Positions 1 through 64,000 of a stretch of DNA of 64,000 nt are shown in pieces; the stretch's first letter is position 1, and each line of letters opens with the position of its first letter. A program made the position numbers and the translations under genes. Location: positions 3,123,114 to 3,187,113 of the forward strand of contig JARUPZ010000034.1 in assembly GCA_031213475.1 (NCBI GenBank), read 5' to 3'. Source of the stretch: Nereocystis luetkeana (lineage: Eukaryota; Sar; Phaeophyceae; Laminariales; Laminariaceae). The notes beneath the pieces were generated by a model. The model saw only the letters and a program-made list of their open reading frames with translations. It was not told the origin of the DNA and did no database searches.

Positions 1-430
1 TCGCAGACTCCAAATAATAACTGGAGTGGAAGAATAAACCACACCCTGGACAACAAACAACTGCCATTGCGATGGCAGTAGAATATAGTGCAATGGGCGA
101 GTCTATCGTAGTCGGTGAAGAGTATCGATTGTAGTGACATACTGGTACATATTTCTCATATTTATTTTGGTCGGTATTGTTTGTCGATAAGGCAGGAGTG
201 TGCTGAAGTAACTCGCTATACATGTATGATCTGCTACTTTAGATGTGGTGATATTACGGTACTATATATAGACATACCTCGTATATATATACTTCGTATA
301 TTATATATGCATAGCGTAGCGTGACCACTATGTAGTACTGCAGCCGCGCGCACACCAGGTCACAACCCAGCGCACCCAGATCCCGCCGTGAAAGAACAAC
401 AACATGGCGTGGTATCCACTTCAATTCATG
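1..430. other. No recognised feature
   Basis: AT-rich stretch with runs of TATA-like dinucleotides near 260-310. The short open frames here have no family resemblance or coding character. I see no gene or repeat. Confidence 0.5.
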
Positions 431-519
431 AATGACGGTGGTCAGCGTCCCTAGAAATCAGCGGGCTTGCCGTTGCTGCACTTGCTGCGGCACCTGCTGC
501 TGCTGTGTTAGTCATCTGT

Positions 520-745
520 GATCGGCTACACTGATGGTCGTTGTCGGCCCCAAACACGTGCTTGTCTATGGCCACAAGACCTGGTGCACTGCTGTCGACC
601 ACGAAAACGCGACCACGAAGCGAGCCTGTCATTGGCCATTGTCGGCCACGAAAACGTGGAACCGTGCTTGTCAATGGCCATTATCGACCACAACAGTCTG
701 GCAACATTGCCTATCGATATATATTGTCGGAAGGAAGTACATTTT
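520..745. repeat. Degenerate tandem repeat with CAATGGCC / GTCGGCCAC words
   Basis: Units of roughly 60-70 bp share the words GTCGGCCMC, CACGAAAACG and TGGCCATT. They repeat about three times with many substitutions. The same words return in the larger repeat block at 1290-3315, so this is probably its left edge. Overlapping open frames on both strands are a by-product of the repeat. Confidence 0.55.
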
Positions 746-1224
746 AATATTTTGGGCGATAGAGAGAGAGAACTATGCGATAGATGATGTATTACATGAA
801 AGTGCTCACCAGGTACACCCTTTTTTTTCATCACCGCTTCTACTTTCCAAGCTTGACTCGTACGCGTTGGAGGTTTTACCCTATGCGATCTTCTGGACAA
901 GCCCGTGGTCACAGGTGACTTCCCTTCTCGCCCCCGGTACGTGCATTCATATTTATCGCGCATAGGGTTCAGCATTCCCACTGCTCGTCGATTTTCATCG
1001 GTTGTGTTGCTAACTCGCGCTCTCGCGCTTTCCGCTGTTCAATTTTTATGCAAGAAAAGTCCTTACGAGTATGCACTCGGAGATGCTCGAACCCACGAAT
1101 TTGATCTTAATAGGCACGCGGACCACCTACCAAGCCACCGGGGACGCTGGCCTGAACCATAGAAAACACGTACCATATAGACCATTGCCGCTACGGCAGA
1201 CCCTAAAAAGTGCATACCGATGGA
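746..1224. other. No recognised feature
   Basis: Unique-looking sequence between two repeat blocks. Open frames overlap on both strands and none resembles a known protein. Confidence 0.4.
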
Positions 1225-1284
1225 TAATAGACTGGCTAGGCTCTGTCTATCGATAGACTGGCTACGCTCTGTCTATCGATAGAT
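1225..1284. repeat. Short tandem duplication, about 27 bp unit
   Basis: The unit GACTGGCTAxGCTCTGTCTA followed by TCGATA occurs twice in a row. The palindromic word CTATCGATAG is part of each unit and recurs through the first 3.3 kb. Confidence 0.7.
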
Positions 1285-1289
1285 GTTGC

Positions 1290-3315
1290 CACCGAACGCT
1301 CTATTTTCGGCAATGGACACAATATGCCATTGTTGTTACAATGGTGTGGCGAGGTTGTCCGTAGATGGCGGTTGTTCTGAACAGTAGATGTTGTTAAAGC
1401 AACCGCGATAGACGCTATTAGACCAATAGATCAAATCAATGTCTATCGATAGATGTTGCCGCCAACAATAGACACGCAAATATGTCCATCAAAAGCCATC
1501 GTCACCCACAACAGATTCTTGAGTGTGTTTTCACAATAGACTATTGTCTAAATCTGTTGTATATCGTGGAATGGTGTCTATATCGATGGCCGTTGTTGAC
1601 GTTTGCTTTTTGTTATGGCTCAAGCATTATGGATTAGCATTTCACATGTAGACCTCTATCGTGCAGATTCAATACCTCCGAAACTATGATACGAACGACC
1701 ACTCCATCATATGTCCTGTTCTTATTCCCCCTTCTACCTCTTATGGAAAACGCTTCTACGTTTAATGAATCAGGCTATCCCAAACTCTGATGGCCCCGCT
1801 GCAATCTCTGCGAGGCTATCTACCACTCACAACCAACAACACCCAAACAATAACACGGACTTGTTGCAACCTGATCCCCCCCCCTCTTGAGCGACAGGGT
1901 GAGCGGGCGGGTGGGAAAGTCGATCAATTGTCTGGGCGCGCTACTTACGAGATTTGCTACGAGTTCTCGTTGTTGCCGCCGCTGCCGTCTAAGCCCAAGC
2001 GGCTAGCTCTAGTGACTAGGCGCTTTCGGCTGTCGTCTGATCTCGCCTCGTCTCACGATTCTGTAAGCTTCTTAAAATTCCAAAACGCCTCCGCAAACTC
2101 CACCTCCCTACGGGAAGTTACTTTTCCCGCCAACTACAGATTCGCAACGGTGTCCATCAACAACCATCGCGACCTACCCTATTGTCTTGGGCGTCTTTCT
2201 ACAATAAACTACTCGTACCCGGTATTGCCCAGGCCTGTTGTTTATCGTGGAATGGTGTGTAATCGATGGCCGTTGTTGACTACCGCCGACATTTGCTACT
2301 ACCGCTATCAATAGATAGGCAATAGTGTCACAAATAGTCAATGCCGCCCACAATTAATTTTTGGGCGTGTTTGCACTATTGCCTAAACCTATTGTATATC
2401 GTGGAATGGTGCGTGTATTGATGGCCATTGTTGACAACCGCTGACGTTTGCTATGACTGCCAACAATAGATGGGCAGTAGTGTCCATCAATGACCATTGT
2501 CGCCCACAATATATTGTTGGGCGTGTTTTCGCAATAACTATTGCCTAAACCTGCCGGTCGCCCCGGTGGTTCAAGTGGTTAACCTCGAATTCTACTTGTT
2601 TGAGTCCTGGGTTCGAGCCCCAGGTGGGTCGGACTTTGACTTTACTTGCAAAAATAAAAATAAAAAAGGATTCAATCGTTGAGAGCGCCTTGCAGCGTGG
2701 GTAGGCACAATTCGATGCGAGTCGACGAGGGAAGAAAAGGCTGAAATCTTCTCGCGATAAAAATGAAGGCACGTACCGTAGCGGGAAGGGGGGAGAAGAG
2801 CCTGCTATGTGACCCCGGATCTGAGTTACGAGTGGGAAGGAGAGAGAGAAGAAGATGGGCGAAGATAATAAATGGGATGAGCAAAAAAAAAAAAAACTAT
2901 GGTATATTGTGGAATGGTATGTACATCGATGCCCCGCTCTTCTCAAATTATGTTGGTTGGCAATGGCCGTTGATGGATACGGTTCACCATATATTGTGTT
3001 CGGCAATGTATATCGATCGATAGAGTATCACCAGTCTATTGTCGCCCACAATATTTATCGATAGATAGCTTGCACAATGTATTGTAGCGGACAATATCTG
3101 CCACTAGATTTCCCCGAAGCACCAAGTCCACAAAGACTATCGATTGATAACTTGCAGATCTATCGTGGTCGGCAATGGCCATCGTAGACATCTCGCACAA
3201 ATCTGTTGCGGCCCGCGATGGCCGTCGATGGACACGGTGCACCATCCAGTATGTTCGACAATGTCGATTGATCGACAGTATCACCCGTCTATTGTCGCCC
3301 ACAATATATCCCCCC
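1290..3315. repeat. Degenerate ~170-bp repeat block interrupted by a SINE
   Basis: A unit containing TATCGTGGAATGGTGTGT, ATCGATGGCCGTTGTTGAC, a TGCCGCCMACAAT segment and GGGCGTGTTTTCGCAATA recurs at about 1476-1620, 2150-2290, 2330-2460, 2470-2550, 2897-3060 and 3180-3310. Copies differ by many substitutions. The SINE at 2554-2896 splits the copy that reads ATTGCCTAAACC before it and TATGGTATATTGTGGAATGG after it. Stretch 1620-2140 inside the block shows little repeat similarity and no gene. Confidence 0.65.
2554..2896 (+). mobile_element. tRNA-derived SINE, near full length
   Basis: The head looks like a tRNA: a box A-like TGGTTCAAGTGG at 2567-2578 and a box B GGTTCGAGCCC at 2610-2620, inside a T-arm that pairs CTGGG with CCCAG. 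A body of about 230 bp follows, with the landmarks GCGAGTCGACGAGGG, TCTCGCGATAAAAATGAAGG and CCCGGATCTGAGTTACGAG. It ends in an A-rich tail. This is the usual plan of a tRNA-derived SINE transcribed by RNA polymerase III and moved by a LINE. A nearly identical copy on the other strand at 9181-9518 suggests fairly recent activity. It interrupts the older repeat block at 1290-3315. Confidence 0.85.
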
Positions 3316-3324
3316 CACCCCCTA

Positions 3325-3850
3325 TTTTTTATAGGTTGGGTTGGCGTCGGTTGGCAACGACACTGTAAAGCATGCCGCTCACTACGTGAGCTAGACAACC
3401 AGGGTACCGTTTTTTTTCTTTTTTTTCTTTGGCGGTCGCTCACAGCTGGTTGTCGAGTTAGATCATTTGTGCGAGGTAAAGAACCTTTACTCCGCACAAT
3501 TGGGAATGGTCGTATCACGTAGTGTTCAAGGTAAGGCACCCAAGAGGCAGTTACATAGTACTCCCATTGCTGTCTCTGGAAATGCCTACACCGGAAATTA
3601 AATCAACTCATTGAAGCTGTCGTCCATATGCAAGTCTGCCTCAAAGGCGGTTCTTAGTAGGATGCAGCTCACCCTTCATGCGACTCGCCAGACACCTCAC
3701 GGCGCTTCGTGCTTGGTGCAAGCAATGTCTGCCTGGTCGGTGAAAACCCGACATGTTCCGTCCCGGCATTGTAGGGATGCGAGGGTCTATGGTCATACGA
3801 CTACGGCCATGCATGAGATCGAGTACATCTCTCCTATCGAGTACACCCCC
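3325..3850 (+). repeat. Repeat family G, copy 1
   Basis: Unclassified dispersed repeat of about 500-530 bp. It starts GGTTGGGTTGGCGTCGGTTGG, passes through CTCCGCACAA, CATTGCTGTCTCTGGAA and TTAGTAGGATGCAGCTCACC, and ends CTACGGCCATGCATGA followed by GAGTACA and a C-rich run. No terminal inverted repeat or protein-coding frame is evident. Related copies lie at 15735-15870, 15905-16130, 16224-16712, 27690-28450 and 54228-54690, with a short piece at 35370-35420. Confidence 0.75.
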
Positions 3851-3859
3851 TCGGGTGTT

Positions 3860-3896
3860 GTCGCCCCCCCCCCCGAGGCAAGCAACAAATAAGTAC

Positions 3897-3926
<30 letters not shown>
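3860..3926. repeat. Poly-C tract
   Basis: A run of about 28 C at the end of the tract, preceded by an 11-13 C run. It directly follows the 3' end of repeat G copy 1. Such runs are hard to sequence and their length may be inaccurate. Confidence 0.85.
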
Positions 3927-3928
<2 letters not shown>

Positions 3929-4107
3929 GGGTATTGTCGAAGCTATAGACCATTTGTGTGTCTGTTGTCCAGGGTGAGTATCCGTGCAACATACTGCTGC
4001 ACCTCAGGAAAAAGTGAAATAATAACAATAACAATACGTATCATACCAGTATACGCGTAAACCTCAAACGAGAATCACGACGGTATACCGTATGTATCAG
4101 CGTAGAC

Positions 4108-4455
4108 CGGCGCCCCTGGTGGCCTATGAAATTCGACTGCTATTACAGTAACATCAAGAGTCAAGGTCTTGAATTCGAATCCTCCCCCCGCGGCTTCTTC
4201 CTGTGTTACAATCAGTCTCAGTGCGTGTGCGCACAGTTCGACGCGAGTCGACGAGAGGAGAAAATGCTGAATGAACTCTTTCCGCGATAAAAATAAAGGC
4301 GTTTATTGTATTGGTGTTACTTGTAGAAACCTAGCAGAGGCGGGGGACGCTATGTGACGATAATGCCATATTACAAGGTTCCCCTCCGGGAAGTGCGTAG
4401 GGGAGTGGCGCAAGAAGAGCGAAATAATACTCGTATGAAATCCTGCACCTGTTTA
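4108..4455 (+). mobile_element. Degenerate SINE copy
   Basis: An old relative of the SINE at 2554. The tRNA-like head is recognisable as CCCCTGGTGGCCTATG and a box B-like AATTCGAATCC. The body keeps GACGCGAGTCGACGAGAGGAG, then CCGCGATAAAAATAAAGGCG and GCTATGTGACGATAATG. Many substitutions and no clean A tail. A short GTGAAGAACACACACGCAC word just downstream (4484-4503) matches the LINE 3' end described at 8890-8999. Confidence 0.6.
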
Positions 4456-4509
4456 GAAGTAGTAGCTGTATCCACCCACCATTAACGTGAAGAACACACA
4501 CGCACAGTT

Positions 4510-5034
4510 TTGAGGACAGACTATACTGTTTGCGGAATTAGTGTGGGATCATTACTACATGAATACCCTGGTACCATATAAATAGGGTACCGGTAAGTGG
4601 AAATTGATCCTGAACAGATGACTCGCGCGATAAGTTCAATATATGCGGCGTAAATGTAAGCACAATAAAGTTGCCTAAGGTCGAGGGTGCGACAAAATAT
4701 TTTGTGACCGGCTGAGTAAGATGCAGCAAATACAATATATATCTCCAAAAAATAAACGTTTCTTGGTGCTCAGGTAACATAAAGGTTTCACAGATAAATG
4801 CTCGAGAACAAATCGTAGTCCGAGTACTGAGAGTATTGGAGTACTGGCGGCCAAAATATTGCGAGTACTGAGAATGCCCACATACTGGGAGTAATGAGAG
4901 TATGAGCAGTACCGAACCCCGAGATCACAGGCAAGTATGTACCTGCAGTATCGAAACACTATTCCTCGCAGTGCATAATATCTCAAAATACTGCCAGTGC
5001 TAAAAGTGCTCGACTTGTTCCCAGCGAATGTAAT
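4510..5034. other. Non-coding stretch with GAGTACTG-type short repeats
   Basis: No gene is seen. From about 4815 to 4990 short words such as GAGTACTGRGAGTA recur irregularly. A loosely similar stretch at 9010-9130 follows the LINE, so this may be degraded LINE 5' sequence or an unrelated minisatellite. Confidence 0.35.
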
Positions 5035-6296
5035 TTGCTCCAACTCCTACTTGTGGGACTATCTATGAGTGTTTTGTGCCGAACAATGGGCCTGAGAATT
5101 TGTCGACACGGTGACATAAGGGGAAAAAGACAAAAAAGACGGAGGGGTCGGACCATGCGTCGGCTAGCAAAGTTTGCAGCACGCGAGGCTCGAGCGAGAC
5201 AGAAGGCGGCACTCGTGACGGTAGCGACCTACAATGTGCGTATCCTGGCTGTGAAAGGGAGGAACGGGTACGGGCGTGCCGAGTGTGTGCTGGCGAAGGC
5301 CCGACAACTGGGCTGTGACTTGGTTGGCCTGCAGGAAACAAGGAGACCAGGGAAAACCGAGTTTTCTGCAGCAGGATACCGGGTTTTCTGCTCTGGGCAA
5401 GAAGAAACGGAAGGCAAGGACTATTCGGAGTTGGTTTGGCAGTGAAGGAAACGATATGCCGTAAGGCTGTTTCCACCCACCAGTTAATTGACGAACGCCT
5501 TATGTCTATGCGCTTCGAGCTGACTGGTGAAAGCATTGCGGTCAACCTAGTTGTCGCCTATTCCCCAACGGAAGCCAACCTCAACGCACAGATGAAAGAG
5601 GAGTTTTGGAAAAAATTGGGGCACATGGTTGAGCAGATCTCGAAGAAGGAATGCCTGTTCGTACTGGTAAACGCAAACGCACGGACTGGAAAGAGGATGG
5701 AAGGGTGCGGTGACGGCAGGGTGCTTGGAACGTACGGACGTGATGAGCTCAACAGCAACGGCAAACGCCTGCTGGCATTCGCTTCAGACAATAGGCTCGC
5801 TCCCACGAACACGTTTTTTAGCGCTCGCAAGGGTGGAATATCCCATACGTTCAAAGGCATCAGCAGCCGCAACGACCAAAAACGGATTGACTGCATTCTA
5901 ACCCGCCAAGCACACCGATCTCGCGTGCATGATGTTAAGGTCCACCCCAAGCCTCCGCCCCCAGCCAAGGCGGATTCAGACCATAATATCGTATATGCAA
6001 TGGTCCGCCTCAGCGGTCGTTTCGCACCCAACAGACACGTACGAACGAAAACCAAAATTCGGCCTTTCGACCGGCAGAAGTTTCGATCCGACGGAGATTG
6101 CAGGCAGCCAGCGAGTCGTGGCGCGGATCCTTCAAAGCTGCCCTTCCTTCCCTCGCAACCGAACAGTATCTCTGAGATGGCTGAATCCTTTGCTGATGCT
6201 ATTCTTGATGCAGTAGCGAAAGACGTACCCCCCCCACCACGGCACTCACACAAACGTGGTGCGAGACCGCGGAAACCTCAGCCGCCATACAACTAG
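5035..6296 (+). pseudogene. LINE endonuclease domain, frameshifted
   Basis: The first frame (5035-5445) carries the endonuclease start VATYNVRILA and the GLQETRR motif typical of APE-type LINE endonucleases. The frame shifts near 5420-5436, where translation continues as GLAVKETICRKAV in another frame. Downstream motifs are VVAYSPTEAN, GDGRVLGTYG, ISHTFKG and DSDHNIVYAM, matching the Y-P, N-x-R, T-W/F and SDH positions of the family. The N of the usual GDFNA motif reads VLVNANART, so the aspartate is replaced. The frame ends at 6294-6296 after a C-run near 6226, a likely second frameshift. Target nicking would be its role in a live element. Confidence 0.85.
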
Positions 6297-6298
6297 CA

Positions 6299-8532
6299 TG
6301 GGATGCGAGGGAGGATGCCCGACGAGGCATGCGCATCTACAAGGACAAAGCCGCTTGGAAGACGCTGAGGATGGCTTGCGCGAATCTACGAAGGGCGATT
6401 GATGCAGCGTTGCACGCCTACTGCGAAGAGTACCTCTCTGAAACGTAGAGACTGCTCGCCGACAACGACCAGCGGGGTTTCTACAAACACCTGAAGGCCA
6501 CGGTGGGGTTGGACGGTCGAAAGGCGAGAAGCGAACAGTCCATCCGAGACGAGGAGGGCACGCTACTAAGGGACAAGGTGCGCATTCTTGAACGGTGGGC
6601 GAGGTTTTTTGGCACCCTCCTGACCACGAAGTCGTCTAAGCTTGACCCAACCATCAGCGCCCTATTTCTACAACGGCCGTTGGCACCATCGCTTGGAGAT
6701 GAACCGACCATGGATGATATGACGGCGGTAATTCGGGGTATGCCAAACTGGAAAACGGTGGGACCAGACTCCCTTCCGACTGAGTTACTGAAAATCGACC
6801 ACCCCGAGTTCATCCAGTATTTTCACAACCTACTTGTCAACGTGTGGAGAACGGGTGACGTCCCCCAGCAATGGAAAGATGCGACCATTAAGGTCCTTAA
6901 TAAAAAGAAGGATCGCTCTGATTGAAACAATTACCGAGGGATTTCGCTGGTTGCCCATTCAGGCAAAGTTTTGCTGAAAATGGTCGCGTCCCGCCTCAGT
7001 AACTACTGCGAGGCCAAAGGGATACTCCCCGAGGAACAGTGCGGCCTTCGCCCAGCACGATCAACGGTCGACATGCTGTTCGTTGTGCGCCGACTGCAAG
7101 AACTCGGACGAGCTAGAAAAATCCCCCTGTACATGTGCTTCATCGACCTGCAGAAAGCATACGACTCCGTCGACCGTGAGCTACTGTAGGTGGTGCTCGC
7201 ACGCTTCGGCGTACCAGAGAAGATGCTTACCGTTATCCGCCAGTTCCACGAAGGCATGCGAGCCCGCGTGCGTACGGATGACGGCGAGCACTCGGAATGG
7301 TTCGACGTCACTCAGGGGCTGCGGCAAGGATGTGTCTTGTCACCCCTTCTGTTCAATATCTTCTTCGCTGCTGTGATACACGCCGTGCTGATACGCTTCA
7401 GTGAAGACCCAGATATTTTGAGGGACTTGGTTCACCTCGAGGAGGACCTCGGCGAGGACGGGGTGAAGGTTGACCCACTAACTTACGTACGGAGGGCAGT
7501 GTGGGGTATGCTGTACGCGGACGATGCAGGCATTGTGTCCAAGTCGGCGGAAGGCCTTGCGAAGATGATGACCGTCGTTGTGACCGTTTTCGAAGCAGCA
7601 GGTCTCACCGTATCCAAAAAGAAGACGGACTCACCGTATCCGAAAAGAAGACGGAGACCATGCTGCCGCGGACACCGAATCAGGCACCCCGGACCTCACC
7701 GCTCGTCATCGAAGCAGCGGGACAGAGGTATAGGCAGACAATGCAGTTTTTGTACCTGGGCGACCTTGTCGTCGCAAGCGCTGACATTCTGCCAGAGATC
7801 ATGCGACGAATCCGACTCGCATGGGCATGCTACAATCGGTTTAAACGGGAACTGTACGATATGGAGGATGCCCCGCTCACTCTAAACGTGCGCATGCTAG
7901 AGGCCGAGGTGATGGAGACCCTGCTGTACGGGTGCGTGACGTAGACTCTTGGTCAGGAGCACTTCGCTGAGCTCAGAACGGCACTCCACAAACTCCTCCT
8001 ACGGATCATTGGCTTCCAGCGCCGGCAACGCACTGACCACCTCATGTCGTACGCCAAGGACCTCAAAAAGGCACAATGCGAGAGCGTTGAGACGACCATC
8101 CGCAAACGACGCCTCCTCTTTGCGGGGGTCGTACAACGGACGACCTATGAGCGGCTGACCCACCGGGTGATGTTTGGGACGATGGCTGGTGGGGAGAACC
8201 CGGGACGAGGCCGACCGGAAAAGAACTGGGCCCAATGCCTAGCAGACGACCTCAGGCTTTTTCAAGCCACCGAGGGGTCCACGGAAAGCTCCCCCCTGCT
8301 GTTCGGAGTAGAGACGTTGTTATGGCCGAGGGCGGCTAAGAAGAGCGGGAAGTGGTACAGGGGGGTCGTCGAAGCGGCAGACTGCTTCATGGCGAGGTGG
8401 CACAGGGACGAAGCACAGAAGAGCGGCTGCGCCACGCAGCAGAGGACGCCAAGAACGGCGGCAAGGGGAGGGGGGGAGGGGGGAGGGGCAGCTGTTCTGA
8501 TACAGCTGTCGACGAATGCAGAAACGAAATGA
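6299..8532 (+). pseudogene. LINE reverse transcriptase and C-terminal region, multiple stops
   Basis: In one frame the sequence reads through typical LINE reverse transcriptase motifs: [77 protein letters not shown] and the catalytic YADD at 7514-7525. In-frame stops are at 6446 (TAG), 6923 (TGA) and 7187 (TAG). A perfect-length tandem duplication of 26 bp (7604-7629 and 7630-7655, one mismatch) shifts the frame. The C-terminal part continues with METLLYGCVT, a stop at 7942, LRIIGFQRRQRTDHL and KRRLLFAGVVQR. This last region is common in Jockey/CR1/RTE-like LINEs. It is clearly a dead copy. Confidence 0.9.
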
Positions 8533-8960
8533 TAGATCGGTTCGACTAGCTCTCACAGACTTCTGCCTGTATCTCCCTCTCTTTCGTGTTGCTTCGTCCG
8601 TGCAACAGATACCTGCCCTTCCTGAGTGCGTATGCTGTCCGTCTAGCAGCCTTTCTGAAGTCCTTGCGTCGATTGCATCCTGTTTTTTTCTTCTTTTTTT
8701 CATTTCAGATTTTTTGTTTTTTTTGTTTTATTTGTCTGGTGCTCTTATTTTTCCGGTCTTGCTTGTGTTGTTGTGTTCTCGTACCCGGTACGCTGACACT
8801 TCACTTGCTCGACACTTGAATTTGCGATTTAGTTTTATTTTTGGTCTTCCTCTGTCTCACAGTCTGTGACCACAGAATCAGTATCTCTCTAGGATAGGGA
8901 ATCAGGACGGACACTGGGTGTACTGATGAAGCTGGGTAGATAGGACGATTTAATGTGAAG

Positions 8961-8999
<39 letters not shown>

Positions 9000-9000
9000 G
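8961..9000 (+). repeat. (CAA)n LINE tail
   Basis: About 13 CAA/ACA units directly after the conserved LINE end TTTAATGTGAAGA. Other copies of the same 3' end carry CA or GTAC repeats in this place, so the tail sequence varies within the family. Confidence 0.85.
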
Positions 9001-9180
9001 ACGGTCGAACTCGCAGTATCTGGAGTACAACCCCCCCGAACTACTGCGAGTGGAGTGTAGGAAGTACCTACAGCAGCATTTTCTGGAGCATACTTTGCTT
9101 TTCTCCCAAGTATTGGGAGTAGCTGTGAAATGTTGAGGTATGCACGCACGTCACACGTAGGCGCGCCCGAAAATATTTGC

Positions 9181-9518
9181 CTTTTTTTTTCTCATCCCAT
9201 TTATTATCCTCGCACATCTTCTTCTCTCTCTCCTTCCCACTTGTAACTCAGATCCGGGGTCACATAGCAGGCTCTTCTCCCCCCTTCCCGCTACGGCACG
9301 TGCCTTCATTTTTATCGCGAGAAGATTTCAGCCTTTTCTTCCCTCGTCGACTCGCATCGAATTGTGCCTACCCACGCTGCAAGGTGCTCTCAACAATTGA
9401 ATCCTTTTTTATTTTTATTTTTGCAAATAAAGTCAAAGTCCGACCCACCTGGGGCTCGAGCCCAGGACTCAAACAAGTAGAATTCGAGGTTAACCACTTG
9501 AACCACCGGGGCGGCCGG
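9181..9518 (-). mobile_element. tRNA-derived SINE, near full length, reverse orientation
   Basis: Nearly identical to the SINE at 2554-2896 but on the minus strand. The poly-A tail appears as T10 at 9181-9190, and the tRNA-like head lies at about 9440-9518 with box B as GGGCTCGAGCCC on the plus strand. The open frames predicted over it on both strands are not genes. Confidence 0.85.
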
Positions 9519-10066
9519 CTTCTGCCTTGGGTAAAGCACACACAACTTGTATTTATCATACGCTCAGAAAAGCAAGGTGGATGTACTCGTACAAAAAATG
9601 TCAAAAGTGAAAATAGAATAAAATATGTGGATGGTGCGAGTCGAACCTCCGTTTTTTTTTTATCGACAGCAGTACGATACCTATGCTTGAGCAGTGCTCG
9701 TACACCTGGCACGTTGTGTTTTTTACGGCATCTAAAACAAATTCCAGGATCTCCTGGAGCAGTAGTAGAGTGGCTTGTACAGGTACGACTGCAGTACTGC
9801 TGTAAAATATAAAATACCAAGTGGTCTAATGCCTGATGAAGATACGCGTGCTGCGACAGAGGAACGTACGTGTACTGATCCCCTTTCAGTATGGCACACT
9901 GCAGTCAGTAATTACTGTCAGTAGGTTTTGTACGAACGCTGCTGTACACGATGCTTATACTAACGATTTGGTTTTGTTGCACTCAAGTCGACGAACATAT
10001 CGGGGATGATCGGTACCGAGCAAAAAATGCCGCACACATTGCGGAAGGGGGTAGGTTTAGCACTCT
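9519..10066. other. No recognised feature
   Basis: Between the SINE and the inverted repeat with TTAGGG units I see no gene. The only notable word is GTACTGCTGTA at 9794-9804, one of the dispersed TA-bounded motifs. Confidence 0.4.
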
Positions 10067-10352
10067 GGGAGAAGGGATCTTTAGGGATGTTTTTGACTTG
10101 AAAAATGCGTAGCGTGGTCTGCACTTCGGAATCGTCGTCCGCAACTGAGAAATTTCCTGGTTTGATGTAAACGCGGCGCAGCCGCGTTTATGGCGAGTTT
10201 TGGCCCGTTTTGGCTGCGGTTTGGGGTCAGGGTTAGGGTTAGGGTTAGGGTTAGAGTCAGGGGTTGGGTTGGGTCTTCGCCCGTACCTTGATCCCAACAG
10301 GAACCAAAACACCTGAACAGCCTACCAACCTAAAGATCCCTTCTCCCAGGTT
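10067..10352. repeat. 22-bp inverted repeats enclosing a telomere-like tract
   Basis: TGGGAGAAGGGATCTTTAGG at about 10067-10088 is repeated in inverted orientation at about 10331-10351. The roughly 240 bp between them contain a run of TTAGGG units. Whether this is a small transposon with terminal inverted repeats or a rearrangement scar is not clear. There is no obvious target duplication. Confidence 0.65.
10224..10256 (+). repeat. Interstitial telomere-like (TTAGGG)n
   Basis: About four consecutive GGGTTA units flanked by degenerate GGGTCA and GGGTTGG units. This is too short for a telomere and sits inside the window. It matches the TTAGGG telomere type used by many eukaryotes. Confidence 0.8.
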
Positions 10353-11269
10353 GTTAAAGGTCCTCGCGGAAGGTACGCGTGCATAGACCAATGCCGCCGA
10401 CAACAACAACGAACACTACAGCAGTAGTACTGAGCGCACAGCGCGGATTTTCCACATGCGCATAGTACCCTGCTTGCTGCTGCTGTGGGCGCCCTGTGCT
10501 GAGCACAGCTGGAGCAGTGGCAATGTTGGATCGCACACAGCAATATGCGCGGTGCGATCGTCAATACGCGCAAGGTGTGCGCACTGCTGCTGCTGCTGGG
10601 CAGCAGGGTTGTGGTGCTGTAGGAAGCTGGAGGTAAGCACGCTTTGTGGACTGTTGCTATTGTGGTCTGCGCGGTGGTCCGTTCTCCGTGCAACAACACA
10701 AAAAATGTACAGGGATATAAAAAAGCCAGCCTGGGTACATACGTATGAAAAATAATCTGGCAGACGGTGGAATACTCCGACAAACACATCCAGCCACAGC
10801 AGCACTGCGCACATGGGTGTGTCGCACACGCACGGCGTGTGGGCGGCAGCGTTGGAACGATGGGATATGTGCATGCCTTGTCTGTTATGTACCTGGTATA
10901 TGTCTGAGCTGTGTGCTCACAGCTCATGAGAGCCTAGGGGAGAAAATAGACAGCATTTACCGATACGTACGTACCTGGTACAAAATAAGGCTTCTCGTAC
11001 TGAAACCAGGGAAATAGTCTTATCCACTCCCGCCGGAAAAAACTTTGGGCGCCCGCCACGCGCTCCAGAGTGCACGGATGGTGCCGAGACCTCGACCAAT
11101 GTGTCCGGCCGGGCTTCATGTGTCCGAGTACTTAGTGCTTTAGCGAAAAGTGCTCGTACGGAGAGAAAAATGGCAAAAGTGCGAAAAATTGACAAACATT
11201 CGTAAACGTATATATCTGGTATGATTTACGAATGGGAGGCAGCTGGAGAAATAGACCGCAACATATATT
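10353..11269. other. No recognised gene; GCAGCA-rich
   Basis: From 10385 to 10700 the sequence is rich in GCTGCT and GCGC words and gives overlapping open frames on both strands. None resembles a known protein. I see no splice-supported exon. Confidence 0.4.
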
Positions 11270-11649
11270 ATCCCGGTAGTCTGAAGGTCCGCATGCTGAA
11301 GGCTACGGGATTGAGACCTTGCTGTGCGGGTGTGTGTCGTGGACCCTCAGCGGGAAATAGTTGGCCTTGCTCCGAACGGTGCACCGCCAAGTCCTCCTGC
11401 GAGTCATTGGCTTCCAGCGGCCAACCTACCGACTAGTTCACCCTCTCGTACTCTAAGGCCCTCAAGGAGACACGATGCGACAGCATCGAAAGGACCATCC
11501 GTAACTTTATTTCTGTATTTTGTTCTTCGTCTTTCGTTTTTCTCTTTTTCAATGCATCTATATCGCTGGCGTGTGCATGTTGTGCCTGTCGTATCCAGTA
11601 CGATGGCAGTACGATGGCATGGCATTGCATTGTCTACTCTCTTCACAGC
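11270..11649 (+). mobile_element. Truncated LINE copy: C-terminal coding end plus 3' UTR
   Basis: Reading across frames gives VRMLKAT, ETLLCGCVSWTL, LLRVIGFQRP and TMRQHRKDHP. These correspond to VRMLEAE, ETLLYGCVT, LLRIIGFQR and the following region of the LINE at 7885-8100. After about 11500 it jumps to a T-rich stretch and the words GTGCCTGTCGTATCCAGTA and GGCATTGCATTG, known from the LINE 3' UTR copies at 39240 and 57040. An internal deletion is implied. Confidence 0.7.
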
Positions 11650-11962
11650 TTTTTTTTTCATCTTCCCTCTGTAATCTTCTCTTTCTTCCTCCCTAGTCGT
11701 AACTCAGATACAGAATCACAAAGCAGCCTCTTCTCCCCCCTCCACACTACGGCACCCGACTCTATTTTCATCTCGAGTACAGTGCGTACAGCACTCGCTT
11801 CCGTCGTCGACCTGCGTCGAATTTTAATTATGCATACACACAACAACAGACGCTTTCTGCAGTCGATTTGGTTCAAAACAAAGAAATCCCACAACATGTC
11901 AGGGCTCGAAACCCTGACCTTCGACCTGAGCAGTAATCGAGGCTGACCATCACTGTTGATAC
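11650..11962 (-). mobile_element. Diverged SINE copy, reverse orientation
   Basis: A T-run at 11650-11658 is the tail. The body on the minus strand shows the SINE landmarks around CTGAGTTACGACTAGG, GTAGTGTGGAGGGGGG and GACGCAGGTCGACGACGG. The tRNA-like head lies near 11905-11962, with box B as GGTTTCGAGCCC on the minus strand. Confidence 0.65.
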
Positions 11963-12002
11963 ACCTCGGGGACGACCGGATATTGCAATGTACCAGGTAG
12001 TA

Positions 12003-12132
12003 TATTTGTCGTAACTTTGTGACCACAGAGCTTGTATCTTTAAAGTAATACCTGGTAGGAGGAAGAATCGGCACGCACACTGGGTGTGCTGAATGAGTAG
12101 ACAGAACGGTTAAATGCGAAGAGCACACACAC
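12003..12132 (+). mobile_element. LINE 3'-end fragment
   Basis: It matches the last about 120 bp of the LINE family: TTTGTGACCACAGAGCTTG, GAAGAATCGGCACGCACAC, GGGTGTGCTGAATGAG and the end GGTTAAATGCGAAGAGCACA with a CA tail. Compared with the copy at 39180 it carries an extra TACCWGGTA motif at 12049-12057. Confidence 0.75.
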
Positions 12133-12714
12133 ATCAGATGGGATGGGAAAAAATAAGAAAACATGATGCACCCGATCCATACCTGGTACCAGGGTACATT
12201 GTTCGAGTTGCAACCGAAACCGACGGGACCGCGTCCAAAGAGCAAAACAAACGAAATCAAACGAAATCAAATAAAATCAAATCTCAGGGAGACAAGGAGA
12301 AAAATGTTTTTTTTCAAAACGTGACAGCATGACAGCAGTGCGTCAAATAATGCGCAGGGGAAAACGCAAAAAATACGCAAGATAAAAGCGCGAGATAATA
12401 CGCAGACTTTCATACTCGGAGGCAGGCAGACCGGGGGAGGGTGGCGAACCGAAAAAATGAAAACGTACTCCATCAACAGGAAGCTACAGTAGTTGCTATG
12501 AATACCCGCGCGTGTATAAAAAAAACAAAAAGCGAATCGAAATTGCGAAACAGGAAAAACTAACAAAAAGAAAAAAACGAGAGAAAAATGAGGCAAGCGA
12601 AAAATAGGCACTGGAGGTATACAGAAAGGCGAGGGTGTCCGGGCGGCCCTACGCTAATTACCTCCCAACTTCTTCTCTCCCTTCTCCTTCTTTTGTTGGA
12701 GTTGCACAGTGCTT
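12133..12714. other. No recognised feature
   Basis: A-rich sequence with no gene-like frame and no repeat that I can match elsewhere in the window. Confidence 0.4.
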
Positions 12715-12955
12715 TTCATGAGAGCTGCGTCAGCGATGAACCCTTTCTCGGCAATGGCGCGAGTGTACACCCTTGCCACGAAGACCCTGCTCTACGTCGA
12801 ACATATCTGAGCGCTCGCCCTCATCCAGCCGCACGCATGCTCGCATACCGTCGTGGAATTGACGGATGACGACGAGCATTCTCGGTGACACGCCAGAGCG
12901 ATCTCGCACAGTCCACAGAAGGGTTCGCTCTACGGATGTCGTAGACTTTAGTAAT
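12715..12955 (-). pseudogene. LINE reverse transcriptase fragment
   Basis: On the minus strand one frame reads MLVVIRQFHDGMRACVR, then DEGERSDMFDVEQGLRGKG. This parallels [17 protein letters not shown] and [18 protein letters not shown] at 7222-7330 of the LINE. It is an isolated piece of the reverse transcriptase domain from a related but diverged copy, ending in a frameshift. Confidence 0.75.
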
Positions 12956-13728
12956 GGTGCGAGGTGTATTCTTACACGAGTACCGTTTTGAGTTTATGAA
13001 TTTTTTATGGTATCATATGTACGACCTCGTACTACTCGTACTATCGCTGAATTGCTATTAATAATATGTACGCACACCGCCGAAAACAGGTCTGAGATTT
13101 TTTTTTATTGTCTGGGGATGATGGGACGATGGTGCTGGTTGGTGGCACATTATATGTGATGGGTATGTGCAGCGTGCTTCGGTGGGGGTAGCATCTACTG
13201 TTTGCCTTCTGAGGCAGGCCCCTAGCTCGCGGAGCTTTGCACCGAACCCAAAAACTGATTTAGCGAGAAATGCTAAAAAAGTGCAACCAAATTAACACTC
13301 CCACAGCCTATTATCGCGAATGACGTGTGAAGCACTATTGAATAGTGGTGTTCCAACGATATTGGGTTAGGGAGTCCGATCTGTCAGAAATATTTTTTCC
13401 TTAGAAGGAAAAAGTGCTAGCCCTGTCGTAGCACGCGTCGTGTATTCATGTCCTCGTAACCCTCTTAGAACTTTAGAGGGGAAAGTTGACGATAACAAGT
13501 GATGATGACGCGACGGCCACCGCGTGGTTAGGGGATGATATCTATCGTACATACAAACTGGTGTCAGAGTTACAAGGCAAGGAGTCGTACTGTACGGGGG
13601 CACAATACGATCCTATCCGTGCTTGTGGGTCCTCACGCTGTGCGTGCACGGTTGATGACACTAAAGTTATCATTGGTTTGGTCGCTATCTTCAACACCGA
13701 AAGGGGTTAAACCAGCACGTGTCCATAT
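12956..13728. other. No recognised feature
   Basis: No convincing gene, repeat or RNA. Frames over 13486-13710 have no family resemblance. Confidence 0.4.
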
Positions 13729-13815
13729 CATACCATACCATACCGTACCATACCATACCATACCGTACCATACCATACCATACCATACCATACCGTACCA
13801 TACCATACCATACCA
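13729..13815. repeat. (CATAC)n pentanucleotide microsatellite
   Basis: About 17 units of CATAC with CGTAC variants at intervals. It produces the YHTIPYHTI-type translations on the plus strand and WYGMVWYGM on the minus strand, which are artefacts. Confidence 0.95.
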
Positions 13816-14204
13816 GACGACGATCAACGCAATTGAAGCTGAATGCCACCAAAACGTGTGAGGTTCCCAACCTTTGCATCCTCCATTTCTTGGCACTCCC
13901 GGTTGCTCGCTCGCAGCGCCCCAACGTGCGTGGGTTCCTCTCAGCGCTCCGACCCCCGTGACTGCCTGGCGTCGCCACGTACCGCTTTGCTGCTTCTTGG
14001 GATGTTTGCCACCTCGTCGCAGGTCCGAGTACGCGATCACTATAGGAAGAGGAGGCGAGGCGAGGGCAGTATTTTGCTTGCTACGTATGTCCGTGGCTTC
14101 TGCGGAACGGCTGTGCGTCATGGATGATGAACAGGTGACGCTTGGTGCTGCGCTTGCCGTGTTGTGGGCGCGTACTCTGTGACTAACTTGCGTGTGTTGT
14201 CCAC

Positions 14205-14372
14205 TACGTTGAGTTTCGTACGCAAAACAAATGTGATTTTGCGCTTGCATCTTCTCACGCGTCCCGCTCCGTCTACACAAAACAGTGTGATTTATTTCGT
14301 GCATCTTCTCACGTGTCCCACCCCTCTCGGCGATGGGGTCCAGTACTGCTGCTGTAGCGATGGGGTCGAGCA
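14205..14372. repeat. Short imperfect direct repeats
   Basis: GCATCTTCTCACGYGTCCC occurs at 14248-14266 and 14302-14320, with AACAxxTGTGATTT upstream of each. GCGATGGGGTC occurs at 14330-14340 and 14356-14367. This is a small minisatellite-like region without a gene. From here to 15114 I see nothing else. Confidence 0.6.
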
Positions 14373-15114
14373 CCGACGTGAAAAAGTGTCCAATCAGAAA
14401 ACTGCGGGCATGAAATGTCTCTTTACAGCAGCAGAAGTAGTCTGTGCCAGCAGTGCATGCCGGTATGTATTCGCACCTACTCCGAGCAGTGGAGCAATCG
14501 GGTCAGTAAGCGAAACTTCCATGGACACGTCGATACACCGACCAAAACAGTGCGCAACTCGAACAGATAATCGATTCCTACTTGATGGTCTTAGTCTTTC
14601 GGGGAAGAAGTAGTCCTGATCTGTATGATTTGACTCATATTACTGGGTGGGAGCTGTGTAGTCTGCATGGTCTACGTTAAGCACGTGTGTCGTTGGTTGG
14701 ATCTATCTGTAGATAATTTGTCCGAGCCGTGAATAAATTGAGAAGCGGGCGGCCTCACCAAACACATATAAAAGGGTGGGCGATCTACTCTTAGTGCAGT
14801 ACTATGATGTGTATGATACTCTGTGTATCATACTAACATCATGATGCTGGTGCCAGTACGGATATCGTATCGATAGTTTCGAAATCTGGACATGTTGAAG
14901 TTTCGATACATCATGTCCTTGCGAATGCGTTTTGCTCTCCATCCTCTAGCATCCTCGTTTTTGGTTATGCTGATGCTGAACCAAAGCTTCGTCGTATTAT
15001 ACGATACGTACTGGTTACATGAACTACGAATCAAAATCATGTTGGGTTGATTTCCGTGTGTCGGTATCGTGTCGAGCTCGACTAATATCACTAAAAACGG
15101 TCACGTGGTTCATG

Positions 15115-15480
15115 GTTCCGTTTTTTACGTCCCGCTCATATCGGGAACCCAGTTGACCGGCCACTACCGCGTGCATCAAGGTGGGTTTTCCGTCTCTAAC
15201 GACCGGCTCATATCGGGAACCTGACGCGATATCGCGATTGCCACACGCTACTTGATAGGAAATGGTTCCGTTCCTAACGGCCCCTGTATATCATCAAGGA
15301 ATAACCATCACCAGTCGACCACTATAACGTGCGTTCTTTCGGACGTTTTTCGTCCTCGAACGACCCGCTCATTCTGTGTCGGGAACCGGGAACCTAGTAC
15401 ATTGCCGAATGATCATGGTGCCGTTTTCTCACGGCCAGTGCACACCACTAACCAACCACGACGTACACGTGCTTTCCGGT
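15115..15480. repeat. Degenerate tandem repeat with CGGGAACC units
   Basis: At least four units carry an ACG(A/T)CCCGCTCATATCGGGAACC-like core (about 15128, 15200, 15270 degenerate, 15360). The unit length is about 70-90 bp. No gene. Confidence 0.55.
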
Positions 15481-15734
15481 GATTTTTCAGGCGTTCGCTC
15501 GTAAGAAACGCGTCACACTGCTGTCAAATATGCCGGTAACATGGAATGTAGGGATCGCCTGCACAGCAATAGCAACAACAACAACAACAACAACGTGTGG
15601 CATAAAGTCCTGGTTTATGATGAAGCCCCCTCAATGCCAGCCAATGTCTGTTGCGACCACCACCACCCCCTCGGCGCGAATGCACCCCTCCCCCCCCCCG
15701 ACTCCCCCCGCATGAGATCGAGTACACTCCATCA

Positions 15735-15870
15735 TTACGCGCTTGATGCAAGCAATGTCTGTCTGGTCGATGAACACCCGACGTGCTCCGTCCCGGCATT
15801 GTAGGGATGCAAGGGTCTATGATCATACGGCTACGGCCATGCATGATATCGAGTACCCCTCCCCACCCCC
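15735..15870 (+). repeat. Repeat family G, 3' fragment
   Basis: It starts within the family at GCGCTTGATGCAAGCAATG and runs through CTCCGTCCCGGCATTGTAGG to CTACGGCCATGCATGA, then GAGTACCCC and C-rich DNA. A (CAA)n run at 15570-15594 lies just upstream. Confidence 0.75.
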
Positions 15871-15904
15871 CCACCCTCCTTCTCGATCCCCTCCCACCCC
15901 AATG

Positions 15905-16130
15905 CTGTCATCCATATGACAAAAAAGGCCGCCTCACAAGCGATTCTTGGTAGGTTGCAGCTCACCCTTCATGCGACTCGCCGACCACCTCATGGCGCTT
16001 CGCGCTTGGTGCTAGCAATGTCTGCCTGGTCGGTGAAAAGTGGGCGTGCTCCGTCCCGGCGTTGTAGGGATGCGAGGCTCTATGGACATACGACTATGGC
16101 CATGCATGATAAGAGTTCATTCCCCCCTCC
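15905..16130 (+). repeat. Repeat family G, 3' half
   Basis: It begins near GCTGTCATCCATATGA and runs to CATGCATGATAAGAGTTCA followed by C-rich sequence. With its neighbours it makes three family G copies within 1 kb, all in the same direction. Confidence 0.75.
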
Positions 16131-16223
16131 TCCCCCCCATCCTCGATCCCACCCCTCCCCCGACCCCCACCTTCTTGATGACCCGCTATTTATGTACTTC
16201 TTATATATATACCTGGTATATAT

Positions 16224-16712
16224 TATATCTAAGGTAGGTCAGCGCCGGTTGGCAACGGCGCTGTAAAATATGCCAATCACTACGTGAGTTAAACAACCAA
16301 GGTACCGTTTTGTTTTTGGCGGTCACCAAGGCTGGTGGCCGAGTTAGATACTTTGTGCGGGATGAAGAACCTTAACTCCGCACAAGGGAGATGATCGCAT
16401 CACGTGGTATGTCCGTTTTAAGGCACCCACGAAGAAGTTATGCAGTATATCCATTGCTGTCTCTGGAGTAGCTACACCGGAAAATAAATGAATTTATTCG
16501 ACGCTGTCATCCACACGCGAGAAAGTTCGCCTCGGTTTTTAGTAGGATGCAGCTCACTCTTCATACGACTCGCCGAACACCTCACGGCGTTTCGCGCTTG
16601 GTGCAAGCAGTGTCTGCCTGATCGGTGGAAACCCGACGTGCTCCGTCCCGGCATTGCCGGGGTGCGAGAGTCTATGGTCATACGACGACGGCCATGCATT
16701 ATAATGGGTACA
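16224..16712 (+). repeat. Repeat family G, near full copy
   Basis: Runs from GGTAGGTCAGCGCCGGTTGG to CGGCCATGCATTATAATGGG, followed by an oligo-C run. A TACCTGGTA motif sits 6 bp upstream of its start at 16210. Confidence 0.8.
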
Positions 16713-16720
16713 CCCCCCCA

Positions 16721-17490
16721 CCTAAGCCCACAGCATTAATGTTCAGCCCCACTGTTTCGCATGCCAATCCCACGACATTATTAATCCCCCGTTTTACGCA
16801 GCACCTGGTGGGCTATTACTGCCAGCAGACCAATGGTAGGTTGTTGAGGCTGGACATAATCATCCGCTGAACCCCGTATCGCAGTAGACTATTAGCACCA
16901 GCAAGGCCATCGGTACTATTGAGGCTCGACATCTGCAATAATAACTGTACCGGAGTGTCCTCTGCATTGTTGCTGGCTGAATATTGCTGGCGTGTTTGTT
17001 TGCATGCGGATGGCTTTCTAAGCCCGGTCTTGTGCATCTTAGGATGCCGTACGTTAGACCAACCAAGTACACACCAAGTATCAGTAATAGTTGTGATCGC
17101 CGCCAAAACGAAAACGACGGCGCCACGGAGGTAGCGTGCGTGAGCATTGGGCAACTAACTTATTGGTCTGTGCTGGGTGTGTAACGCTGTGTCCTACTGT
17201 GGGCAAATATCAAACACCTCTGTTCGGAAATGCACGAACCGTTTGTGTATTCATAGCGATACCCACATGTTCCTCATATCCTTACACCTACAGATATAGT
17301 GGTTGGTACCACTCTGTACCTGAATATTGGGATATTTTGTATAATATTAAAGCAACACGTACCATGTTTCCAGGGACAGAGTGGTACTATTTTTGGCTGG
17401 TATGTAAGGCTGGGTATCACGTTGGGCATCTATTGTGAAGGTGTTACCCACTGAGCTATGGGGGTGAAAGATCGATCGATTACCCAGCCC
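16721..17490. other. No recognised gene
   Basis: A small internal duplication is visible (TTGAGGCTGGACATAATCA at 16843 and TTGAGGCTCGACATCTGCA at 16918). No frame shows family resemblance. Confidence 0.4.
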
Positions 17491-17692
17491 ATGGTATCGA
17501 TGCGAGTCGACGAGGGAAGAAAAGGCTGGAATCTTCTCGCGATAAAAATGAAGGCACGTACCGCAGCGGGAAGGGGGGAGAAGAGCCTGCTATGTGCCCC
17601 CGGATCTGAGTTACGAGTGGGAAGGGGAGAGAGAAGAAGATGGGCGAAGATAATAAATGGGATGAGCAAAAAAAATAAAAATAATAATAATC
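17491..17692 (+). mobile_element. 5'-truncated SINE
   Basis: It lacks the tRNA head and starts at ATGCGAGTCGACGAGGGAAG. The rest is close to the copy at 2554-2896, including GCGGGAAGGGGGGAGAAG, and it ends in an AAAAAAATAAAAATAAT tail. Confidence 0.85.
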
Positions 17693-17829
17693 CTTGTAAC
17701 ACTATCGCACATATCTGTCCGGAAATGTAAAGGCCGTTCGCATAGTACGTATTCAAATGGTTACCCAAACTTTCGTTACCGTATATTTTCAGACAGAGCG
17801 GTATCATGTTTTCGCTGGAAACGTTTTAA

Positions 17830-17928
17830 CGCTGTTTTCCACGCACGGGCGACGACCCGCCCGCCTTCACCCCGCATGGCAATTCGCGGAAGAAACATGT
17901 GGTCAAGTGCGGCAAGGACCTGGTGGGG
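17830..17928 (+). other. Possible 5' extension of HPt exon 1
   Basis: The exon 1 frame stays open after a TAA at 17827-17829. The segment ending KKHVVKCGKDLVG has third-position G/C like the exon itself. There is no ATG in frame before 17929. It is either the end of a longer first exon whose start lies further upstream, or 5' untranslated sequence. Confidence 0.4.
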
Positions 17929-20900
17929 ATGGACTTGCACGTCCCGGAAGACACCAAGATTATCGACTGGGACGCTGCGCTAGATCAGGTACGGTATGTA
18001 GACTACAAGATTCCCCTTTGGGATGTGGTGGGGATGAAATCGCGGGGGTGTCACAAGTTGAAGAGGGGGAACACAGAACACAGGCGTTCCGGTGTATAGT
18101 GTTCTTGTTGTTGTTGTTGTTGTTCTCACATTAACTCTCTGACGAAGGAGTCCGTGGTCACACAAAGGTGCTGGAGCCCTAGGAAGATCCGAAAAAAAAA
18201 AAAAAAAAACGGCTGCCTCAAAATACACGAGACGAAGAAAGCGCACACGACCTAAAACCAATGTGCAAACTGAACTAACATGGCCGCGCGTATATCATCT
18301 CAACTATAATATAGAGTACCCCCGTTCCCACCACTAACAAACTCGTGGCTGCTGACTACAGCGGATGCTGTCTGAAGTGCTGCCTGCACCGTACGAAACG
18401 CACGGTAGTCGTGAAAACGAAAGAGGAACACATCTGCCTGCTATCTGGAGTGCTGTCAGAGTGAGGACTCGCGGATATGCAGTGAAAAAAGGAGCAATCG
18501 AACCTTACTATTAATACCACACGAATATCAACGATCGCCATCTCTTCCTGGACTGTCGGACACAAAAAGGTGCAGCACAGTTATGATACCACGTCCCTGA
18601 TAATTGCATAGGTTATTCCCCATGAAGGGTATACAACTTGTTAAACTACAAAGACCAGTGACGACGTTAATAACAAGTACCGGTAGATACTATTCTGCCT
18701 CGTGAAAAACAATACCAGGAAAAAACAAACTATGACTGCTTCTCTCGTGATGATAGTGTGCGCGCAGATCATGGGTCTCCGTGCACCGTCTTCCTGCCGC
18801 TCTTCATGGCCGCATCATCGCCTTGGCCCAATCCACCCGCTCCTTTGCGCGTGCACTCGCTGCCATTCCCTTCCAGTCGATTCCCTTTCTCCGTCATCCT
18901 GAAAAACAAAATGCTCCTCGCACTTGCGGTTTTGATCTGAAAAATAAAAATTCTCGCGCAGGGGGAGGTCAATCCGTCTCTTCCCCGCACATCGACGCTC
19001 AGTCTCCCTCCTCCCTCGTCGTCGAATCCAGCCTCCTACCGGCGCAAGAGATTGTGCCGTAGTGTGGCCTGTGGTGGCGCCTGCCTCCGCACACGGACTC
19101 CCCGATTGAGCATTGCTGCTCTGCCACAGCTGCCTAAAAAAGACGCGCGAATCGTAGGTCTCCGTGCCTGACGCACCACGTACGACCCAACTCTACGGCC
19201 GCCTGAGCCTCGCGGCCACAGGCAGCAGCAAGAAGGTATCACTCCTTGAGGGTGAGTCCGGCCTTACACCCGCCAGAGAGACCTACCCCACTCGCTACTA
19301 GCCTGATAGGGCATGCCTCGCAGCATTCCTTGCCGAGGCAGCGAGGGGAACGGAAGTATAGGGAGCCTATGCCAAATTCGCTGGTGTCGAGCCTCTGCAG
19401 CTGCGGCTTGTGTATCGCTGCTGTACTGCGCTGGTGCTATTGAACTTCAGAGGAAGAGTGGGTTGGAATCGTCCAGGCTGCAACGTCAAAAAGTGACGGT
19501 GTGATACTGATACACAGCAGCAAGCAAGGGGTCGTTACGCCGATGCCCACGAAATAATTACGCGTAATTACGGGAAAACAACATTGTGCGAAAAGTGTCA
19601 AAGTTTCGCGTACTCTCGTCGATTATTTATCAGGAGATTCCCGTCATTATCCTCCCGACCAGGATGAAAATCCCCGGTAATATGTGTATTAGCGCTGGAA
19701 CTCCCTTTGGCCTGTATACTGTCTAGAGTTGCACCCCGTCTGACTGAGAACCGGGTACCCCGTGGCGGGTACCCGGAACCGTCGGAACCGCAACCGTCCC
19801 GGTCCAACTCACGGAACCGCGGGTATTTGTACCCCGGGTACCCGGGTACCCGGGTACCCGTCAATTGTGCTATACGGAGGCCACACGACTGGGGTATACG
19901 TTGATTTACACTCCCGCGGCTGTGCCTCTAGACTCAAGCCTCTCGCCCCTGCAGACTACAGACCGAGAATAGATAATACCCCTAATAATACCTGCCTTGC
20001 CCACCACGCCGCCGTTCCAAAGGGGTACCCGTCAATTGTGCTATACGGAGGCCACAAGACTGGGGTATACGTTGATTTACACTCCCGCGGCTGTGCCTCT
20101 CGCCTCTCGCCTCTCGCCCCTGCAGACTACAGACCGAGAATAGATAATACCCCTAATAATACCTGCCTTGCCCACCACGCCGCCGTTCCAAAGGGGTACC
20201 CGTCAATTGTGCTATACGGAGGCCACACGACTGGGGTATACGTTGATTTTCACTCCCGCGGCTGTGCCTCTAGACTCAAGCCTCTCGCCCCTGCAGACTA
20301 CAGATCGAGAATAGATAATACCCCTAATAATACCTGCCTTGCCCACCACGCCGCCGTTCCAAAGGGGTACCCGTCAATTGTGCTATACGGAGGCCACAAG
20401 ACTGGGGTATACGTTGATTTACACTCCCGCGGCTGTGCCTCTCGCCTCTCGCCCCTGGAGACTACAGATCGAGAATAGAGAATACCCCTAATAATACCTG
20501 CCTTGCCCACCACGCCGCCGTTCCAAGGCTACAAGGGGAGCAAACAGTGCACACCTAGGACAGATCAGATCCCATTTCCGGGAGCTAGATCTTTTGGGGC
20601 AGATAGATCCCTGATCTGCAGTGATCTGCGGGATCTAGATCATGTTTGCTGTGTAGGATATGTGCGATCTAGATCCTTTGTACACGTTTGCCTGGGTGGG
20701 ATCTGTATGATCTAGATTTTATGTACATATTTCTGTGTGTGGGATCTTTATGATCTAGATCTTACACACACGTTTGCCCGGGCATGATCTGTGTGATCTG
20801 CCTGATCTGCGCATGTTTGACTGGTGAGATATATATGATCTGCGAGATCTAGATCATATATACCTGGAGAGATCTGCATGATCTAGATCTTACATACATG

Positions 20901-23900
20901 TTTCGGTGGGTGGGATCTGCATGATCTAGATCATACATACCATGTTTCGCCAGGTGGGATCTGCAGATCTGCGTGATCTGCACATGTTTCATAAAGTGGG
21001 ATATGTATGATCTAGATCTTACATACATGTTTCGCCAGGTGCGATCTGTATGATCTGGGTGATCTGCACATACATGTTTGCCAGGTTGGGTCTGTATGGT
21101 CCGCATGATCTGCCATATTGTACTCGTAGATGAAGATGTACATGCTTATGTTTGCTCGCGGGTGATCATATGCGTTGGCTCGTGTATACCGAAACCGTTG
21201 TATACGAGATCTGACGTACATTGACGACATCGCTGCCCACGGTGGTGGTGGCGGCTAGCAGCTCAAGCTCCACCCCATCGACCACACGGCCACAGCTGCA
21301 CAAGCACGCCGTCGCTCACAAACCACGTACGGCATGACTACTGTCGGGGGCGGGCTCTGATGGTGGCACTGGGGCAGCAGATGATGTCGGCAGCGGTCCG
21401 AAAGTGGGTTCCCCGGCAGATCCCGGAGGCGAACCGATCGAGTTGGATCTTGCACACACATTTGGCCGTGTGCGATCTGTATGATCTGGATCGTGCGCAC
21501 ACGTTTGCCCGGGTGGGATCTGTATCATCTAGATCTTACATACATGTTTCGCGGGGTGGGATCTGCATGATCTGCGTGATCTGCACATATTCGCCAGGTG
21601 AGATCTGTATGATCTGCGTGATCTGCACATGTTTCACCTGATGGGATCTGTATGATCTAGATCTTGCATACATGTTTGCCGGGGTATGATCTGTATGATC
21701 TGCCTGATCTGCACATGTTTGCCTGGTGGGATATATATGATCTGCGAGATCTAGATCATATATGCCCGGAGGGATCTGTATCATCTAGATCCTACATACA
21801 TGTTTTGGTGGGTGGGATTTGTATGATCTAGATCATACATACATGTTTCAGAAGGTGGGATCTGTATGATCTGCCTGAACTGCACATGTTTGCCGGATGG
21901 GATCTGTGTGATCTTCATGATCTGCACGTGTCTCGCCGGGTGGGATCTGCATGATCTAGATCTTGTGCACAACTTTTACGTATCTGTGAAAAAGGACCTA
22001 GATGATCTAGATCGTGATCTGTCCTAGGTGTGAAATAGTGTATGGTAACCCGGGTAAACCCGGGTACCCGTGTCCGCCTTACCACGCCGCTGCTCAAACG
22101 CAAAAAGGGGAGCGAATAGTGTATGGTAGCCCGGGTACTCGGGTACACGGGTCCCCAGATACCCGTGTCCGCCTCATCCGCCCCCGCTCAAACGCTAAAA
22201 AGGGAGAAAATAGTGTATGGTAACCCGGGTACCCGGGTACCCGTGTCTGCCGGGACCCGGGTACCCGTTTCCGGTTCCGCCTCAACCGCCCCCCACCCGG
22301 TCAAGTACTCGGTTCCAAATTTTGAGGCCGGGGTGCAACTCTAATACTGTCGTACATAAAATTATTAAGATGAATACGTAGGACCTTTACTACTGCTAGT
22401 GCATGTGCAGGGCGGTGCATCGAAGCAGCAGTTCGGCATGCCGGCATTGTGTGTATTGCGCCCTATTCATCTGTGGATTGCGTGCCCTCTTTCGCTGTCG
22501 TTTTTCTCTACGCACAGGGTACGGGGACATACGTAATTACGGGAAAAATCCAGATATTAGACCTATGCCAATGGGAAAGCGAAGTATCAATAAAAAGTTC
22601 GAATTTCAAAGATACCCTCCGAAATGTTTTAGAACACGCTTCCTATGGGCACGTTTGAAAAAAAAAACGGTTCCTATCTTTTGGAAAGTCCGAAAGAAGC
22701 AAATCTGGGGCCGATGTTGGGCCAACGTCGGCTTGAGAAAAACTCAGGCCGATCTTTGGTTCGAAGCGGCGAGATTCCGAGTCCTCGACAGACATCGATC
22801 AACAAAACCAACGATTGCATCATGAATTCTGAACAGAGTGCGTTCGTTAGGGGCTCCGACCCACCCTAGGGTCACCGTCTTCACACCATGGCCGGTGTCA
22901 TGTGGCGGGAGCTGACCAGGCGCATGACAAAAACATATTTGGCCGCTGGTTTGCACAAAACAGAAGACAAAACTTCTCCATCCGTCTCGAATGGCAAAAA
23001 ATAGAGTTTTTTTTCAGGTTTGGGAGGATACCGTAGGACGCCGCCGGCAAGCTCTCGCCCCCTAGACCATGGGTCCACCTGATATCTTCGAGGCGGTCAT
23101 CTATACTCGTTGGCCTTGCCAGATACCGAGCGGGTTGGCCGTGGGCTGAGTCTATGTCGAGATCGGGGGTCGATCGTCGCACGAGCTGGTTTCTATCACC
23201 GTGTTGACAATTTGCAACCAGAAAAAAAAAAATTGCGCCGCTTGCAGCCGTTGGGGGAAAAAAAATATCAAATCTATTAAATAATAACAACATCTTTGTC
23301 TTTTTTTCCCACAGCGGCGGTGGCTGTTCTTTGAAAGCGAAATATTTGAAAAAAACTTTTGAACTTCGCGTTTCCATTGGCATAGGTCTTACGGCCATTC
23401 GTGTTTGGTTGCGCGTAATGTACTACGTTTAGGCCGTACAGCGGCCATCCCTGGCCGTAAGCAGCAGTGGCAAAATGGAGAAAAAAATGAAATGATTGCA
23501 CCTATGATACCTCTACAAGTAGTGTACCGTTGCAAGCCGTCCGCATTTTTCCGCTCAGAGTGGTAGACAGAAAGAAAGAGAGAGAGGAAAAGAGCTAAAA
23601 ATGGACCTCTCCCTCTGACAGAGAGCGCTGTATTCCTGCTTCATTCTGCTGCAGCATCCCAAGGCGACATACACGCGTGCTTACACTCACGCACACACGA
23701 CACGTGCATAAGCATCGTTCGTGGCTATCACAAAGGGAAGACGTGAAGCGCGGTTGTTGTACCTTGCCTGCCTAGCAGTGGTACTTCGGAAGCAGCAGAA
23801 GAACTACTGCTTTGCTATACTGCTGCAGGATCCCAAGACGACATACACTCTGTAGACACACACGCGCACGCTGGCGCACTCACACACAGAGGCAACGATA

Positions 23901-26900
23901 ATGACTGTCACAAAGGCAAGAGCTTGAAGATCGGCTGTTGTACCGTGGCTGCCTAGCCTTTGAGGACTCCTGTGGGCTGTGTGTAACACTTGTCAGGAGC
24001 AAGCTTGAAACGCGGCTGTTGCACCGCGTGGCTGCCTCGCCTTTAAGGGCTGCTGCTCAGCAAGCAGTAGCTCGGGGTTTCCATGGGCCTGCTTGGCCCT
24101 AGCTAGGCGGAAGCCCTCCAAGCGATTGCTCGCCAGATTTCGCGATTTTGAACGCTGAGAGCACGCCCGACTGAACCCAGTCGGGACCCACACTTGCGCC
24201 GTGGTGTACACGCTATAGCCGCCTGCGTGCCCCGTGGCCGAGAGCGCGAGAAAAGACCCGCGACCGGAGGAGAAAATTAAAAGTATTCCAGAATAAGGTC
24301 AATTTGGTACATACCTGGTAGTAATTAATAATATGTACACATGTATATACAAGCAGTACTGCTGTAACACCGTATGGCACTATCACACTAGGGTGAGAAG
24401 ATAACACACACATCACCTGGGACGAATTTCTGAGCCGAGCTTCTCCAAACCCAGGGGGTCACATGCAACGAATATGGTGGCTTTGGAAAGACATCGACGA
24501 GGTTTTCCCATGGACGCATCGCTTGTGGCGTTAGGACCCTTGCCGTTGGGACCCTCGCCGTTGTCGAGAAAAGCGGCTTCGAAATTCGTCAGAGGGGGTA
24601 TGTTCATTCTATCACCCTAGTGTGATACGGTAGGCGTATTTATTAGGTCAGATGCGAGCTTTGTGATCGCTCGGTGGTGCCCTAAAATAAGACTCGAGCA
24701 TGCCAAGGACCGAATTAGGTACCTCTCTCACATAGTAGCAGGGCTCCAAACCACTCAACCCACTGGGGGAAATATTGCCTAACTACGTCCCTGGTATGCT
24801 GGCACTCAAACTTATACTGGTATACAGTCAAGGCCCGCTCGGGAGAAACGTCAGTTTGGCGTTGAGGCTCAATGCCTTATTTGTAGGCACACTCCAGCTG
24901 TATTTCTCAAACATACGCTCTTATTTGCGTGGGCTTTTTCCAACCGCTTCATCTCTTCAACGGGATATTTCTTATTTTTAGGGGGATGTTGGCGGCAAGG
25001 GACTGGACGTGATCTGGTTGATTAATTTATGATAAAAAATGATAAGAAAAACGAAGGAAAACAGGAACCTCCACACTACGGGAGGAGTCCACGGTGTGTT
25101 GGGTGTTGGGTGTTGAACAAAGTGCTGCAGTCCGCGTTTCTTACGTATTTTATTCGGCGTTTCCGAAGAGGAGTTCGTGTTCTCGTATGGGCGCCGATCG
25201 CTGCTGTTTCTTGGGCTGTAATTTTCTATCTTGTCGGCCGGCGTGATCTACATTTCTAACGCCGAATTCCTCGTTCTTCATGAAAGGCCGAGCCTCAATT
25301 TATTACGTACCGATACATTTCTTAACGGCGGGCTTTATCTGTAGAATAGTCATGTTTTGAAGCATTTTGATCATCTTGCGACATCTTGTAAAAAATATGG
25401 CTCCTTAAGTTTAGCGCATGCTGTCCGAACCAGTGCCGCGCACCGGTTGTGAAACATCAACGACGCAAGCACCCGACACAATTCAGCAGCAGTAGCACAA
25501 GAAAACAAGCAGAAACAGGGTCACTCGGACGGTGCAACAATAGACATAAAGAGAACAGCATATGGTCACTCCGACGGTGCACCAATGGGCATGCAGCAGA
25601 ACAGGCCGGAGCCCGTCAGGGCGTCGTGCAGATATTTGCTGCCGATGATGTATTAACATAAACACAGCAAGCATTTAACGACTTGATACTAATAAATGCC
25701 GGTGAACATTTCAAACGTCAGCCGCCGAAGCAAAACGAGCTGTATATATACAGAGGTGCCAGGTAGTCTGTGACTAGAAGTTTCGCTTTTTTTTTTTTCT
25801 TGTGAACAGCATCCATTTCCTCGATCAAAGGGAAGTAACGAATTGGCCGGTCACCTCCGGTAGTCTAGTGGCCCCCGGTGGTCTAGTGGTTACCCTCGAA
25901 TGCTACTATTAATATTACGGGGGACCATAGTTAATAGGACCAAATGTTGTTAGTAAAAATGGTTAAACATATAGGTTTTTATGTTTACCATAGGTCCTAT
26001 CAACTACGGCCCCCGTAATATTAATAGAGTTGATTTCGTTGGTTCCGATCCCACCGTGGTGAGATTGCGGGTTTATTTTTTGGCAGCAATAAGAACAAGG
26101 AATCGACTGCTGAGACCGCGTAGCGTAGGTATGATAGGGGCAATTCGACGAGAGTCGACCCGGCAAGAAAGGGCATTCGTCTTTTTCTCGCGGTAAAAAT
26201 GCAAGGCGCGAACCGTCGTGGGCAGGCGGGAGGAAAGAACCTGCTGTGTGACCCCGAATCTGAGTTACGACGAGAAGGGAGAGCGAAGAGAAGGGGAAAA
26301 ATAGTAGATGTTAGGAGGAAAAATAAAATTAAAACGTAGTGTTCGAAAGCAGAGAGAGGGTAGACAATGGCTCACACTATAAGGGCTTACCCACCCGAGC
26401 AATAGATAACATCACAGCCGGCCCTCCCGGACACACCGATGTATACTCACGAAGACAAATGAGGGAACAGGGACCTTATCAAGCAGTGCAAATCGATTGT
26501 TAGGTTTTCGGCAAGTTTACCCGCCTAACGTCGTGCGTTTTTTTTGTTTTTCAGCGTGGAAGGGTATTACTGAGTGAGAACAGGGGTACGCCATCCTTTG
26601 CGCTCACATACCGAGTTGAATCGCCTTACATTGTGCAACTATTATTAACAATACTGCAAGGGAGCATGGTAGCCAAAACCACCTATAAGTATGCTTAATG
26701 GGGGTATACTTCGTACCTGGTATACGTTTTTTGTTGTCCATCGTGGCTTAAGATTACTAGTAATACCATGGCCTACATGCGTACCATACATACAGCAGTT
26801 GTTTCATTGATGTAGTTGATTTTTCTGTGTGCCTATCTCTCGATCAAGCCGGTGGAACACTAATAACTACGCTAAGTGTTAGTACCGCCGTTGCAGTAAC

Positions 26901-29900
26901 AATGCAAACACCCACTGCCCGGCGGCAGCAAGCTGTAGTCAAACCAGCAGAGGATCGGCGAGGGCTTCAATAGAACAATCAACCAGAAGAAAATGTCGCA
27001 GCCGCCCCCCCCCGAGACACACACTGATTCTCGCGAAAAAAGAGAGTAGGGAGGGAGGAAAAAGCGGTGGAGTCGCCCAATCGCCACTGACTTGCTCTTC
27101 CGGATGGAGAATTTCTCTGCCCTTACGCGATGCAATTAGTTTTTTTGGCAGATTTGATTCCGGCTATGCACGAGATATGGCGGTATTTTGCCAAAGGGAG
27201 GTCCTTGTTTTAGTACCGTCGTAGTCCATAGGATCGCGGCGCAAAACGCGGGCAGACCGCGCAATTATCCCAGGATTCCTGCCAACGTAGAGCCGCAACG
27301 TCTTGGCGCACACGGCGTACGAGCGGGTGTGGCCTTCGGTTCTTCGCTTGGGGAGGTCAGGGAGTCGAGTCCCCGAAGTTTCCGGTGACGGCAAGCAAGG
27401 CGCCGCCGAGATCAGTGAACTATCGGCATTTTGTCTGGTATTTAGAGAGGAAACAATGGTTGTCTTCTGCAGGTCCTCGCAGACAATCGCATACGTGATT
27501 CATGTTGATAAATTAATGTATGGTGCGCTTATTAAAACTGCTGATGTCTGTATATGATACGCGAGAAATGTATATACCTCGAAGTGCAAGTAGTCGTCTT
27601 CATCAGTGCCAGCTGCTCGAGGCCCGCACCGACATCGTCTCGAGGTTGCTTTGCCCCCCCCCATATTATGTACGTGATATATATAATATATGTATAGATT
27701 GGGTTGGCGTCGGTTGGCGGCGACGCTATAAAACACGCCTCTCACTGCGTGAGCGAGACAGTCAGGGTTCCCTTTTTTTTGTGGCGGTTACCATGGCTGC
27801 CGGTCGAGTTGGATCATTTTGTGCGGGGAAAAACCTCAAGTCCGCACAACGGGGATGATCGTATCACGTACCTGGTAGTGTGTGTATGGTAAGGCACCCA
27901 CGAGGTAGTTACATAGTAAAACCCATTGCTGTCTCTGAAAGTTGGAAGTGGCCACACATGAAAGTAAATCAAATCATTGACGTTGTCATCCCTATGCAAG
28001 AAAACCCGCCTTAAAGGCGTTACTGAGGGTCGTTCTTATCGGATTGGACAGCTTTTCCCCCATATTTTCCATGTTTTTTGCGAGCAATTTTTTTATCTCC
28101 TAGATTTTCCTGATTTTTCTTCCAAATATGTGAAATTTAGCAAACCCGTTTTTTTGCTTCGGAGAACTTCACGAATAGCTTCAGAACGCCTCCGTATCTT
28201 GATACATGTCTCCCATTATTTTCAAACGTTGGACATTCTGGAAACAAAGCTTTCCGATAAGAATAAGCCTTAGTAGGATGTTGCTCACGCTTCATGCGAC
28301 TCGCCCGACACCTCACGGCGCTTCGCGCTTGGTACAAGTAAGCAATGTCGGGCTGGTAGGTGAAAACCCGCCGTGCTCCGCCCCGGCATTGTAGGGATGT
28401 GAGGGTCTATGGTCATACGACTACGGCCATGCATAACAATGAGTACACCCCCCTTCCCCCCCATAACCCGACGCTCCCCCGTTCTTGTTCCGCCTATGGT
28501 CGGATGAAAGAAGAAGCGCGGCGCTTGGGATAACATTTTATGATTCGAAACGACGTCGTTTTCCGTGGTATATAGACATTGAGGCACCCCCTCCTCCTCT
28601 ATACTTGAAGGCGCGCGCAAGATAAGACCGCTTCTCGTCAAGGAAAGTGGCAGGTTCTCGGGGGCGTTTCCCTTCAACGCACGTTGAGAGCAGACTTGCC
28701 GTTGTTCCTTGCTCAAGAGCGCGATTTTTTGTCCCGAAGGTCACAACAGTGTTGCCCTTTTTCACATTCCTCTTTTCCTATTGAACAATTCTGCTGCCTG
28801 CGCAGTGTTCTGGCGACGCGGGGTTTCTTCAAGAGCTGCTTGGCGACCTGGTGGCTGAGGCCGGCCCGCACATGGATATATTGCGCGAGTGTGTCCCCCA
28901 GGGGTCCATGCTTGTGAGTATGCCTTCGTCCTGCGGTGCGAAGCGCCTCGTTGTTTTTTTTTCGCCGAATTGACTTTCGAATATCACTGCTGTCGTGGCG
29001 ACTGCGCGCTTCCTGACAGTGTGTTTCCTGTGCGAGCGAGCAGGAAATTCCCGACGGCGGTGGGTGTGAAAGCTGTCCCCGACAAAAGCAGTAGCTGACG
29101 TCATTGTCGTGTTTCCTCGCCCTACTTACTGCTGTGGCATCCGTGTAGTCGTACTCTTGCCGCGGATTTTCAAATTTGTTGGTTAGAAAGGAAACAAACG
29201 AGAAAGTGGAGACCAGGGCCCTCAACCAGAGAGCGGCAGCGGGCCTAATCGGTCTGGTGGAACCCGATGGAGGACCCCGTGTATTCCAGGCGCTTGTGGT
29301 GGAGACAGCGCGGGTTCGATCATCGGCGACCATCTCTATTGTACTGCCGGGTTAATATTTACACATACTTTCTGCATGTTTTACCGTCGCACCGGTCAAG
29401 GTAATTGGTCTCGTGTGCCTCGTGTGCCCCGCGTCCTTGCGTGGCGTTGAAAAGCACGCCCGTTCCGAGCACTCTTTCGCACAAGGCGGAAGTCTAGGAC
29501 AGAACTATCACCATCCCGATATCGCCGGGCGGGCCAGCATGAAGTCGCAGGGGCGACGACGCGTGCGTACACTCGTGCGCGCTATTCATATTGGAGACGC
29601 TGGCGAGTGCCTCGCTGGCAACTGGCGACCGCTGTTCGCACCGACCACCGGTATGTGCATACCCTCTCTCCGCGCGCGTGCGCTTGGGTTGGTTGATGTC
29701 GGTTGGGTTGCTCTCTTCTTGCTCAAAACTCCCTGTGTCTGTTCTTGTGGGTGCCTGCTTCTCGAATCTTGATGATCAGGAAACCAAGCATGCTGCGCAC
29801 TCCATAAAGGGCGCAGCCGCGAACTTGATGTGCCACCGTGTGCGAGTGGCCTCCATGTACCTCGAGAAAGCGGGGCAGGCCGGCATGGCCCTTCAAGAAG

Positions 29901-31318
29901 GTGAGGGACGATGGCTTCGATTTGCTTGATGGACCCTGCGTCCAGCTTCATCGGCGTTGGAGCACGGCAGTCCATGCCCACGCATACGCTGCCACAATAG
30001 TAAATGAAACGTGTCTGGTGCGTGGGTTGTGGGGCTGCACTCAGCAGATGAGTGGCGGTTGACCAGCCTACCATAACCGGTGTATTTTTTGTGAGCGTGA
30101 ATCGGCCCCGCCTCTTCTAGGTTTCGTTCTTGAGACGGTTGAGCGACGTAAACTCAACTACTTGTAACCGTTAGCTTTTGGAATCGCTGAGCCACAGTTG
30201 CACCTACAACCGTTTACTTGTGGGATGGCTGATCCTCGTAAACTACTACCGGTATTTGTGACCGTTTTGACAAAGAAGCGAGAGTGCCCATTCGTGCGGG
30301 CAGGCTAAATTGTGTCCCGACAGTCTTTAAGCAGCAGTTGGTCCGATCCCGTGACAAAAGGACGTATCTGCCGAGTTGCTGGTGGACGCTTCTTCGGTGT
30401 TTGGAGTGATACAGTGGGCGTCGCCTGTTGTGTCCGAAGGAGGCGTTATTCGGTGACATTTAGTCCATCTCCATGGCCGGAGCCTGTTGGAGGTGGGTGG
30501 CATTCGCTCGAATGGGCCCCAGCGTGGTGTTACCCAACCTGTTCGGCTAATCTAGACCGCTCATCCTTTTCGAGATGGAGCACACCAACGGCCGGTGGGA
30601 GACGGAAGTGGGCGGACTTTTCCGCTATCATTATATTATCACGGTAAACGCAAGTACTGACAGTAGAAGTGTATACCAGGTACACATGCTAACATCATGG
30701 TACAACGCCTGTGAAGTCAGGAAACCGCTCGTCAGTGTTACTTTAGATTTCGTCGTGCGCCCCGTGGAAATCGCGGTACATATCGTCAAGAATATAGCCT
30801 ATGACCATGGATAACCTATCGCTCTACAAGTACCAAGTACACCCAGGATAAAACGCGCCGCAATAAGAGAGCACTCTAGGACGGGTTTCAGTGCTTCAGT
30901 CGAAATGGAGCCTCTGGAATAAAGCGGCGAGATTGCGAGTAGCTTCTTTGAGAAAGGCGGTACCAACTAGGAGATCGGGTCAAAAACGCTACAGATCCTT
31001 GAACACATGCGATTTCAGCAACCCCCGCTGGGACATGGCTCACGACGAAGAAGAAGCGGACCAAAAGGTGGACCTCATCGTTAGGAAACGGGAAAACGAC
31101 TCGGAAACCATCGAGGTTTGAGAGCCCACCACCTCCAATATCGTACATTTATTTATATTCATTTCCAATTTGCCTTCATCGGTTGCCCGTTTTCGTGATA
31201 CGTGACAGGTGGAGAGGAGTGGATGAAAGTAAAGAAGGATATGCAGGCCGGTCTGCAGAACTTAACTCAGGAGCTGGTGCGCTTTGAGGAAATGCTGAAG
31301 CAGAAACGGCTATCTTGA
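17929..31318 (+). CDS. Histidine phosphotransfer (HPt, Ypd1-like) protein, four exons
   Basis: HPt proteins carry phosphate on a histidine between hybrid sensor kinases and response regulators. My model joins 17929-17988, 28806-28913, 29780-29900 and 31209-31318, ending at TGA 31316-31318: 399 nt, 132 residues, the usual size for a stand-alone HPt. Donors read CAG|GTACGG, CTT|GTGAGT and AAG|GTGAGG; acceptors read TGCGCAG, GATCAG and GTGACAG. Phases agree (0, 0, 1). Helix landmarks in order are TKIIDWDAALDQ, GDAGFLQELLGDLVAEAG, then the phosphorylation motif HAAHSIKGAAANL (acceptor His about residue 63), LEKAGQAGMA, and the closing helix LTQELVRFEEMLKQK. The spacing from FLQELL to AHSIKG matches the family. 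The start is uncertain: the frame is open upstream to about 17830 with coding-like codons (KKHVVKCGKDLVG), so an earlier exon or start is possible. The exons are GC-rich at third positions, unlike the surroundings. No promoter is visible. Confidence 0.85.
18097..18165 (-). mobile_element. LINE 3'-end scrap with (GTT)n
   Basis: (GTT)n at 18105-18125 is followed by CTCACATTAA and later CGTGGTCACACAAAG. On the minus strand this reads like the LINE end GTTTAATGTGAAGAACAACAA with the upstream TTTGTGACCACAG. It begins about 110 bp into HPt intron 1. Confidence 0.5.
19851..20525 (+). repeat. 171-bp tandem array, about 3.9 units
   Basis: The word CAATTGTGCTATACGG recurs at 19862, 20033, 20204 and 20375, exactly 171 bp apart. 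As 171 is divisible by three, one frame stays open across the array and predicts a repeating 57-residue peptide (GYPSIVLYGGH..HHAAVPK). Substitutions between units are not clearly biased to third positions by eye, so coding is doubtful. Confidence 0.95.
20575..22020. repeat. GATC-rich minisatellite inside the hAT-like element
   Basis: Units of about 60-65 bp combine GGGATCTGTATGATCTAGATC, then TTACATACATGTTT and GCCAGGTG. Two blocks (20575-21115 and 21445-22020) are separated by about 330 bp of unique sequence. Related GATC-rich sequence (family J) occurs at 53100, 57852, 60306, 61195 and 62850. Confidence 0.9.
22557..23391. mobile_element. Harbinger-like TIR element E, copy 1
   Basis: Ends GACCTATGCCAATGGGA and its near-complement TTTCCATTGGCATAGGTC lie at 22560 and 23388. 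A 3-bp TTA flanks both ends (22557-22559 and 23389-23391). TWA target duplications are the hallmark of PIF/Harbinger elements. The 829-bp interior shares about nine bases in ten with copy 2 at 46333. On the minus strand it encodes fragments such as PARYLARPTSID, SLPAASYGILPNLKK and GWVGAPNERT, split by a frameshift; I do not recognise this protein. Confidence 0.8.
23640..24065. repeat. Degenerate tandem repeat, about 173 bp
   Basis: CTGCTGCAGSATCCCAAGRC is found at 23647 and 23820, and each copy is followed by CGACATACAC, CA-rich DNA, TGTCACAAAG and GGCTGTTGTACCGTGGCTG-like words. A third partial unit lies at 24000-24060. No gene. Confidence 0.65.
24369..24631. mobile_element. MITE family D, copy 1
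   Basis: The ends ACCGTATGGCACTATCACAC and TAGTGTGATACGGT are inverted repeats. Interior words are GGACGAATTTCTGAGCCGAG, TGGCTTTGGAAAGACATCG and CGCCGTTGTCGAGAAAAGCG, shared with the other D copies. No coding capacity. Confidence 0.8.
25863..26338 (+). mobile_element. SINE interrupted by a family A MITE
   Basis: The tRNA-like head CCCCGGTGGTCTAGTGG and TTACCCTCGAATGC (25869-25903) is separated from its box B GGTTCCGATCCC (26041-26052) by a 106-bp MITE. The body then follows with TTCGACGAGAGTCGACCCGG, then TCTCGCGGTAAAAATGCAAGG and GAATCTGAGTTACGACG. Removing the MITE restores the normal box A to box B distance. Confidence 0.75.
25914..26019. mobile_element. MITE family A, copy 1 (inside SINE)
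   Basis: An almost perfect palindrome about 106 bp long. It begins ATTACGGGGGACCATAG and TTAATAGGACC, and ends GGTCCTATCAACTACGG and CCCCCGTAAT. The flanks CTATTAAT and ATTAATAG may be a 6-bp target duplication (ATTAAT). It has no coding capacity. Confidence 0.85.
27690..28450 (+). repeat. Repeat family G copy interrupted by MITE C
   Basis: Starts GATTGGGTTGGCGTCGGTTGG and ends CTACGGCCATGCATAACAAT, then GAGTACACCCCCC. The normal join GCGGTTCTTAGTAGGATG is split by the family C element at 28032-28268. It carries an exact 7-bp insertion CCTGGTA at 27871-27877 relative to sister copies. Confidence 0.8.
28032..28268. mobile_element. MITE family C, copy 1
   Basis: Ends CGTTCTTATCGGA and TCCGATAAGAATAAG are inverted repeats. 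The interior has ATGTGAAATTTAGCAAACC, AACTTCACGAATAG and GATACATGTCTC, matching the copy at 34673 in reverse. Flanking TTACTGAGGG and TTAGTAGGAT may be a worn 9-10 bp target duplication, which would suit a Mutator-like element. Confidence 0.75.
28914..29779 (+). other. HPt intron 2, 866 bp
   Basis: Starts GTGAGT and ends GATGATCAG. A long open frame continues from 29591 into exon 3 without a stop, but the reading before AHSIKG then loses the expected helix. The splice from 28913 to 29780 restores the normal HPt spacing, so I treat this as intron. Confidence 0.75.
29901..31208 (+). other. HPt intron 3, 1308 bp
   Basis: Starts GTGAGG and ends ACGTGACAG. It contains no transposon that I can match. 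A frame at 30891-31121 with MAHDEEEADQK has no supporting family or splice evidence. Confidence 0.7.
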
Positions 31319-34300
31319 TCCGCACCAACAACCTGGAGTCGTTTCAATCCGTCATGCATTCCGCTGCTGCTGTTCGACGCAGCGGATGGTTCTGACCAAT
31401 CCTGTGCTAGATAATTGAGAAATCACGTGGGTTCGTCAGGCCTGTGCTAGGGAGTGTTTGCTACTGTAGATAAAATATGGTCACGCAAGAAGTCAAACGA
31501 GTCGGCGTGCGCAATATCTATTGAACGCCGGAAACCAGAAAAGACAGCCACGGAAAGCCCCTTCGGCATGAGCAATCTTCGTTGAGGTGGCTGTGGTTGT
31601 CCGTGACTTTGAGCCTGGACAGGCACTAGCCTCTTGGCAACAATACGATAATTCGGCGTCGGTAAACCGTGCGACACCGAGGTAGGTCTACAGAAATAGC
31701 GCTGATCAATAGCGGGGCATCCGTTCCGGGTAAAATTTAACAACACGGCAGTAGTTACTGCAGTTGTCACGTACGGTGGGCAGATGGGTTAGATTACGGT
31801 CTGAAAATTACGAACTATCGGCGCAGTGCCACGTAGCCCTTATCTGCTAATGTAATTTAGCTCGGGGCTAGCAAGGGGGGCCAGGAGGTACCTTCATTGC
31901 CGTGTCGGTGGGAACATACAATTTACACTGGATTGGGGTAAGGGGAAGTGGAAGGAAGGGTCTCGTTCGGGATGGAGGCGTTTTTGTTTGTCTGGAGAGA
32001 TATGTGGGCGTCAACGAGCTGCGCCCCTGCATTGCGTGTTTTGAGAGAAAACCGCTCGACGAGTTGCGTCTTGGAAGGCGTGCCCAACCCATCTCTGTGT
32101 GAAGTTGTGTCCATAGTATGCTTTTGGTGGGGTACCATTTACCTTTGTATACTGTTTTTGGGCGCGTCCAGTGCATGCAGTTTTCTCTCTGCTGGAGAAC
32201 CGCTAGTGGCGTCCGTGGGGTCTGTTTTCCAGGTGGTTTTCTGAAGGGGGGACAACGGCTAGGCGTGCGTGTATGCAGCTGGGATTGATGAGGGATTTTT
32301 TGCTCCTGCTTTGAGGTATGGTAACCTTGGGACTTGTGGATGGTACGTGGTTCCCCCCCCTCTCTTTTCGAATTTGGCTTCAGGTTTTTATGGCGTTTGT
32401 GTTCATAGATGCCCCTGAATATCATTGAAAGGCGTGTAGGTAGGTAAGTGCATGCGTACAGGTTTTCCCCTCCGTCCGACAAAGTTTATTCTATCGGTAG
32501 GGTACGTATTTATTTACTTTTTCAAATTTTTGTGGATGCGGAGGGTTGCGGGCGTGGTTTCGGCGAGCGCGTTCCCCACATTGATGCCCACCATGAAAGC
32601 ACAACTTTTGTTGTTCGATACACTTAGTTTGGATTGGTGGGGTGTACGTATGTTTTGCAACTGTTTTGGGATGCGGAAGGTGTACGAGACTTGGGCATCA
32701 TTTTAGTGCGCGCGTGTTCCATCTTGATACGCGCACTGCAACCGCAACCGGTTAAGGGCGCGGTTTAATTGTGCGCGTGCTCCATCTTGATACCCGCATT
32801 GCAAGCGCAACGTTTACCATTCCGAAGGTTACTTATGTCGTGGGGGCTTTTCTTCCGCGCGTATGTAGCAGTTTGGGTGATTCAGCGTCGACTGCGACCA
32901 ATCTTGAGTTGGAAACGGAGGATGGCAGCCGCTGGCTTATTATTATCAGCTCGTTCGAGGCGTTTTTGTGCCTTTTACCTCACCAAGTGGACGACGGTCG
33001 CAGCGGGGTGGTCCAAGTGCTGCGGTTGCACCGCAGCGATCGCAGTCAAGTTCTCGGCGCTGTCTTTTTAGAGGAAGGAGAAGGAGGAGGGGGGGGACGG
33101 GGGGTGGAGAGGATGGAAGAGGAGGAAGCAGAGGAGGAGGAGGGGGGGGGGGGGGGAGGAAGAGGAGGGATAGATGGGGAGGGGGAGGGGGGATGGCGTT
33201 AGCGGAGTCGGAGTTGAAGGATAAGGAGAGAATGCGCCGGTGTGTGTATCGTACGTATTGTGCACTCTCCTGGGAAGAGATTTATATTTTCCCAGCTATG
33301 CGCCCCACCTAGTTATTTTCTCTGTTGTTAGCTCCGTCTGAGTGATGCATTGAGCTTCCAATGTGTAATTGCTGTCTACATCTACGAGCGAAAATTGTGA
33401 CCATTTCTGGCCAAAGCGTATATGCCGTACTGCTTTTTAACGATCACGACTTCGCCAACCATGTGACAAAACTGGCTGGGCCACGACAAGCTTTTTTTTG
33501 TGCGTGTAACCTAGTATCTCTTACGTTTTCCGTCTGGACTAGGTCTCAAACCACTCGAAAATCTGAAGTGCATTTTGATTTGGTTACCTGACGCCAATTG
33601 TTGACCCCCATTATACATCATTCTTGAAGACTACCAGGTACCAGCGTATTAATTCTCAGTTTTTTTAGCAAACAAATTACGGAGCTCGGCGAGACTTGAA
33701 CTCATGTTGAGCTCGTGTACTGGTGAATATTGTTGATTGCCTGCCCAGACCAAGCCGTGTCACAGAGTCAGAACTTTTTCATCCAGGGGCCAAAGCGCAG
33801 CCCGTGGTGGCTCTTCTGCGATCGACTATTTATTTGGAACCACCGTCTACTCTGGGTTCAGGATGCCCGCAACAAGCCACACCGACGCATCTAGACGAAT
33901 CAGCCCCATTATTGTGTACTGCGACCTCAATTGCGTGTAGTAGTGCTCCGTTGGTTGTGTTGTTGATCCATAGAACGTGCGCTGTTGTGTCAAGAAACTT
34001 GAAGGGGTTGACGTTGCTCAGGCCCGATAGGCGTATCGGCCTGCGTTCTGTTCGCCACAAATCTGTGAACCCCGGGCTGTAAAACCGAAAACAAAGCAAC
34101 CTGGATAGTTGCTGTAGTCCCCGGCGTGCGGTAGGATTTATGGCCAGATCACGGTACAGCGAGCGGTGCTTAGGCCAATCAGCACTGCCGGTATAAGGTG
34201 TTTTTTTAGGCGGATTCGCCCTATACCGTCGAGTGGCGCAGAGCACCCGCCGTATAACGTTATACCGTTACCTATAATATATTTAATGCCCGATTTCAGT

Positions 34301-34486
34301 CGTGTTTGCCATCCGACAACCTTATGGGCGTTGAGGTCGATCGCTGATAAACAGCTAAGAAAGAAAGACGCAGGAAAAAAGATGGAAACCTATTCGGCAA
34401 GTCTTCTGATATCTACCTCTGGCGTAACATCAAGCTTCTTTTCGTGCTGCCCCTTCAATCATGGTATATGATACCTGGTATGTTGG
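31319..34486. other. Downstream of HPt; no recognised gene
   Basis: From 31880 to 32700 the plus strand is G/T-rich and gives a long but featureless K/R/P-rich frame on the minus strand. GCGCGTGYTCCATCTTGATACSCGCAYTGCAA-type sequence is duplicated at about 32710 and 32771. 33080-33195 is a GGA/GAG-rich low-complexity tract. The frame at 32771-33202 (LELETEDGSRWLIIISS) looks mildly coding, but I recognise no family. Confidence 0.4.
33070..33196. repeat. GGA/G-rich low-complexity tract
   Basis: Purine-only run with several poly-G stretches. It produces Glu/Gly-rich translations on one strand and Pro/Ser-rich translations on the other. Confidence 0.9.
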
Positions 34487-34580
34487 TTAACCCTTGTAGA
34501 ACTGCAGTCCCGTTTAGGGTACAGCCCAGTCAAACTCCAAGTGATTTGTCCCAATAACGGGACTGCGGTCCTGAAAGACG
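34487..34580. mobile_element. MITE family B, copy 1
   Basis: Begins TTAACCCTTGTAGAACTGC and ends GGGACTGCGGTCCTGAAAG, inverted repeats of about 30 bp. The left flank is TTAA; the right end is worn. See copies at 41696 and 56577 for intact TTAA on both sides. Confidence 0.75.
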
Positions 34581-34672
34581 GATGTACCGTTATGTTTCAC
34601 TCTTTTAGTTATGAAGAGCCCCATTTCCGACCCATTTTCGCTTTTCAGCAAAGAAAAAAAAACTCATTCTTG

Positions 34673-34899
34673 TCGGAGAGCTTTTTTTCCAGAATTTCCC
34701 AAGTTTGAAAATAATTAGAGATATGTATCAAGATAAGAAGGCGTTCTGTCACTATTCGTGAAAATCTCCAGAGGCAAAAAAATCAGGATTGTTAAATTTC
34801 ACCATGTTTGGGAAAAAAATCAGGAAAATCTGGAAGCTTTAAAGATTGCGCGAAAAAAACATGGAAATTATGGAAAATAAAGATTTCCGATAAGAATGA
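34673..34899. mobile_element. MITE family C, copy 2
   Basis: Ends CTCATTCTTGTCGGAGAGC and GATTTCCGATAAGAATGAT are inverted repeats. The interior is AT-rich with GAGATATGTATCAAGATAAG, then GGCGTTCTGTCACTATTCG and GTTAAATTTCACCATGTTTG. Confidence 0.8.
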
Positions 34900-35214
34900 T
34901 CCGAAGTGGCGATTGCAGCGCTTGTTGTGTGATTTGATACCACCATAATGCCATGATATGATATGAGTACCTGATACATTATGTTTTTTTGTGTTGAATC
35001 CCCATCTCTTTCTACTACGAGTACGATTCTTCCGTGTGGACGGCGATGACAGTTTTGGGTGTTTTTCTTATGTTTTCTGGGGTTGTTTATGAGTGATCGA
35101 CTTTGAGAAGCTCATGTTGCACGTTGTCAGATGGCAGAAGCATTGTTTTTTACTCCTTACTTAGACCTAGGGTCTCAGAGCAGGCCCCATCCCCGCACCC
35201 TCTCTTTCCCCACA

Positions 35215-35420
35215 CCCCTATCCCCCCCCTCTACCCACCCCAATTCTCCGCCCCCCCCCCCCCCCCCCCTTCTCCTCCCCCCCTTCTCCTCCCCCCCTCC
35301 TCGACCCCCTCCCCCTCCCCTGCCCCCCCCCTCTCTTCCCCCCCCCACCCCTCACCTACCCCCCCCCGCCTCTATGGTCATACGACTACGGCCATGCATG
35401 ATATCGAGTACATATCTCCT
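35215..35420 (+). repeat. C-rich tract ending in a family G fragment
   Basis: About 150 bp of almost pure pyrimidine, mostly C, followed by CTATGGTCATACGACTACGG and CCATGCATGATATCGAGTACA, the last part of repeat family G. More C-rich DNA follows. Confidence 0.8.
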
Positions 35421-37190
35421 ATCGAGCACATACCCCTCCCCCTCCGCCCCCGTCTCCGCCCCCGCCCCGCCATAGACGATACACGGCTACAGACGATACA
35501 CGCCTCGATGTTTATGACGCGATTTTCCATTCCATCTCTTCCGTCATCCAGCTCTCGTCGATGGTTTATTACACTGACCACGTACAGTAGATGAGTCACC
35601 TACTCACAACCTATTGTTACAGCCACGATGCATGCATCCGTTTTCCGTTCGGTGCTCCGCAGGCGACAATTAACTCCGACGGAAAGCCGGCGTTTGAACT
35701 CTACAGTAACTAAACTGTTGCGTTTATCAAGAGGCTTGGTGGAAGAAGCAGCGGGAGGGGGGGGGGGGCGCAGACCCACACTCTCTCCCTGGCGTGGCTG
35801 GAGTTGGCGCCTGATATGGATACGGCTTACCAGTAGGATTTATCAGTCTGTTATACAGCACGGTATCCTGGTGCTATTTATATGATACTGCGCAGCTGTG
35901 CTGCTGCGCAGGGGAGACTCGGGTGTGCAGACAGGCTATTTACTCGTTGCACCTATGTACCATGCAGAGGCGGCGGATCATCATGCAGGACAAGTACAGG
36001 AAACCTGGTCCAGCCTGGGTTTCAGGCTGTGGGTTTCTTGTTTTTATTTTGGTGCGTTCTACACTATGCCTTCAACATGTATCAACTTCTCCAGAATTTC
36101 TTACCAATGTATATATATATATAGTAGGGCGCCGACGCGTACATGATAAAATGAGCACTGAAAGAGACTTAAATAAGAAGTTCGGAAGCCGTTGCTCGAA
36201 TACTGGTAAACAGCACAGGTCTGCCAACAAGAAACACCTACCAGGTAGCTAGCCTTTTCGAACCTTAATAATATATAGTGTGACACCATCCTTGAACAGC
36301 CTTGAGCTTAGGCTATTATATAGGATTTAGTGTAGCGCTCGCCGCTGAGTAGAATTTCTTAATCCAATTTTCTTAGCGCCCCCCATAAAGTGAGCCTCGT
36401 GTGTTTATTAAGGTTGGTTCTTTTTCGTAGGCCTGTATTTTACTTGAAGAATGTACTCTTTGCAAACCAAAAGTAAGAAATCCGGTCTTCTTGAGCCAGC
36501 AGCATTCCTGGTTTCGTACCCTTTGTACTCGCTGCGAGCAGCATCTACTAAGAAAAGGAGCATCACGGAGAAAGTCAGAGGCTGAAATTGACAGGAACAT
36601 AAGAAAATCGATACCAGGTACCTGGTATCTATTATACTGAAGGGAGTGTAGAACACAACCATTGTCAAATAAGAAACCCAGACCCGTTTGTTTCCATGTC
36701 TGGGTATTATGTTCCTACCAGTATACTCTACGATCGAGATCAAGTACTTACTATTAATGATAGTCGTACATACCAGGTAGCGTATACAATTCGTGATGAG
36801 GTATGTACTACTACATTCCACCAATCACAGGCTGTATACACGATGCCCCTTCCTCTCAGCTACATTTAGTGCTCGTTGCGTGCACTAGCACAACGAGTAG
36901 CAGTGCTGCTAGTACTGTTTCTACGGCACACTGCTGATTCAAGACGGTACGTATCTGCGAGCCAGCGCGAGAGAGAACAAAAACAACACCAACCCCTGTC
37001 CCCCCTTTTTTTCTGGTCGGAAGGGAGTTGCAATCGAATGGCCTCACCACAAAAGTATTTTTTCTTTCCACGTGCCCTCGGCAAGAGTGCGAGTGCTTGC
37101 AGCGTGAATGCCGGCATACACTAACACCACTAACCTAGACAACCTTCGACCACCCTCGGACCTACTCGAGGCGGAGAGAAGAGTATCGGC
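35421..37190. other. No recognised gene
   Basis: A CGATACACGSCT repeat is seen at 35468-35506. TACCWGGTA motifs occur at 36239, 36612, 36619 and 36771. I see no coding region. Confidence 0.35.
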
Positions 37191-37194
37191 GGCC

Positions 37195-37600
37195 GCGCAC
37201 CTTTGTGAGCCAAGAACTGAGGCAGTCCGACTCCGAACAACACAAGGTTTGGACTATTCGTGAGAGAGACGTTGTTGCTGCCATCTCGTTTGCCTCCCGC
37301 GAAGGTCGAGCTCGGCGCAAAGCACGCTTGCTGGTCGCGGCTGCAGGCAGGGGGTATAAGGAATCGGAGCGCTGTCGCGCCTTGGCAAGAAAATTTCGAG
37401 ATTGCGGGTTGGGCCGTATCGCGTGCCCAGCACAAGCAAGGCATCGAGCTGTCGTGGCGTCGCGCGACAGCAGCAGCAGCACAGCGGTACCGGCTGGCTT
37501 GCGGTGCCGAGGCGTCTTCTTCCTGCGCCATTGTGGAGATTGCGGGAGAGCTAGGGCAGGGGAGGGGAGTGCTTTCGCCGTGAGGTGAGCCTGTTGGGTG
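37195..37600 (+). other. GC-rich, coding-like island of unknown identity
   Basis: About 400 bp are clearly richer in G+C than the flanks, with open frames of 107-127 codons on the plus strand and 133-173 codons on the minus strand. One plus frame (37205) ends at a good donor-like GAG|GTGAGC at 37583-37588. The alternative plus frame (37260) has G/C-rich third positions. I recognise no domain in any frame. It could be an exon or simply GC-rich DNA. Confidence 0.3.
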
Positions 37601-38559
37601 GGGTGGGATTGAATCTGTGCCTTAGAACAACGCTGAAAATTATGTTCGTGTGCTGGTGTGAAAGTACAGTAGGTCCTACACACTCGAAATCCCCGCAGGG
37701 TCAGATGGTCAGATGGTGTGCGAAAAAGTCAAGGTTGATGATACATCGTACTTGGAAGAATACCATCATTGCGAGCAAGGGCCCAGTGCAGCAGCAGCTG
37801 CAGCAGGAGCAGTCCTAGCCTAGGTAGTATATCGGTACCGTCTGGTACCTGGCACAGCACGTATGGTATGATAGCAACGTCGAGTAGTGGTAGGTTAACA
37901 TCGTAGTTGGGTATACTCTCAGGTATGTATTTGTACTCTGTACTCTCGAGCTGGTGCGCGTACATACTGGAATTTTTGATGCATACTCGAGAGGTCCGTT
38001 GTGCGTTTACAGCGTCCTTGTTTGCTGCCGCGTTGGGTAGGAACGTGATCACGAATCCAGGGACGGGTCTGCAGTGTTGTCGGCCGTGTTTGGGTCTCCC
38101 TGTATATCGTAGCATACCTGTTATACCTGGTACTGGTATATGATATGCTGTCACGCTGTCTACCAGACAGCAGCAGCAGGACCAGCATCATACCTGAATA
38201 GCAGATCTACAGCAGTCAGTACCTGGTATCTTCTGGTCCCTCGTACCAGTACGTATACCCAGGGATAACATAACGTCGTCAAATAAATGTGGCGAAGTTG
38301 CCAAATTATCACTGACTCCTCTGTTTCAGTTTCCATTGCCTCCATTCCTGTAAATATGGCGTATCATACACCTGTGGAAACCAGGGTGTAGGTGCGGCGT
38401 ACCAGGTACCAGGTATCATACCTGTTTATAAGTCTATCTTAAATCGTGAGGCGGTACAGCAGACAGCGTACACATCAAAATCTTCGTCTAGTTACGTACC
38501 TGGTAGTCATTACCGCTGTAACTATTAATAGACTACCATACACACCAACATAACACGCA
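37601..38559. other. No recognised gene; dense TACCWGGTA motifs
   Basis: The motif occurs at 38124, 38220, 38400, 38407 and 38497. Nothing else can be named. Confidence 0.4.
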
Positions 38560-38562
38560 AGT

Positions 38563-38795
38563 TGGATAGCACCCCCTCTCTCAGAGCCGATTTTCTCTAA
38601 ATTATACCAGGTAAGCATGACTAGACGACCTATTAATACTGTATATAGGGCGCACCCAACGAGAATGGCGGCTTTAGGAAGATCTCGTCGGCATCTTTCC
38701 ATAGACGCGCGGCTCGTCGTTTGCACTCTCTCCGTCTTCGAGAAAATCCGCTTCGAAGTTCGTACGGAGGGGTGTGTCATCTTGTGTGCTACCAG
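38563..38795. mobile_element. MITE family D, diverged copy
   Basis: Family words are AGAGCCGATTTTCTC, GGCGGCTTTAGGAAGATCTC, CATCTTTCCATAGACGCG and CCGCTTCGAAGTTCG. Terminal repeats are mostly lost. A TACCAGGTA motif at 38605 lies inside it where other D copies have none. Confidence 0.6.
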
Positions 38796-39079
38796 CTACC
38801 AGGTATACCAAAGGTACGCATGGGTATCCGTTTAAAAAATAGAGCTACTGAAACATCTCCACTACACGAGCAAAAATATCTACCAGGGTATATCTATTCC
38901 TGCTGAAATCGCGCTCTGGTGGAGTACGGAGGCGGTCTGAAGAGATGCAAAACAAAGTGTGTGCCTTTGGCGGAAAGGAGTTGATCTACTCCTTGAATTC
39001 CGCAGCTTCAGATTTTGTCTTCCTCATACGAATGCGGACTGCATTTCCTTCATGAGGCCATACAGCAGCAGTATTGAAT

Positions 39080-39500
39080 AGTGTGTGTGTGTGTGTGTGT
39101 GTTCTTCACATTAAACCGTTCTTTCTACCCGTCGACATCCAGCACAACCAGTGTCCGTGCCGATTCTTCCATCCTAGAAGAGATACAAGTTCTGTGGTCA
39201 CAAAGCTACGCCACAGAGATACTACGTTGCCACGTGTGCAGTGTGAACTGCAGTGGGCAATGCAAAGCCATGTCATCATACTAGATACGACAGGCACGAC
39301 ATACGCAATCTATGAAATAGTGAAACGAAAAGAAACAATCAAAGAGAAAACAAAACAAGGTAGACAAGTCGAAAAAGAAAAAGAAGAAAAATGAAAGCAA
39401 AATCTAAGAGAAACAATCTGTCGTGCCCCCCCCCCCGCAGGCGAGGTGGCCTACACTTGAAAAAGAACGAGCTGGAAAAAAGAAGAAATAACAAAAGACA
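39080..39500 (-). mobile_element. 5'-truncated LINE, 3' UTR only
   Basis: On the minus strand it runs from TTTTTTCCAGCTCG through TGTAGGCCACCTCGCCTGCG, a run of 13 G, GGCACGACAG, ATGTCGTGCCTGTCGTATC and CTTTGTGACCACAGAACTTG, to GGTTTAATGTGAAGAACACA with a (CA)n tail at 39082-39102. It corresponds to 8690-8999 of the LINE and to the copy at 56868-57245. Confidence 0.8.
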
Positions 39501-39862
39501 CCACTGCTTGTGAACAGAGTAAGACAAAGAACCAAGGAGAAAGTAACAAGGAAAAATAACAAAGGGGAAATAACAGGCAGACCAAAGCCCAAAGCACCTT
39601 CTAGGTGGCGGCAGCAGCTTGTGGTACGAGTAGTATAGCCAGGTTCTCCCTGCTAATCCGCCTGGTACCTTGCTACCCAGACTGCCGTCTCCGCCCTGCG
39701 TTCGTCAACTATGCCCAGCCCCTTGGCGTCAGACAATACGAGCCGAGCAGAGCAGGTTCGTCTTCCAACCACGCCACACGGCTCCTTGAGTACGGCTTAT
39801 CAATCAGAAAAGGAAGAGGAAGAGAAAAAATGAAATGAAAATCACGGAGAGTCAGCGCAAGA

Positions 39863-39893
39863 GAGAAAAAAAAAAAAAAAAAAAAAAAAAAAA
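39863..39893. repeat. Poly-A tract
   Basis: About 30 A. No SINE or LINE body is recognisable immediately upstream. A LINE-like end GGTTAAATGTGAAGAACACAC follows at 40078-40099 on the plus strand, with a (GTAC)n tail. Confidence 0.85.
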
Positions 39894-40204
39894 CTAAAAG
39901 AGAAGACAAGGGAAGACCACGTTCGAGCCAGCTGCACCAGTTGGTAGCACTAGTAGTATGGTCATATTCTAGTACGCACCATCGACTGTCGATGTATCCC
40001 ACACAGCTTGCTAAGATGAGTTTCGACGAAATCCTCGATCTCACAGCTGCACGTACCAAGGTATTAATAGAAAGAACGGTTAAATGTGAAGAACACACGT
40101 ACGTACGTACGTACTGCTGTAGTTTTCCTACCATTTGATCAGTAACTATTAATATGTACGAGTACCTGGTACGAGGTACGAGTGTGGGTGCCTGCAAAGC
40201 ACTG

Positions 40205-40441
40205 GATAATGGTGCTACTGCTACTACTACTGTAATAATTTTAATACGGCAACTATTACTGGTACTACTACCACTATTAATATCTCAATTGCTGCAACTA
40301 TACTTGCTGCTACTATTAATATTAATACTACTCATGTTCCTCCTACTCCTACTACTAATACTCCTGTACGAGATACTACTACTTATACTGCTACAACTAC
40401 TATACTGCTACTATTAATATTACGTCGTAACAACTACCTGG

Positions 40442-40491
<50 letters not shown>

Positions 40492-40690
40492 TACTACTAC
40501 TACTACTACTACTACTACTATTGCTACTATTAATATTACTACTACTACTGCTACTACTACTAACTCTATTAACACTGCTACTACCACTACTACTATTGAT
40601 ATTTACTGCTACTACAAGACTGCTACTGCTGCTACTATTAATACTACTGCTAATGTCACTTTTAATACTACAGAGTACTACCCCTAGCCA
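40205..40690. repeat. (ACT)n trinucleotide microsatellite with TATTAATA inserts
   Basis: Almost 500 bp of TAC/ACT repeats, perfect in 40443-40520. They are interrupted repeatedly by CTATTAATATTAC-like words. It produces poly-Leu frames on the plus strand and poly-Ser/Val frames on the minus strand, which are not genes. Confidence 0.95.
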
Positions 40691-41430
40691 CTTTAATATT
40701 ACTACTTGAGTATATATCCGGTACTTGTACTTGTGCTTGAGCTTATTTCGTTTGCCTATGTTACATTCAGTACATGCAAAGTGTACCACACTGGTTGGTG
40801 TCTTTACTCAACTCGCTCGGAGAGAAGTTACTTTGAAGTAGATACCTGGTACGAGTAGATCAGCATGGTTCGTCGTCATATATATACGTACAGACAGTAT
40901 ATACCTGGTGTGCTATTTTTATGGTATGAATATGATCGTAGTCTGGCCGTGGAGTCATTGACCAGTCGAAATCGATTTAAATCCAATACCAGGTAAGACT
41001 TTCGCTCCTATTCGCAGCCCCTACTTGCTGCTTACTGGTACCTGGTTTACTAATACAGACTACGCCTAATGCAACAGTACTGCCGGCAGGAGGGAAATGT
41101 ACAGCAACAACGAACACTAAGTTAGCCCACGTTTCCCACGCTGGCCACTCACAGACCACGAGAGTACACTATGCCGTAGACAGTAGCAGTAGTATTCATA
41201 GTATAGAAACGCCGTCGTGATCTGTACAAACCTACCTGTATTGTGTACAAGTATTACACAAACTCCACCAGAGGTACCTGGTACATTTTTGCTGGTGGTG
41301 GTGATGGTGGTGGTGATGTGCAGCGCATTTAAAAACCAGAAGGCAACGAACGGCGAGCGAGACTGCGAGATTTCCCCTACGAGCTTGAGAGCCTGGCAGA
41401 ATATTTGCCAGCTCGCTCCGTAGTATGCAC
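40691..41430. other. No recognised gene
   Basis: Apart from TACCWGGTA motifs at 40843, 40987 and 41275 I see nothing. A (GGT)n run lies at 41290-41316. Confidence 0.4.
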
Positions 41431-41640
41431 CATGCACCCTGAAGAGCGTTGGGTGATGCGCTAGTTTTTCAGCGCGCGATTTTTCCAGAACGGGAGGATG
41501 AAGGCTGCCAAAATACCGAATAACAACCATGGTATTTTCGGAAATATCTGGTTGAGAGAGAGAGCTTTCCGACAATATGTTGTCCGATTTTAGCACCCTT
41601 GCCGTTGTCGAGAAAACTGCAATTACTAATAGCGCTGTAA
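41430..41640. mobile_element. Possible diverged family D copy
   Basis: Only the word CCCTTGCCGTTGTCGAGAAAA and the overall spacing to a GGCTGCCAAAATACCG segment recall family D. No intact ends. Weak call. Confidence 0.3.
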
Positions 41641-41695
41641 AACAGTCGCACCCCTGTGCGACCCATAGCCCTCTTTTGACGGGTTTTCCATGAAA

Positions 41696-41794
41696 TTAAC
41701 CCTAATAGGACCGCAGTACAGCAGTTTTGTGGACAAAGTACTTGGAATTTGAATGGTTTGTCCCCGAAACGGTACTGCGGTCCTAAAGGGTTAA
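41696..41794. mobile_element. MITE family B, copy 2 (piggyBac-like, TTAA both sides)
   Basis: TTAA, then CCCTAATAGGACCGCAGT, to ACTGCGGTCCTAAAGGG, then TTAA. TTAA target duplications and ends starting CCC are diagnostic of piggyBac-type elements. It is 99 bp in all, with no coding capacity. Confidence 0.85.
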
Positions 41795-41835
41795 GTACTG
41801 TTCGGGCCCATGCTGCTGTTATGTGTACAGCAGTA

Positions 41836-41942
41836 TTAACCCTTTTAGGACTGCAGTCTCGTTTTGGGGACAATTGGGGATAAGTTACTTGATATTTGAG
41901 TGGTTTGTCCCCAAAACGGGACTGGAGTTCTAAAAGCGTTAA
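41836..41942. mobile_element. MITE family B, copy 3
   Basis: TTAA, CCCTTTTAGGACTGCAGTC, then TTTTGGGGACAA, an interior of about 20 bp, TTTGTCCCCAAAACGGGAC, TAAAAGCG and TTAA. It lies 42 bp from copy 2 and is nearly identical to copy 5 at 51037. Confidence 0.9.
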
Positions 41943-42699
41943 TGTTCTACCCTATCGGGGCTGCACAGGGACACATACACAAAATAAAAACTTGAAAAGA
42001 ATTGGCGATTGCAGCACCGACCACACTGCCTGTAGTATCATAGCGGCCAGCCTGGGCTGCTGATGTAGGAGATGTGTCCGAGCTGCAAAGTAGATGGGGA
42101 GATAGATGTGCGACATGTGCATGATGCGCACTTGCGCGCTTCTTGTACACCGCTCACGTTCTTCCCAAACGGCTAAACGGGTGATGATCAGACCACCTGT
42201 TCTCGTGTTTTAGGTCACTATACCCGTGTCCCTTATAGGTCAATAGGTCAATACCCAAGCGATCGTTGCATCTTTTTCCGGACACGGTGGTGTGCATCAG
42301 ATTGAGCGAACATACAGAGTATAATGTACTATCACTATACGTACGTACAATGTACTGCTGGTACATATGTAAGTGGAGTACTGGGGCGGTTGATCGGTAG
42401 CAGCCAGCACCAGCAACCACACCGACATTTGTATTTGGACACTTTGTACATGCCACTCCTCAGTTTTGCCGTTGTTGTCGTTGTTGTTGTTGTTGTTTAT
42501 CTGTTCGTTTAAAGTTTGACTTTCATCAATTTCCGGCTCACTATTTCTAGACCCGAGTTTGTGGGAGAATTTGGCAGGTTAGGCACTGAAGTATTTACAC
42601 GTTTATACACATCTGAATTCAGAGTGCTACGGTTTTTTGGCTGGGGGAGTTGATATTAGGGACCCTTACCCCCACAACCCCTTTATTGCGCTTAAACCT

Positions 42700-43830
42700 C
42701 CAAACAACAATAAAACCCAGTATTGATAATTCTTACAACCGGTTAGGCAGGCAGGACGTTTCTCCGGTAGTCAAAAATTAGTCCCTTTCGTTGACCGAGG
42801 CTCACAGCCAATCCAACAGTTTTTCAAAACGCGGTACCAGGTAGTTCTTACCCTTGTCCCCATCCCTCACCCTAACCCTCACAATCCCCAAAAAACACTA
42901 CGAGTACAACAGAGTAGTTATTTACTACTGGTTCGGCACCAAGTTTCTATCACGGGGGACCATAGTAAATATACCAACTATTGTAGGTAAAAATACCGAA
43001 ATATGTAGGTTTTTGTCTGTACCGTAGGTCCTATTTAATATAGCCCCCCTTAATAGGATTTTTCGAAGCTCTTCGTTCACCTGACAGTTTTTAGCCGGCC
43101 ACTTGCAACCCTATACCCGTGTCCCTAACCTTAAAAGCCAGTAGTTCTTAGAATCGGTTCGGCGGCAAGCTTCTACAGCGGTGCGTGTAGGATTTTTTTA
43201 CTCTCCCTCTTCTTGGCCGAGTGTCACAACCCGGGACCTGGTACCAGGTACCAGGTAGCTTTTAACCTGACCCTCCCCATCCGTTGAACCCCAATCAACT
43301 TCAAAAACCAGTAGTTATTTCGTACAACCTGTTCGGCAGCATTTTTTTACCGTGGAGGAAGTTTTGTACTCCCTCTTGTTGGCCGAGGATCATATCCAGT
43401 TGTTTGAACAACTGGATCAGCGGCAAATTTCTAGGAAGTTTTTTTCTCCCTGCTCTTGGCCGGCGACCATTTCCGCATATATGCCGAATCGGTCGACACA
43501 AGGGCTGCAAAGAAGGATCCTGCAACAACATCAAACCAGTATTCCCGAACCAGTATGTTAGAGTCTTGCCTGTGAAATTCTGTCATAGAATCGAGTCTAC
43601 AAGTTGTGTTTCATGTACCAGGTATACCGATTTGTGAGTACTGGTTTGGGGTGGGAGAATTTGACAGATTAGGCTCTATCACACTGGTTTGGGAATTCTG
43701 GTCTGGGTATGTAGTGTCTCTAACCTGTGAATTGCTGGCCCAGAGTCGGGTCTACAAATTGTTTTTTTTCTCTTATTCAACGCCAAACCAGTAGTATGGT
43801 GTCTGACCTCGGATTTTTTCACACGTAATG
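42700..43830. repeat. Degenerate ~170-230 bp tandem repeat block
   Basis: The anchor CCAGTAGTTNTT followed by a GGTTCGGC-like word recurs at about 42718 (worn), 42913, 43140, 43309 and 43536 (worn). Units also share CTCCCTCTTSTTGGCCGAG. A family A MITE and several TACCAGGTA motifs are inserted. A CCCTAACCC telomere-like word occurs at 42870. No gene. Confidence 0.6.
42950..43056. mobile_element. MITE family A, copy 2
   Basis: Runs from CACGGGGGACCATAGTAAAT to TATTTAATATAGCCCCCCTTA. It shares the central word ATATGTAGGTTTTTGTCTG with the reverse of copy 3. The ends are more worn than in copies 3 and 4. Confidence 0.75.
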
Positions 43831-43904
43831 GACTCTTCAAGTTGTTTTCCTGATTTTCTCTCATTTTACCGTCGGGAGCGCGAGTACCCTTGCCAGCGTT
43901 ACCC

Positions 43905-44285
43905 GGTGGTGCGGTGGTCTATTTAGTTCCGACGGTGTCTAAAGCTCGCAAACTATGAAGGTCAATAACACGAGTTCGAATCCACCCAAGGAGGCCTTTG
44001 TTTCTGTGCAAAAATTGGCTGCAAAAAGCGCCTACTAGTAGCTGCAGCCTGTGTATACACAATTCGACGCGAAATGACGAGGAAAGAAGATGCTGAAGTC
44101 TTCTCGCGACAAAAGTGTATTCACGAACAGCAGTACGTCGTGACGGGGGGGAGGAGTGCCCGCTCTGTGGCCCTGGGTTTCGAGCTACGACTATTGAATA
44201 GGAGGGAGGGAGCTGGAGAAACCATTGTGGAGAAGTAGGGCAAAGATAATAGATGATGAAATGGAAATAAAAAAAAAAAAAACTA
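43905..44285 (+). mobile_element. Diverged SINE copy
   Basis: The head CCGGTGGTGCGGTGGTCTA and box B-like GAGTTCGAATCC precede a body with CAATTCGACGCGAAATGACG, then TCTTCTCGCGACAAAAG, GGCCCTGGGTTTCGAGC and an A13 tail at 44269-44283. The tRNA part is longer and more altered than in the copy at 2554. Confidence 0.7.
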
Positions 44286-45865
44286 ACATAGCCACCTGTA
44301 AACCTGTGTAGGCGGCGGGTGTAAATTTTCATTGACCGCAATAGACCAACTATTATGGATTGTTTTTAGCCGGTATTTCTGTTTTTCTCAATGATCTCCG
44401 AGAAAGCTCTAGAATCTGGACCATTTGTTTTGGGGGCCAGTAGGAAAGTTAATCGATATTTTTTGTCTCAGTTCTCAGACGGAGGGCACACATCGGCGAC
44501 ACATCTCAGAACTGTACCCCGTTCTCAGAGCTCTTGCACGCCCCTCAAAACGAAAGATGAGGAGTGACGATTGACGGCACTTCGTCGTGTGATGTGAGAG
44601 CAATGTTGCAATTTTGGACACAAATGTTGTGACCCATTCTTGCTTCTGTATACGTAACTATTTGGTCTCGGTGTGGAATAAAATGCCGTGATCGCTGCAC
44701 CTTTTTTCGGTGGATGCGCCGTCAATCCACATCTCTGTCCTCATAACTGGGTTATTTTGATTTTGGGCACTACGTACTGCCCTTCTGCCGCACACTTCCC
44801 GTCATCCGCACCGAGGCATCGCACCTACGTATGTCAAGCTGTACCTACAGCGTACGCTGCGGCTGCAAGAGTGTCTGCTTCTTCCTCGCTTGGAACCGAT
44901 AGCACAAGCAACGGCAGCAGCGATGGCGATTCGACGTCGCCGGCGATAGTCCTCCCGTACTTACAAGCCGAGGCAACGATCGTGGCGGGCGTCGACTCCG
45001 CTTCCTTTGACGCAGACAAGACCAACCAATACTACAGCAGTATATAAAACCAGTTTCCAAAATCAGAAGCCTTCCTATTCTAATGGACGTCCGATAGGCA
45101 TCTTCCACATGTTTTTGGAGGCTGATAACTATGAGAAGAGATCGCCACCAGTATTGGTTCACGTTCTTTCCCATGCACTACAGCAGTAGTTGGTCTTACG
45201 GTACGATGTATTGTTATGCTCGGGCGAGCCACCGCTTCGGCAGTTGGCAGCCCTGCTATTAATAGTTCAGACGTGCGTTGACATGTCGGTTGATTCAGTA
45301 GCAGCATCATATTTATTATGTAGCTGGTGTACCACAGTATTGCGTCATAACTAAATGTAGACGTTTATGGTCAACTTAAGTGAGTGTAAAGACATGTACG
45401 CAACGTACAGTGAACACTGTTATGGTTATTAATAGTGCAGATAGTTATGCTTTTATCCCCATCAAGAAATGGATAGTGTCGGTATACAGGTTAATGGGGG
45501 TATTCTCGTTGTATTTGCCTGTTGACCCTGGATTACATCCCGGGGAGCTGCTTGCTACACCAGGGTTGGTGGTGTCTTTGTCTTTGTTGCGGCCGACCTG
45601 AAAATAAAAGCTTACCAGGTAGTTGACTTCGTGTCGACGGCTGTGGTTATGCCTTTTCATATACGAGTACTACTGCTGCAGTTATGTCTAGTTTCGTCAG
45701 TACGTACGGCAGTAGTGCCAATAGTGCCGAATCTACAGCAGTAGGCATGTATTCTGCTGCGAGGCAACGCGAAGAGCGTTGTGTCCGCGACTATCATATT
45801 TACCATTTTGGGACTGATAGCGCCCAAACAAACGACTTATAATGTGGTGTTACACGCCGTCTCGT
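44286..45865. other. No firm gene; one Ser/Thr-rich open frame
   Basis: The frame ending at 45047 contains ARVSASSSLGTDSTSNGSS and AEATIVAGVDSASFDADK, with fairly G/C-rich third positions over 44830-45030. It could be a fragment of an exon. I recognise no domain and see no convincing splice sites. The rest contains TACAGCAGTA and TATTAATA motifs only. Confidence 0.3.
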
Positions 45866-46095
45866 ACCGTATGACACTTAAGACACTTGAACCAACATAC
45901 CCCCTCGGCCGAATTTCCAAAAGCTACTGGGATTTTCTCGGCAAACGGGGAGAGCTTGAAAAGGCCAATCGAGGCGTCTATCGAAATCCCTGGACAGCAG
46001 TGTCTTTCTTTGGCCACGATTTTGGTTGTGTCGTATCCACCTACTGTAATTTCGAAGAAAATCTGCTCGGGAGTTTCGTCATTGGGTTGATTGTT
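45866..46095. mobile_element. MITE family D copy (right end unclear)
   Basis: Starts ACCGTATGACACTTAAGAC, then GGCCGAATTTCCAAAAGC, TTTTCTCGGCAAACGGGGAG and GGCGTCTATCGAAATCC, all matching the D family in order. The 127-codon plus and 96-codon minus frames here are therefore transposon-derived, not genes. Confidence 0.65.
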
Positions 46096-46329
46096 TTGTT
46101 CTGTGGCCACTTGGGGGTGGGGGAAGGGAAGCCTGCTCACTTGCTGCTTGCCTCAGTCGTTTGATCATTAACCATGCATCCCTTTCGAGACGGAGCACCG
46201 CTCCTAGTCACAGTGGGGACACCTTCAACGGTTGGGCACTCGTGATGTTGTTTCCAGGGGAGGGTGTTGTCTTGCGTGTCAACACTCTGTCCAGGAAAAT
46301 GAAGACCATTTCGATTAAATGCTCATGTA

Positions 46330-47160
46330 TAAGACCTATGCCAATGGGACAGCGAAGTTTCAATAAAAAGTTTGAATTTCAAAGATACCCGCCAATTTTT
46401 TTCAGAACACGCTTGCTATGGGCCACGTGAAAAAAAAAAAAGTTCCTAACTTTTGGGAAAACCCGAAAAAAGCTAATCTGGGGCCGATGTTCAACATCGG
46501 CTTGAGAAAAACTCAGGCCGATATTTGGTTCGAAGCGGCGAGATTCCGAGTCCTCGACAGACATCGATCAACAAAACCAACGATTGCGTCATGAATTCTG
46601 AACGGAGTGCGCTCGTTAGGGGCTCCGACCCACCCTAGGGTCACCATCTTCACACCATGGCCGGTGTCATGTGGCGGGAGCTGACCAGGCGCATGACAAA
46701 AACATATTTGGCCGCTGGTTTGCACAAAACAGAAGACAAAACTTCTCCATCCGTCTCGAATGGCAAAAAATAGAGTTTTTTTCAGGTTTGGGAGGATACC
46801 GTAGGACGCCGCCGGCAAGCTCTCGCCCCCTAGACCATGGATCCACCTGATATCTTCGAGGCCGTCATCTATATTCGTTGGCCTTGCCAGATACCGAGCG
46901 GGTTGGCCGTGGACTGAGTCTATGCCGAGATCGAGCGTCGATCGTCGCACGAGCTGGATTCTATCACCGTGTCGACAATTTGCAACTAGATAAACCAAAT
47001 TGCGCCGCCTGCAGGCGTTGGGGGGAAAAAAATAAAAAATAAAACATTTTTCTCTTTTTTTCCCACAGCGGCGGTACGAGAATTTTTTCGGCTGTTTTTT
47101 TGAAGCAATATATTTGAAAAAACACTTTTGAACCTCGCGTTTCCATTGGCATAGGTCTAA
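46330..47160. mobile_element. Harbinger-like TIR element E, copy 2
   Basis: Ends GACCTATGCCAATGGGAC and GTTTCCATTGGCATAGGTC at 46333 and 47157, flanked by TAA on both sides (46330-46332 and 47158-47160). The minus-strand frame 46513-46998 (161 codons) is intact here, with VANCRHGDRIQLVRRST, then PARYLARPTNIDDGLED and SLPAASYGILPNLKK. The same protein is frameshifted in copy 1. The protein family is not recognised. Confidence 0.85.
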
Positions 47161-49879
47161 ACAATCCTTTCGTCAATGTCGGGACATGGTGGTTCCCAGC
47201 CTTGATGTTGATAGCGTGAGCTAGCGGCAAAACATGTATTATTATACCAGGTATACCACTATGCTACTGCTGTGCCTTGTGTATGTATTTCAGCGTGTCG
47301 AATGGTCATGTTTTGTACTGTTTCATACAGTAAATAGAATACACGTGTCCCCTTTCAAGTTGCGCTAAGAGTTGGTAATTGAAGACTTGGGAGACGTCTA
47401 CTGTACCACCTGGTGCAGGTCACGAGGTACGAAGAGAAGCGGGTATCATCTTTGGTACAGGTAACGAGGGACAGGTAGGAGCAAGTATTTAGTGTATGGT
47501 ATCACACGTACGAGTAAGGCAAACGGCACGTACACTATTACGGGGGGCCATATTGAATAGGACCTACGGTGTAGACAAAAACCTATATATTTCGCTATTT
47601 TTACTAAAAATATTTGGTCCTGTTTACTATGGTCCCCCGTAATACTACACAGTCGTAATACTACACAACCTCGTACTCTGGTAAGTGTTGCCAGTGCTAT
47701 TAATAGTGAGTGTAACACACTGAGCGGAGCGACTGTGGCAGTTTCAAAGTAATGTCGGAATATCCATGGTTGGTATCGTGTCGACGGAAGGGCGAACCGG
47801 CAGAAGATGTGAGCCTAGATGCACATCAACATGCATGCATGCGGAGCAAGCGCAGTGGTCACTTGTCTCGGTTCGGTGTTGCGCGCACAACTAGGCGAGT
47901 GTACGTAGCAGAAAAACACCAGCGGACGGCACGAAACTACCCGCTGTTGGTGTGTATAGGCCTAGTTTTCTTGTCTCAATGGACTACTGGTAGTTACTTG
48001 GTATCTTGATATCAGGATTCGTATGTAGCTTGACTTGTCCATGCACTTGTAGTAGTATCATTCCTATTGGTGTGTATCAACTCGTACACAAGGATTTTTA
48101 CATTTTTACGAACCCCCAATTTGTAGCCACCTCGTGTTGTACATAGTATAACTTGGTACGTACATTCGAAGTATATATATGCACCTATAAATAGTACCAG
48201 TTTACATCAGCGCTTGATAGAATATAACATTTTCACATTTTGTTTGACCTGTTGGTACACGGTACGAAACAGACCGGGCGTTGTTGCCTCTGGTTGAAGT
48301 TGACCCTACAAGCCAGTTATCTACCCGATACCGGCTAGTGCCCCACCCTCTCTCTCCCCAAGAAGTATTGCGTGCTCGTCCTGGCACACCGCATCGGCCA
48401 TTTTGTCGAAAACGCCTACAGCAGTACCGCTACAGACAAGAGATCCTAGCGGCATGGTAAAGCAGTAGGCAACCTCTATCAATAGTTACTCTCCTGCGGT
48501 GAAGTCTTTTTTACTACCGCTATAAATAACCGCATTCCGCACTATTTCAGTTTCCTCACTAATGCCAAGTAATGTATCCCCAAAAACATGGATGCAATTT
48601 TACAGGAGTTTAGAAAGACCGATTTCGCGCAAAAGGCTATTTATTGTACCATACCGGGTGCAGTTCTGCAGGGCGCCATCCGACGGACCCTACAAGACCT
48701 GCGCGCGCATATTAATTTCGTGGAGCTCTTGAGGTTGTCCGAACATAAACCTCCTCCAAACAGCCCTCAACGCCGTTTCCAGATTTTTTGTCTTTTTTTT
48801 TATACCCCCGATCAGCCAGGGGTATTTTTCTTGTAATTTTGTTTCTCGTTATATCCGGGTACTGTACCTTTAATTTATCAGAGCATCCTGCCGCGCGAAA
48901 GACAGTCTGTAATTTCGTAGTTTCGTCGTATTCCGTGAGTTATCCCCTCTCTTGAGCTGGATGAACCTGCCATCCTATAGATTGTCTAAAGCCGGAGGTC
49001 CCGTAGCTATGCTCGTGGTTGGAAGCCGGAGATCCGCGCAGTTCAACCTTACATCTCTCCTCTTCCTTATGCTTCATCTATGCCTTCTACCACCGCTACC
49101 AGCGAACACAGCCGGTAGTAGTTGGCCACAGCCGTAGCGCGAATCCACCGGCGTGAGGTCCCAGCGAGAGCTACTACAGTACTGTAGCTACCCTGTCTTA
49201 CACTCACTCCTTTCGCCTTCCAGAGCACCCGCACACTTGAATATATCCGAGCAGTAGGTGTTGTAAGAGTACTTGTTGCAATAGCCACCGACCTCGCGAG
49301 GAGCCTGGTGTTGATGGTATTATTGTACTCGCTCGTAAGCTGTAATACACGAATTCGTGGGCGCGTGGGTGTAAATGTGTGTGTGTGTGTTTTTTTTTTC
49401 TCAAAGACAGCACACGCCAACAGCGGTTGATGTGGCTGGTGATACAATACGGCCAACCGACAGCGAATACCGGTACGTAGCAAATAAGCCTATTATTAAC
49501 GTATCGCAGGGCAACAGATACGTACGTACTGGTAGCAGGACCTGGTACTGCCGTAGGCCTCTGGAAGACGCATTTTTTGCGACGAAAACAATGGTTGGTA
49601 AATATGGTGTTGTCAACCATCTGTGTAGGAGCAGCGTCAGCGCTCAGCGGACCAGCAGTAGTACGGGTAGAATAGGACCACGTTGCACCCGCGCCGTACG
49701 GCTCGTTTCATTCAACCATTTTCACGCGGACATCAACCTACTGCTGTACATCATCCCATCCCACAATCAGGCAGTGGTCGTTGCACTTGTTATGGTCACG
49801 TTTCCCGTCGGAAGACCCCAAGAGGGGGTTACTACCGACCCAAGAACACGCGTGACAGCACACGCATACACTCGGACGA
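47161..49879. other. No recognised gene apart from one short frame
   Basis: 48588-48836 is an 82-codon frame (MDAILQEFRKTDFAQKAIY) with a TATAAATA word about 70 bp upstream at 48520-48527. It may be a small gene or chance; I recognise no family. A family A MITE lies at 47537-47643. The frames over 49375-50187 overlap a D element and are not genes. Confidence 0.3.
47537..47643. mobile_element. MITE family A, copy 3
   Basis: Runs from ATTACGGGGGGCCATATTG to TTTACTATGGTCCCCCGTAAT. Its interior AACCTATATATTTCGCTAT and TTTTTACTAAAAATATTTGG is shared with copies 4 and 5. Confidence 0.9.
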
Positions 49880-50090
49880 TTTTGGAAGCTGGTTCGCTAG
49901 TAGGCAATGGGGAAGGTGCGAACGCCGAGCGATGCATGCGTCTATGGAAACATATGTATCGGGTCGAAATCTTTCCAAAGCCACCATTTTCGTATGAATG
50001 TGCCTCCCTCTGGGTTTCGCGAAAATCGACTCGGAAATTCGCGCCAGGGGATGGGTGTGTTATCTTGCTCTTCGGTAGTCTCACCCTCTG
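49880..50090. mobile_element. MITE family D, diverged copy
   Basis: Recognisable by GGTGCGAACGCCGAGCGATG, TCTATGGAAACATATG, ATCTTTCCAAAGCCACC, GACTCGGAAATTCGCGCCAG and GGGATGGGTGTGTTATCTTG. The terminal repeats are not clear. Confidence 0.6.
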
Positions 50091-50304
50091 GGGACCCATT
50101 TATAGCGACTTTTTTTCAAGTGCCGCACGTCAACAGCGGTTGATGCGGTTGATGTTCCTTCAACCCAAAGCAACTACCAGGTATTAAATACCAGTCTGAT
50201 CGTAAATATATGGGATTTTTATATGGTAACAAAATGTCGCAGTGTACGTACCATATACTTTAGTTCGGACTGGCAGCGAATAACCCATAATTGGTAGTAG
50301 TAGT

Positions 50305-50655
50305 ACCGCATGGCGCTATCACACGGGTGATAAAGTAACACACCCCCCTTGGACGCATTTCCGAGCCGATTTTCTCCCAACCATGCCTTGACCCTTTTGG
50401 GACTCCTGTCCCGTTTTAGGGACAAAAACTTGGAAATTGAGAGGTTTGTCGCCCGAAACGGGGCTGCAGTCCTTTAAGAATTAAGAGCCTAGGGCGCACA
50501 CGGGGAAACCCTAGGTTGCTCTGGAAATGTCCTCTCGAGGTGTTTTTATGGACCCATCGCTCGGCGTCTGCACGCTCCTCGTCGGCGAGAAGACCGGCTC
50601 TGAAATATACCCCTAGGGGTGTTGTTCTCATGTATTCATGTTATCATGCGTGTCA
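50305..50655. mobile_element. MITE family D copy interrupted by family B MITE
   Basis: Starts ACCGCATGGCGCTATCACAC, then GGACGCATTTCCGAGCCGAT. It resumes after the insert with TGTCCTCTCGAGGTG, TGGACCCATCGCTCGG and CGAGAAGACCGGCTCTG. The right end near 50640 is degraded. Confidence 0.75.
50388..50484. mobile_element. MITE family B, copy 4 (nested in D)
   Basis: TTGA (worn TTAA), CCCTTTTGGGACTCCTGTCC, then CGAAACGGGGCTGCAGTCC, TTTAAGAA and TTAA. It lies inside the D element, so it is younger than that copy. Confidence 0.8.
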
Positions 50656-51036
50656 CATGCCAACCCTACTAGCCCTATCCTACCAGGCCGACGCGTGCGA
50701 CCTAGCATATTTTATAGCGGCTATTAGCCCTAGCCCACCAAACCGACGCGTGCGATCTAGCATCTTTTATCGTGGTTGTGTTTGAGAATTGCGTACAGCA
50801 GTGAACAGCAGTGGGGTACCCCGCTTTAAAGACCGTCATCCGTCTTTTAAGGCTTTTCGGGAAATAAAACCAGGGTTGTATCAGCTTGTCACGAGAAAAC
50901 ACTGCTTGAAATTAGTATGGTCGGCAGTAAAAGATACCTCTGGCAAGACCATGTTACAGATGAGAAATACCACGTTAGTTGGCTCGTTACGGTCTTAAAA
51001 TGGGTGCCCCACTAACTGTAGTGACAGTCTTGTTTT

Positions 51037-51142
51037 TTAACCCTTTTAGGACTGCAGTCTCGTTTTGGGGACAATTGGGGACAAGTTACTTGGGATTTGA
51101 GTGGTTTGTCCCCAAAACGGGACTGGAGTTGTAAAAGGTTCA
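51037..51142. mobile_element. MITE family B, copy 5
   Basis: TTAA at 51037-51040, CCCTTTTAGGACTGCAGTC, the interior AATTGGGGACAAGTTACTTG, and TTTGTCCCCAAAACGGGAC, ending AAAAGGTTCAA. The right TTAA is altered. Confidence 0.85.
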
Positions 51143-51404
51143 ACGTATATGCACTGACGATGACACTATTCTGTCCCCCAATATGAAGACATTTCGCATT
51201 TTTTCAATTTTAGCGATACTTGCTTCCAGGCACAATAGTGGTGCTGCTGTACTGCTGTGTGGAGCAGACGTTGATCGGAACACCGGTGCGGTCTTGGTAT
51301 AATAACTAAGAATACGTCCTCAGCTGCTGTGATGCGAGAGATACATCATTTTGTCGAAAATCGTATTTGCAAGCTGCTTTTGTGTGACGCTTCGATCGCG
51401 CGCA

Positions 51405-51509
51405 CTGTAGCGGGAAGGGGGGAGAAGAGCCTGCTATGTGACCCCGGATCTGAGTTACGAGTTGGAAGGAGAGAGAGAAGAAGATGTGCGAAGATAATGA
51501 ATGGGATGG

Positions 51510-51550
<41 letters not shown>
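51405..51550 (+). mobile_element. 5'-truncated SINE with long poly-A
   Basis: Only the last about 100 bp of the SINE body (GTAGCGGGAAGGGGGGAGAA to AATGAATGGGATGG), followed by about 40 A. The long pure A tail suggests a fairly young insertion. Confidence 0.85.
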
Positions 51551-51552
<2 letters not shown>

Positions 51553-51681
51553 ACGGGTTGTGCATGGCCTCATGAAGGATACCAGGTATCATTACCGTAG
51601 GGATCCCTCTATAATGACGGCTTAATACTGCCGGTGCCGGGTGTAGTGCGTGTGAAATCGCTTGGCACAGATGGGGTTAAC

Positions 51682-52162
51682 CAGGGCTTGCCTTGGGCCA
51701 GCCCGGGGTTGGGCCGGGCCTTTCAATTTTTCACATGGTGGACCGCGGCCCGGCCCAGCCCAACAATTTTTCAAATCCTCGACCCGCCCGGCCCATGACA
51801 ATGGCAGCGAGGCCCATCAGACCCAGGCTCTACGCGCGCCGACCCACCCAAAAACATGGGCCGGGCCGTGTACTTGCCGGGCCGAACCTCGGCCGGCCCA
51901 TGTATCGTCGCGTGCTAAAAGGTCACGCATGTGCGCTCCGGTGCTTCTTTAATTTGTGTTTTTTTCATGTTTTTTGTTTTTATTTCTTTTGGATCCCATG
52001 GTCCAGGTGCTTCTGGCCCACGAACAGCTAGCTACGCACGAGGCACATAGACCTACCCACATTTTTTTGCTCCACGGACTGCCCAGTCCGATGAATTGCG
52101 CCCTGACTGGTAGACCACCACCTCATTCTGCTGGTGAGACGCCGGCAGCAGCAGCAAGTAGT

Positions 52163-52214
<52 letters not shown>

Positions 52215-52897
52215 CCTGCTGCTGCACCCGCACCTTCAACAGCACCTGCTGATATCGATATATCATCCCACCGGAACATAGAATACGCCACCAGCGATCC
52301 TTCGGCAGGGGCTTCCCAGACTGCAGCAGCACAAGTTTTCATTGCCGGTTCGACAGACAACGACATACACACGAAGGTGAACGTCGCTGCAACCTGCGGT
52401 CCGAAGATGTCCTCTGTCAGGGCGTGCTTCACCAAGTTTTCACCGGCGGTTGCGTCCGGGCCGAACCAAGGGAAGAACGTGAAGTCTTGCCTGGGTCGCG
52501 GAGAAGATGGCAAGGAGCGTGTCCTCTATTAATAGTGTCCTCTCTCTACATCCACAACGGAGCCAAGGCCATGATCAGGCTTTTATTTGTAAAAATGGCC
52601 ACGAACAGCAGATCAGCATGGGCAGACGTCGTAGCAGCAGCATCAGTAGTCCACCACATGTCATGGGCCGCGACCCGGGTCGGCCGGTAAAAACACGTGG
52701 GCCGCCTCATGGGCAGGGTGGACGTCGTACTACTGCAGCAGTAGCCGTAGTACACCACATGTTATGGGCTGCGGCCCGGGCCGACCCGTCAAAACACTTG
52801 AACGCCTCATGGGCAGAGCAGAGCGGCCCATGTAGAGTCCACACCTCATGGGCCGCGGCCCGGCCCGGCCCGGACCATCGACCCATGACAAGCCCTG
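51682..52897. mobile_element. hAT-like element nested in family F
   Basis: Ends CAGGGCTTG and CAAGCCCTG with adjoining GGGCC-rich arms. Flanking octamers GGGTTAAC and GGATGTAC match at 5 of 8 positions. The undisturbed sequence in the other F copies is GGAGTTAC or GGGTTATC, so this is a worn 8-bp target duplication. The interior holds CATGGGCCG-rich repeats and a CAG run, with no transposase frame. The poly-Ala/Ser/Leu frames here come from the CAG run. Confidence 0.75.
52158..52215. repeat. (CAG)n microsatellite
   Basis: About 18 uninterrupted AGC/CAG units inside the hAT-like element. It gives poly-Ser, poly-Ala or poly-Leu in the different frames. Confidence 0.95.
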
Positions 52898-53099
52898 GGA
52901 TGTACCGGTGTGGCAGTGTGCGGAATAATCCCGGTGTACGTCATGCAGGTGCGGGGGCCTCGCACATACGGGCATTACAGAGGGACCACTAGTGTATAGT
53001 GTAGGGTTGTATATGAGCTCATGAAGGATGTAGTTGCTGCGCTCGTGTCGAACGTTTGTTTACGCCGCACTGTTGCACTCGGGAACATCCACACGCCGG

Positions 53100-53335
53100 G
53101 CAGATAGATAGATCATCTACAGATAGATCATCTATATGCTCACCTTCCGTTATAAGCTGTTGTGCGGGATGTGTGTACAGTACAGATCCAACTCAGGAAA
53201 CCTGTCCTGCGGATTATACGGCTTCCACGCCGCATCACGAGCTAGATACTAGATATAAGACAGATCAGGGTACATACATGTGCCTTGAAATCTACTGTAG
53301 ATCAGGAAGTGGGAATGGATGATCTGTAGTTGATC
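53100..53335. repeat. GATC-rich repeat family J, copy 1
   Basis: Shared words in order: AGATAGATCATCTACAG, ACAGATCCAACTCAGGAAAC, CTGTCCTG, ACGAGCTAGATAC and AGATCAGG. The four other copies lie at 57852, 60306, 61195 and 62850. Length is about 240-270 bp with no open frame. Confidence 0.75.
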
Positions 53336-53428
53336 TCTCCGAGGAGTGGAAGCATCTCTACCCGCGCAGCCCTCCATATGTTGCTTTGTGCGGCCGATGC
53401 TGCAATCGTCATAACAGCAGCAGTAGTA

Positions 53429-53614
53429 ATGGCCCCCCTATAGTGCCGGTTGAGTAGTGCCGCCTGCCCGCTATACATAGTGTCGGTGAAATCGCTTGGC
53501 ACAGGCAGATGGAGTTACCCAGCGTGGCAGTGTGCGGAGTATATAGTGCCGGTTTCCGCTATAGTGCCGGTATTGTTGGCTGGTGCGTATATGCCGGCAC
53601 TATAGGGGGACCAC
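53429..53614. mobile_element. MITE family F, copy 2
   Basis: Inverted ends TGGCCCCCCTATAGTGCCGG and CCGGCACTATAGGGGGACCA. The interior repeats TATAGTGCCGG twice more in the right half. About 186 bp, non-coding. Confidence 0.85.
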
Positions 53615-53834
53615 TACTTTGTATACGTTCGACTATTTTTTTCTCTTATCACGCTTACCGGCACTATAGAGGCACCAGCACTGCCCTATTTCTCGCGCGC
53701 GAGGTCAATACGTGAACATGGACGAAACATGAAGCGCAAGCCGTCCAGTAATTCCATGGCCGAGGTATACACCGAATACTATTAACAGTTCTGAACACAA
53801 GTAGTCTTTCAACAACATACGAGTACAGCAGGAG

Positions 53835-54017
53835 TGGTCCCTCTATGGTGCCCGTTCGGTAGTGTCGACTGCCCGCTACAGTGTAGTGCTGATGTTAATC
53901 ACTTGGCACAGACAGATCGGGTTATCCAGTGTGGCAGTATGCGGAGTGTATAGTGCCGGTTGCCTCTATAGTGCCGGTATCGTTGGCTGGTGCATACCGG
54001 CACTATAAAGGGACCGG
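53835..54017. mobile_element. MITE family F, copy 3
   Basis: Inverted ends TGGTCCCTCTATGGTGCCCG and CCGGCACTATAAAGGGACCG. The middle word CACTTGGCACAGACAGATCG corresponds to the hAT insertion region of copy 1. Confidence 0.85.
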
Positions 54018-54227
54018 CATTAGTGCTGTACTGCTGTTACTAGTAGTTTCTCAGTTGAGGAGCAAAGTGCTATCAGGTATCCCTTTCGTAGCCTGGGTTA
54101 TTCTGCGTTTGACAAGCAGGGCAGGGGGCGGTGGGTACACGAAGAATCATTCAGTACCTCACGTGTTATTTTTGAAGCCCAGACAGACCCAGCCACACAG
54201 AGGGGGGGGGGGGGGGTGTCATCATTA

Positions 54228-54690
54228 TCATGCATGGCCGTAGTCGTATGACCTTAGACCCTCGCATCCCTACAATGCCGGTTAGGAGCACGTCGGGTTT
54301 TCACCGACCAGGCAGACGCATGAAGGTTGGGTGAGCTGCATCCTACTAAGAACCGCTTTTGAGGCGGATTTTCTTTCATATGGATGACGGCGTCAATGAA
54401 TTGATGTATAATCTGGTGTGGCCACTTCCAGAAACAGCAATGGGTCTACGATGTAGCAGCCTCGTGGGTGCCTTGCGATATACACACTACTTGTTACGAT
54501 AATCCATCCCCCTTGTGCGGAGCTAAGGTTCTCCCCGCGCAAAAATGATCTAACTCGACCGCCAGCCGTGGTGACCGCCCAAAACGAAAACAAAACAAAA
54601 AACGGTACCCTGGCTGTCTAGCTCACGCCGCGAAAGGCATGTTCTACAGCGTCGTCGCCAACCGACGCCAACCCAACCCAACCCTTCTAC
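54228..54690 (-). repeat. Repeat family G, reverse orientation
   Basis: On the minus strand it starts GGTTGGGTTGGCGTCGGTTGG at 54685 and ends CTACGGCCATGCATGATAAT at about 54228, followed by a C14 run (G-run 54201-54214 on the plus strand). Interior order is as in the other copies. Confidence 0.8.
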
Positions 54691-54967
54691 ACCAGGTATA
54701 TTCACACAGGGGGGGGTATTCCAAATATAGTCAGTACTTTTTTTTTAATCGTCGAACATAATTAAATCCTATCCCACTACAATAGTTGGTTTTTCATTCC
54801 GAAGTTTTTTCGTACGTTTAGCGTTTTGTCGTTTTCTCTTTTTGTCGCCCACTTTTCTAGGAAGGAGTGTTTTTGCCAATTCTATTGATGGCGGAAAGGT
54901 TCCGACGTAGCAGTTGACAAGAAATGTCGTAGTCCATGTGATATGATCGGCGCTACCGTATAACACT

Positions 54968-55074
54968 ATTACGGGGGACCATAGTTAATAGGACCTGTGG
55001 TATACAATAAAACCTATATATTTCACCATTTCTACTAACAATATTTGGTCCTATTAACTATGGTCCCCCGTAAT
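54968..55074. mobile_element. MITE family A, copy 4
   Basis: The cleanest copy: ATTACGGGGGACCATAGTTA then ATAGGACC, with GGTCCTAT then TAACTATGGTCCCCCGTAAT. The two arms match over about 27 bp around a central AT-rich spacer. Confidence 0.9.
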
Positions 55075-55079
55075 ATTGA

Positions 55080-55350
55080 CACTATGACGCGTATCACCCG
55101 TGTGAGAAAATAGCACACCCCTCTCGGACGAATTTCCAAGCTGATTTCCTCAAAGGCGAGGAGAGTGCAAACGCCGAGCGACGCGTCTATGGAAGTATCT
55201 CGACGAGATCCACCCGAAAGCAGCCTTTTTCGTTTTGTGTCCCTTAAGGCATGGTTTGGAGAAAACATGGAGAAAATCGAAAATCGGCTCTGAAGTCATT
55301 CCAGGGGGTGTGCAATCATATGACCCCCCTGTGATACGTACGGTATGCGG
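55080..55350. mobile_element. MITE family D, copy
   Basis: Family landmarks: TATCACCCGTGTGAGAAAAT, GGACGAATTTCCAAGCTGAT, GTGCAAACGCCGAGCGACG, GAAAATCGGCTCTGAAG and CCCTGTGATACGTACGGTA. It starts within a few bp of the end of MITE A copy 4. Confidence 0.75.
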
Positions 55351-55817
55351 TGTGCCCTACTCCAAACAGTTTCATAGTACTCTGTAGTGCTGATAACTTG
55401 GCCCATCATCGGCAAAATGGTTGAGATAGTGCGCACTGCAGTACAGTAGTAGTAGCTCCTCATTACATGTTCGGTCGGGGCTTAATACTGCTGTAGTGTT
55501 TCACCCTTTCAATAAGGCACTGCTGTGTAGAAACCCTAGTCTGGTGTTTCGTCCACAACAGGAGTGCAGTCCTGGACGGGTTCGTGAAGCAGTACCTGGT
55601 ACTGCTTACCACTTGTTCGAGGAAATGGTTGATAGACACTGTTGCGCATGAGTCAAAGGGACTGACGCTAAACATTGGTTGATTTGGTCTGATTGGCTTA
55701 GGCTCATGTTTGGTTCTTTCCGTCTTGTTCACAGCTTGTGACAACCATTTTCTTGAGTATCTGGTACCAGGTATGTGGTATAAACTTCCCTCATTCAACG
55801 CTTTGAGTGCTGCACTG

Positions 55818-56135
55818 TTTGTGTGTGTGTTTTTTTCACATACCGTACGCTATACCCGTCGACATCCAGCACAGCTATTAATAGTGTCCGTGCCGGTTCT
55901 TCAATCCAAGAGAAATGCAAGCTCTGTGGTCACAAAACTATTAATACGACTCACCAGAGATACTACAATGTTGTGCAGTAAGCAGAGTAGACAATGTAGT
56001 GCCCTGTCATCGTACTGGGTACGACAGGCACGACATACACATTTAGCATGCGGTGAGAGAAAGAATAATAGAAAGAAACAAAGAACAGAAGAAAATATGT
56101 ACTGCTGTACATGTCTTGCCCTCCCAAGGTAGATG
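55818..56135 (-). mobile_element. 5'-truncated LINE, 3' UTR only
   Basis: On the minus strand it runs from TGTCGTGCCTGTCGTACCCA through AGAGCTTGCATTTCTCTTGG to CGGTATGTGAAAAAAACACA. Compared with the copy at 39080 it has TTAATA insertions after CTA at 55870 and 55933. Confidence 0.75.
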
Positions 56136-56576
56136 TGGCAGACATTACCACAAAGCAAAATAACCAACACCACCACATATAAACAGCAGAGTAAGACTCA
56201 GAACGAAGAGAAAAGAACAGGCAAACTGAAGCACAACAAAAACAAAACAAACTTTACATGAACCTGAATCTGATTCTTATTTCGAAGGTTTTGTCCCCAC
56301 AATGGGAGTTTTGTCCTTGACGGGTTTAAGTCAAGTATATTCCATCCATGTTGTCAAATCCGGCCAAGGCCTTTACGTACAGCGCTCACCCAAACAGAGC
56401 TGCGTGGCGCGAGGTCGGTCTGTGCTTAGAAGAACGAGTCGCGTAAGAATCGAACGTGTGCTATAGAATATATAGTGGAACCGAGGATTCACAACAAGTA
56501 CGGTCCTGCCTAAGAACGACCTGAGGTCACGTATGGGCGCAACTTTTTTGCCGACAAGATCAAGCTTTGTGTGTTC

Positions 56577-56674
56577 TTAACCCTTTTGAGGACCGCAGTC
56601 CCGTTTCGGGGACAAACCAGTCAAGTTTTAGGTTGTTTGTCATGAAGACGGGACTGAGATCCTAAAAGAGTTAA
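56577..56674. mobile_element. MITE family B, copy 6
   Basis: TTAA, CCCTTTTGAGGACCGCAGTC, then GACGGGACTGAGATCCTAAA, AGAG and TTAA. 98 bp with intact TTAA on both sides. Worn relatives lie at about 56286-56330 (right half only) and 55500-55586. Confidence 0.9.
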
Positions 56675-56845
56675 CATTGAACCGTTCTTTCTACTTTCCA
56701 CCCGTCGACATGCGGCACACCCAGTGTCTGCAGATTCGTCGTCCACAGAGAAGCAAGCCATGCGGTCGTGAAACTACGCCACAGAGATTCTCCGTTGTAA
56801 TGCAGTGAACAGAATGGGCAATGCAATGCCATGCCATCGTACTGT
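56672..56845 (-). mobile_element. LINE 3'-end fragment
   Basis: On the minus strand it ends GTAGAAAGAACGGTTCAATG; upstream are GTGTGCCGCATGTCGACGGG and TCTCTGTGGCGTAGTTTCACG. It lies head-to-head with the plus-strand copy that follows. Confidence 0.7.
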
Positions 56846-56867
56846 TTTTTTTTTTTTTTTTTTTTTT

Positions 56868-57245
56868 CCAGCTCGTTTTTTTTCAAGTGTTTGCCACATC
56901 GCCAGCGGGGGGGGGGCACGACAGTTGGTTTCTTTTATTTCTTCTATTTTTGCTTTTTTTGCTTCCTTGTTCTCTTTTGATTTGTCTTCCTTTGTTTCCT
57001 TCCGTTTTTTCTGTTTCATTGAATGTGTATGTCGTGCCTGTCGTATCCAGTATGATGACATGGCATTGCATTGCCCACTGCTGTGCTTACTGCGTACGTG
57101 GCAACGTAGTATCTCTGCGGCGTAGCTTTGTGTTCACAGAACTTGTATCTCTTCTATTAATGGGATTGAAGAATCGGCACGGACACTGGTTGTGCTGGAT
57201 GTCGACAGGTATAGAGAGAACGGTTTAATGTGAAGAACACACACA
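56868..57245 (+). mobile_element. 5'-truncated LINE, 3' UTR only
   Basis: Begins TTCCAGCTCGTTTTTTTTCA, has a G10 run at 56909-56918 and CGTGCCTGTCGTATCCAG, and ends CGGTTTAATGTGAAGAACAC with a CA tail. The order matches the reverse of 39080-39500. Confidence 0.8.
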
Positions 57246-57264
57246 CTGGGTACAGCGAGCACAA

Positions 57265-57480
57265 CACAACACAAGCCAGCAATCCAGATTCGAGTTGACA
57301 AGGGAAGAAGAGTCTTCTCGCGATGAAAATGCCTTCGAAGACAAAGACCGTAGTGGGGAGGGGGGAGGAGAGCCTGCTATTTGAACCCGGATCTGAGTTA
57401 CAACTATTAATATTAATACATGGGAGGCAGAGAGAAAAAAAAAGGCCAAGATGATGAATGGGAAGATGACAAGAAAAGCA
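57265..57480 (+). mobile_element. 5'-truncated SINE
   Basis: Body only: CAGATTCGAGTTGACAAGGG, TCTTCTCGCGATGAAAATG, GTAGTGGGGAGGGGGGAGGA, ACCCGGATCTGAGTTACAAC. A CTATTAATATTAATAC insertion sits at 57401-57416 where other copies read GAGTGGGAAG. Confidence 0.75.
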
Positions 57481-57851
57481 AAAAATGCGTTGAAAGAGCG
57501 CATAACGAAATACTAAGAAAGAAAGAGAGAAATAAAGAAAGTAAAATGGACATACTAGAAGTGGGCAAAACAAATCGGACACTAATTATACTGCGAAGCT
57601 TGAGTGTCGTTCCCGTTTTCACTGTAGGTTGTTCTGGTGGAAACCCCGGTTATGGTGAATAAGTCGCGTGGGATCAGGACCCTCCCTGCCGGTGGGTATG
57701 TATACCCAAGGTCAGTCTGGCGGGCTCAGGCCCGCACCGGGTGAGGTCGGTGTGGAATCAGGGTGCCGAGTGGGAGCAGGGTCGGTAAAAGCGTCGACCT
57801 TTTTGAAATTTTCTGAGAAGCTCGTGTCCGTGTACAAACAGTTCACACGTC

Positions 57852-58110
57852 AAACAGATGACGATCTGCAGATCTTACAGATCATACAGATAATTTCTAT
57901 CCTGGCCTGCCGTTATCATATGTTGTAAAGGATCTCTATACTGTACTGTGGATCCGACTCGGGAAACCTGTCGTAGAACGTACAGATTCTAGAGGCCCCA
58001 CACGGTAACATGAGCTAGATCATACAGATCATGCAGATCGTACAGACCAGGAATATATCTAGCTGTCCTGAAAATAGCCATCTATATGGTGAACTACGGC
58101 AGATGATCTG
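57852..58110. repeat. GATC-rich repeat family J, copy 2
   Basis: Shares TACTGTGGATCCGACTCGGG with AAACCTGTC, GGTAACATGAGCTAGATCAT and ACAGATCATGCAGATCG with the other J copies. Confidence 0.7.
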
Positions 58111-59040
58111 TTCGAGATGTTAAATAGTTCCTGTCGTCCCGGATAGGTTTTCCACTGCTGACATTAATATGAATAGTCGCAACGACTACCGAAGGTCACG
58201 AAGCCGAGCTTTTCCCGCACTTGGTCGATGACAACAACAACAACGACGAACAACGACAAGAACAACAACGGCATATGAAGACGGTTGGTTTCCGACGTCG
58301 CCCGTCGTAAAGTGGTCACTACATTTCACCCGGTCCTCTCGAAACGCCCCTCAAAGACTAGTTCGTATACAGTCAACCAAAGGGGCGCCCTGCTTTTACA
58401 TACGTGGGCCGGGCTCGACCTTTTTTTGCCTTGTGGGTCCCGGGATAACAGGATAACAGGGATTCCGCGGCCCGAAAAAAAAAGGGTACAGTTTCTGCTG
58501 CGTCTATCGCACTGTACGCAGGAGGTATGCAGTTCTGTGCCAACCTTGTATTAGTAACAGGCTACTGCTGTAGTGATCAGAGGCCGCGGTGGATACAAAA
58601 GAAACACCTGGTACGCGTATATATCCCCGTATGTGTGCACACCATTCTGTTTTTGGTTGTCGTTGCTACTGGATGTCCCCCCGGCAAGATATTGCAAGAA
58701 ACCGGGACACTGGTCCAGGCGTAGATTTCTTATTTTGGACAGGGTGTGTTGCACACTCAACTTTAGTATAAACGTTTCGGAGTTTCTTGTTCCCCCCGGA
58801 AGTATCACGCTGACTTTCCTTGCGAGGGCTCTTGCTTATGGCATGCTGTATCATGAGAGGACCGGCAGTGTTTTGGTTTTGTTCTACCCCGTTTTTGTTC
58901 TCGTCTTCCCCCTTCTTTCTCGCTCCCTTCTATTGATAGTTGATACGAAACCTGAACGTGGAAGCGTGGTGAGCTTAAGCTTCATTTTTACCAATCCGCC
59001 GGAGGACAATTGAAAGAAACAAAAAAAATAACATGTGATT
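58111..59040. other. No recognised gene
   Basis: (CAA)n at 58231-58270. Long frames on both strands over 58285-59013 show no family resemblance. Confidence 0.4.
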
Positions 59041-59044
59041 GCAG

Positions 59045-59175
59045 CCTCTTATTTTGTCTCCGTCCTCCGCACTGCGATATACCTGGTATACATACGTGTA
59101 TTGCAACTTTTATCGCGACTCGAGTGCGTTCAACCGTTTGTTCCGTCGTCGACTCGCGTCTGGAGTAGCGTATGC
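59045..59175 (-). mobile_element. SINE fragment, reverse orientation
   Basis: CTTTTATCGCGACTCGAGTG and CCGTCGTCGACTCGCGTCTG match the minus strand of the SINE body. A TACCTGGTATACAT insertion lies at 59080-59093 where the 9290 copy reads CTACGGCACG. Confidence 0.6.
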
Positions 59176-59483
59176 GCAGGGCCGACGACTGCATGATAGA
59201 TTGAGTCGGTGGTTGAGATAGGGAAAGCCTTGGCGCTGGTACGGATAGGTTGTACACAACTGTGGGCAACTGTTGTGTGCGCTCGCTGGTGCAAGAGGCT
59301 TAAAGAGAGGCTAAAAGAGGAAGAAAAACACAAGGAGAGATTTTCAGGTTCGGACGTCTCAAATCACCGAGATAAAAAATAAGGCATGCCCTACAAGGCG
59401 CATGCCGCATCAAGATATGCCCTGTCAATTGCCGCGGTCGTGTAAATAAGCACTTATCTTCGCTTGTGATCATGTGATGATAT

Positions 59484-59747
59484 ACCGTATGACACTATCA
59501 CCCGTGTGATAAGATAACAAACCCACTCTCGGACGAATTTCCAAGCTGATTTTCTCGACGACGGAGAGCGTGCAAACGCCGAGCGATATCGCGTTGATGG
59601 AAAAGGTCTCGACGAGATATTTACAACGCCACAATTTTTGTTGTGCGTAGCGCCTCCATTCGTGTTGGAAAAACTCGGCTCGGAAAATTCGCTTCAGGGG
59701 ATGTGTGTTCGATATATCTTAACACCCGTGTGATAGTGCCATACGGT
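59484..59747. mobile_element. MITE family D, best-preserved copy
   Basis: Ends ACCGTATGACACTATCACCC with GTGTGAT, and CACCCGTGTGATAGTGCCAT with ACGGT, giving inverted repeats of about 27 bp. Full interior, 264 bp, non-coding. Confidence 0.9.
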
Positions 59748-60305
59748 ACTTCGTACACCTTCAGTTTCTCTCCTGTGTTTAGGTTTTTTCGTTTCTTCGT
59801 ACTTTTATTCTTTTTTTTTTTCGGGTCCACATACGATATGTCCCATGGATGGATGTGTTCCGGGTCTATTTTGGTTGCAAGTGATACGGGACGATATATC
59901 ACAGCTAGTTTTTAATAGTACGGTCCCCTTGCGTAGTGCTGCTGCGGCGTTCCTACGTACTGTTTGTTTTTGTGATTTGCTTGTTTTCTCCCATCGAGAC
60001 GCTTTTTTCGTTTAGCCTGTTTTTGTGACCCCGGGATAGGTTTGGGAGGAATCAGCCGTAACACTGTGAGAACATCACCATCATGATCATCATATAGCCA
60101 GGATGCGCTTTGGAGGTGCCGTGCGAGTGTTACCGAAAACTTGCACGCTATCACCGCGAGCAATGCAGACGGCCCCACACCGGGGGGACGGGCGGGGATG
60201 GGCGTAAGATAGTCAGGCATCGACAGAATCCCCGCAGATTCGAAGTCGGTTTGTCGTAATCGCAAACGAAGCCTCCCGTGTCAGCAGTCGTTACAGATAA
60301 TATAT

Positions 60306-60545
60306 TGCGTTCGTCGACTGAGACCTATCGATCTGCCAATCGGATGCGGCCTACGCACATCGGCACAGATCATCTAGATCATTACTATCCTAACGTTCCC
60401 TCACGAGATGCTGCGCAGGATCTGTATTGCACAGATCCAACCTGTGCTAGACCATGCAGGTTGTTCTGTTCCCACCCGGCGACATGAGCTAGACCATAGA
60501 GACCAAGAACATAGCTTCCCGGACACATCTAGATCGTGGGAGTGG
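60306..60545. repeat. GATC-rich repeat family J, copy 3
   Basis: ACAGATCATCTAGATCATTA, GGATCTGTATTGCACAGATC, CCACCCGGCGACATGAGCTA and CACATCTAGATCGTGGGAGT match the other J copies in order. Confidence 0.7.
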
Positions 60546-60775
60546 GGATCGAGATGTGAGCTCCCGTGAACACGGTTGCAGCCTCTGAGGGATGAGCTGG
60601 TATCAGTCGTATGACTGTGTGGCGCCGGCACCTATTCGGGCCCTCGCTGGTTCGATCCCAGTAAGTTAAGAGCCAACCGGCCCGTATGACTAGCGGTCCG
60701 TGTGAGTGGGGGGAAGGGCTCGAACGCCGCTGGAGACGCCTAAATGTCTGTGCTGCCCAGGTGAGTAGACACTAA

Positions 60776-61165
60776 CTAAACACAACACTAGCCAAACGTT
60801 ACAATATCAATAGCCCAATAGTGCCCTATTCATAGCCAAACGTTACACTATTAATAGCCGAACAGTACACTAGCCAAACGTTACACTATTGATAGCCGAA
60901 CAGCACACTAGCCACACGTTACTCTACTAATAGCCGAACAGTACAATATCAATAGCCCAACAGTACCCTATTCATAGCCAAACGCTACACTATTAATAGC
61001 CGAACAGTACACTAGCCAAACGTTACACTATTGATATCCGAACAGTACACTAACCAAACGTTACTCTGTTAATAGCCGAACATTACACTAACCAAACGTT
61101 ACACTATTAATAGACGAACAGTCACTAGATAAACATTACACTGGCCAAAGGCTACAGTAGCCGAA
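60776..61165. repeat. Minisatellite, about 37-40 bp unit
   Basis: About ten units of AGCCAAACGTTACACTATTA with ATAGCCGAACAGTACACT. Each unit contains a TATTAATA or TATTGATA core. Confidence 0.95.
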
Positions 61166-61194
61166 CGTTTTTGTTTACAGCCTTACACACGTTG

Positions 61195-61452
61195 GACAGA
61201 TCACGATCTATGTATATACAGATATATCATCTACAGATAGATCATCTACTCGTTCATCTCCTCGGAGAACCTATCCTGCTGTGATGAGATGTTGTACGGG
61301 ACAGATCCAACCCAGGAAACATGTCCTAGATCATGTAGATTATAAACGGCTCCCACCCGGCAATATGACCTATAGATCACACAGATCATACAGATCACAT
61401 AGATCAGGAATGTATCTGCCCAGAAAGATCTAGATCATGATGAGGGTGGGAA
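61195..61452. repeat. GATC-rich repeat family J, copy 4
   Basis: ACAGATAGATCATCTACTCG, GGGACAGATCCAACCCAGG, CCACCCGGCAATATGACC and AGATCTAGATCATGATGAGG. Confidence 0.75.
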
Positions 61453-61574
61453 TGATCTGCAGATTAGCTGTCTGGGGAGTGCAATCTTGTTGGGGGATTT
61501 GTTTTGTTTATCGTCACTTTTACAGTAGGTTCCAGCTCAACTCGCAGCTTCTATATGATAGGGCTATTATTAAG

Positions 61575-61765
61575 GCTCATCCTTACCGGAGGGCTTCTTT
61601 TCCGGAATTTCCAAAGGTTGGAAATATCCAGAGAACTATATCAATATTCGAAGGCGTTCTGTCACTATTCGTGATATCCTCCAGAAGCAAAAAAATCATG
61701 TTTGTTAAATTTCACACATTTGGGGGAAAAAATCAGGAAAAATCAGGAAAAATCTGGAAGACTAA
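61575..61765. mobile_element. MITE family C, copy 3, right end lost
   Basis: Left end CTCATCCTTACCGGAGGGC, interior GAAGGCGTTCTGTCACTATT and TGTTAAATTTCACACATTTG as in the copy at 34673. The right terminal repeat is missing. Confidence 0.75.
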
Positions 61766-61929
61766 CAAAATGACATGGTTATAGACTTCAGTATAGTAAG
61801 CAAGCTAACTGACTTTTTAGCCCGACTATTTAGCTAAACACACACGCATCAGTCAGATACCAGGTATACAGTACATACAAACTGCACGCAAGTCCTCAAT
61901 TTTCCGTGCGCAACCATAACTAACTGAAA

Positions 61930-62212
61930 TGCCTAGCCAACTAATCATTAGTCGGCGACTTATGTCAGCCAACTAATATCTAGTCGGCAACTTGTATTCA
62001 GCCAACTAATGTCTAGTCGGCGACTTATGGTCCACCAACTAGTATCTAGTCGGTGACATATAGTCAACCAACTCACAGCTAGTCGGCGTCTAGTATTCAG
62101 CCAGCTAGTATCTAGTCGGCGTCTTACAGGAAGCCAGCTATTAATAATATCTAGTCGGCGATTTACCGTCAGCTAACTAATAACCAGTCGGCGACTTACA
62201 GCCAGCCAGCCC
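61930..62212. repeat. Minisatellite, about 33 bp unit
   Basis: About eight units of CAGCCAACTAATATCTAGTC with GGCGACTTATA. One unit near 62142 contains an extra TATTAATAA. Confidence 0.95.
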
Positions 62213-62849
62213 ACAACCTCACTTCTGCCAACGGTTGCGAATAGGCCTTCCGCCAAATCGGCCACAGTATCATTTGACACGACGCGCCTGATCGTGATCA
62301 CAGCGGCGAGACTACTCCTGTCCTAGCCCCAACCAACGACCATACCCCAACCCTGCGTGTGCTGGTTCCGTGACATGTTGCTATGTGTTTCGTTTCTCCG
62401 TTGTCAGAACGCCTCCCAGGCTAGATGGAGGGGGGTGGGGGGGCAATGCCGGCCGCACCGGAGGATGTGATGCAGATCAACGAGGCACAGGCGAGTGTTG
62501 TGATTTTTTTGACGATGTCGGCGCGAGGGTGTCTAAATATACCAGGGATGGTTGTTAAAACTACTGACTGATAGATGACAGGGGTGGATTTTTTTGACGA
62601 AAATGTTTCTTGGTGGCCGGGCTCCTTGACCAAACGGAGTTGGAATACCACTTATCGTCGGGTTGCACTTTTGGCTCATCTTTTTAATTGGTTTTTGGGT
62701 GAGGTCTAGGGCTCCTATACTACGGTCAAGTGAGTATATAGCCTGAGCATACATTGTTTTATAGGCGCTACCCCTACAAGGCAGACCCTGCCGTAGAACG
62801 CGTCAGAAACGGGCATAAATGCGCGAGCTTTTGACGATATTGGATAGCT

Positions 62850-63125
62850 CACACGTCGGACAGATGAGACAGATCATGATATATCTATCTATCTGTCTAT
62901 CTATCTAAATTGGATCATCTAGAGCCTAACCTTTCCCTTCTGATATGTAATGTGCAAGATCTGTGCGGTACAGATCCAACCCAAGAAACCTGTGCTACTG
63001 TACAGTAGATCATGCAGACTACGGCTCCCACCTGGCAACATGAGCTAGATCATACAGATCATACATGTGCCCTGCAAGATCTAGACCACAAAGGAAGTAG
63101 GAATCGATTATCTGTGCGAGGTGTG
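62850..63125. repeat. GATC-rich repeat family J, copy 5
   Basis: Contains a (CTAT)n run at 62881-62907, then GGTACAGATCCAACCCAAG, CCACCTGGCAACATGAGCTA and GATCATACAGATCATACATG. Confidence 0.75.
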
Positions 63126-63435
63126 GATAGCTTATATGAAAGGTACGAGTATATATGCGTGATATGCTTGACGTTTATGTCGGGAAGCTTGGACGTTTTT
63201 TTATCTTGCTGGCGGCTGTGTTGGCTGGCATATCGAAAATCGAGTTGTTTTTTTGTTGTGCTTGTTAATAGACTACTGTAGCCCGCTTTTCTATTGCCCC
63301 CCTCCCCCCCCCCCCGGCGACGCCTCCCGTTGACTTGGAGATATACAGGTCCATTTATTTCAGTGATACCCTTATTTGCCAATGTACAGTAACCTGAAAG
63401 GTCGGGGTCCGTTCGTTCAATATCGTTTTTTTTTC

Positions 63436-63604
63436 GAGGGATGTTCACGGGTCGGGTCAAACCTCGCGAGTCAGGCCGGGTCGGGTCGGTTAAGGGTGAC
63501 TCCACCCGACCCGCGAGAGTTTGAAAACTTCCTGACCCGACCCGACCCGGCCCGACCGGACCGGACCGGACCCGTGAGATTTGTATGACCCGTGAAAAGC
63601 CCTG
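63436..63604. mobile_element. Small hAT-like MITE
   Basis: Ends GAGGGATGTTCACGGGTC and GACCCGTGAAAAGCCCTG are inverted repeats (rev-comp CAGGGCTTTTCACGGGTC). The interior is a GGGTCGGGTC / CCGACCCGACC hairpin. The ends resemble those of the hAT-like element at 51682. Flanking octamers TTTTTTTC and GTCTTTAC match at only 5 of 8 positions. Confidence 0.7.
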
Positions 63605-63719
63605 GTCTTTACATTTCAGTTCGGACACATCCCCTATCCCCTACATGAGCAGTCCAGGGCTATGGCCTGTCCTATAATGCTAGTCATTTTTTGGTTGACA
63701 ATTTTCCCTCTGTACTTAT

Positions 63720-63812
63720 ATTACGGGGGACCATATTAAATAGGACCTACGGTACACACACAACCTATATATTCCGCTATTTTTACTAACAATATTCGGT
63801 CCTATTTGCTCT
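63720..63812. mobile_element. MITE family A, copy 5, right end truncated
   Basis: ATTACGGGGGACCATATTAA to ACAATATTCGGTCCTATTTG, after which the right terminal GGTCCCCCGTAAT is missing. The last about 190 bp of the window show nothing else. Confidence 0.85.
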
Positions 63813-64000
63813 GTAGTCGAGTTAATCAAGTCTCAAAGGGGTTGAGTAGCAACAGCTGGCGGCTTGTGCCTACCTCTGCACTATTGACGGCGATTGATTA
63901 CAGTGTCGCACCACTGTATTGCGCCAGCTTCGACCCAATGGTTGAAAGACACTTACTTCACTTTTCAACATCACACCCTGTCCCTATAACCTCGACCACC

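What the first reader, a model, noticed from the sequence alone, without database searches (positions are those of the whole stretch)
11991..61866. Hundredfold excess of the near-palindrome TACCWGGTA, seen as exact 7-bp insertions
I count at least 38 exact TACCTGGTA/TACCAGGTA 9-mers from 11991 to 61866 and none before. About 0.5 would be expected in 64 kb of random sequence. About 20 fall in 36.2-43.7 kb. Sister repeats show that some are insertions. Repeat G reads ATCACGTAGTGTG in the normal copies, but ATCACGTACCTGGTAGTGTG at 27864. A LINE end reads CCTAGAAGAGATAC at 39173, but the sister at 12049 has CCTACCAGGTATTAC (minus strand). The rule TA to TA-CCWGG-TA is what a TA-targeting (Tc1/mariner-like) transposon would leave on excision if its ends were CCW..WGG. 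That reading is an inference; I see no such transposon in the window.
Basis: partly seen in the sequence, partly recalled or inferred. Interest (0 to 1): 0.85.

Follow-up and report, generated by a model that had tools for sequence, protein, structure and literature searches.

The report
Genome-wide scars of a missing transposon
This genome carries the same tiny scar, seven extra letters at a TA, about once every 2.5 thousand bases, most likely left when a jumping gene cut itself out, so the DNA keeps a record of a very large number of jumps by an element that was not found.

Summary
The window has 40 exact TACCWGGTA sites, about 0.7 expected. Its 465-Mb genome has 182,395, against 1,744 for the backwards control, and 15,917 head-to-tail doubles against 2. 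Sister repeat copies show clean 7-bp insertions, TA to TA-CCWGG-TA, at a handful of sites.

Best reading: excision footprints of a TA-targeting cut-and-paste transposon, probably with 5-nt cohesive overhangs that clash only in the middle. Two other TA-targeting families here fit scars of their own: a TTACGGGGG MITE shares its target context with TATTAATA scars (CTATTAATAG 22,282 vs 267), and a low-copy pogo-like family with CAG ends fits TACWGTA scars.

The CCWGG parent was not found: none in a 316-kb sample, and no excess of CCWGG-ended elements of 47-107 bp genome-wide; longer ones were not testable. Decay of roughly 4% means the scars are old. Footprints are known; this density, the 5-nt form and the missing parent are unusual.

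The parts
10890..10898 (.). CCWGG footprint
10972..10980 (.). CCWGG footprint
11991..11999 (.). CCWGG footprint
12049..12057 (.). CCWGG footprint in a LINE-related repeat; sister comparison not a clean 7-bp change
12180..12188 (.). CCWGG footprint
16210..16218 (.). CCWGG footprint
24312..24320 (.). CCWGG footprint
26714..26722 (.). CCWGG footprint
27869..27877 (.). CCWGG footprint (T in the middle) in a repeat; several sisters have TA only; sister L017:7455 has a footprint at the same TA with the opposite middle base
30674..30682 (.). CCWGG footprint
33632..33640 (.). CCWGG footprint
34472..34480 (.). CCWGG footprint
36239..36247 (.). CCWGG footprint
36612..36627 (.). two CCWGG footprints sharing a TA (A then T)
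36771..36779 (.). CCWGG footprint
38124..38132 (.). CCWGG footprint
38220..38228 (.). CCWGG footprint
38400..38415 (.). two CCWGG footprints sharing a TA (A then A)
38497..38505 (.). CCWGG footprint
38605..38613 (.). CCWGG footprint
38797..38805 (.). CCWGG footprint
40163..40171 (.). CCWGG footprint
40435..40443 (.). CCWGG footprint
40843..40851 (.). CCWGG footprint
40987..40995 (.). CCWGG footprint
41275..41283 (.). CCWGG footprint
42835..42843 (.). CCWGG footprint
43242..43257 (.). two CCWGG footprints sharing a TA (A then A)
43616..43624 (.). CCWGG footprint
45613..45621 (.). CCWGG footprint
47245..47253 (.). CCWGG footprint
50175..50183 (.). CCWGG footprint
51580..51588 (.). CCWGG footprint
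55593..55601 (.). CCWGG footprint
55765..55773 (.). CCWGG footprint
59080..59088 (.). CCWGG footprint
61858..61866 (.). CCWGG footprint
54967..55075 (.). MITE of 109 bp with both TAs, ends TTACGGGGGACCATA, proposed source of TATTAATA scars
47536..47644 (.). second complete copy of the TTACGGGGG MITE
62996..63007 (.). TACTGTACAGTA, two TA-CWG-TA scars sharing a TA; 10-bp insertion relative to sister copies

Best explanation
Each TACCWGGTA is the scar of one insertion and later excision of a TA-targeting, cut-and-paste DNA transposon whose inverted ends begin CCAGG (or CCTGG). Insertion duplicates the TA. On excision the transposase cuts five bases inside each end, leaving 3' overhangs CCAGG on both sides. 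These pair at four of five positions with an A:A (or T:T) clash in the middle; repair keeps one base or the other, giving TA-CCAGG-TA or TA-CCTGG-TA. A scar's own two TAs are good new targets, so scars stack. Shown: the excess, insertion at TA, W rather than S in the middle, stacking, target preference, decay. Inferred: the transposon, its ends, the overhang and the repair. The parent is now rare, diverged or gone. (Confidence is for this five-base form; for an excision footprint of any form I would say 0.82.
For: 182,395 sites vs 1,744 control in the own genome. In 259 kb CCWGG between two TAs stands at 119 sites vs 2.5 expected; the forms with S in the middle have 10. Exact 7-bp insertions in sister copies. 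Strict test: 131 footprints examined, 5 with a usable sister, 3 of these 5 with an empty-TA sister and none with a same-length substitution; of 600 random TA-N5-TA sites 90 had a sister and 3 an empty TA (Fisher P 0.001). The same TA of one repeat carries CCTGG in the window (27869) and CCAGG in L017, so probably two events. 15,917 doubles vs 2 control, 6.2 times the random re-hit expectation. T before the TA at 4% vs 19% for all TAs (95 sites). Other families: 33 ends reading TTACGGGGG and 60 TATTAATA scars share the T-A-C-[TA] context, CTATTAATAG 22,282 vs 267; pogo-like family with TA-CAG ends, 15 inverted pairs within 3 kb, and TACWGTA sites with empty TA in 5 of 9 that had sisters vs 2 of 73 controls. 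Mariner/Stowaway excision leaves the TA duplication plus short end sequence: PMC4561436 (passages). Sleeping Beauty footprints TACAGTA/TACTGTA: PMC4378557 (passages).
Against: No parent: screens of 316 kb found no TA-flanked inverted-repeat element with CCWGG ends; pairs 47-107 bp apart 529/539 vs 630/636 control genome-wide; a guessed CCAGGG-type end 136/141 vs 179/180 control. PMC7913693 gives 2-4 bp for Tc1/mariner footprints (passage); this one is 5. In the 59 '+' rows printed, 19 doubles are mixed (A with T) where 29.5 are expected from independent events (P 0.009), so some doubles may be plain tandem duplications. Only 5 of 131 sites had a usable sister in the strict test, and 4 of those 5 also had sisters of other lengths. 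For TTAA the sister test is weaker: 4 of 9 empty vs 7 of 71; for CCGG 1 of 7 is empty and 6 of 7 share the site.
Confidence: 0.6

Rival explanations
1. Also an excision footprint, but the parent's ends begin only CCA or CCT: three-base overhangs meet with one base overlapping, leaving CC + W + GG. A window candidate is the 80-bp TA-flanked inverted repeat at 17307-17386 with ends CCACTCTGTMCCTG.
For: The 80-bp element exists with TA on both sides. Minor scar forms fit a CCA end: CCATGG 4 vs 1.0 (two-strand count), CCAG 29 vs 15.0.
Against: Such ends are not cohesive, which fits poorly with so uniform a scar; one complete copy in 316 kb; its genome-wide count could not be obtained.
Confidence: 0.22
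2. Tandem duplication or slippage of a TACCWGG heptamer (microsatellite-like growth).
For: Doubles and one run of four exist; 40 of 59 printed doubles are of one kind (A-A or T-T, counted).
Against: 182,395 sites but only 15,917 doubles. Mixed doubles are common (19 of 59). Single insertions arise at a bare TA.
Confidence: 0.04
3. A selected or functional palindrome, such as a protein-binding or methylation site kept in excess, in the manner of cyanobacterial HIP1 (recalled).
For: Near-palindromic and highly iterated.
Against: Sister copies gain it in one 7-bp step; other palindromes (TATTAATA, TACWGTA) also appear as insertions at TA; one-mismatch forms are in excess, as for decaying relics.
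Confidence: 0.04
4. Scars of programmed somatic DNA elimination (as in ciliates), so that the elements exist in a germline genome but not in this assembly.
For: Very many uniform scars and no parent seen in the assembly.
Against: Scars decay (94 one-mismatch forms vs 45.6 expected) and related TA-targeting elements remain in the assembly.
Confidence: 0.03

Closest known systems
Sleeping Beauty / Tc1-type excision footprints (TACAGTA, TACTGTA; PMC4378557, passages read)
   Same: TA kept on both sides, short end sequence between, one ambiguous W in the middle.
   Different: Three bases there, five here; there the element is known, here not; here 182,395 exact sites in one genome.
Stowaway / Mariner MITE footprints (PMC4561436, passages read)
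   Same: 2-bp duplication and a few end bases left at excision.
   Different: This scar is uniform, stacked and genome-wide, and no MITE with fitting ends was found.
pogo-like DDE_1 transposons of the same genome (TA-CAGTGGGGGGCCC ends)
   Same: TA on both sides, inverted ends, low copy number.
   Different: Ends begin CAG, which predicts TACWGTA, not TACCWGGTA; no link to CCWGG shown.
TTACGGGGG MITE of the same genome
   Same: TA target; its target context matches that of TATTAATA scars.
   Different: Many copies remain, whereas none was seen for CCWGG; its scar has 4 bases between the TAs.

Membership tests
Tc1/mariner/pogo (ITm) excision footprint | Added bases lie between two TAs; the empty allele is a single TA | tested here: met
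   (few sites had usable sisters)
Tc1/mariner/pogo (ITm) excision footprint | Added bases are the end bases of a TA-flanked inverted-repeat element of the genome | tested here: inconclusive
   none with CCWGG ends in 316 kb; no excess at 47-107 bp; longer ones beyond the pattern limit
Tc1/mariner/pogo (ITm) excision footprint | Footprint of 2-4 bp (PMC7913693, passage) | tested here: not met
   five bases between the TAs; so it is described as working like such a footprint, not filed as a confirmed member
Tc1/mariner/pogo (ITm) excision footprint | DDE transposase of the superfamily in the genome, tied to this scar | tested here: inconclusive
   DDE_1 28 hits; DDE_3 none, controls rang in 3 of 14; Transposase_1 none, controls silent; none tied to CCWGG
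Sleeping Beauty-type footprint (TACWGTA) | 3-bp CWG between TAs | tested here: not met
   this motif is CCWGG; CWG is a separate class here
Microsatellite / tandem heptamer | Copies mostly in head-to-tail arrays of one kind | tested here: not met
   182,395 sites, 15,917 doubles
PIF/Harbinger excision | 3-bp duplication, usually precise excision (PMC4561436, passages) | tested here: not met
   2-bp TA with five added bases

The most novel reading that the evidence does not exclude
A transposon known only by its scars: a TA-targeting element with a new, five-base cohesive cut has jumped of the order of a hundred thousand times in this lineage while its own copies stayed below a few thousand or vanished, so that scars outnumber copies by about forty to one or more, the genome is a datable record of jumps, and the scars themselves became preferred landing sites.
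Probability: 0.42. Interest if true: 0.85.

Novelty: new variant of a known kind. Interest (0 to 1): 0.72.

Why it matters
Excision scars are usually studied a few at a time in transposition assays. Here one genome holds about 182,000 exact copies of one scar, one per 2.5 kb, and some 22,000 of a second kind in its commonest context, so repair outcome, target choice and age could be measured directly from sequence. A 7-bp insertion shifts a reading frame, so this is also a large and uniform source of small insertions that repeat annotation would probably miss. If the parent is gone, the scars may be the only evidence of it.

Tried and rejected
Rejected: L024:2141-6126 looked like a 3,986-bp element with perfect CCAGG ends, but its inverted repeat runs on outside the motif (my reading that it is LINE-like sequence is judgement). 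TACCTGGTGAG hits looked like a shared end but read like splice donors (judgement). CCWGG pairs in the window with long matching ends are stacked scars. A CCAGGG...CC...ATAG end modelled on the pogo and MITE ends: 136/141 vs 179/180 control. CGAG/CTCG (Minos-like, recalled) is enriched (38 vs 11.1), but all 3 sites with sisters had other sequence of the same length, so not supported as scars.

Limits: the TIR screen listed 203 pairs, of which only those with dissimilar outer flanks were printed. Loci L003, L005, L006, L008 were left out of the 316-kb set as overlaps, and L001-L008 out of the 259-264 kb counts; about 5 kb of the fetched DNA reads N. The 33 TTACGGGGG ends include a few that are not clearly the MITE. 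Only 8 of 28 DDE_1 loci were read. Not obtained: the organism (I suspected a brown alga from recall of LINE proteins; untested); genome counts of TACCACTCTGTNCCTG, TACCSGGTA and CCWGGT-ended pairs (not completed).

Papers: no paper of the held open-licence library holds TACCWGGTA and none holds excision footprint + transposon + brown algae. In the other searches I saw only the listed rows, 15 of 174, 12 of 47, 8 of 32, 2 of 2 and 3 of 3; none of those titles or abstract starts concerns genome-scale scars. PMC4561436, PMC4378557, PMC9976928 and PMC7913693: passages only.
Full report
Observation. The window holds 40 exact TACCWGGTA sites, against 0.54 in dinucleotide shuffles and 0.74 under a third-order Markov model, 7.4 under a fifth-order one. 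Twenty of 40 lie in 36.2-43.7 kb; 17 of 37 collapsed sites fall in one 7.5-kb stretch, which 0 of 3,000 random draws of TA sites reached. The window is part of contig C34 of a 465,085,209-base genome in 1,987 contigs. In that genome the motif occurs 182,395 times; the same pattern read backwards occurs 1,744 times. In twenty 10-kb pieces plus the window there are 119 sites in 264 kb, 0 to 10 per 10-kb piece.

Insertions. When footprint-bearing repeat copies are compared with sisters, the motif appears as a clean 7-bp insertion at TA at L009:9130, L017:7455, L017:7651, L024:2960 and L025:1921. In a strict test of 131 sites only 5 had a usable sister; 3 of these had an empty TA, none a same-length substitution, and 4 also had sisters of other lengths. 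Of 600 random TA-N5-TA sites 90 had a sister and 3 an empty TA (P 0.001). At one repeat position the window has TACCTGGTA and L017 has TACCAGGTA at the same TA, which suggests two separate events, or one A/T change.

An unbiased scan. Listing 4-40 bp insertions between repeat copies showed other TA-flanked palindromic insertions: TA-TTAA-TA, TA-CCGG-TA and TA-CWG-TA, the last also as a double at 62996-63007. A scan of all TA-X-TA words in 259 kb puts CCWGG far ahead among words with five bases (119 sites vs 2.5 expected). TTAA has 122 vs 11.9 and CCGG 28 vs 7.7 (two-strand counts of true palindromes, so 61 and 14 sites), CWG 90 vs 41.6. The middle base is W at 119 sites and S at 10. The split between A and T says nothing, because the motif is its own complement apart from that base.

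Stacking. TACCWGGTACCWGGTA occurs 15,917 times genome-wide against 2 for the control, about 6 times what random re-hitting of TAs would give (TA number extrapolated from 264 kb). Among the 59 forward rows printed, 23 are A-A, 17 T-T, 14 A-T and 5 T-A. Independent events would make half of them mixed; 19 of 59 are (P 0.009). So re-insertion can explain part of the doubles and tandem duplication may explain part. In the 264-kb sample 5 of 12 adjacent pairs are mixed.

Target and age. At 95 single scars the base before TA is T in 4%, against 19% for all TAs, and A is favoured at -6 (45% vs 26%). One-mismatch relatives of the motif occur 94 times where 45.6 are expected; scrambled motifs give a ratio of 1.10 with sd 0.32. 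Taken at face value that is about 0.4 decayed per exact scar, or roughly 4% change per base. The scars are therefore old and inherited, not fresh somatic events.

Two element-scar pairs in the same genome. A MITE of 109 bp including both TAs, with ends TTACGGGGGACCATA, is common (two complete copies in the window). Of 33 ends reading TTACGGGGG, 19 have T, 22 have A and 14 have C at the three places before the TA; TATTAATA scars show the same context (T 53%, A 62%, C 53% at 60 sites). CTATTAATAG occurs 22,282 times vs 267. In the sister test 4 of 9 TATTAATA sites had an empty TA vs 7 of 71 controls. Second, the pogo-like DDE_1 search gave 28 hits. Two of them, L033 and L035, share 288 identical bases that begin within one base of a TA. 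The end TACAGTGGGGGGCCCTATATAG, with up to 2 mismatches, occurs 20 times forward and 21 reverse, 27 of 41 exact, with 0 in the control; 15 inverted pairs lie 1.06-2.6 kb apart. Such CAG ends predict TACWGTA scars; 9 of 109 TACWGTA sites had sisters and 5 of these an empty TA, vs 2 of 73 for random TA-N3-TA. The link from each element to its scar is inference from matching ends and context.

The missing parent. My screens of 316 kb showed no TA-flanked inverted-repeat element with CCWGG ends other than stacked scars and one inverted duplication that I rejected. Zero seen allows up to about 4,400 copies genome-wide. A genome-wide pattern for elements of 47-107 bp whose ends are CCWGG not followed by T gave 529/539 against 630/636 in the control. 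A guessed longer end gave 136/141 against 179/180. DDE_3 gave no hit; Transposase_1 gave none, but nothing rang in its control genomes either. Longer elements, or ends beginning CCWGGT, were not tested genome-wide.

Mechanism. I favour overhangs of five bases, CCAGG on each side, which pair at four of five positions and clash only in the middle. That gives exactly CCWGG and explains why the scar is so uniform: 139 exact sites in 344 kb, against 8 of CCAGGG, 2 of CCATGG and modest excesses of shorter forms. Sleeping Beauty leaves the three-base analogue (PMC4378557, passages), and mariner/Stowaway elements leave the duplication plus short end sequence (PMC4561436, passages). PMC7913693 gives 2-4 bp for Tc1/mariner (passage), so five is outside that range. 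A form with CCA ends and a one-base overlap is kept as a rival; the 80-bp element at 17307-17386 would be a candidate.

Verdict. Footprints as such are known; the scale, the five-base form, the stacking and the missing parent make it a new variant. No paper in the held open-licence library contains the motif, and the rows listed by my other searches did not show genome-scale scars.

Noticed in passing
window 18509, 55876 and 24 other TATTAATA sites; genome-wide: A second scar type, TATTAATA (CTATTAATAG 22,282 vs 267 control genome-wide), matching the context of the TTACGGGGG MITE. Not every TATTAATA site need be a scar.
   Followed up: partly
window 53656-53979: 324-bp TA-flanked element with inverted ends CCGGCACTATAGAGGC; further ends at 53572, 53995 and L013:4850.
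   Followed up: partly
window 59483-59748: 266-bp TA-flanked element with inverted ends CCGTATGRCACTATCA.
   Followed up: no
window 17307-17386: 80-bp TA-flanked inverted repeat with ends CCACTCTGTMCCTG; possible parent under the CCA-end rival.
   Followed up: partly
G000 C1:12363651-12366262 (L035) and 14 other pairs: Low-copy pogo-like family with ends TACAGTGGGGGGCCCTATATAG, 27 of 41 ends exact; L033 and L035 carry a DDE_1 domain and share 288 identical bases, which suggests recent activity.
   Followed up: partly
window 36200-43700: Strong local clustering of scars (17 of 37 collapsed sites in 7.5 kb); old DNA, a hot zone or local hopping not distinguished.
   Followed up: no
window 20749-21841: Repeated TGATCTAGATC words in a repeat-rich stretch; GATCTAGATC is a further over-represented palindrome.
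   Followed up: no
window 7190-7885: Reverse transcriptase fragment (RVT_1) of a LINE-like element; the first 10.8 kb of the window carry no CCWGG scars.
   Followed up: no
L024 2141-6126: Large inverted duplication that imitates a transposon with perfect inverted ends.
   Followed up: yes
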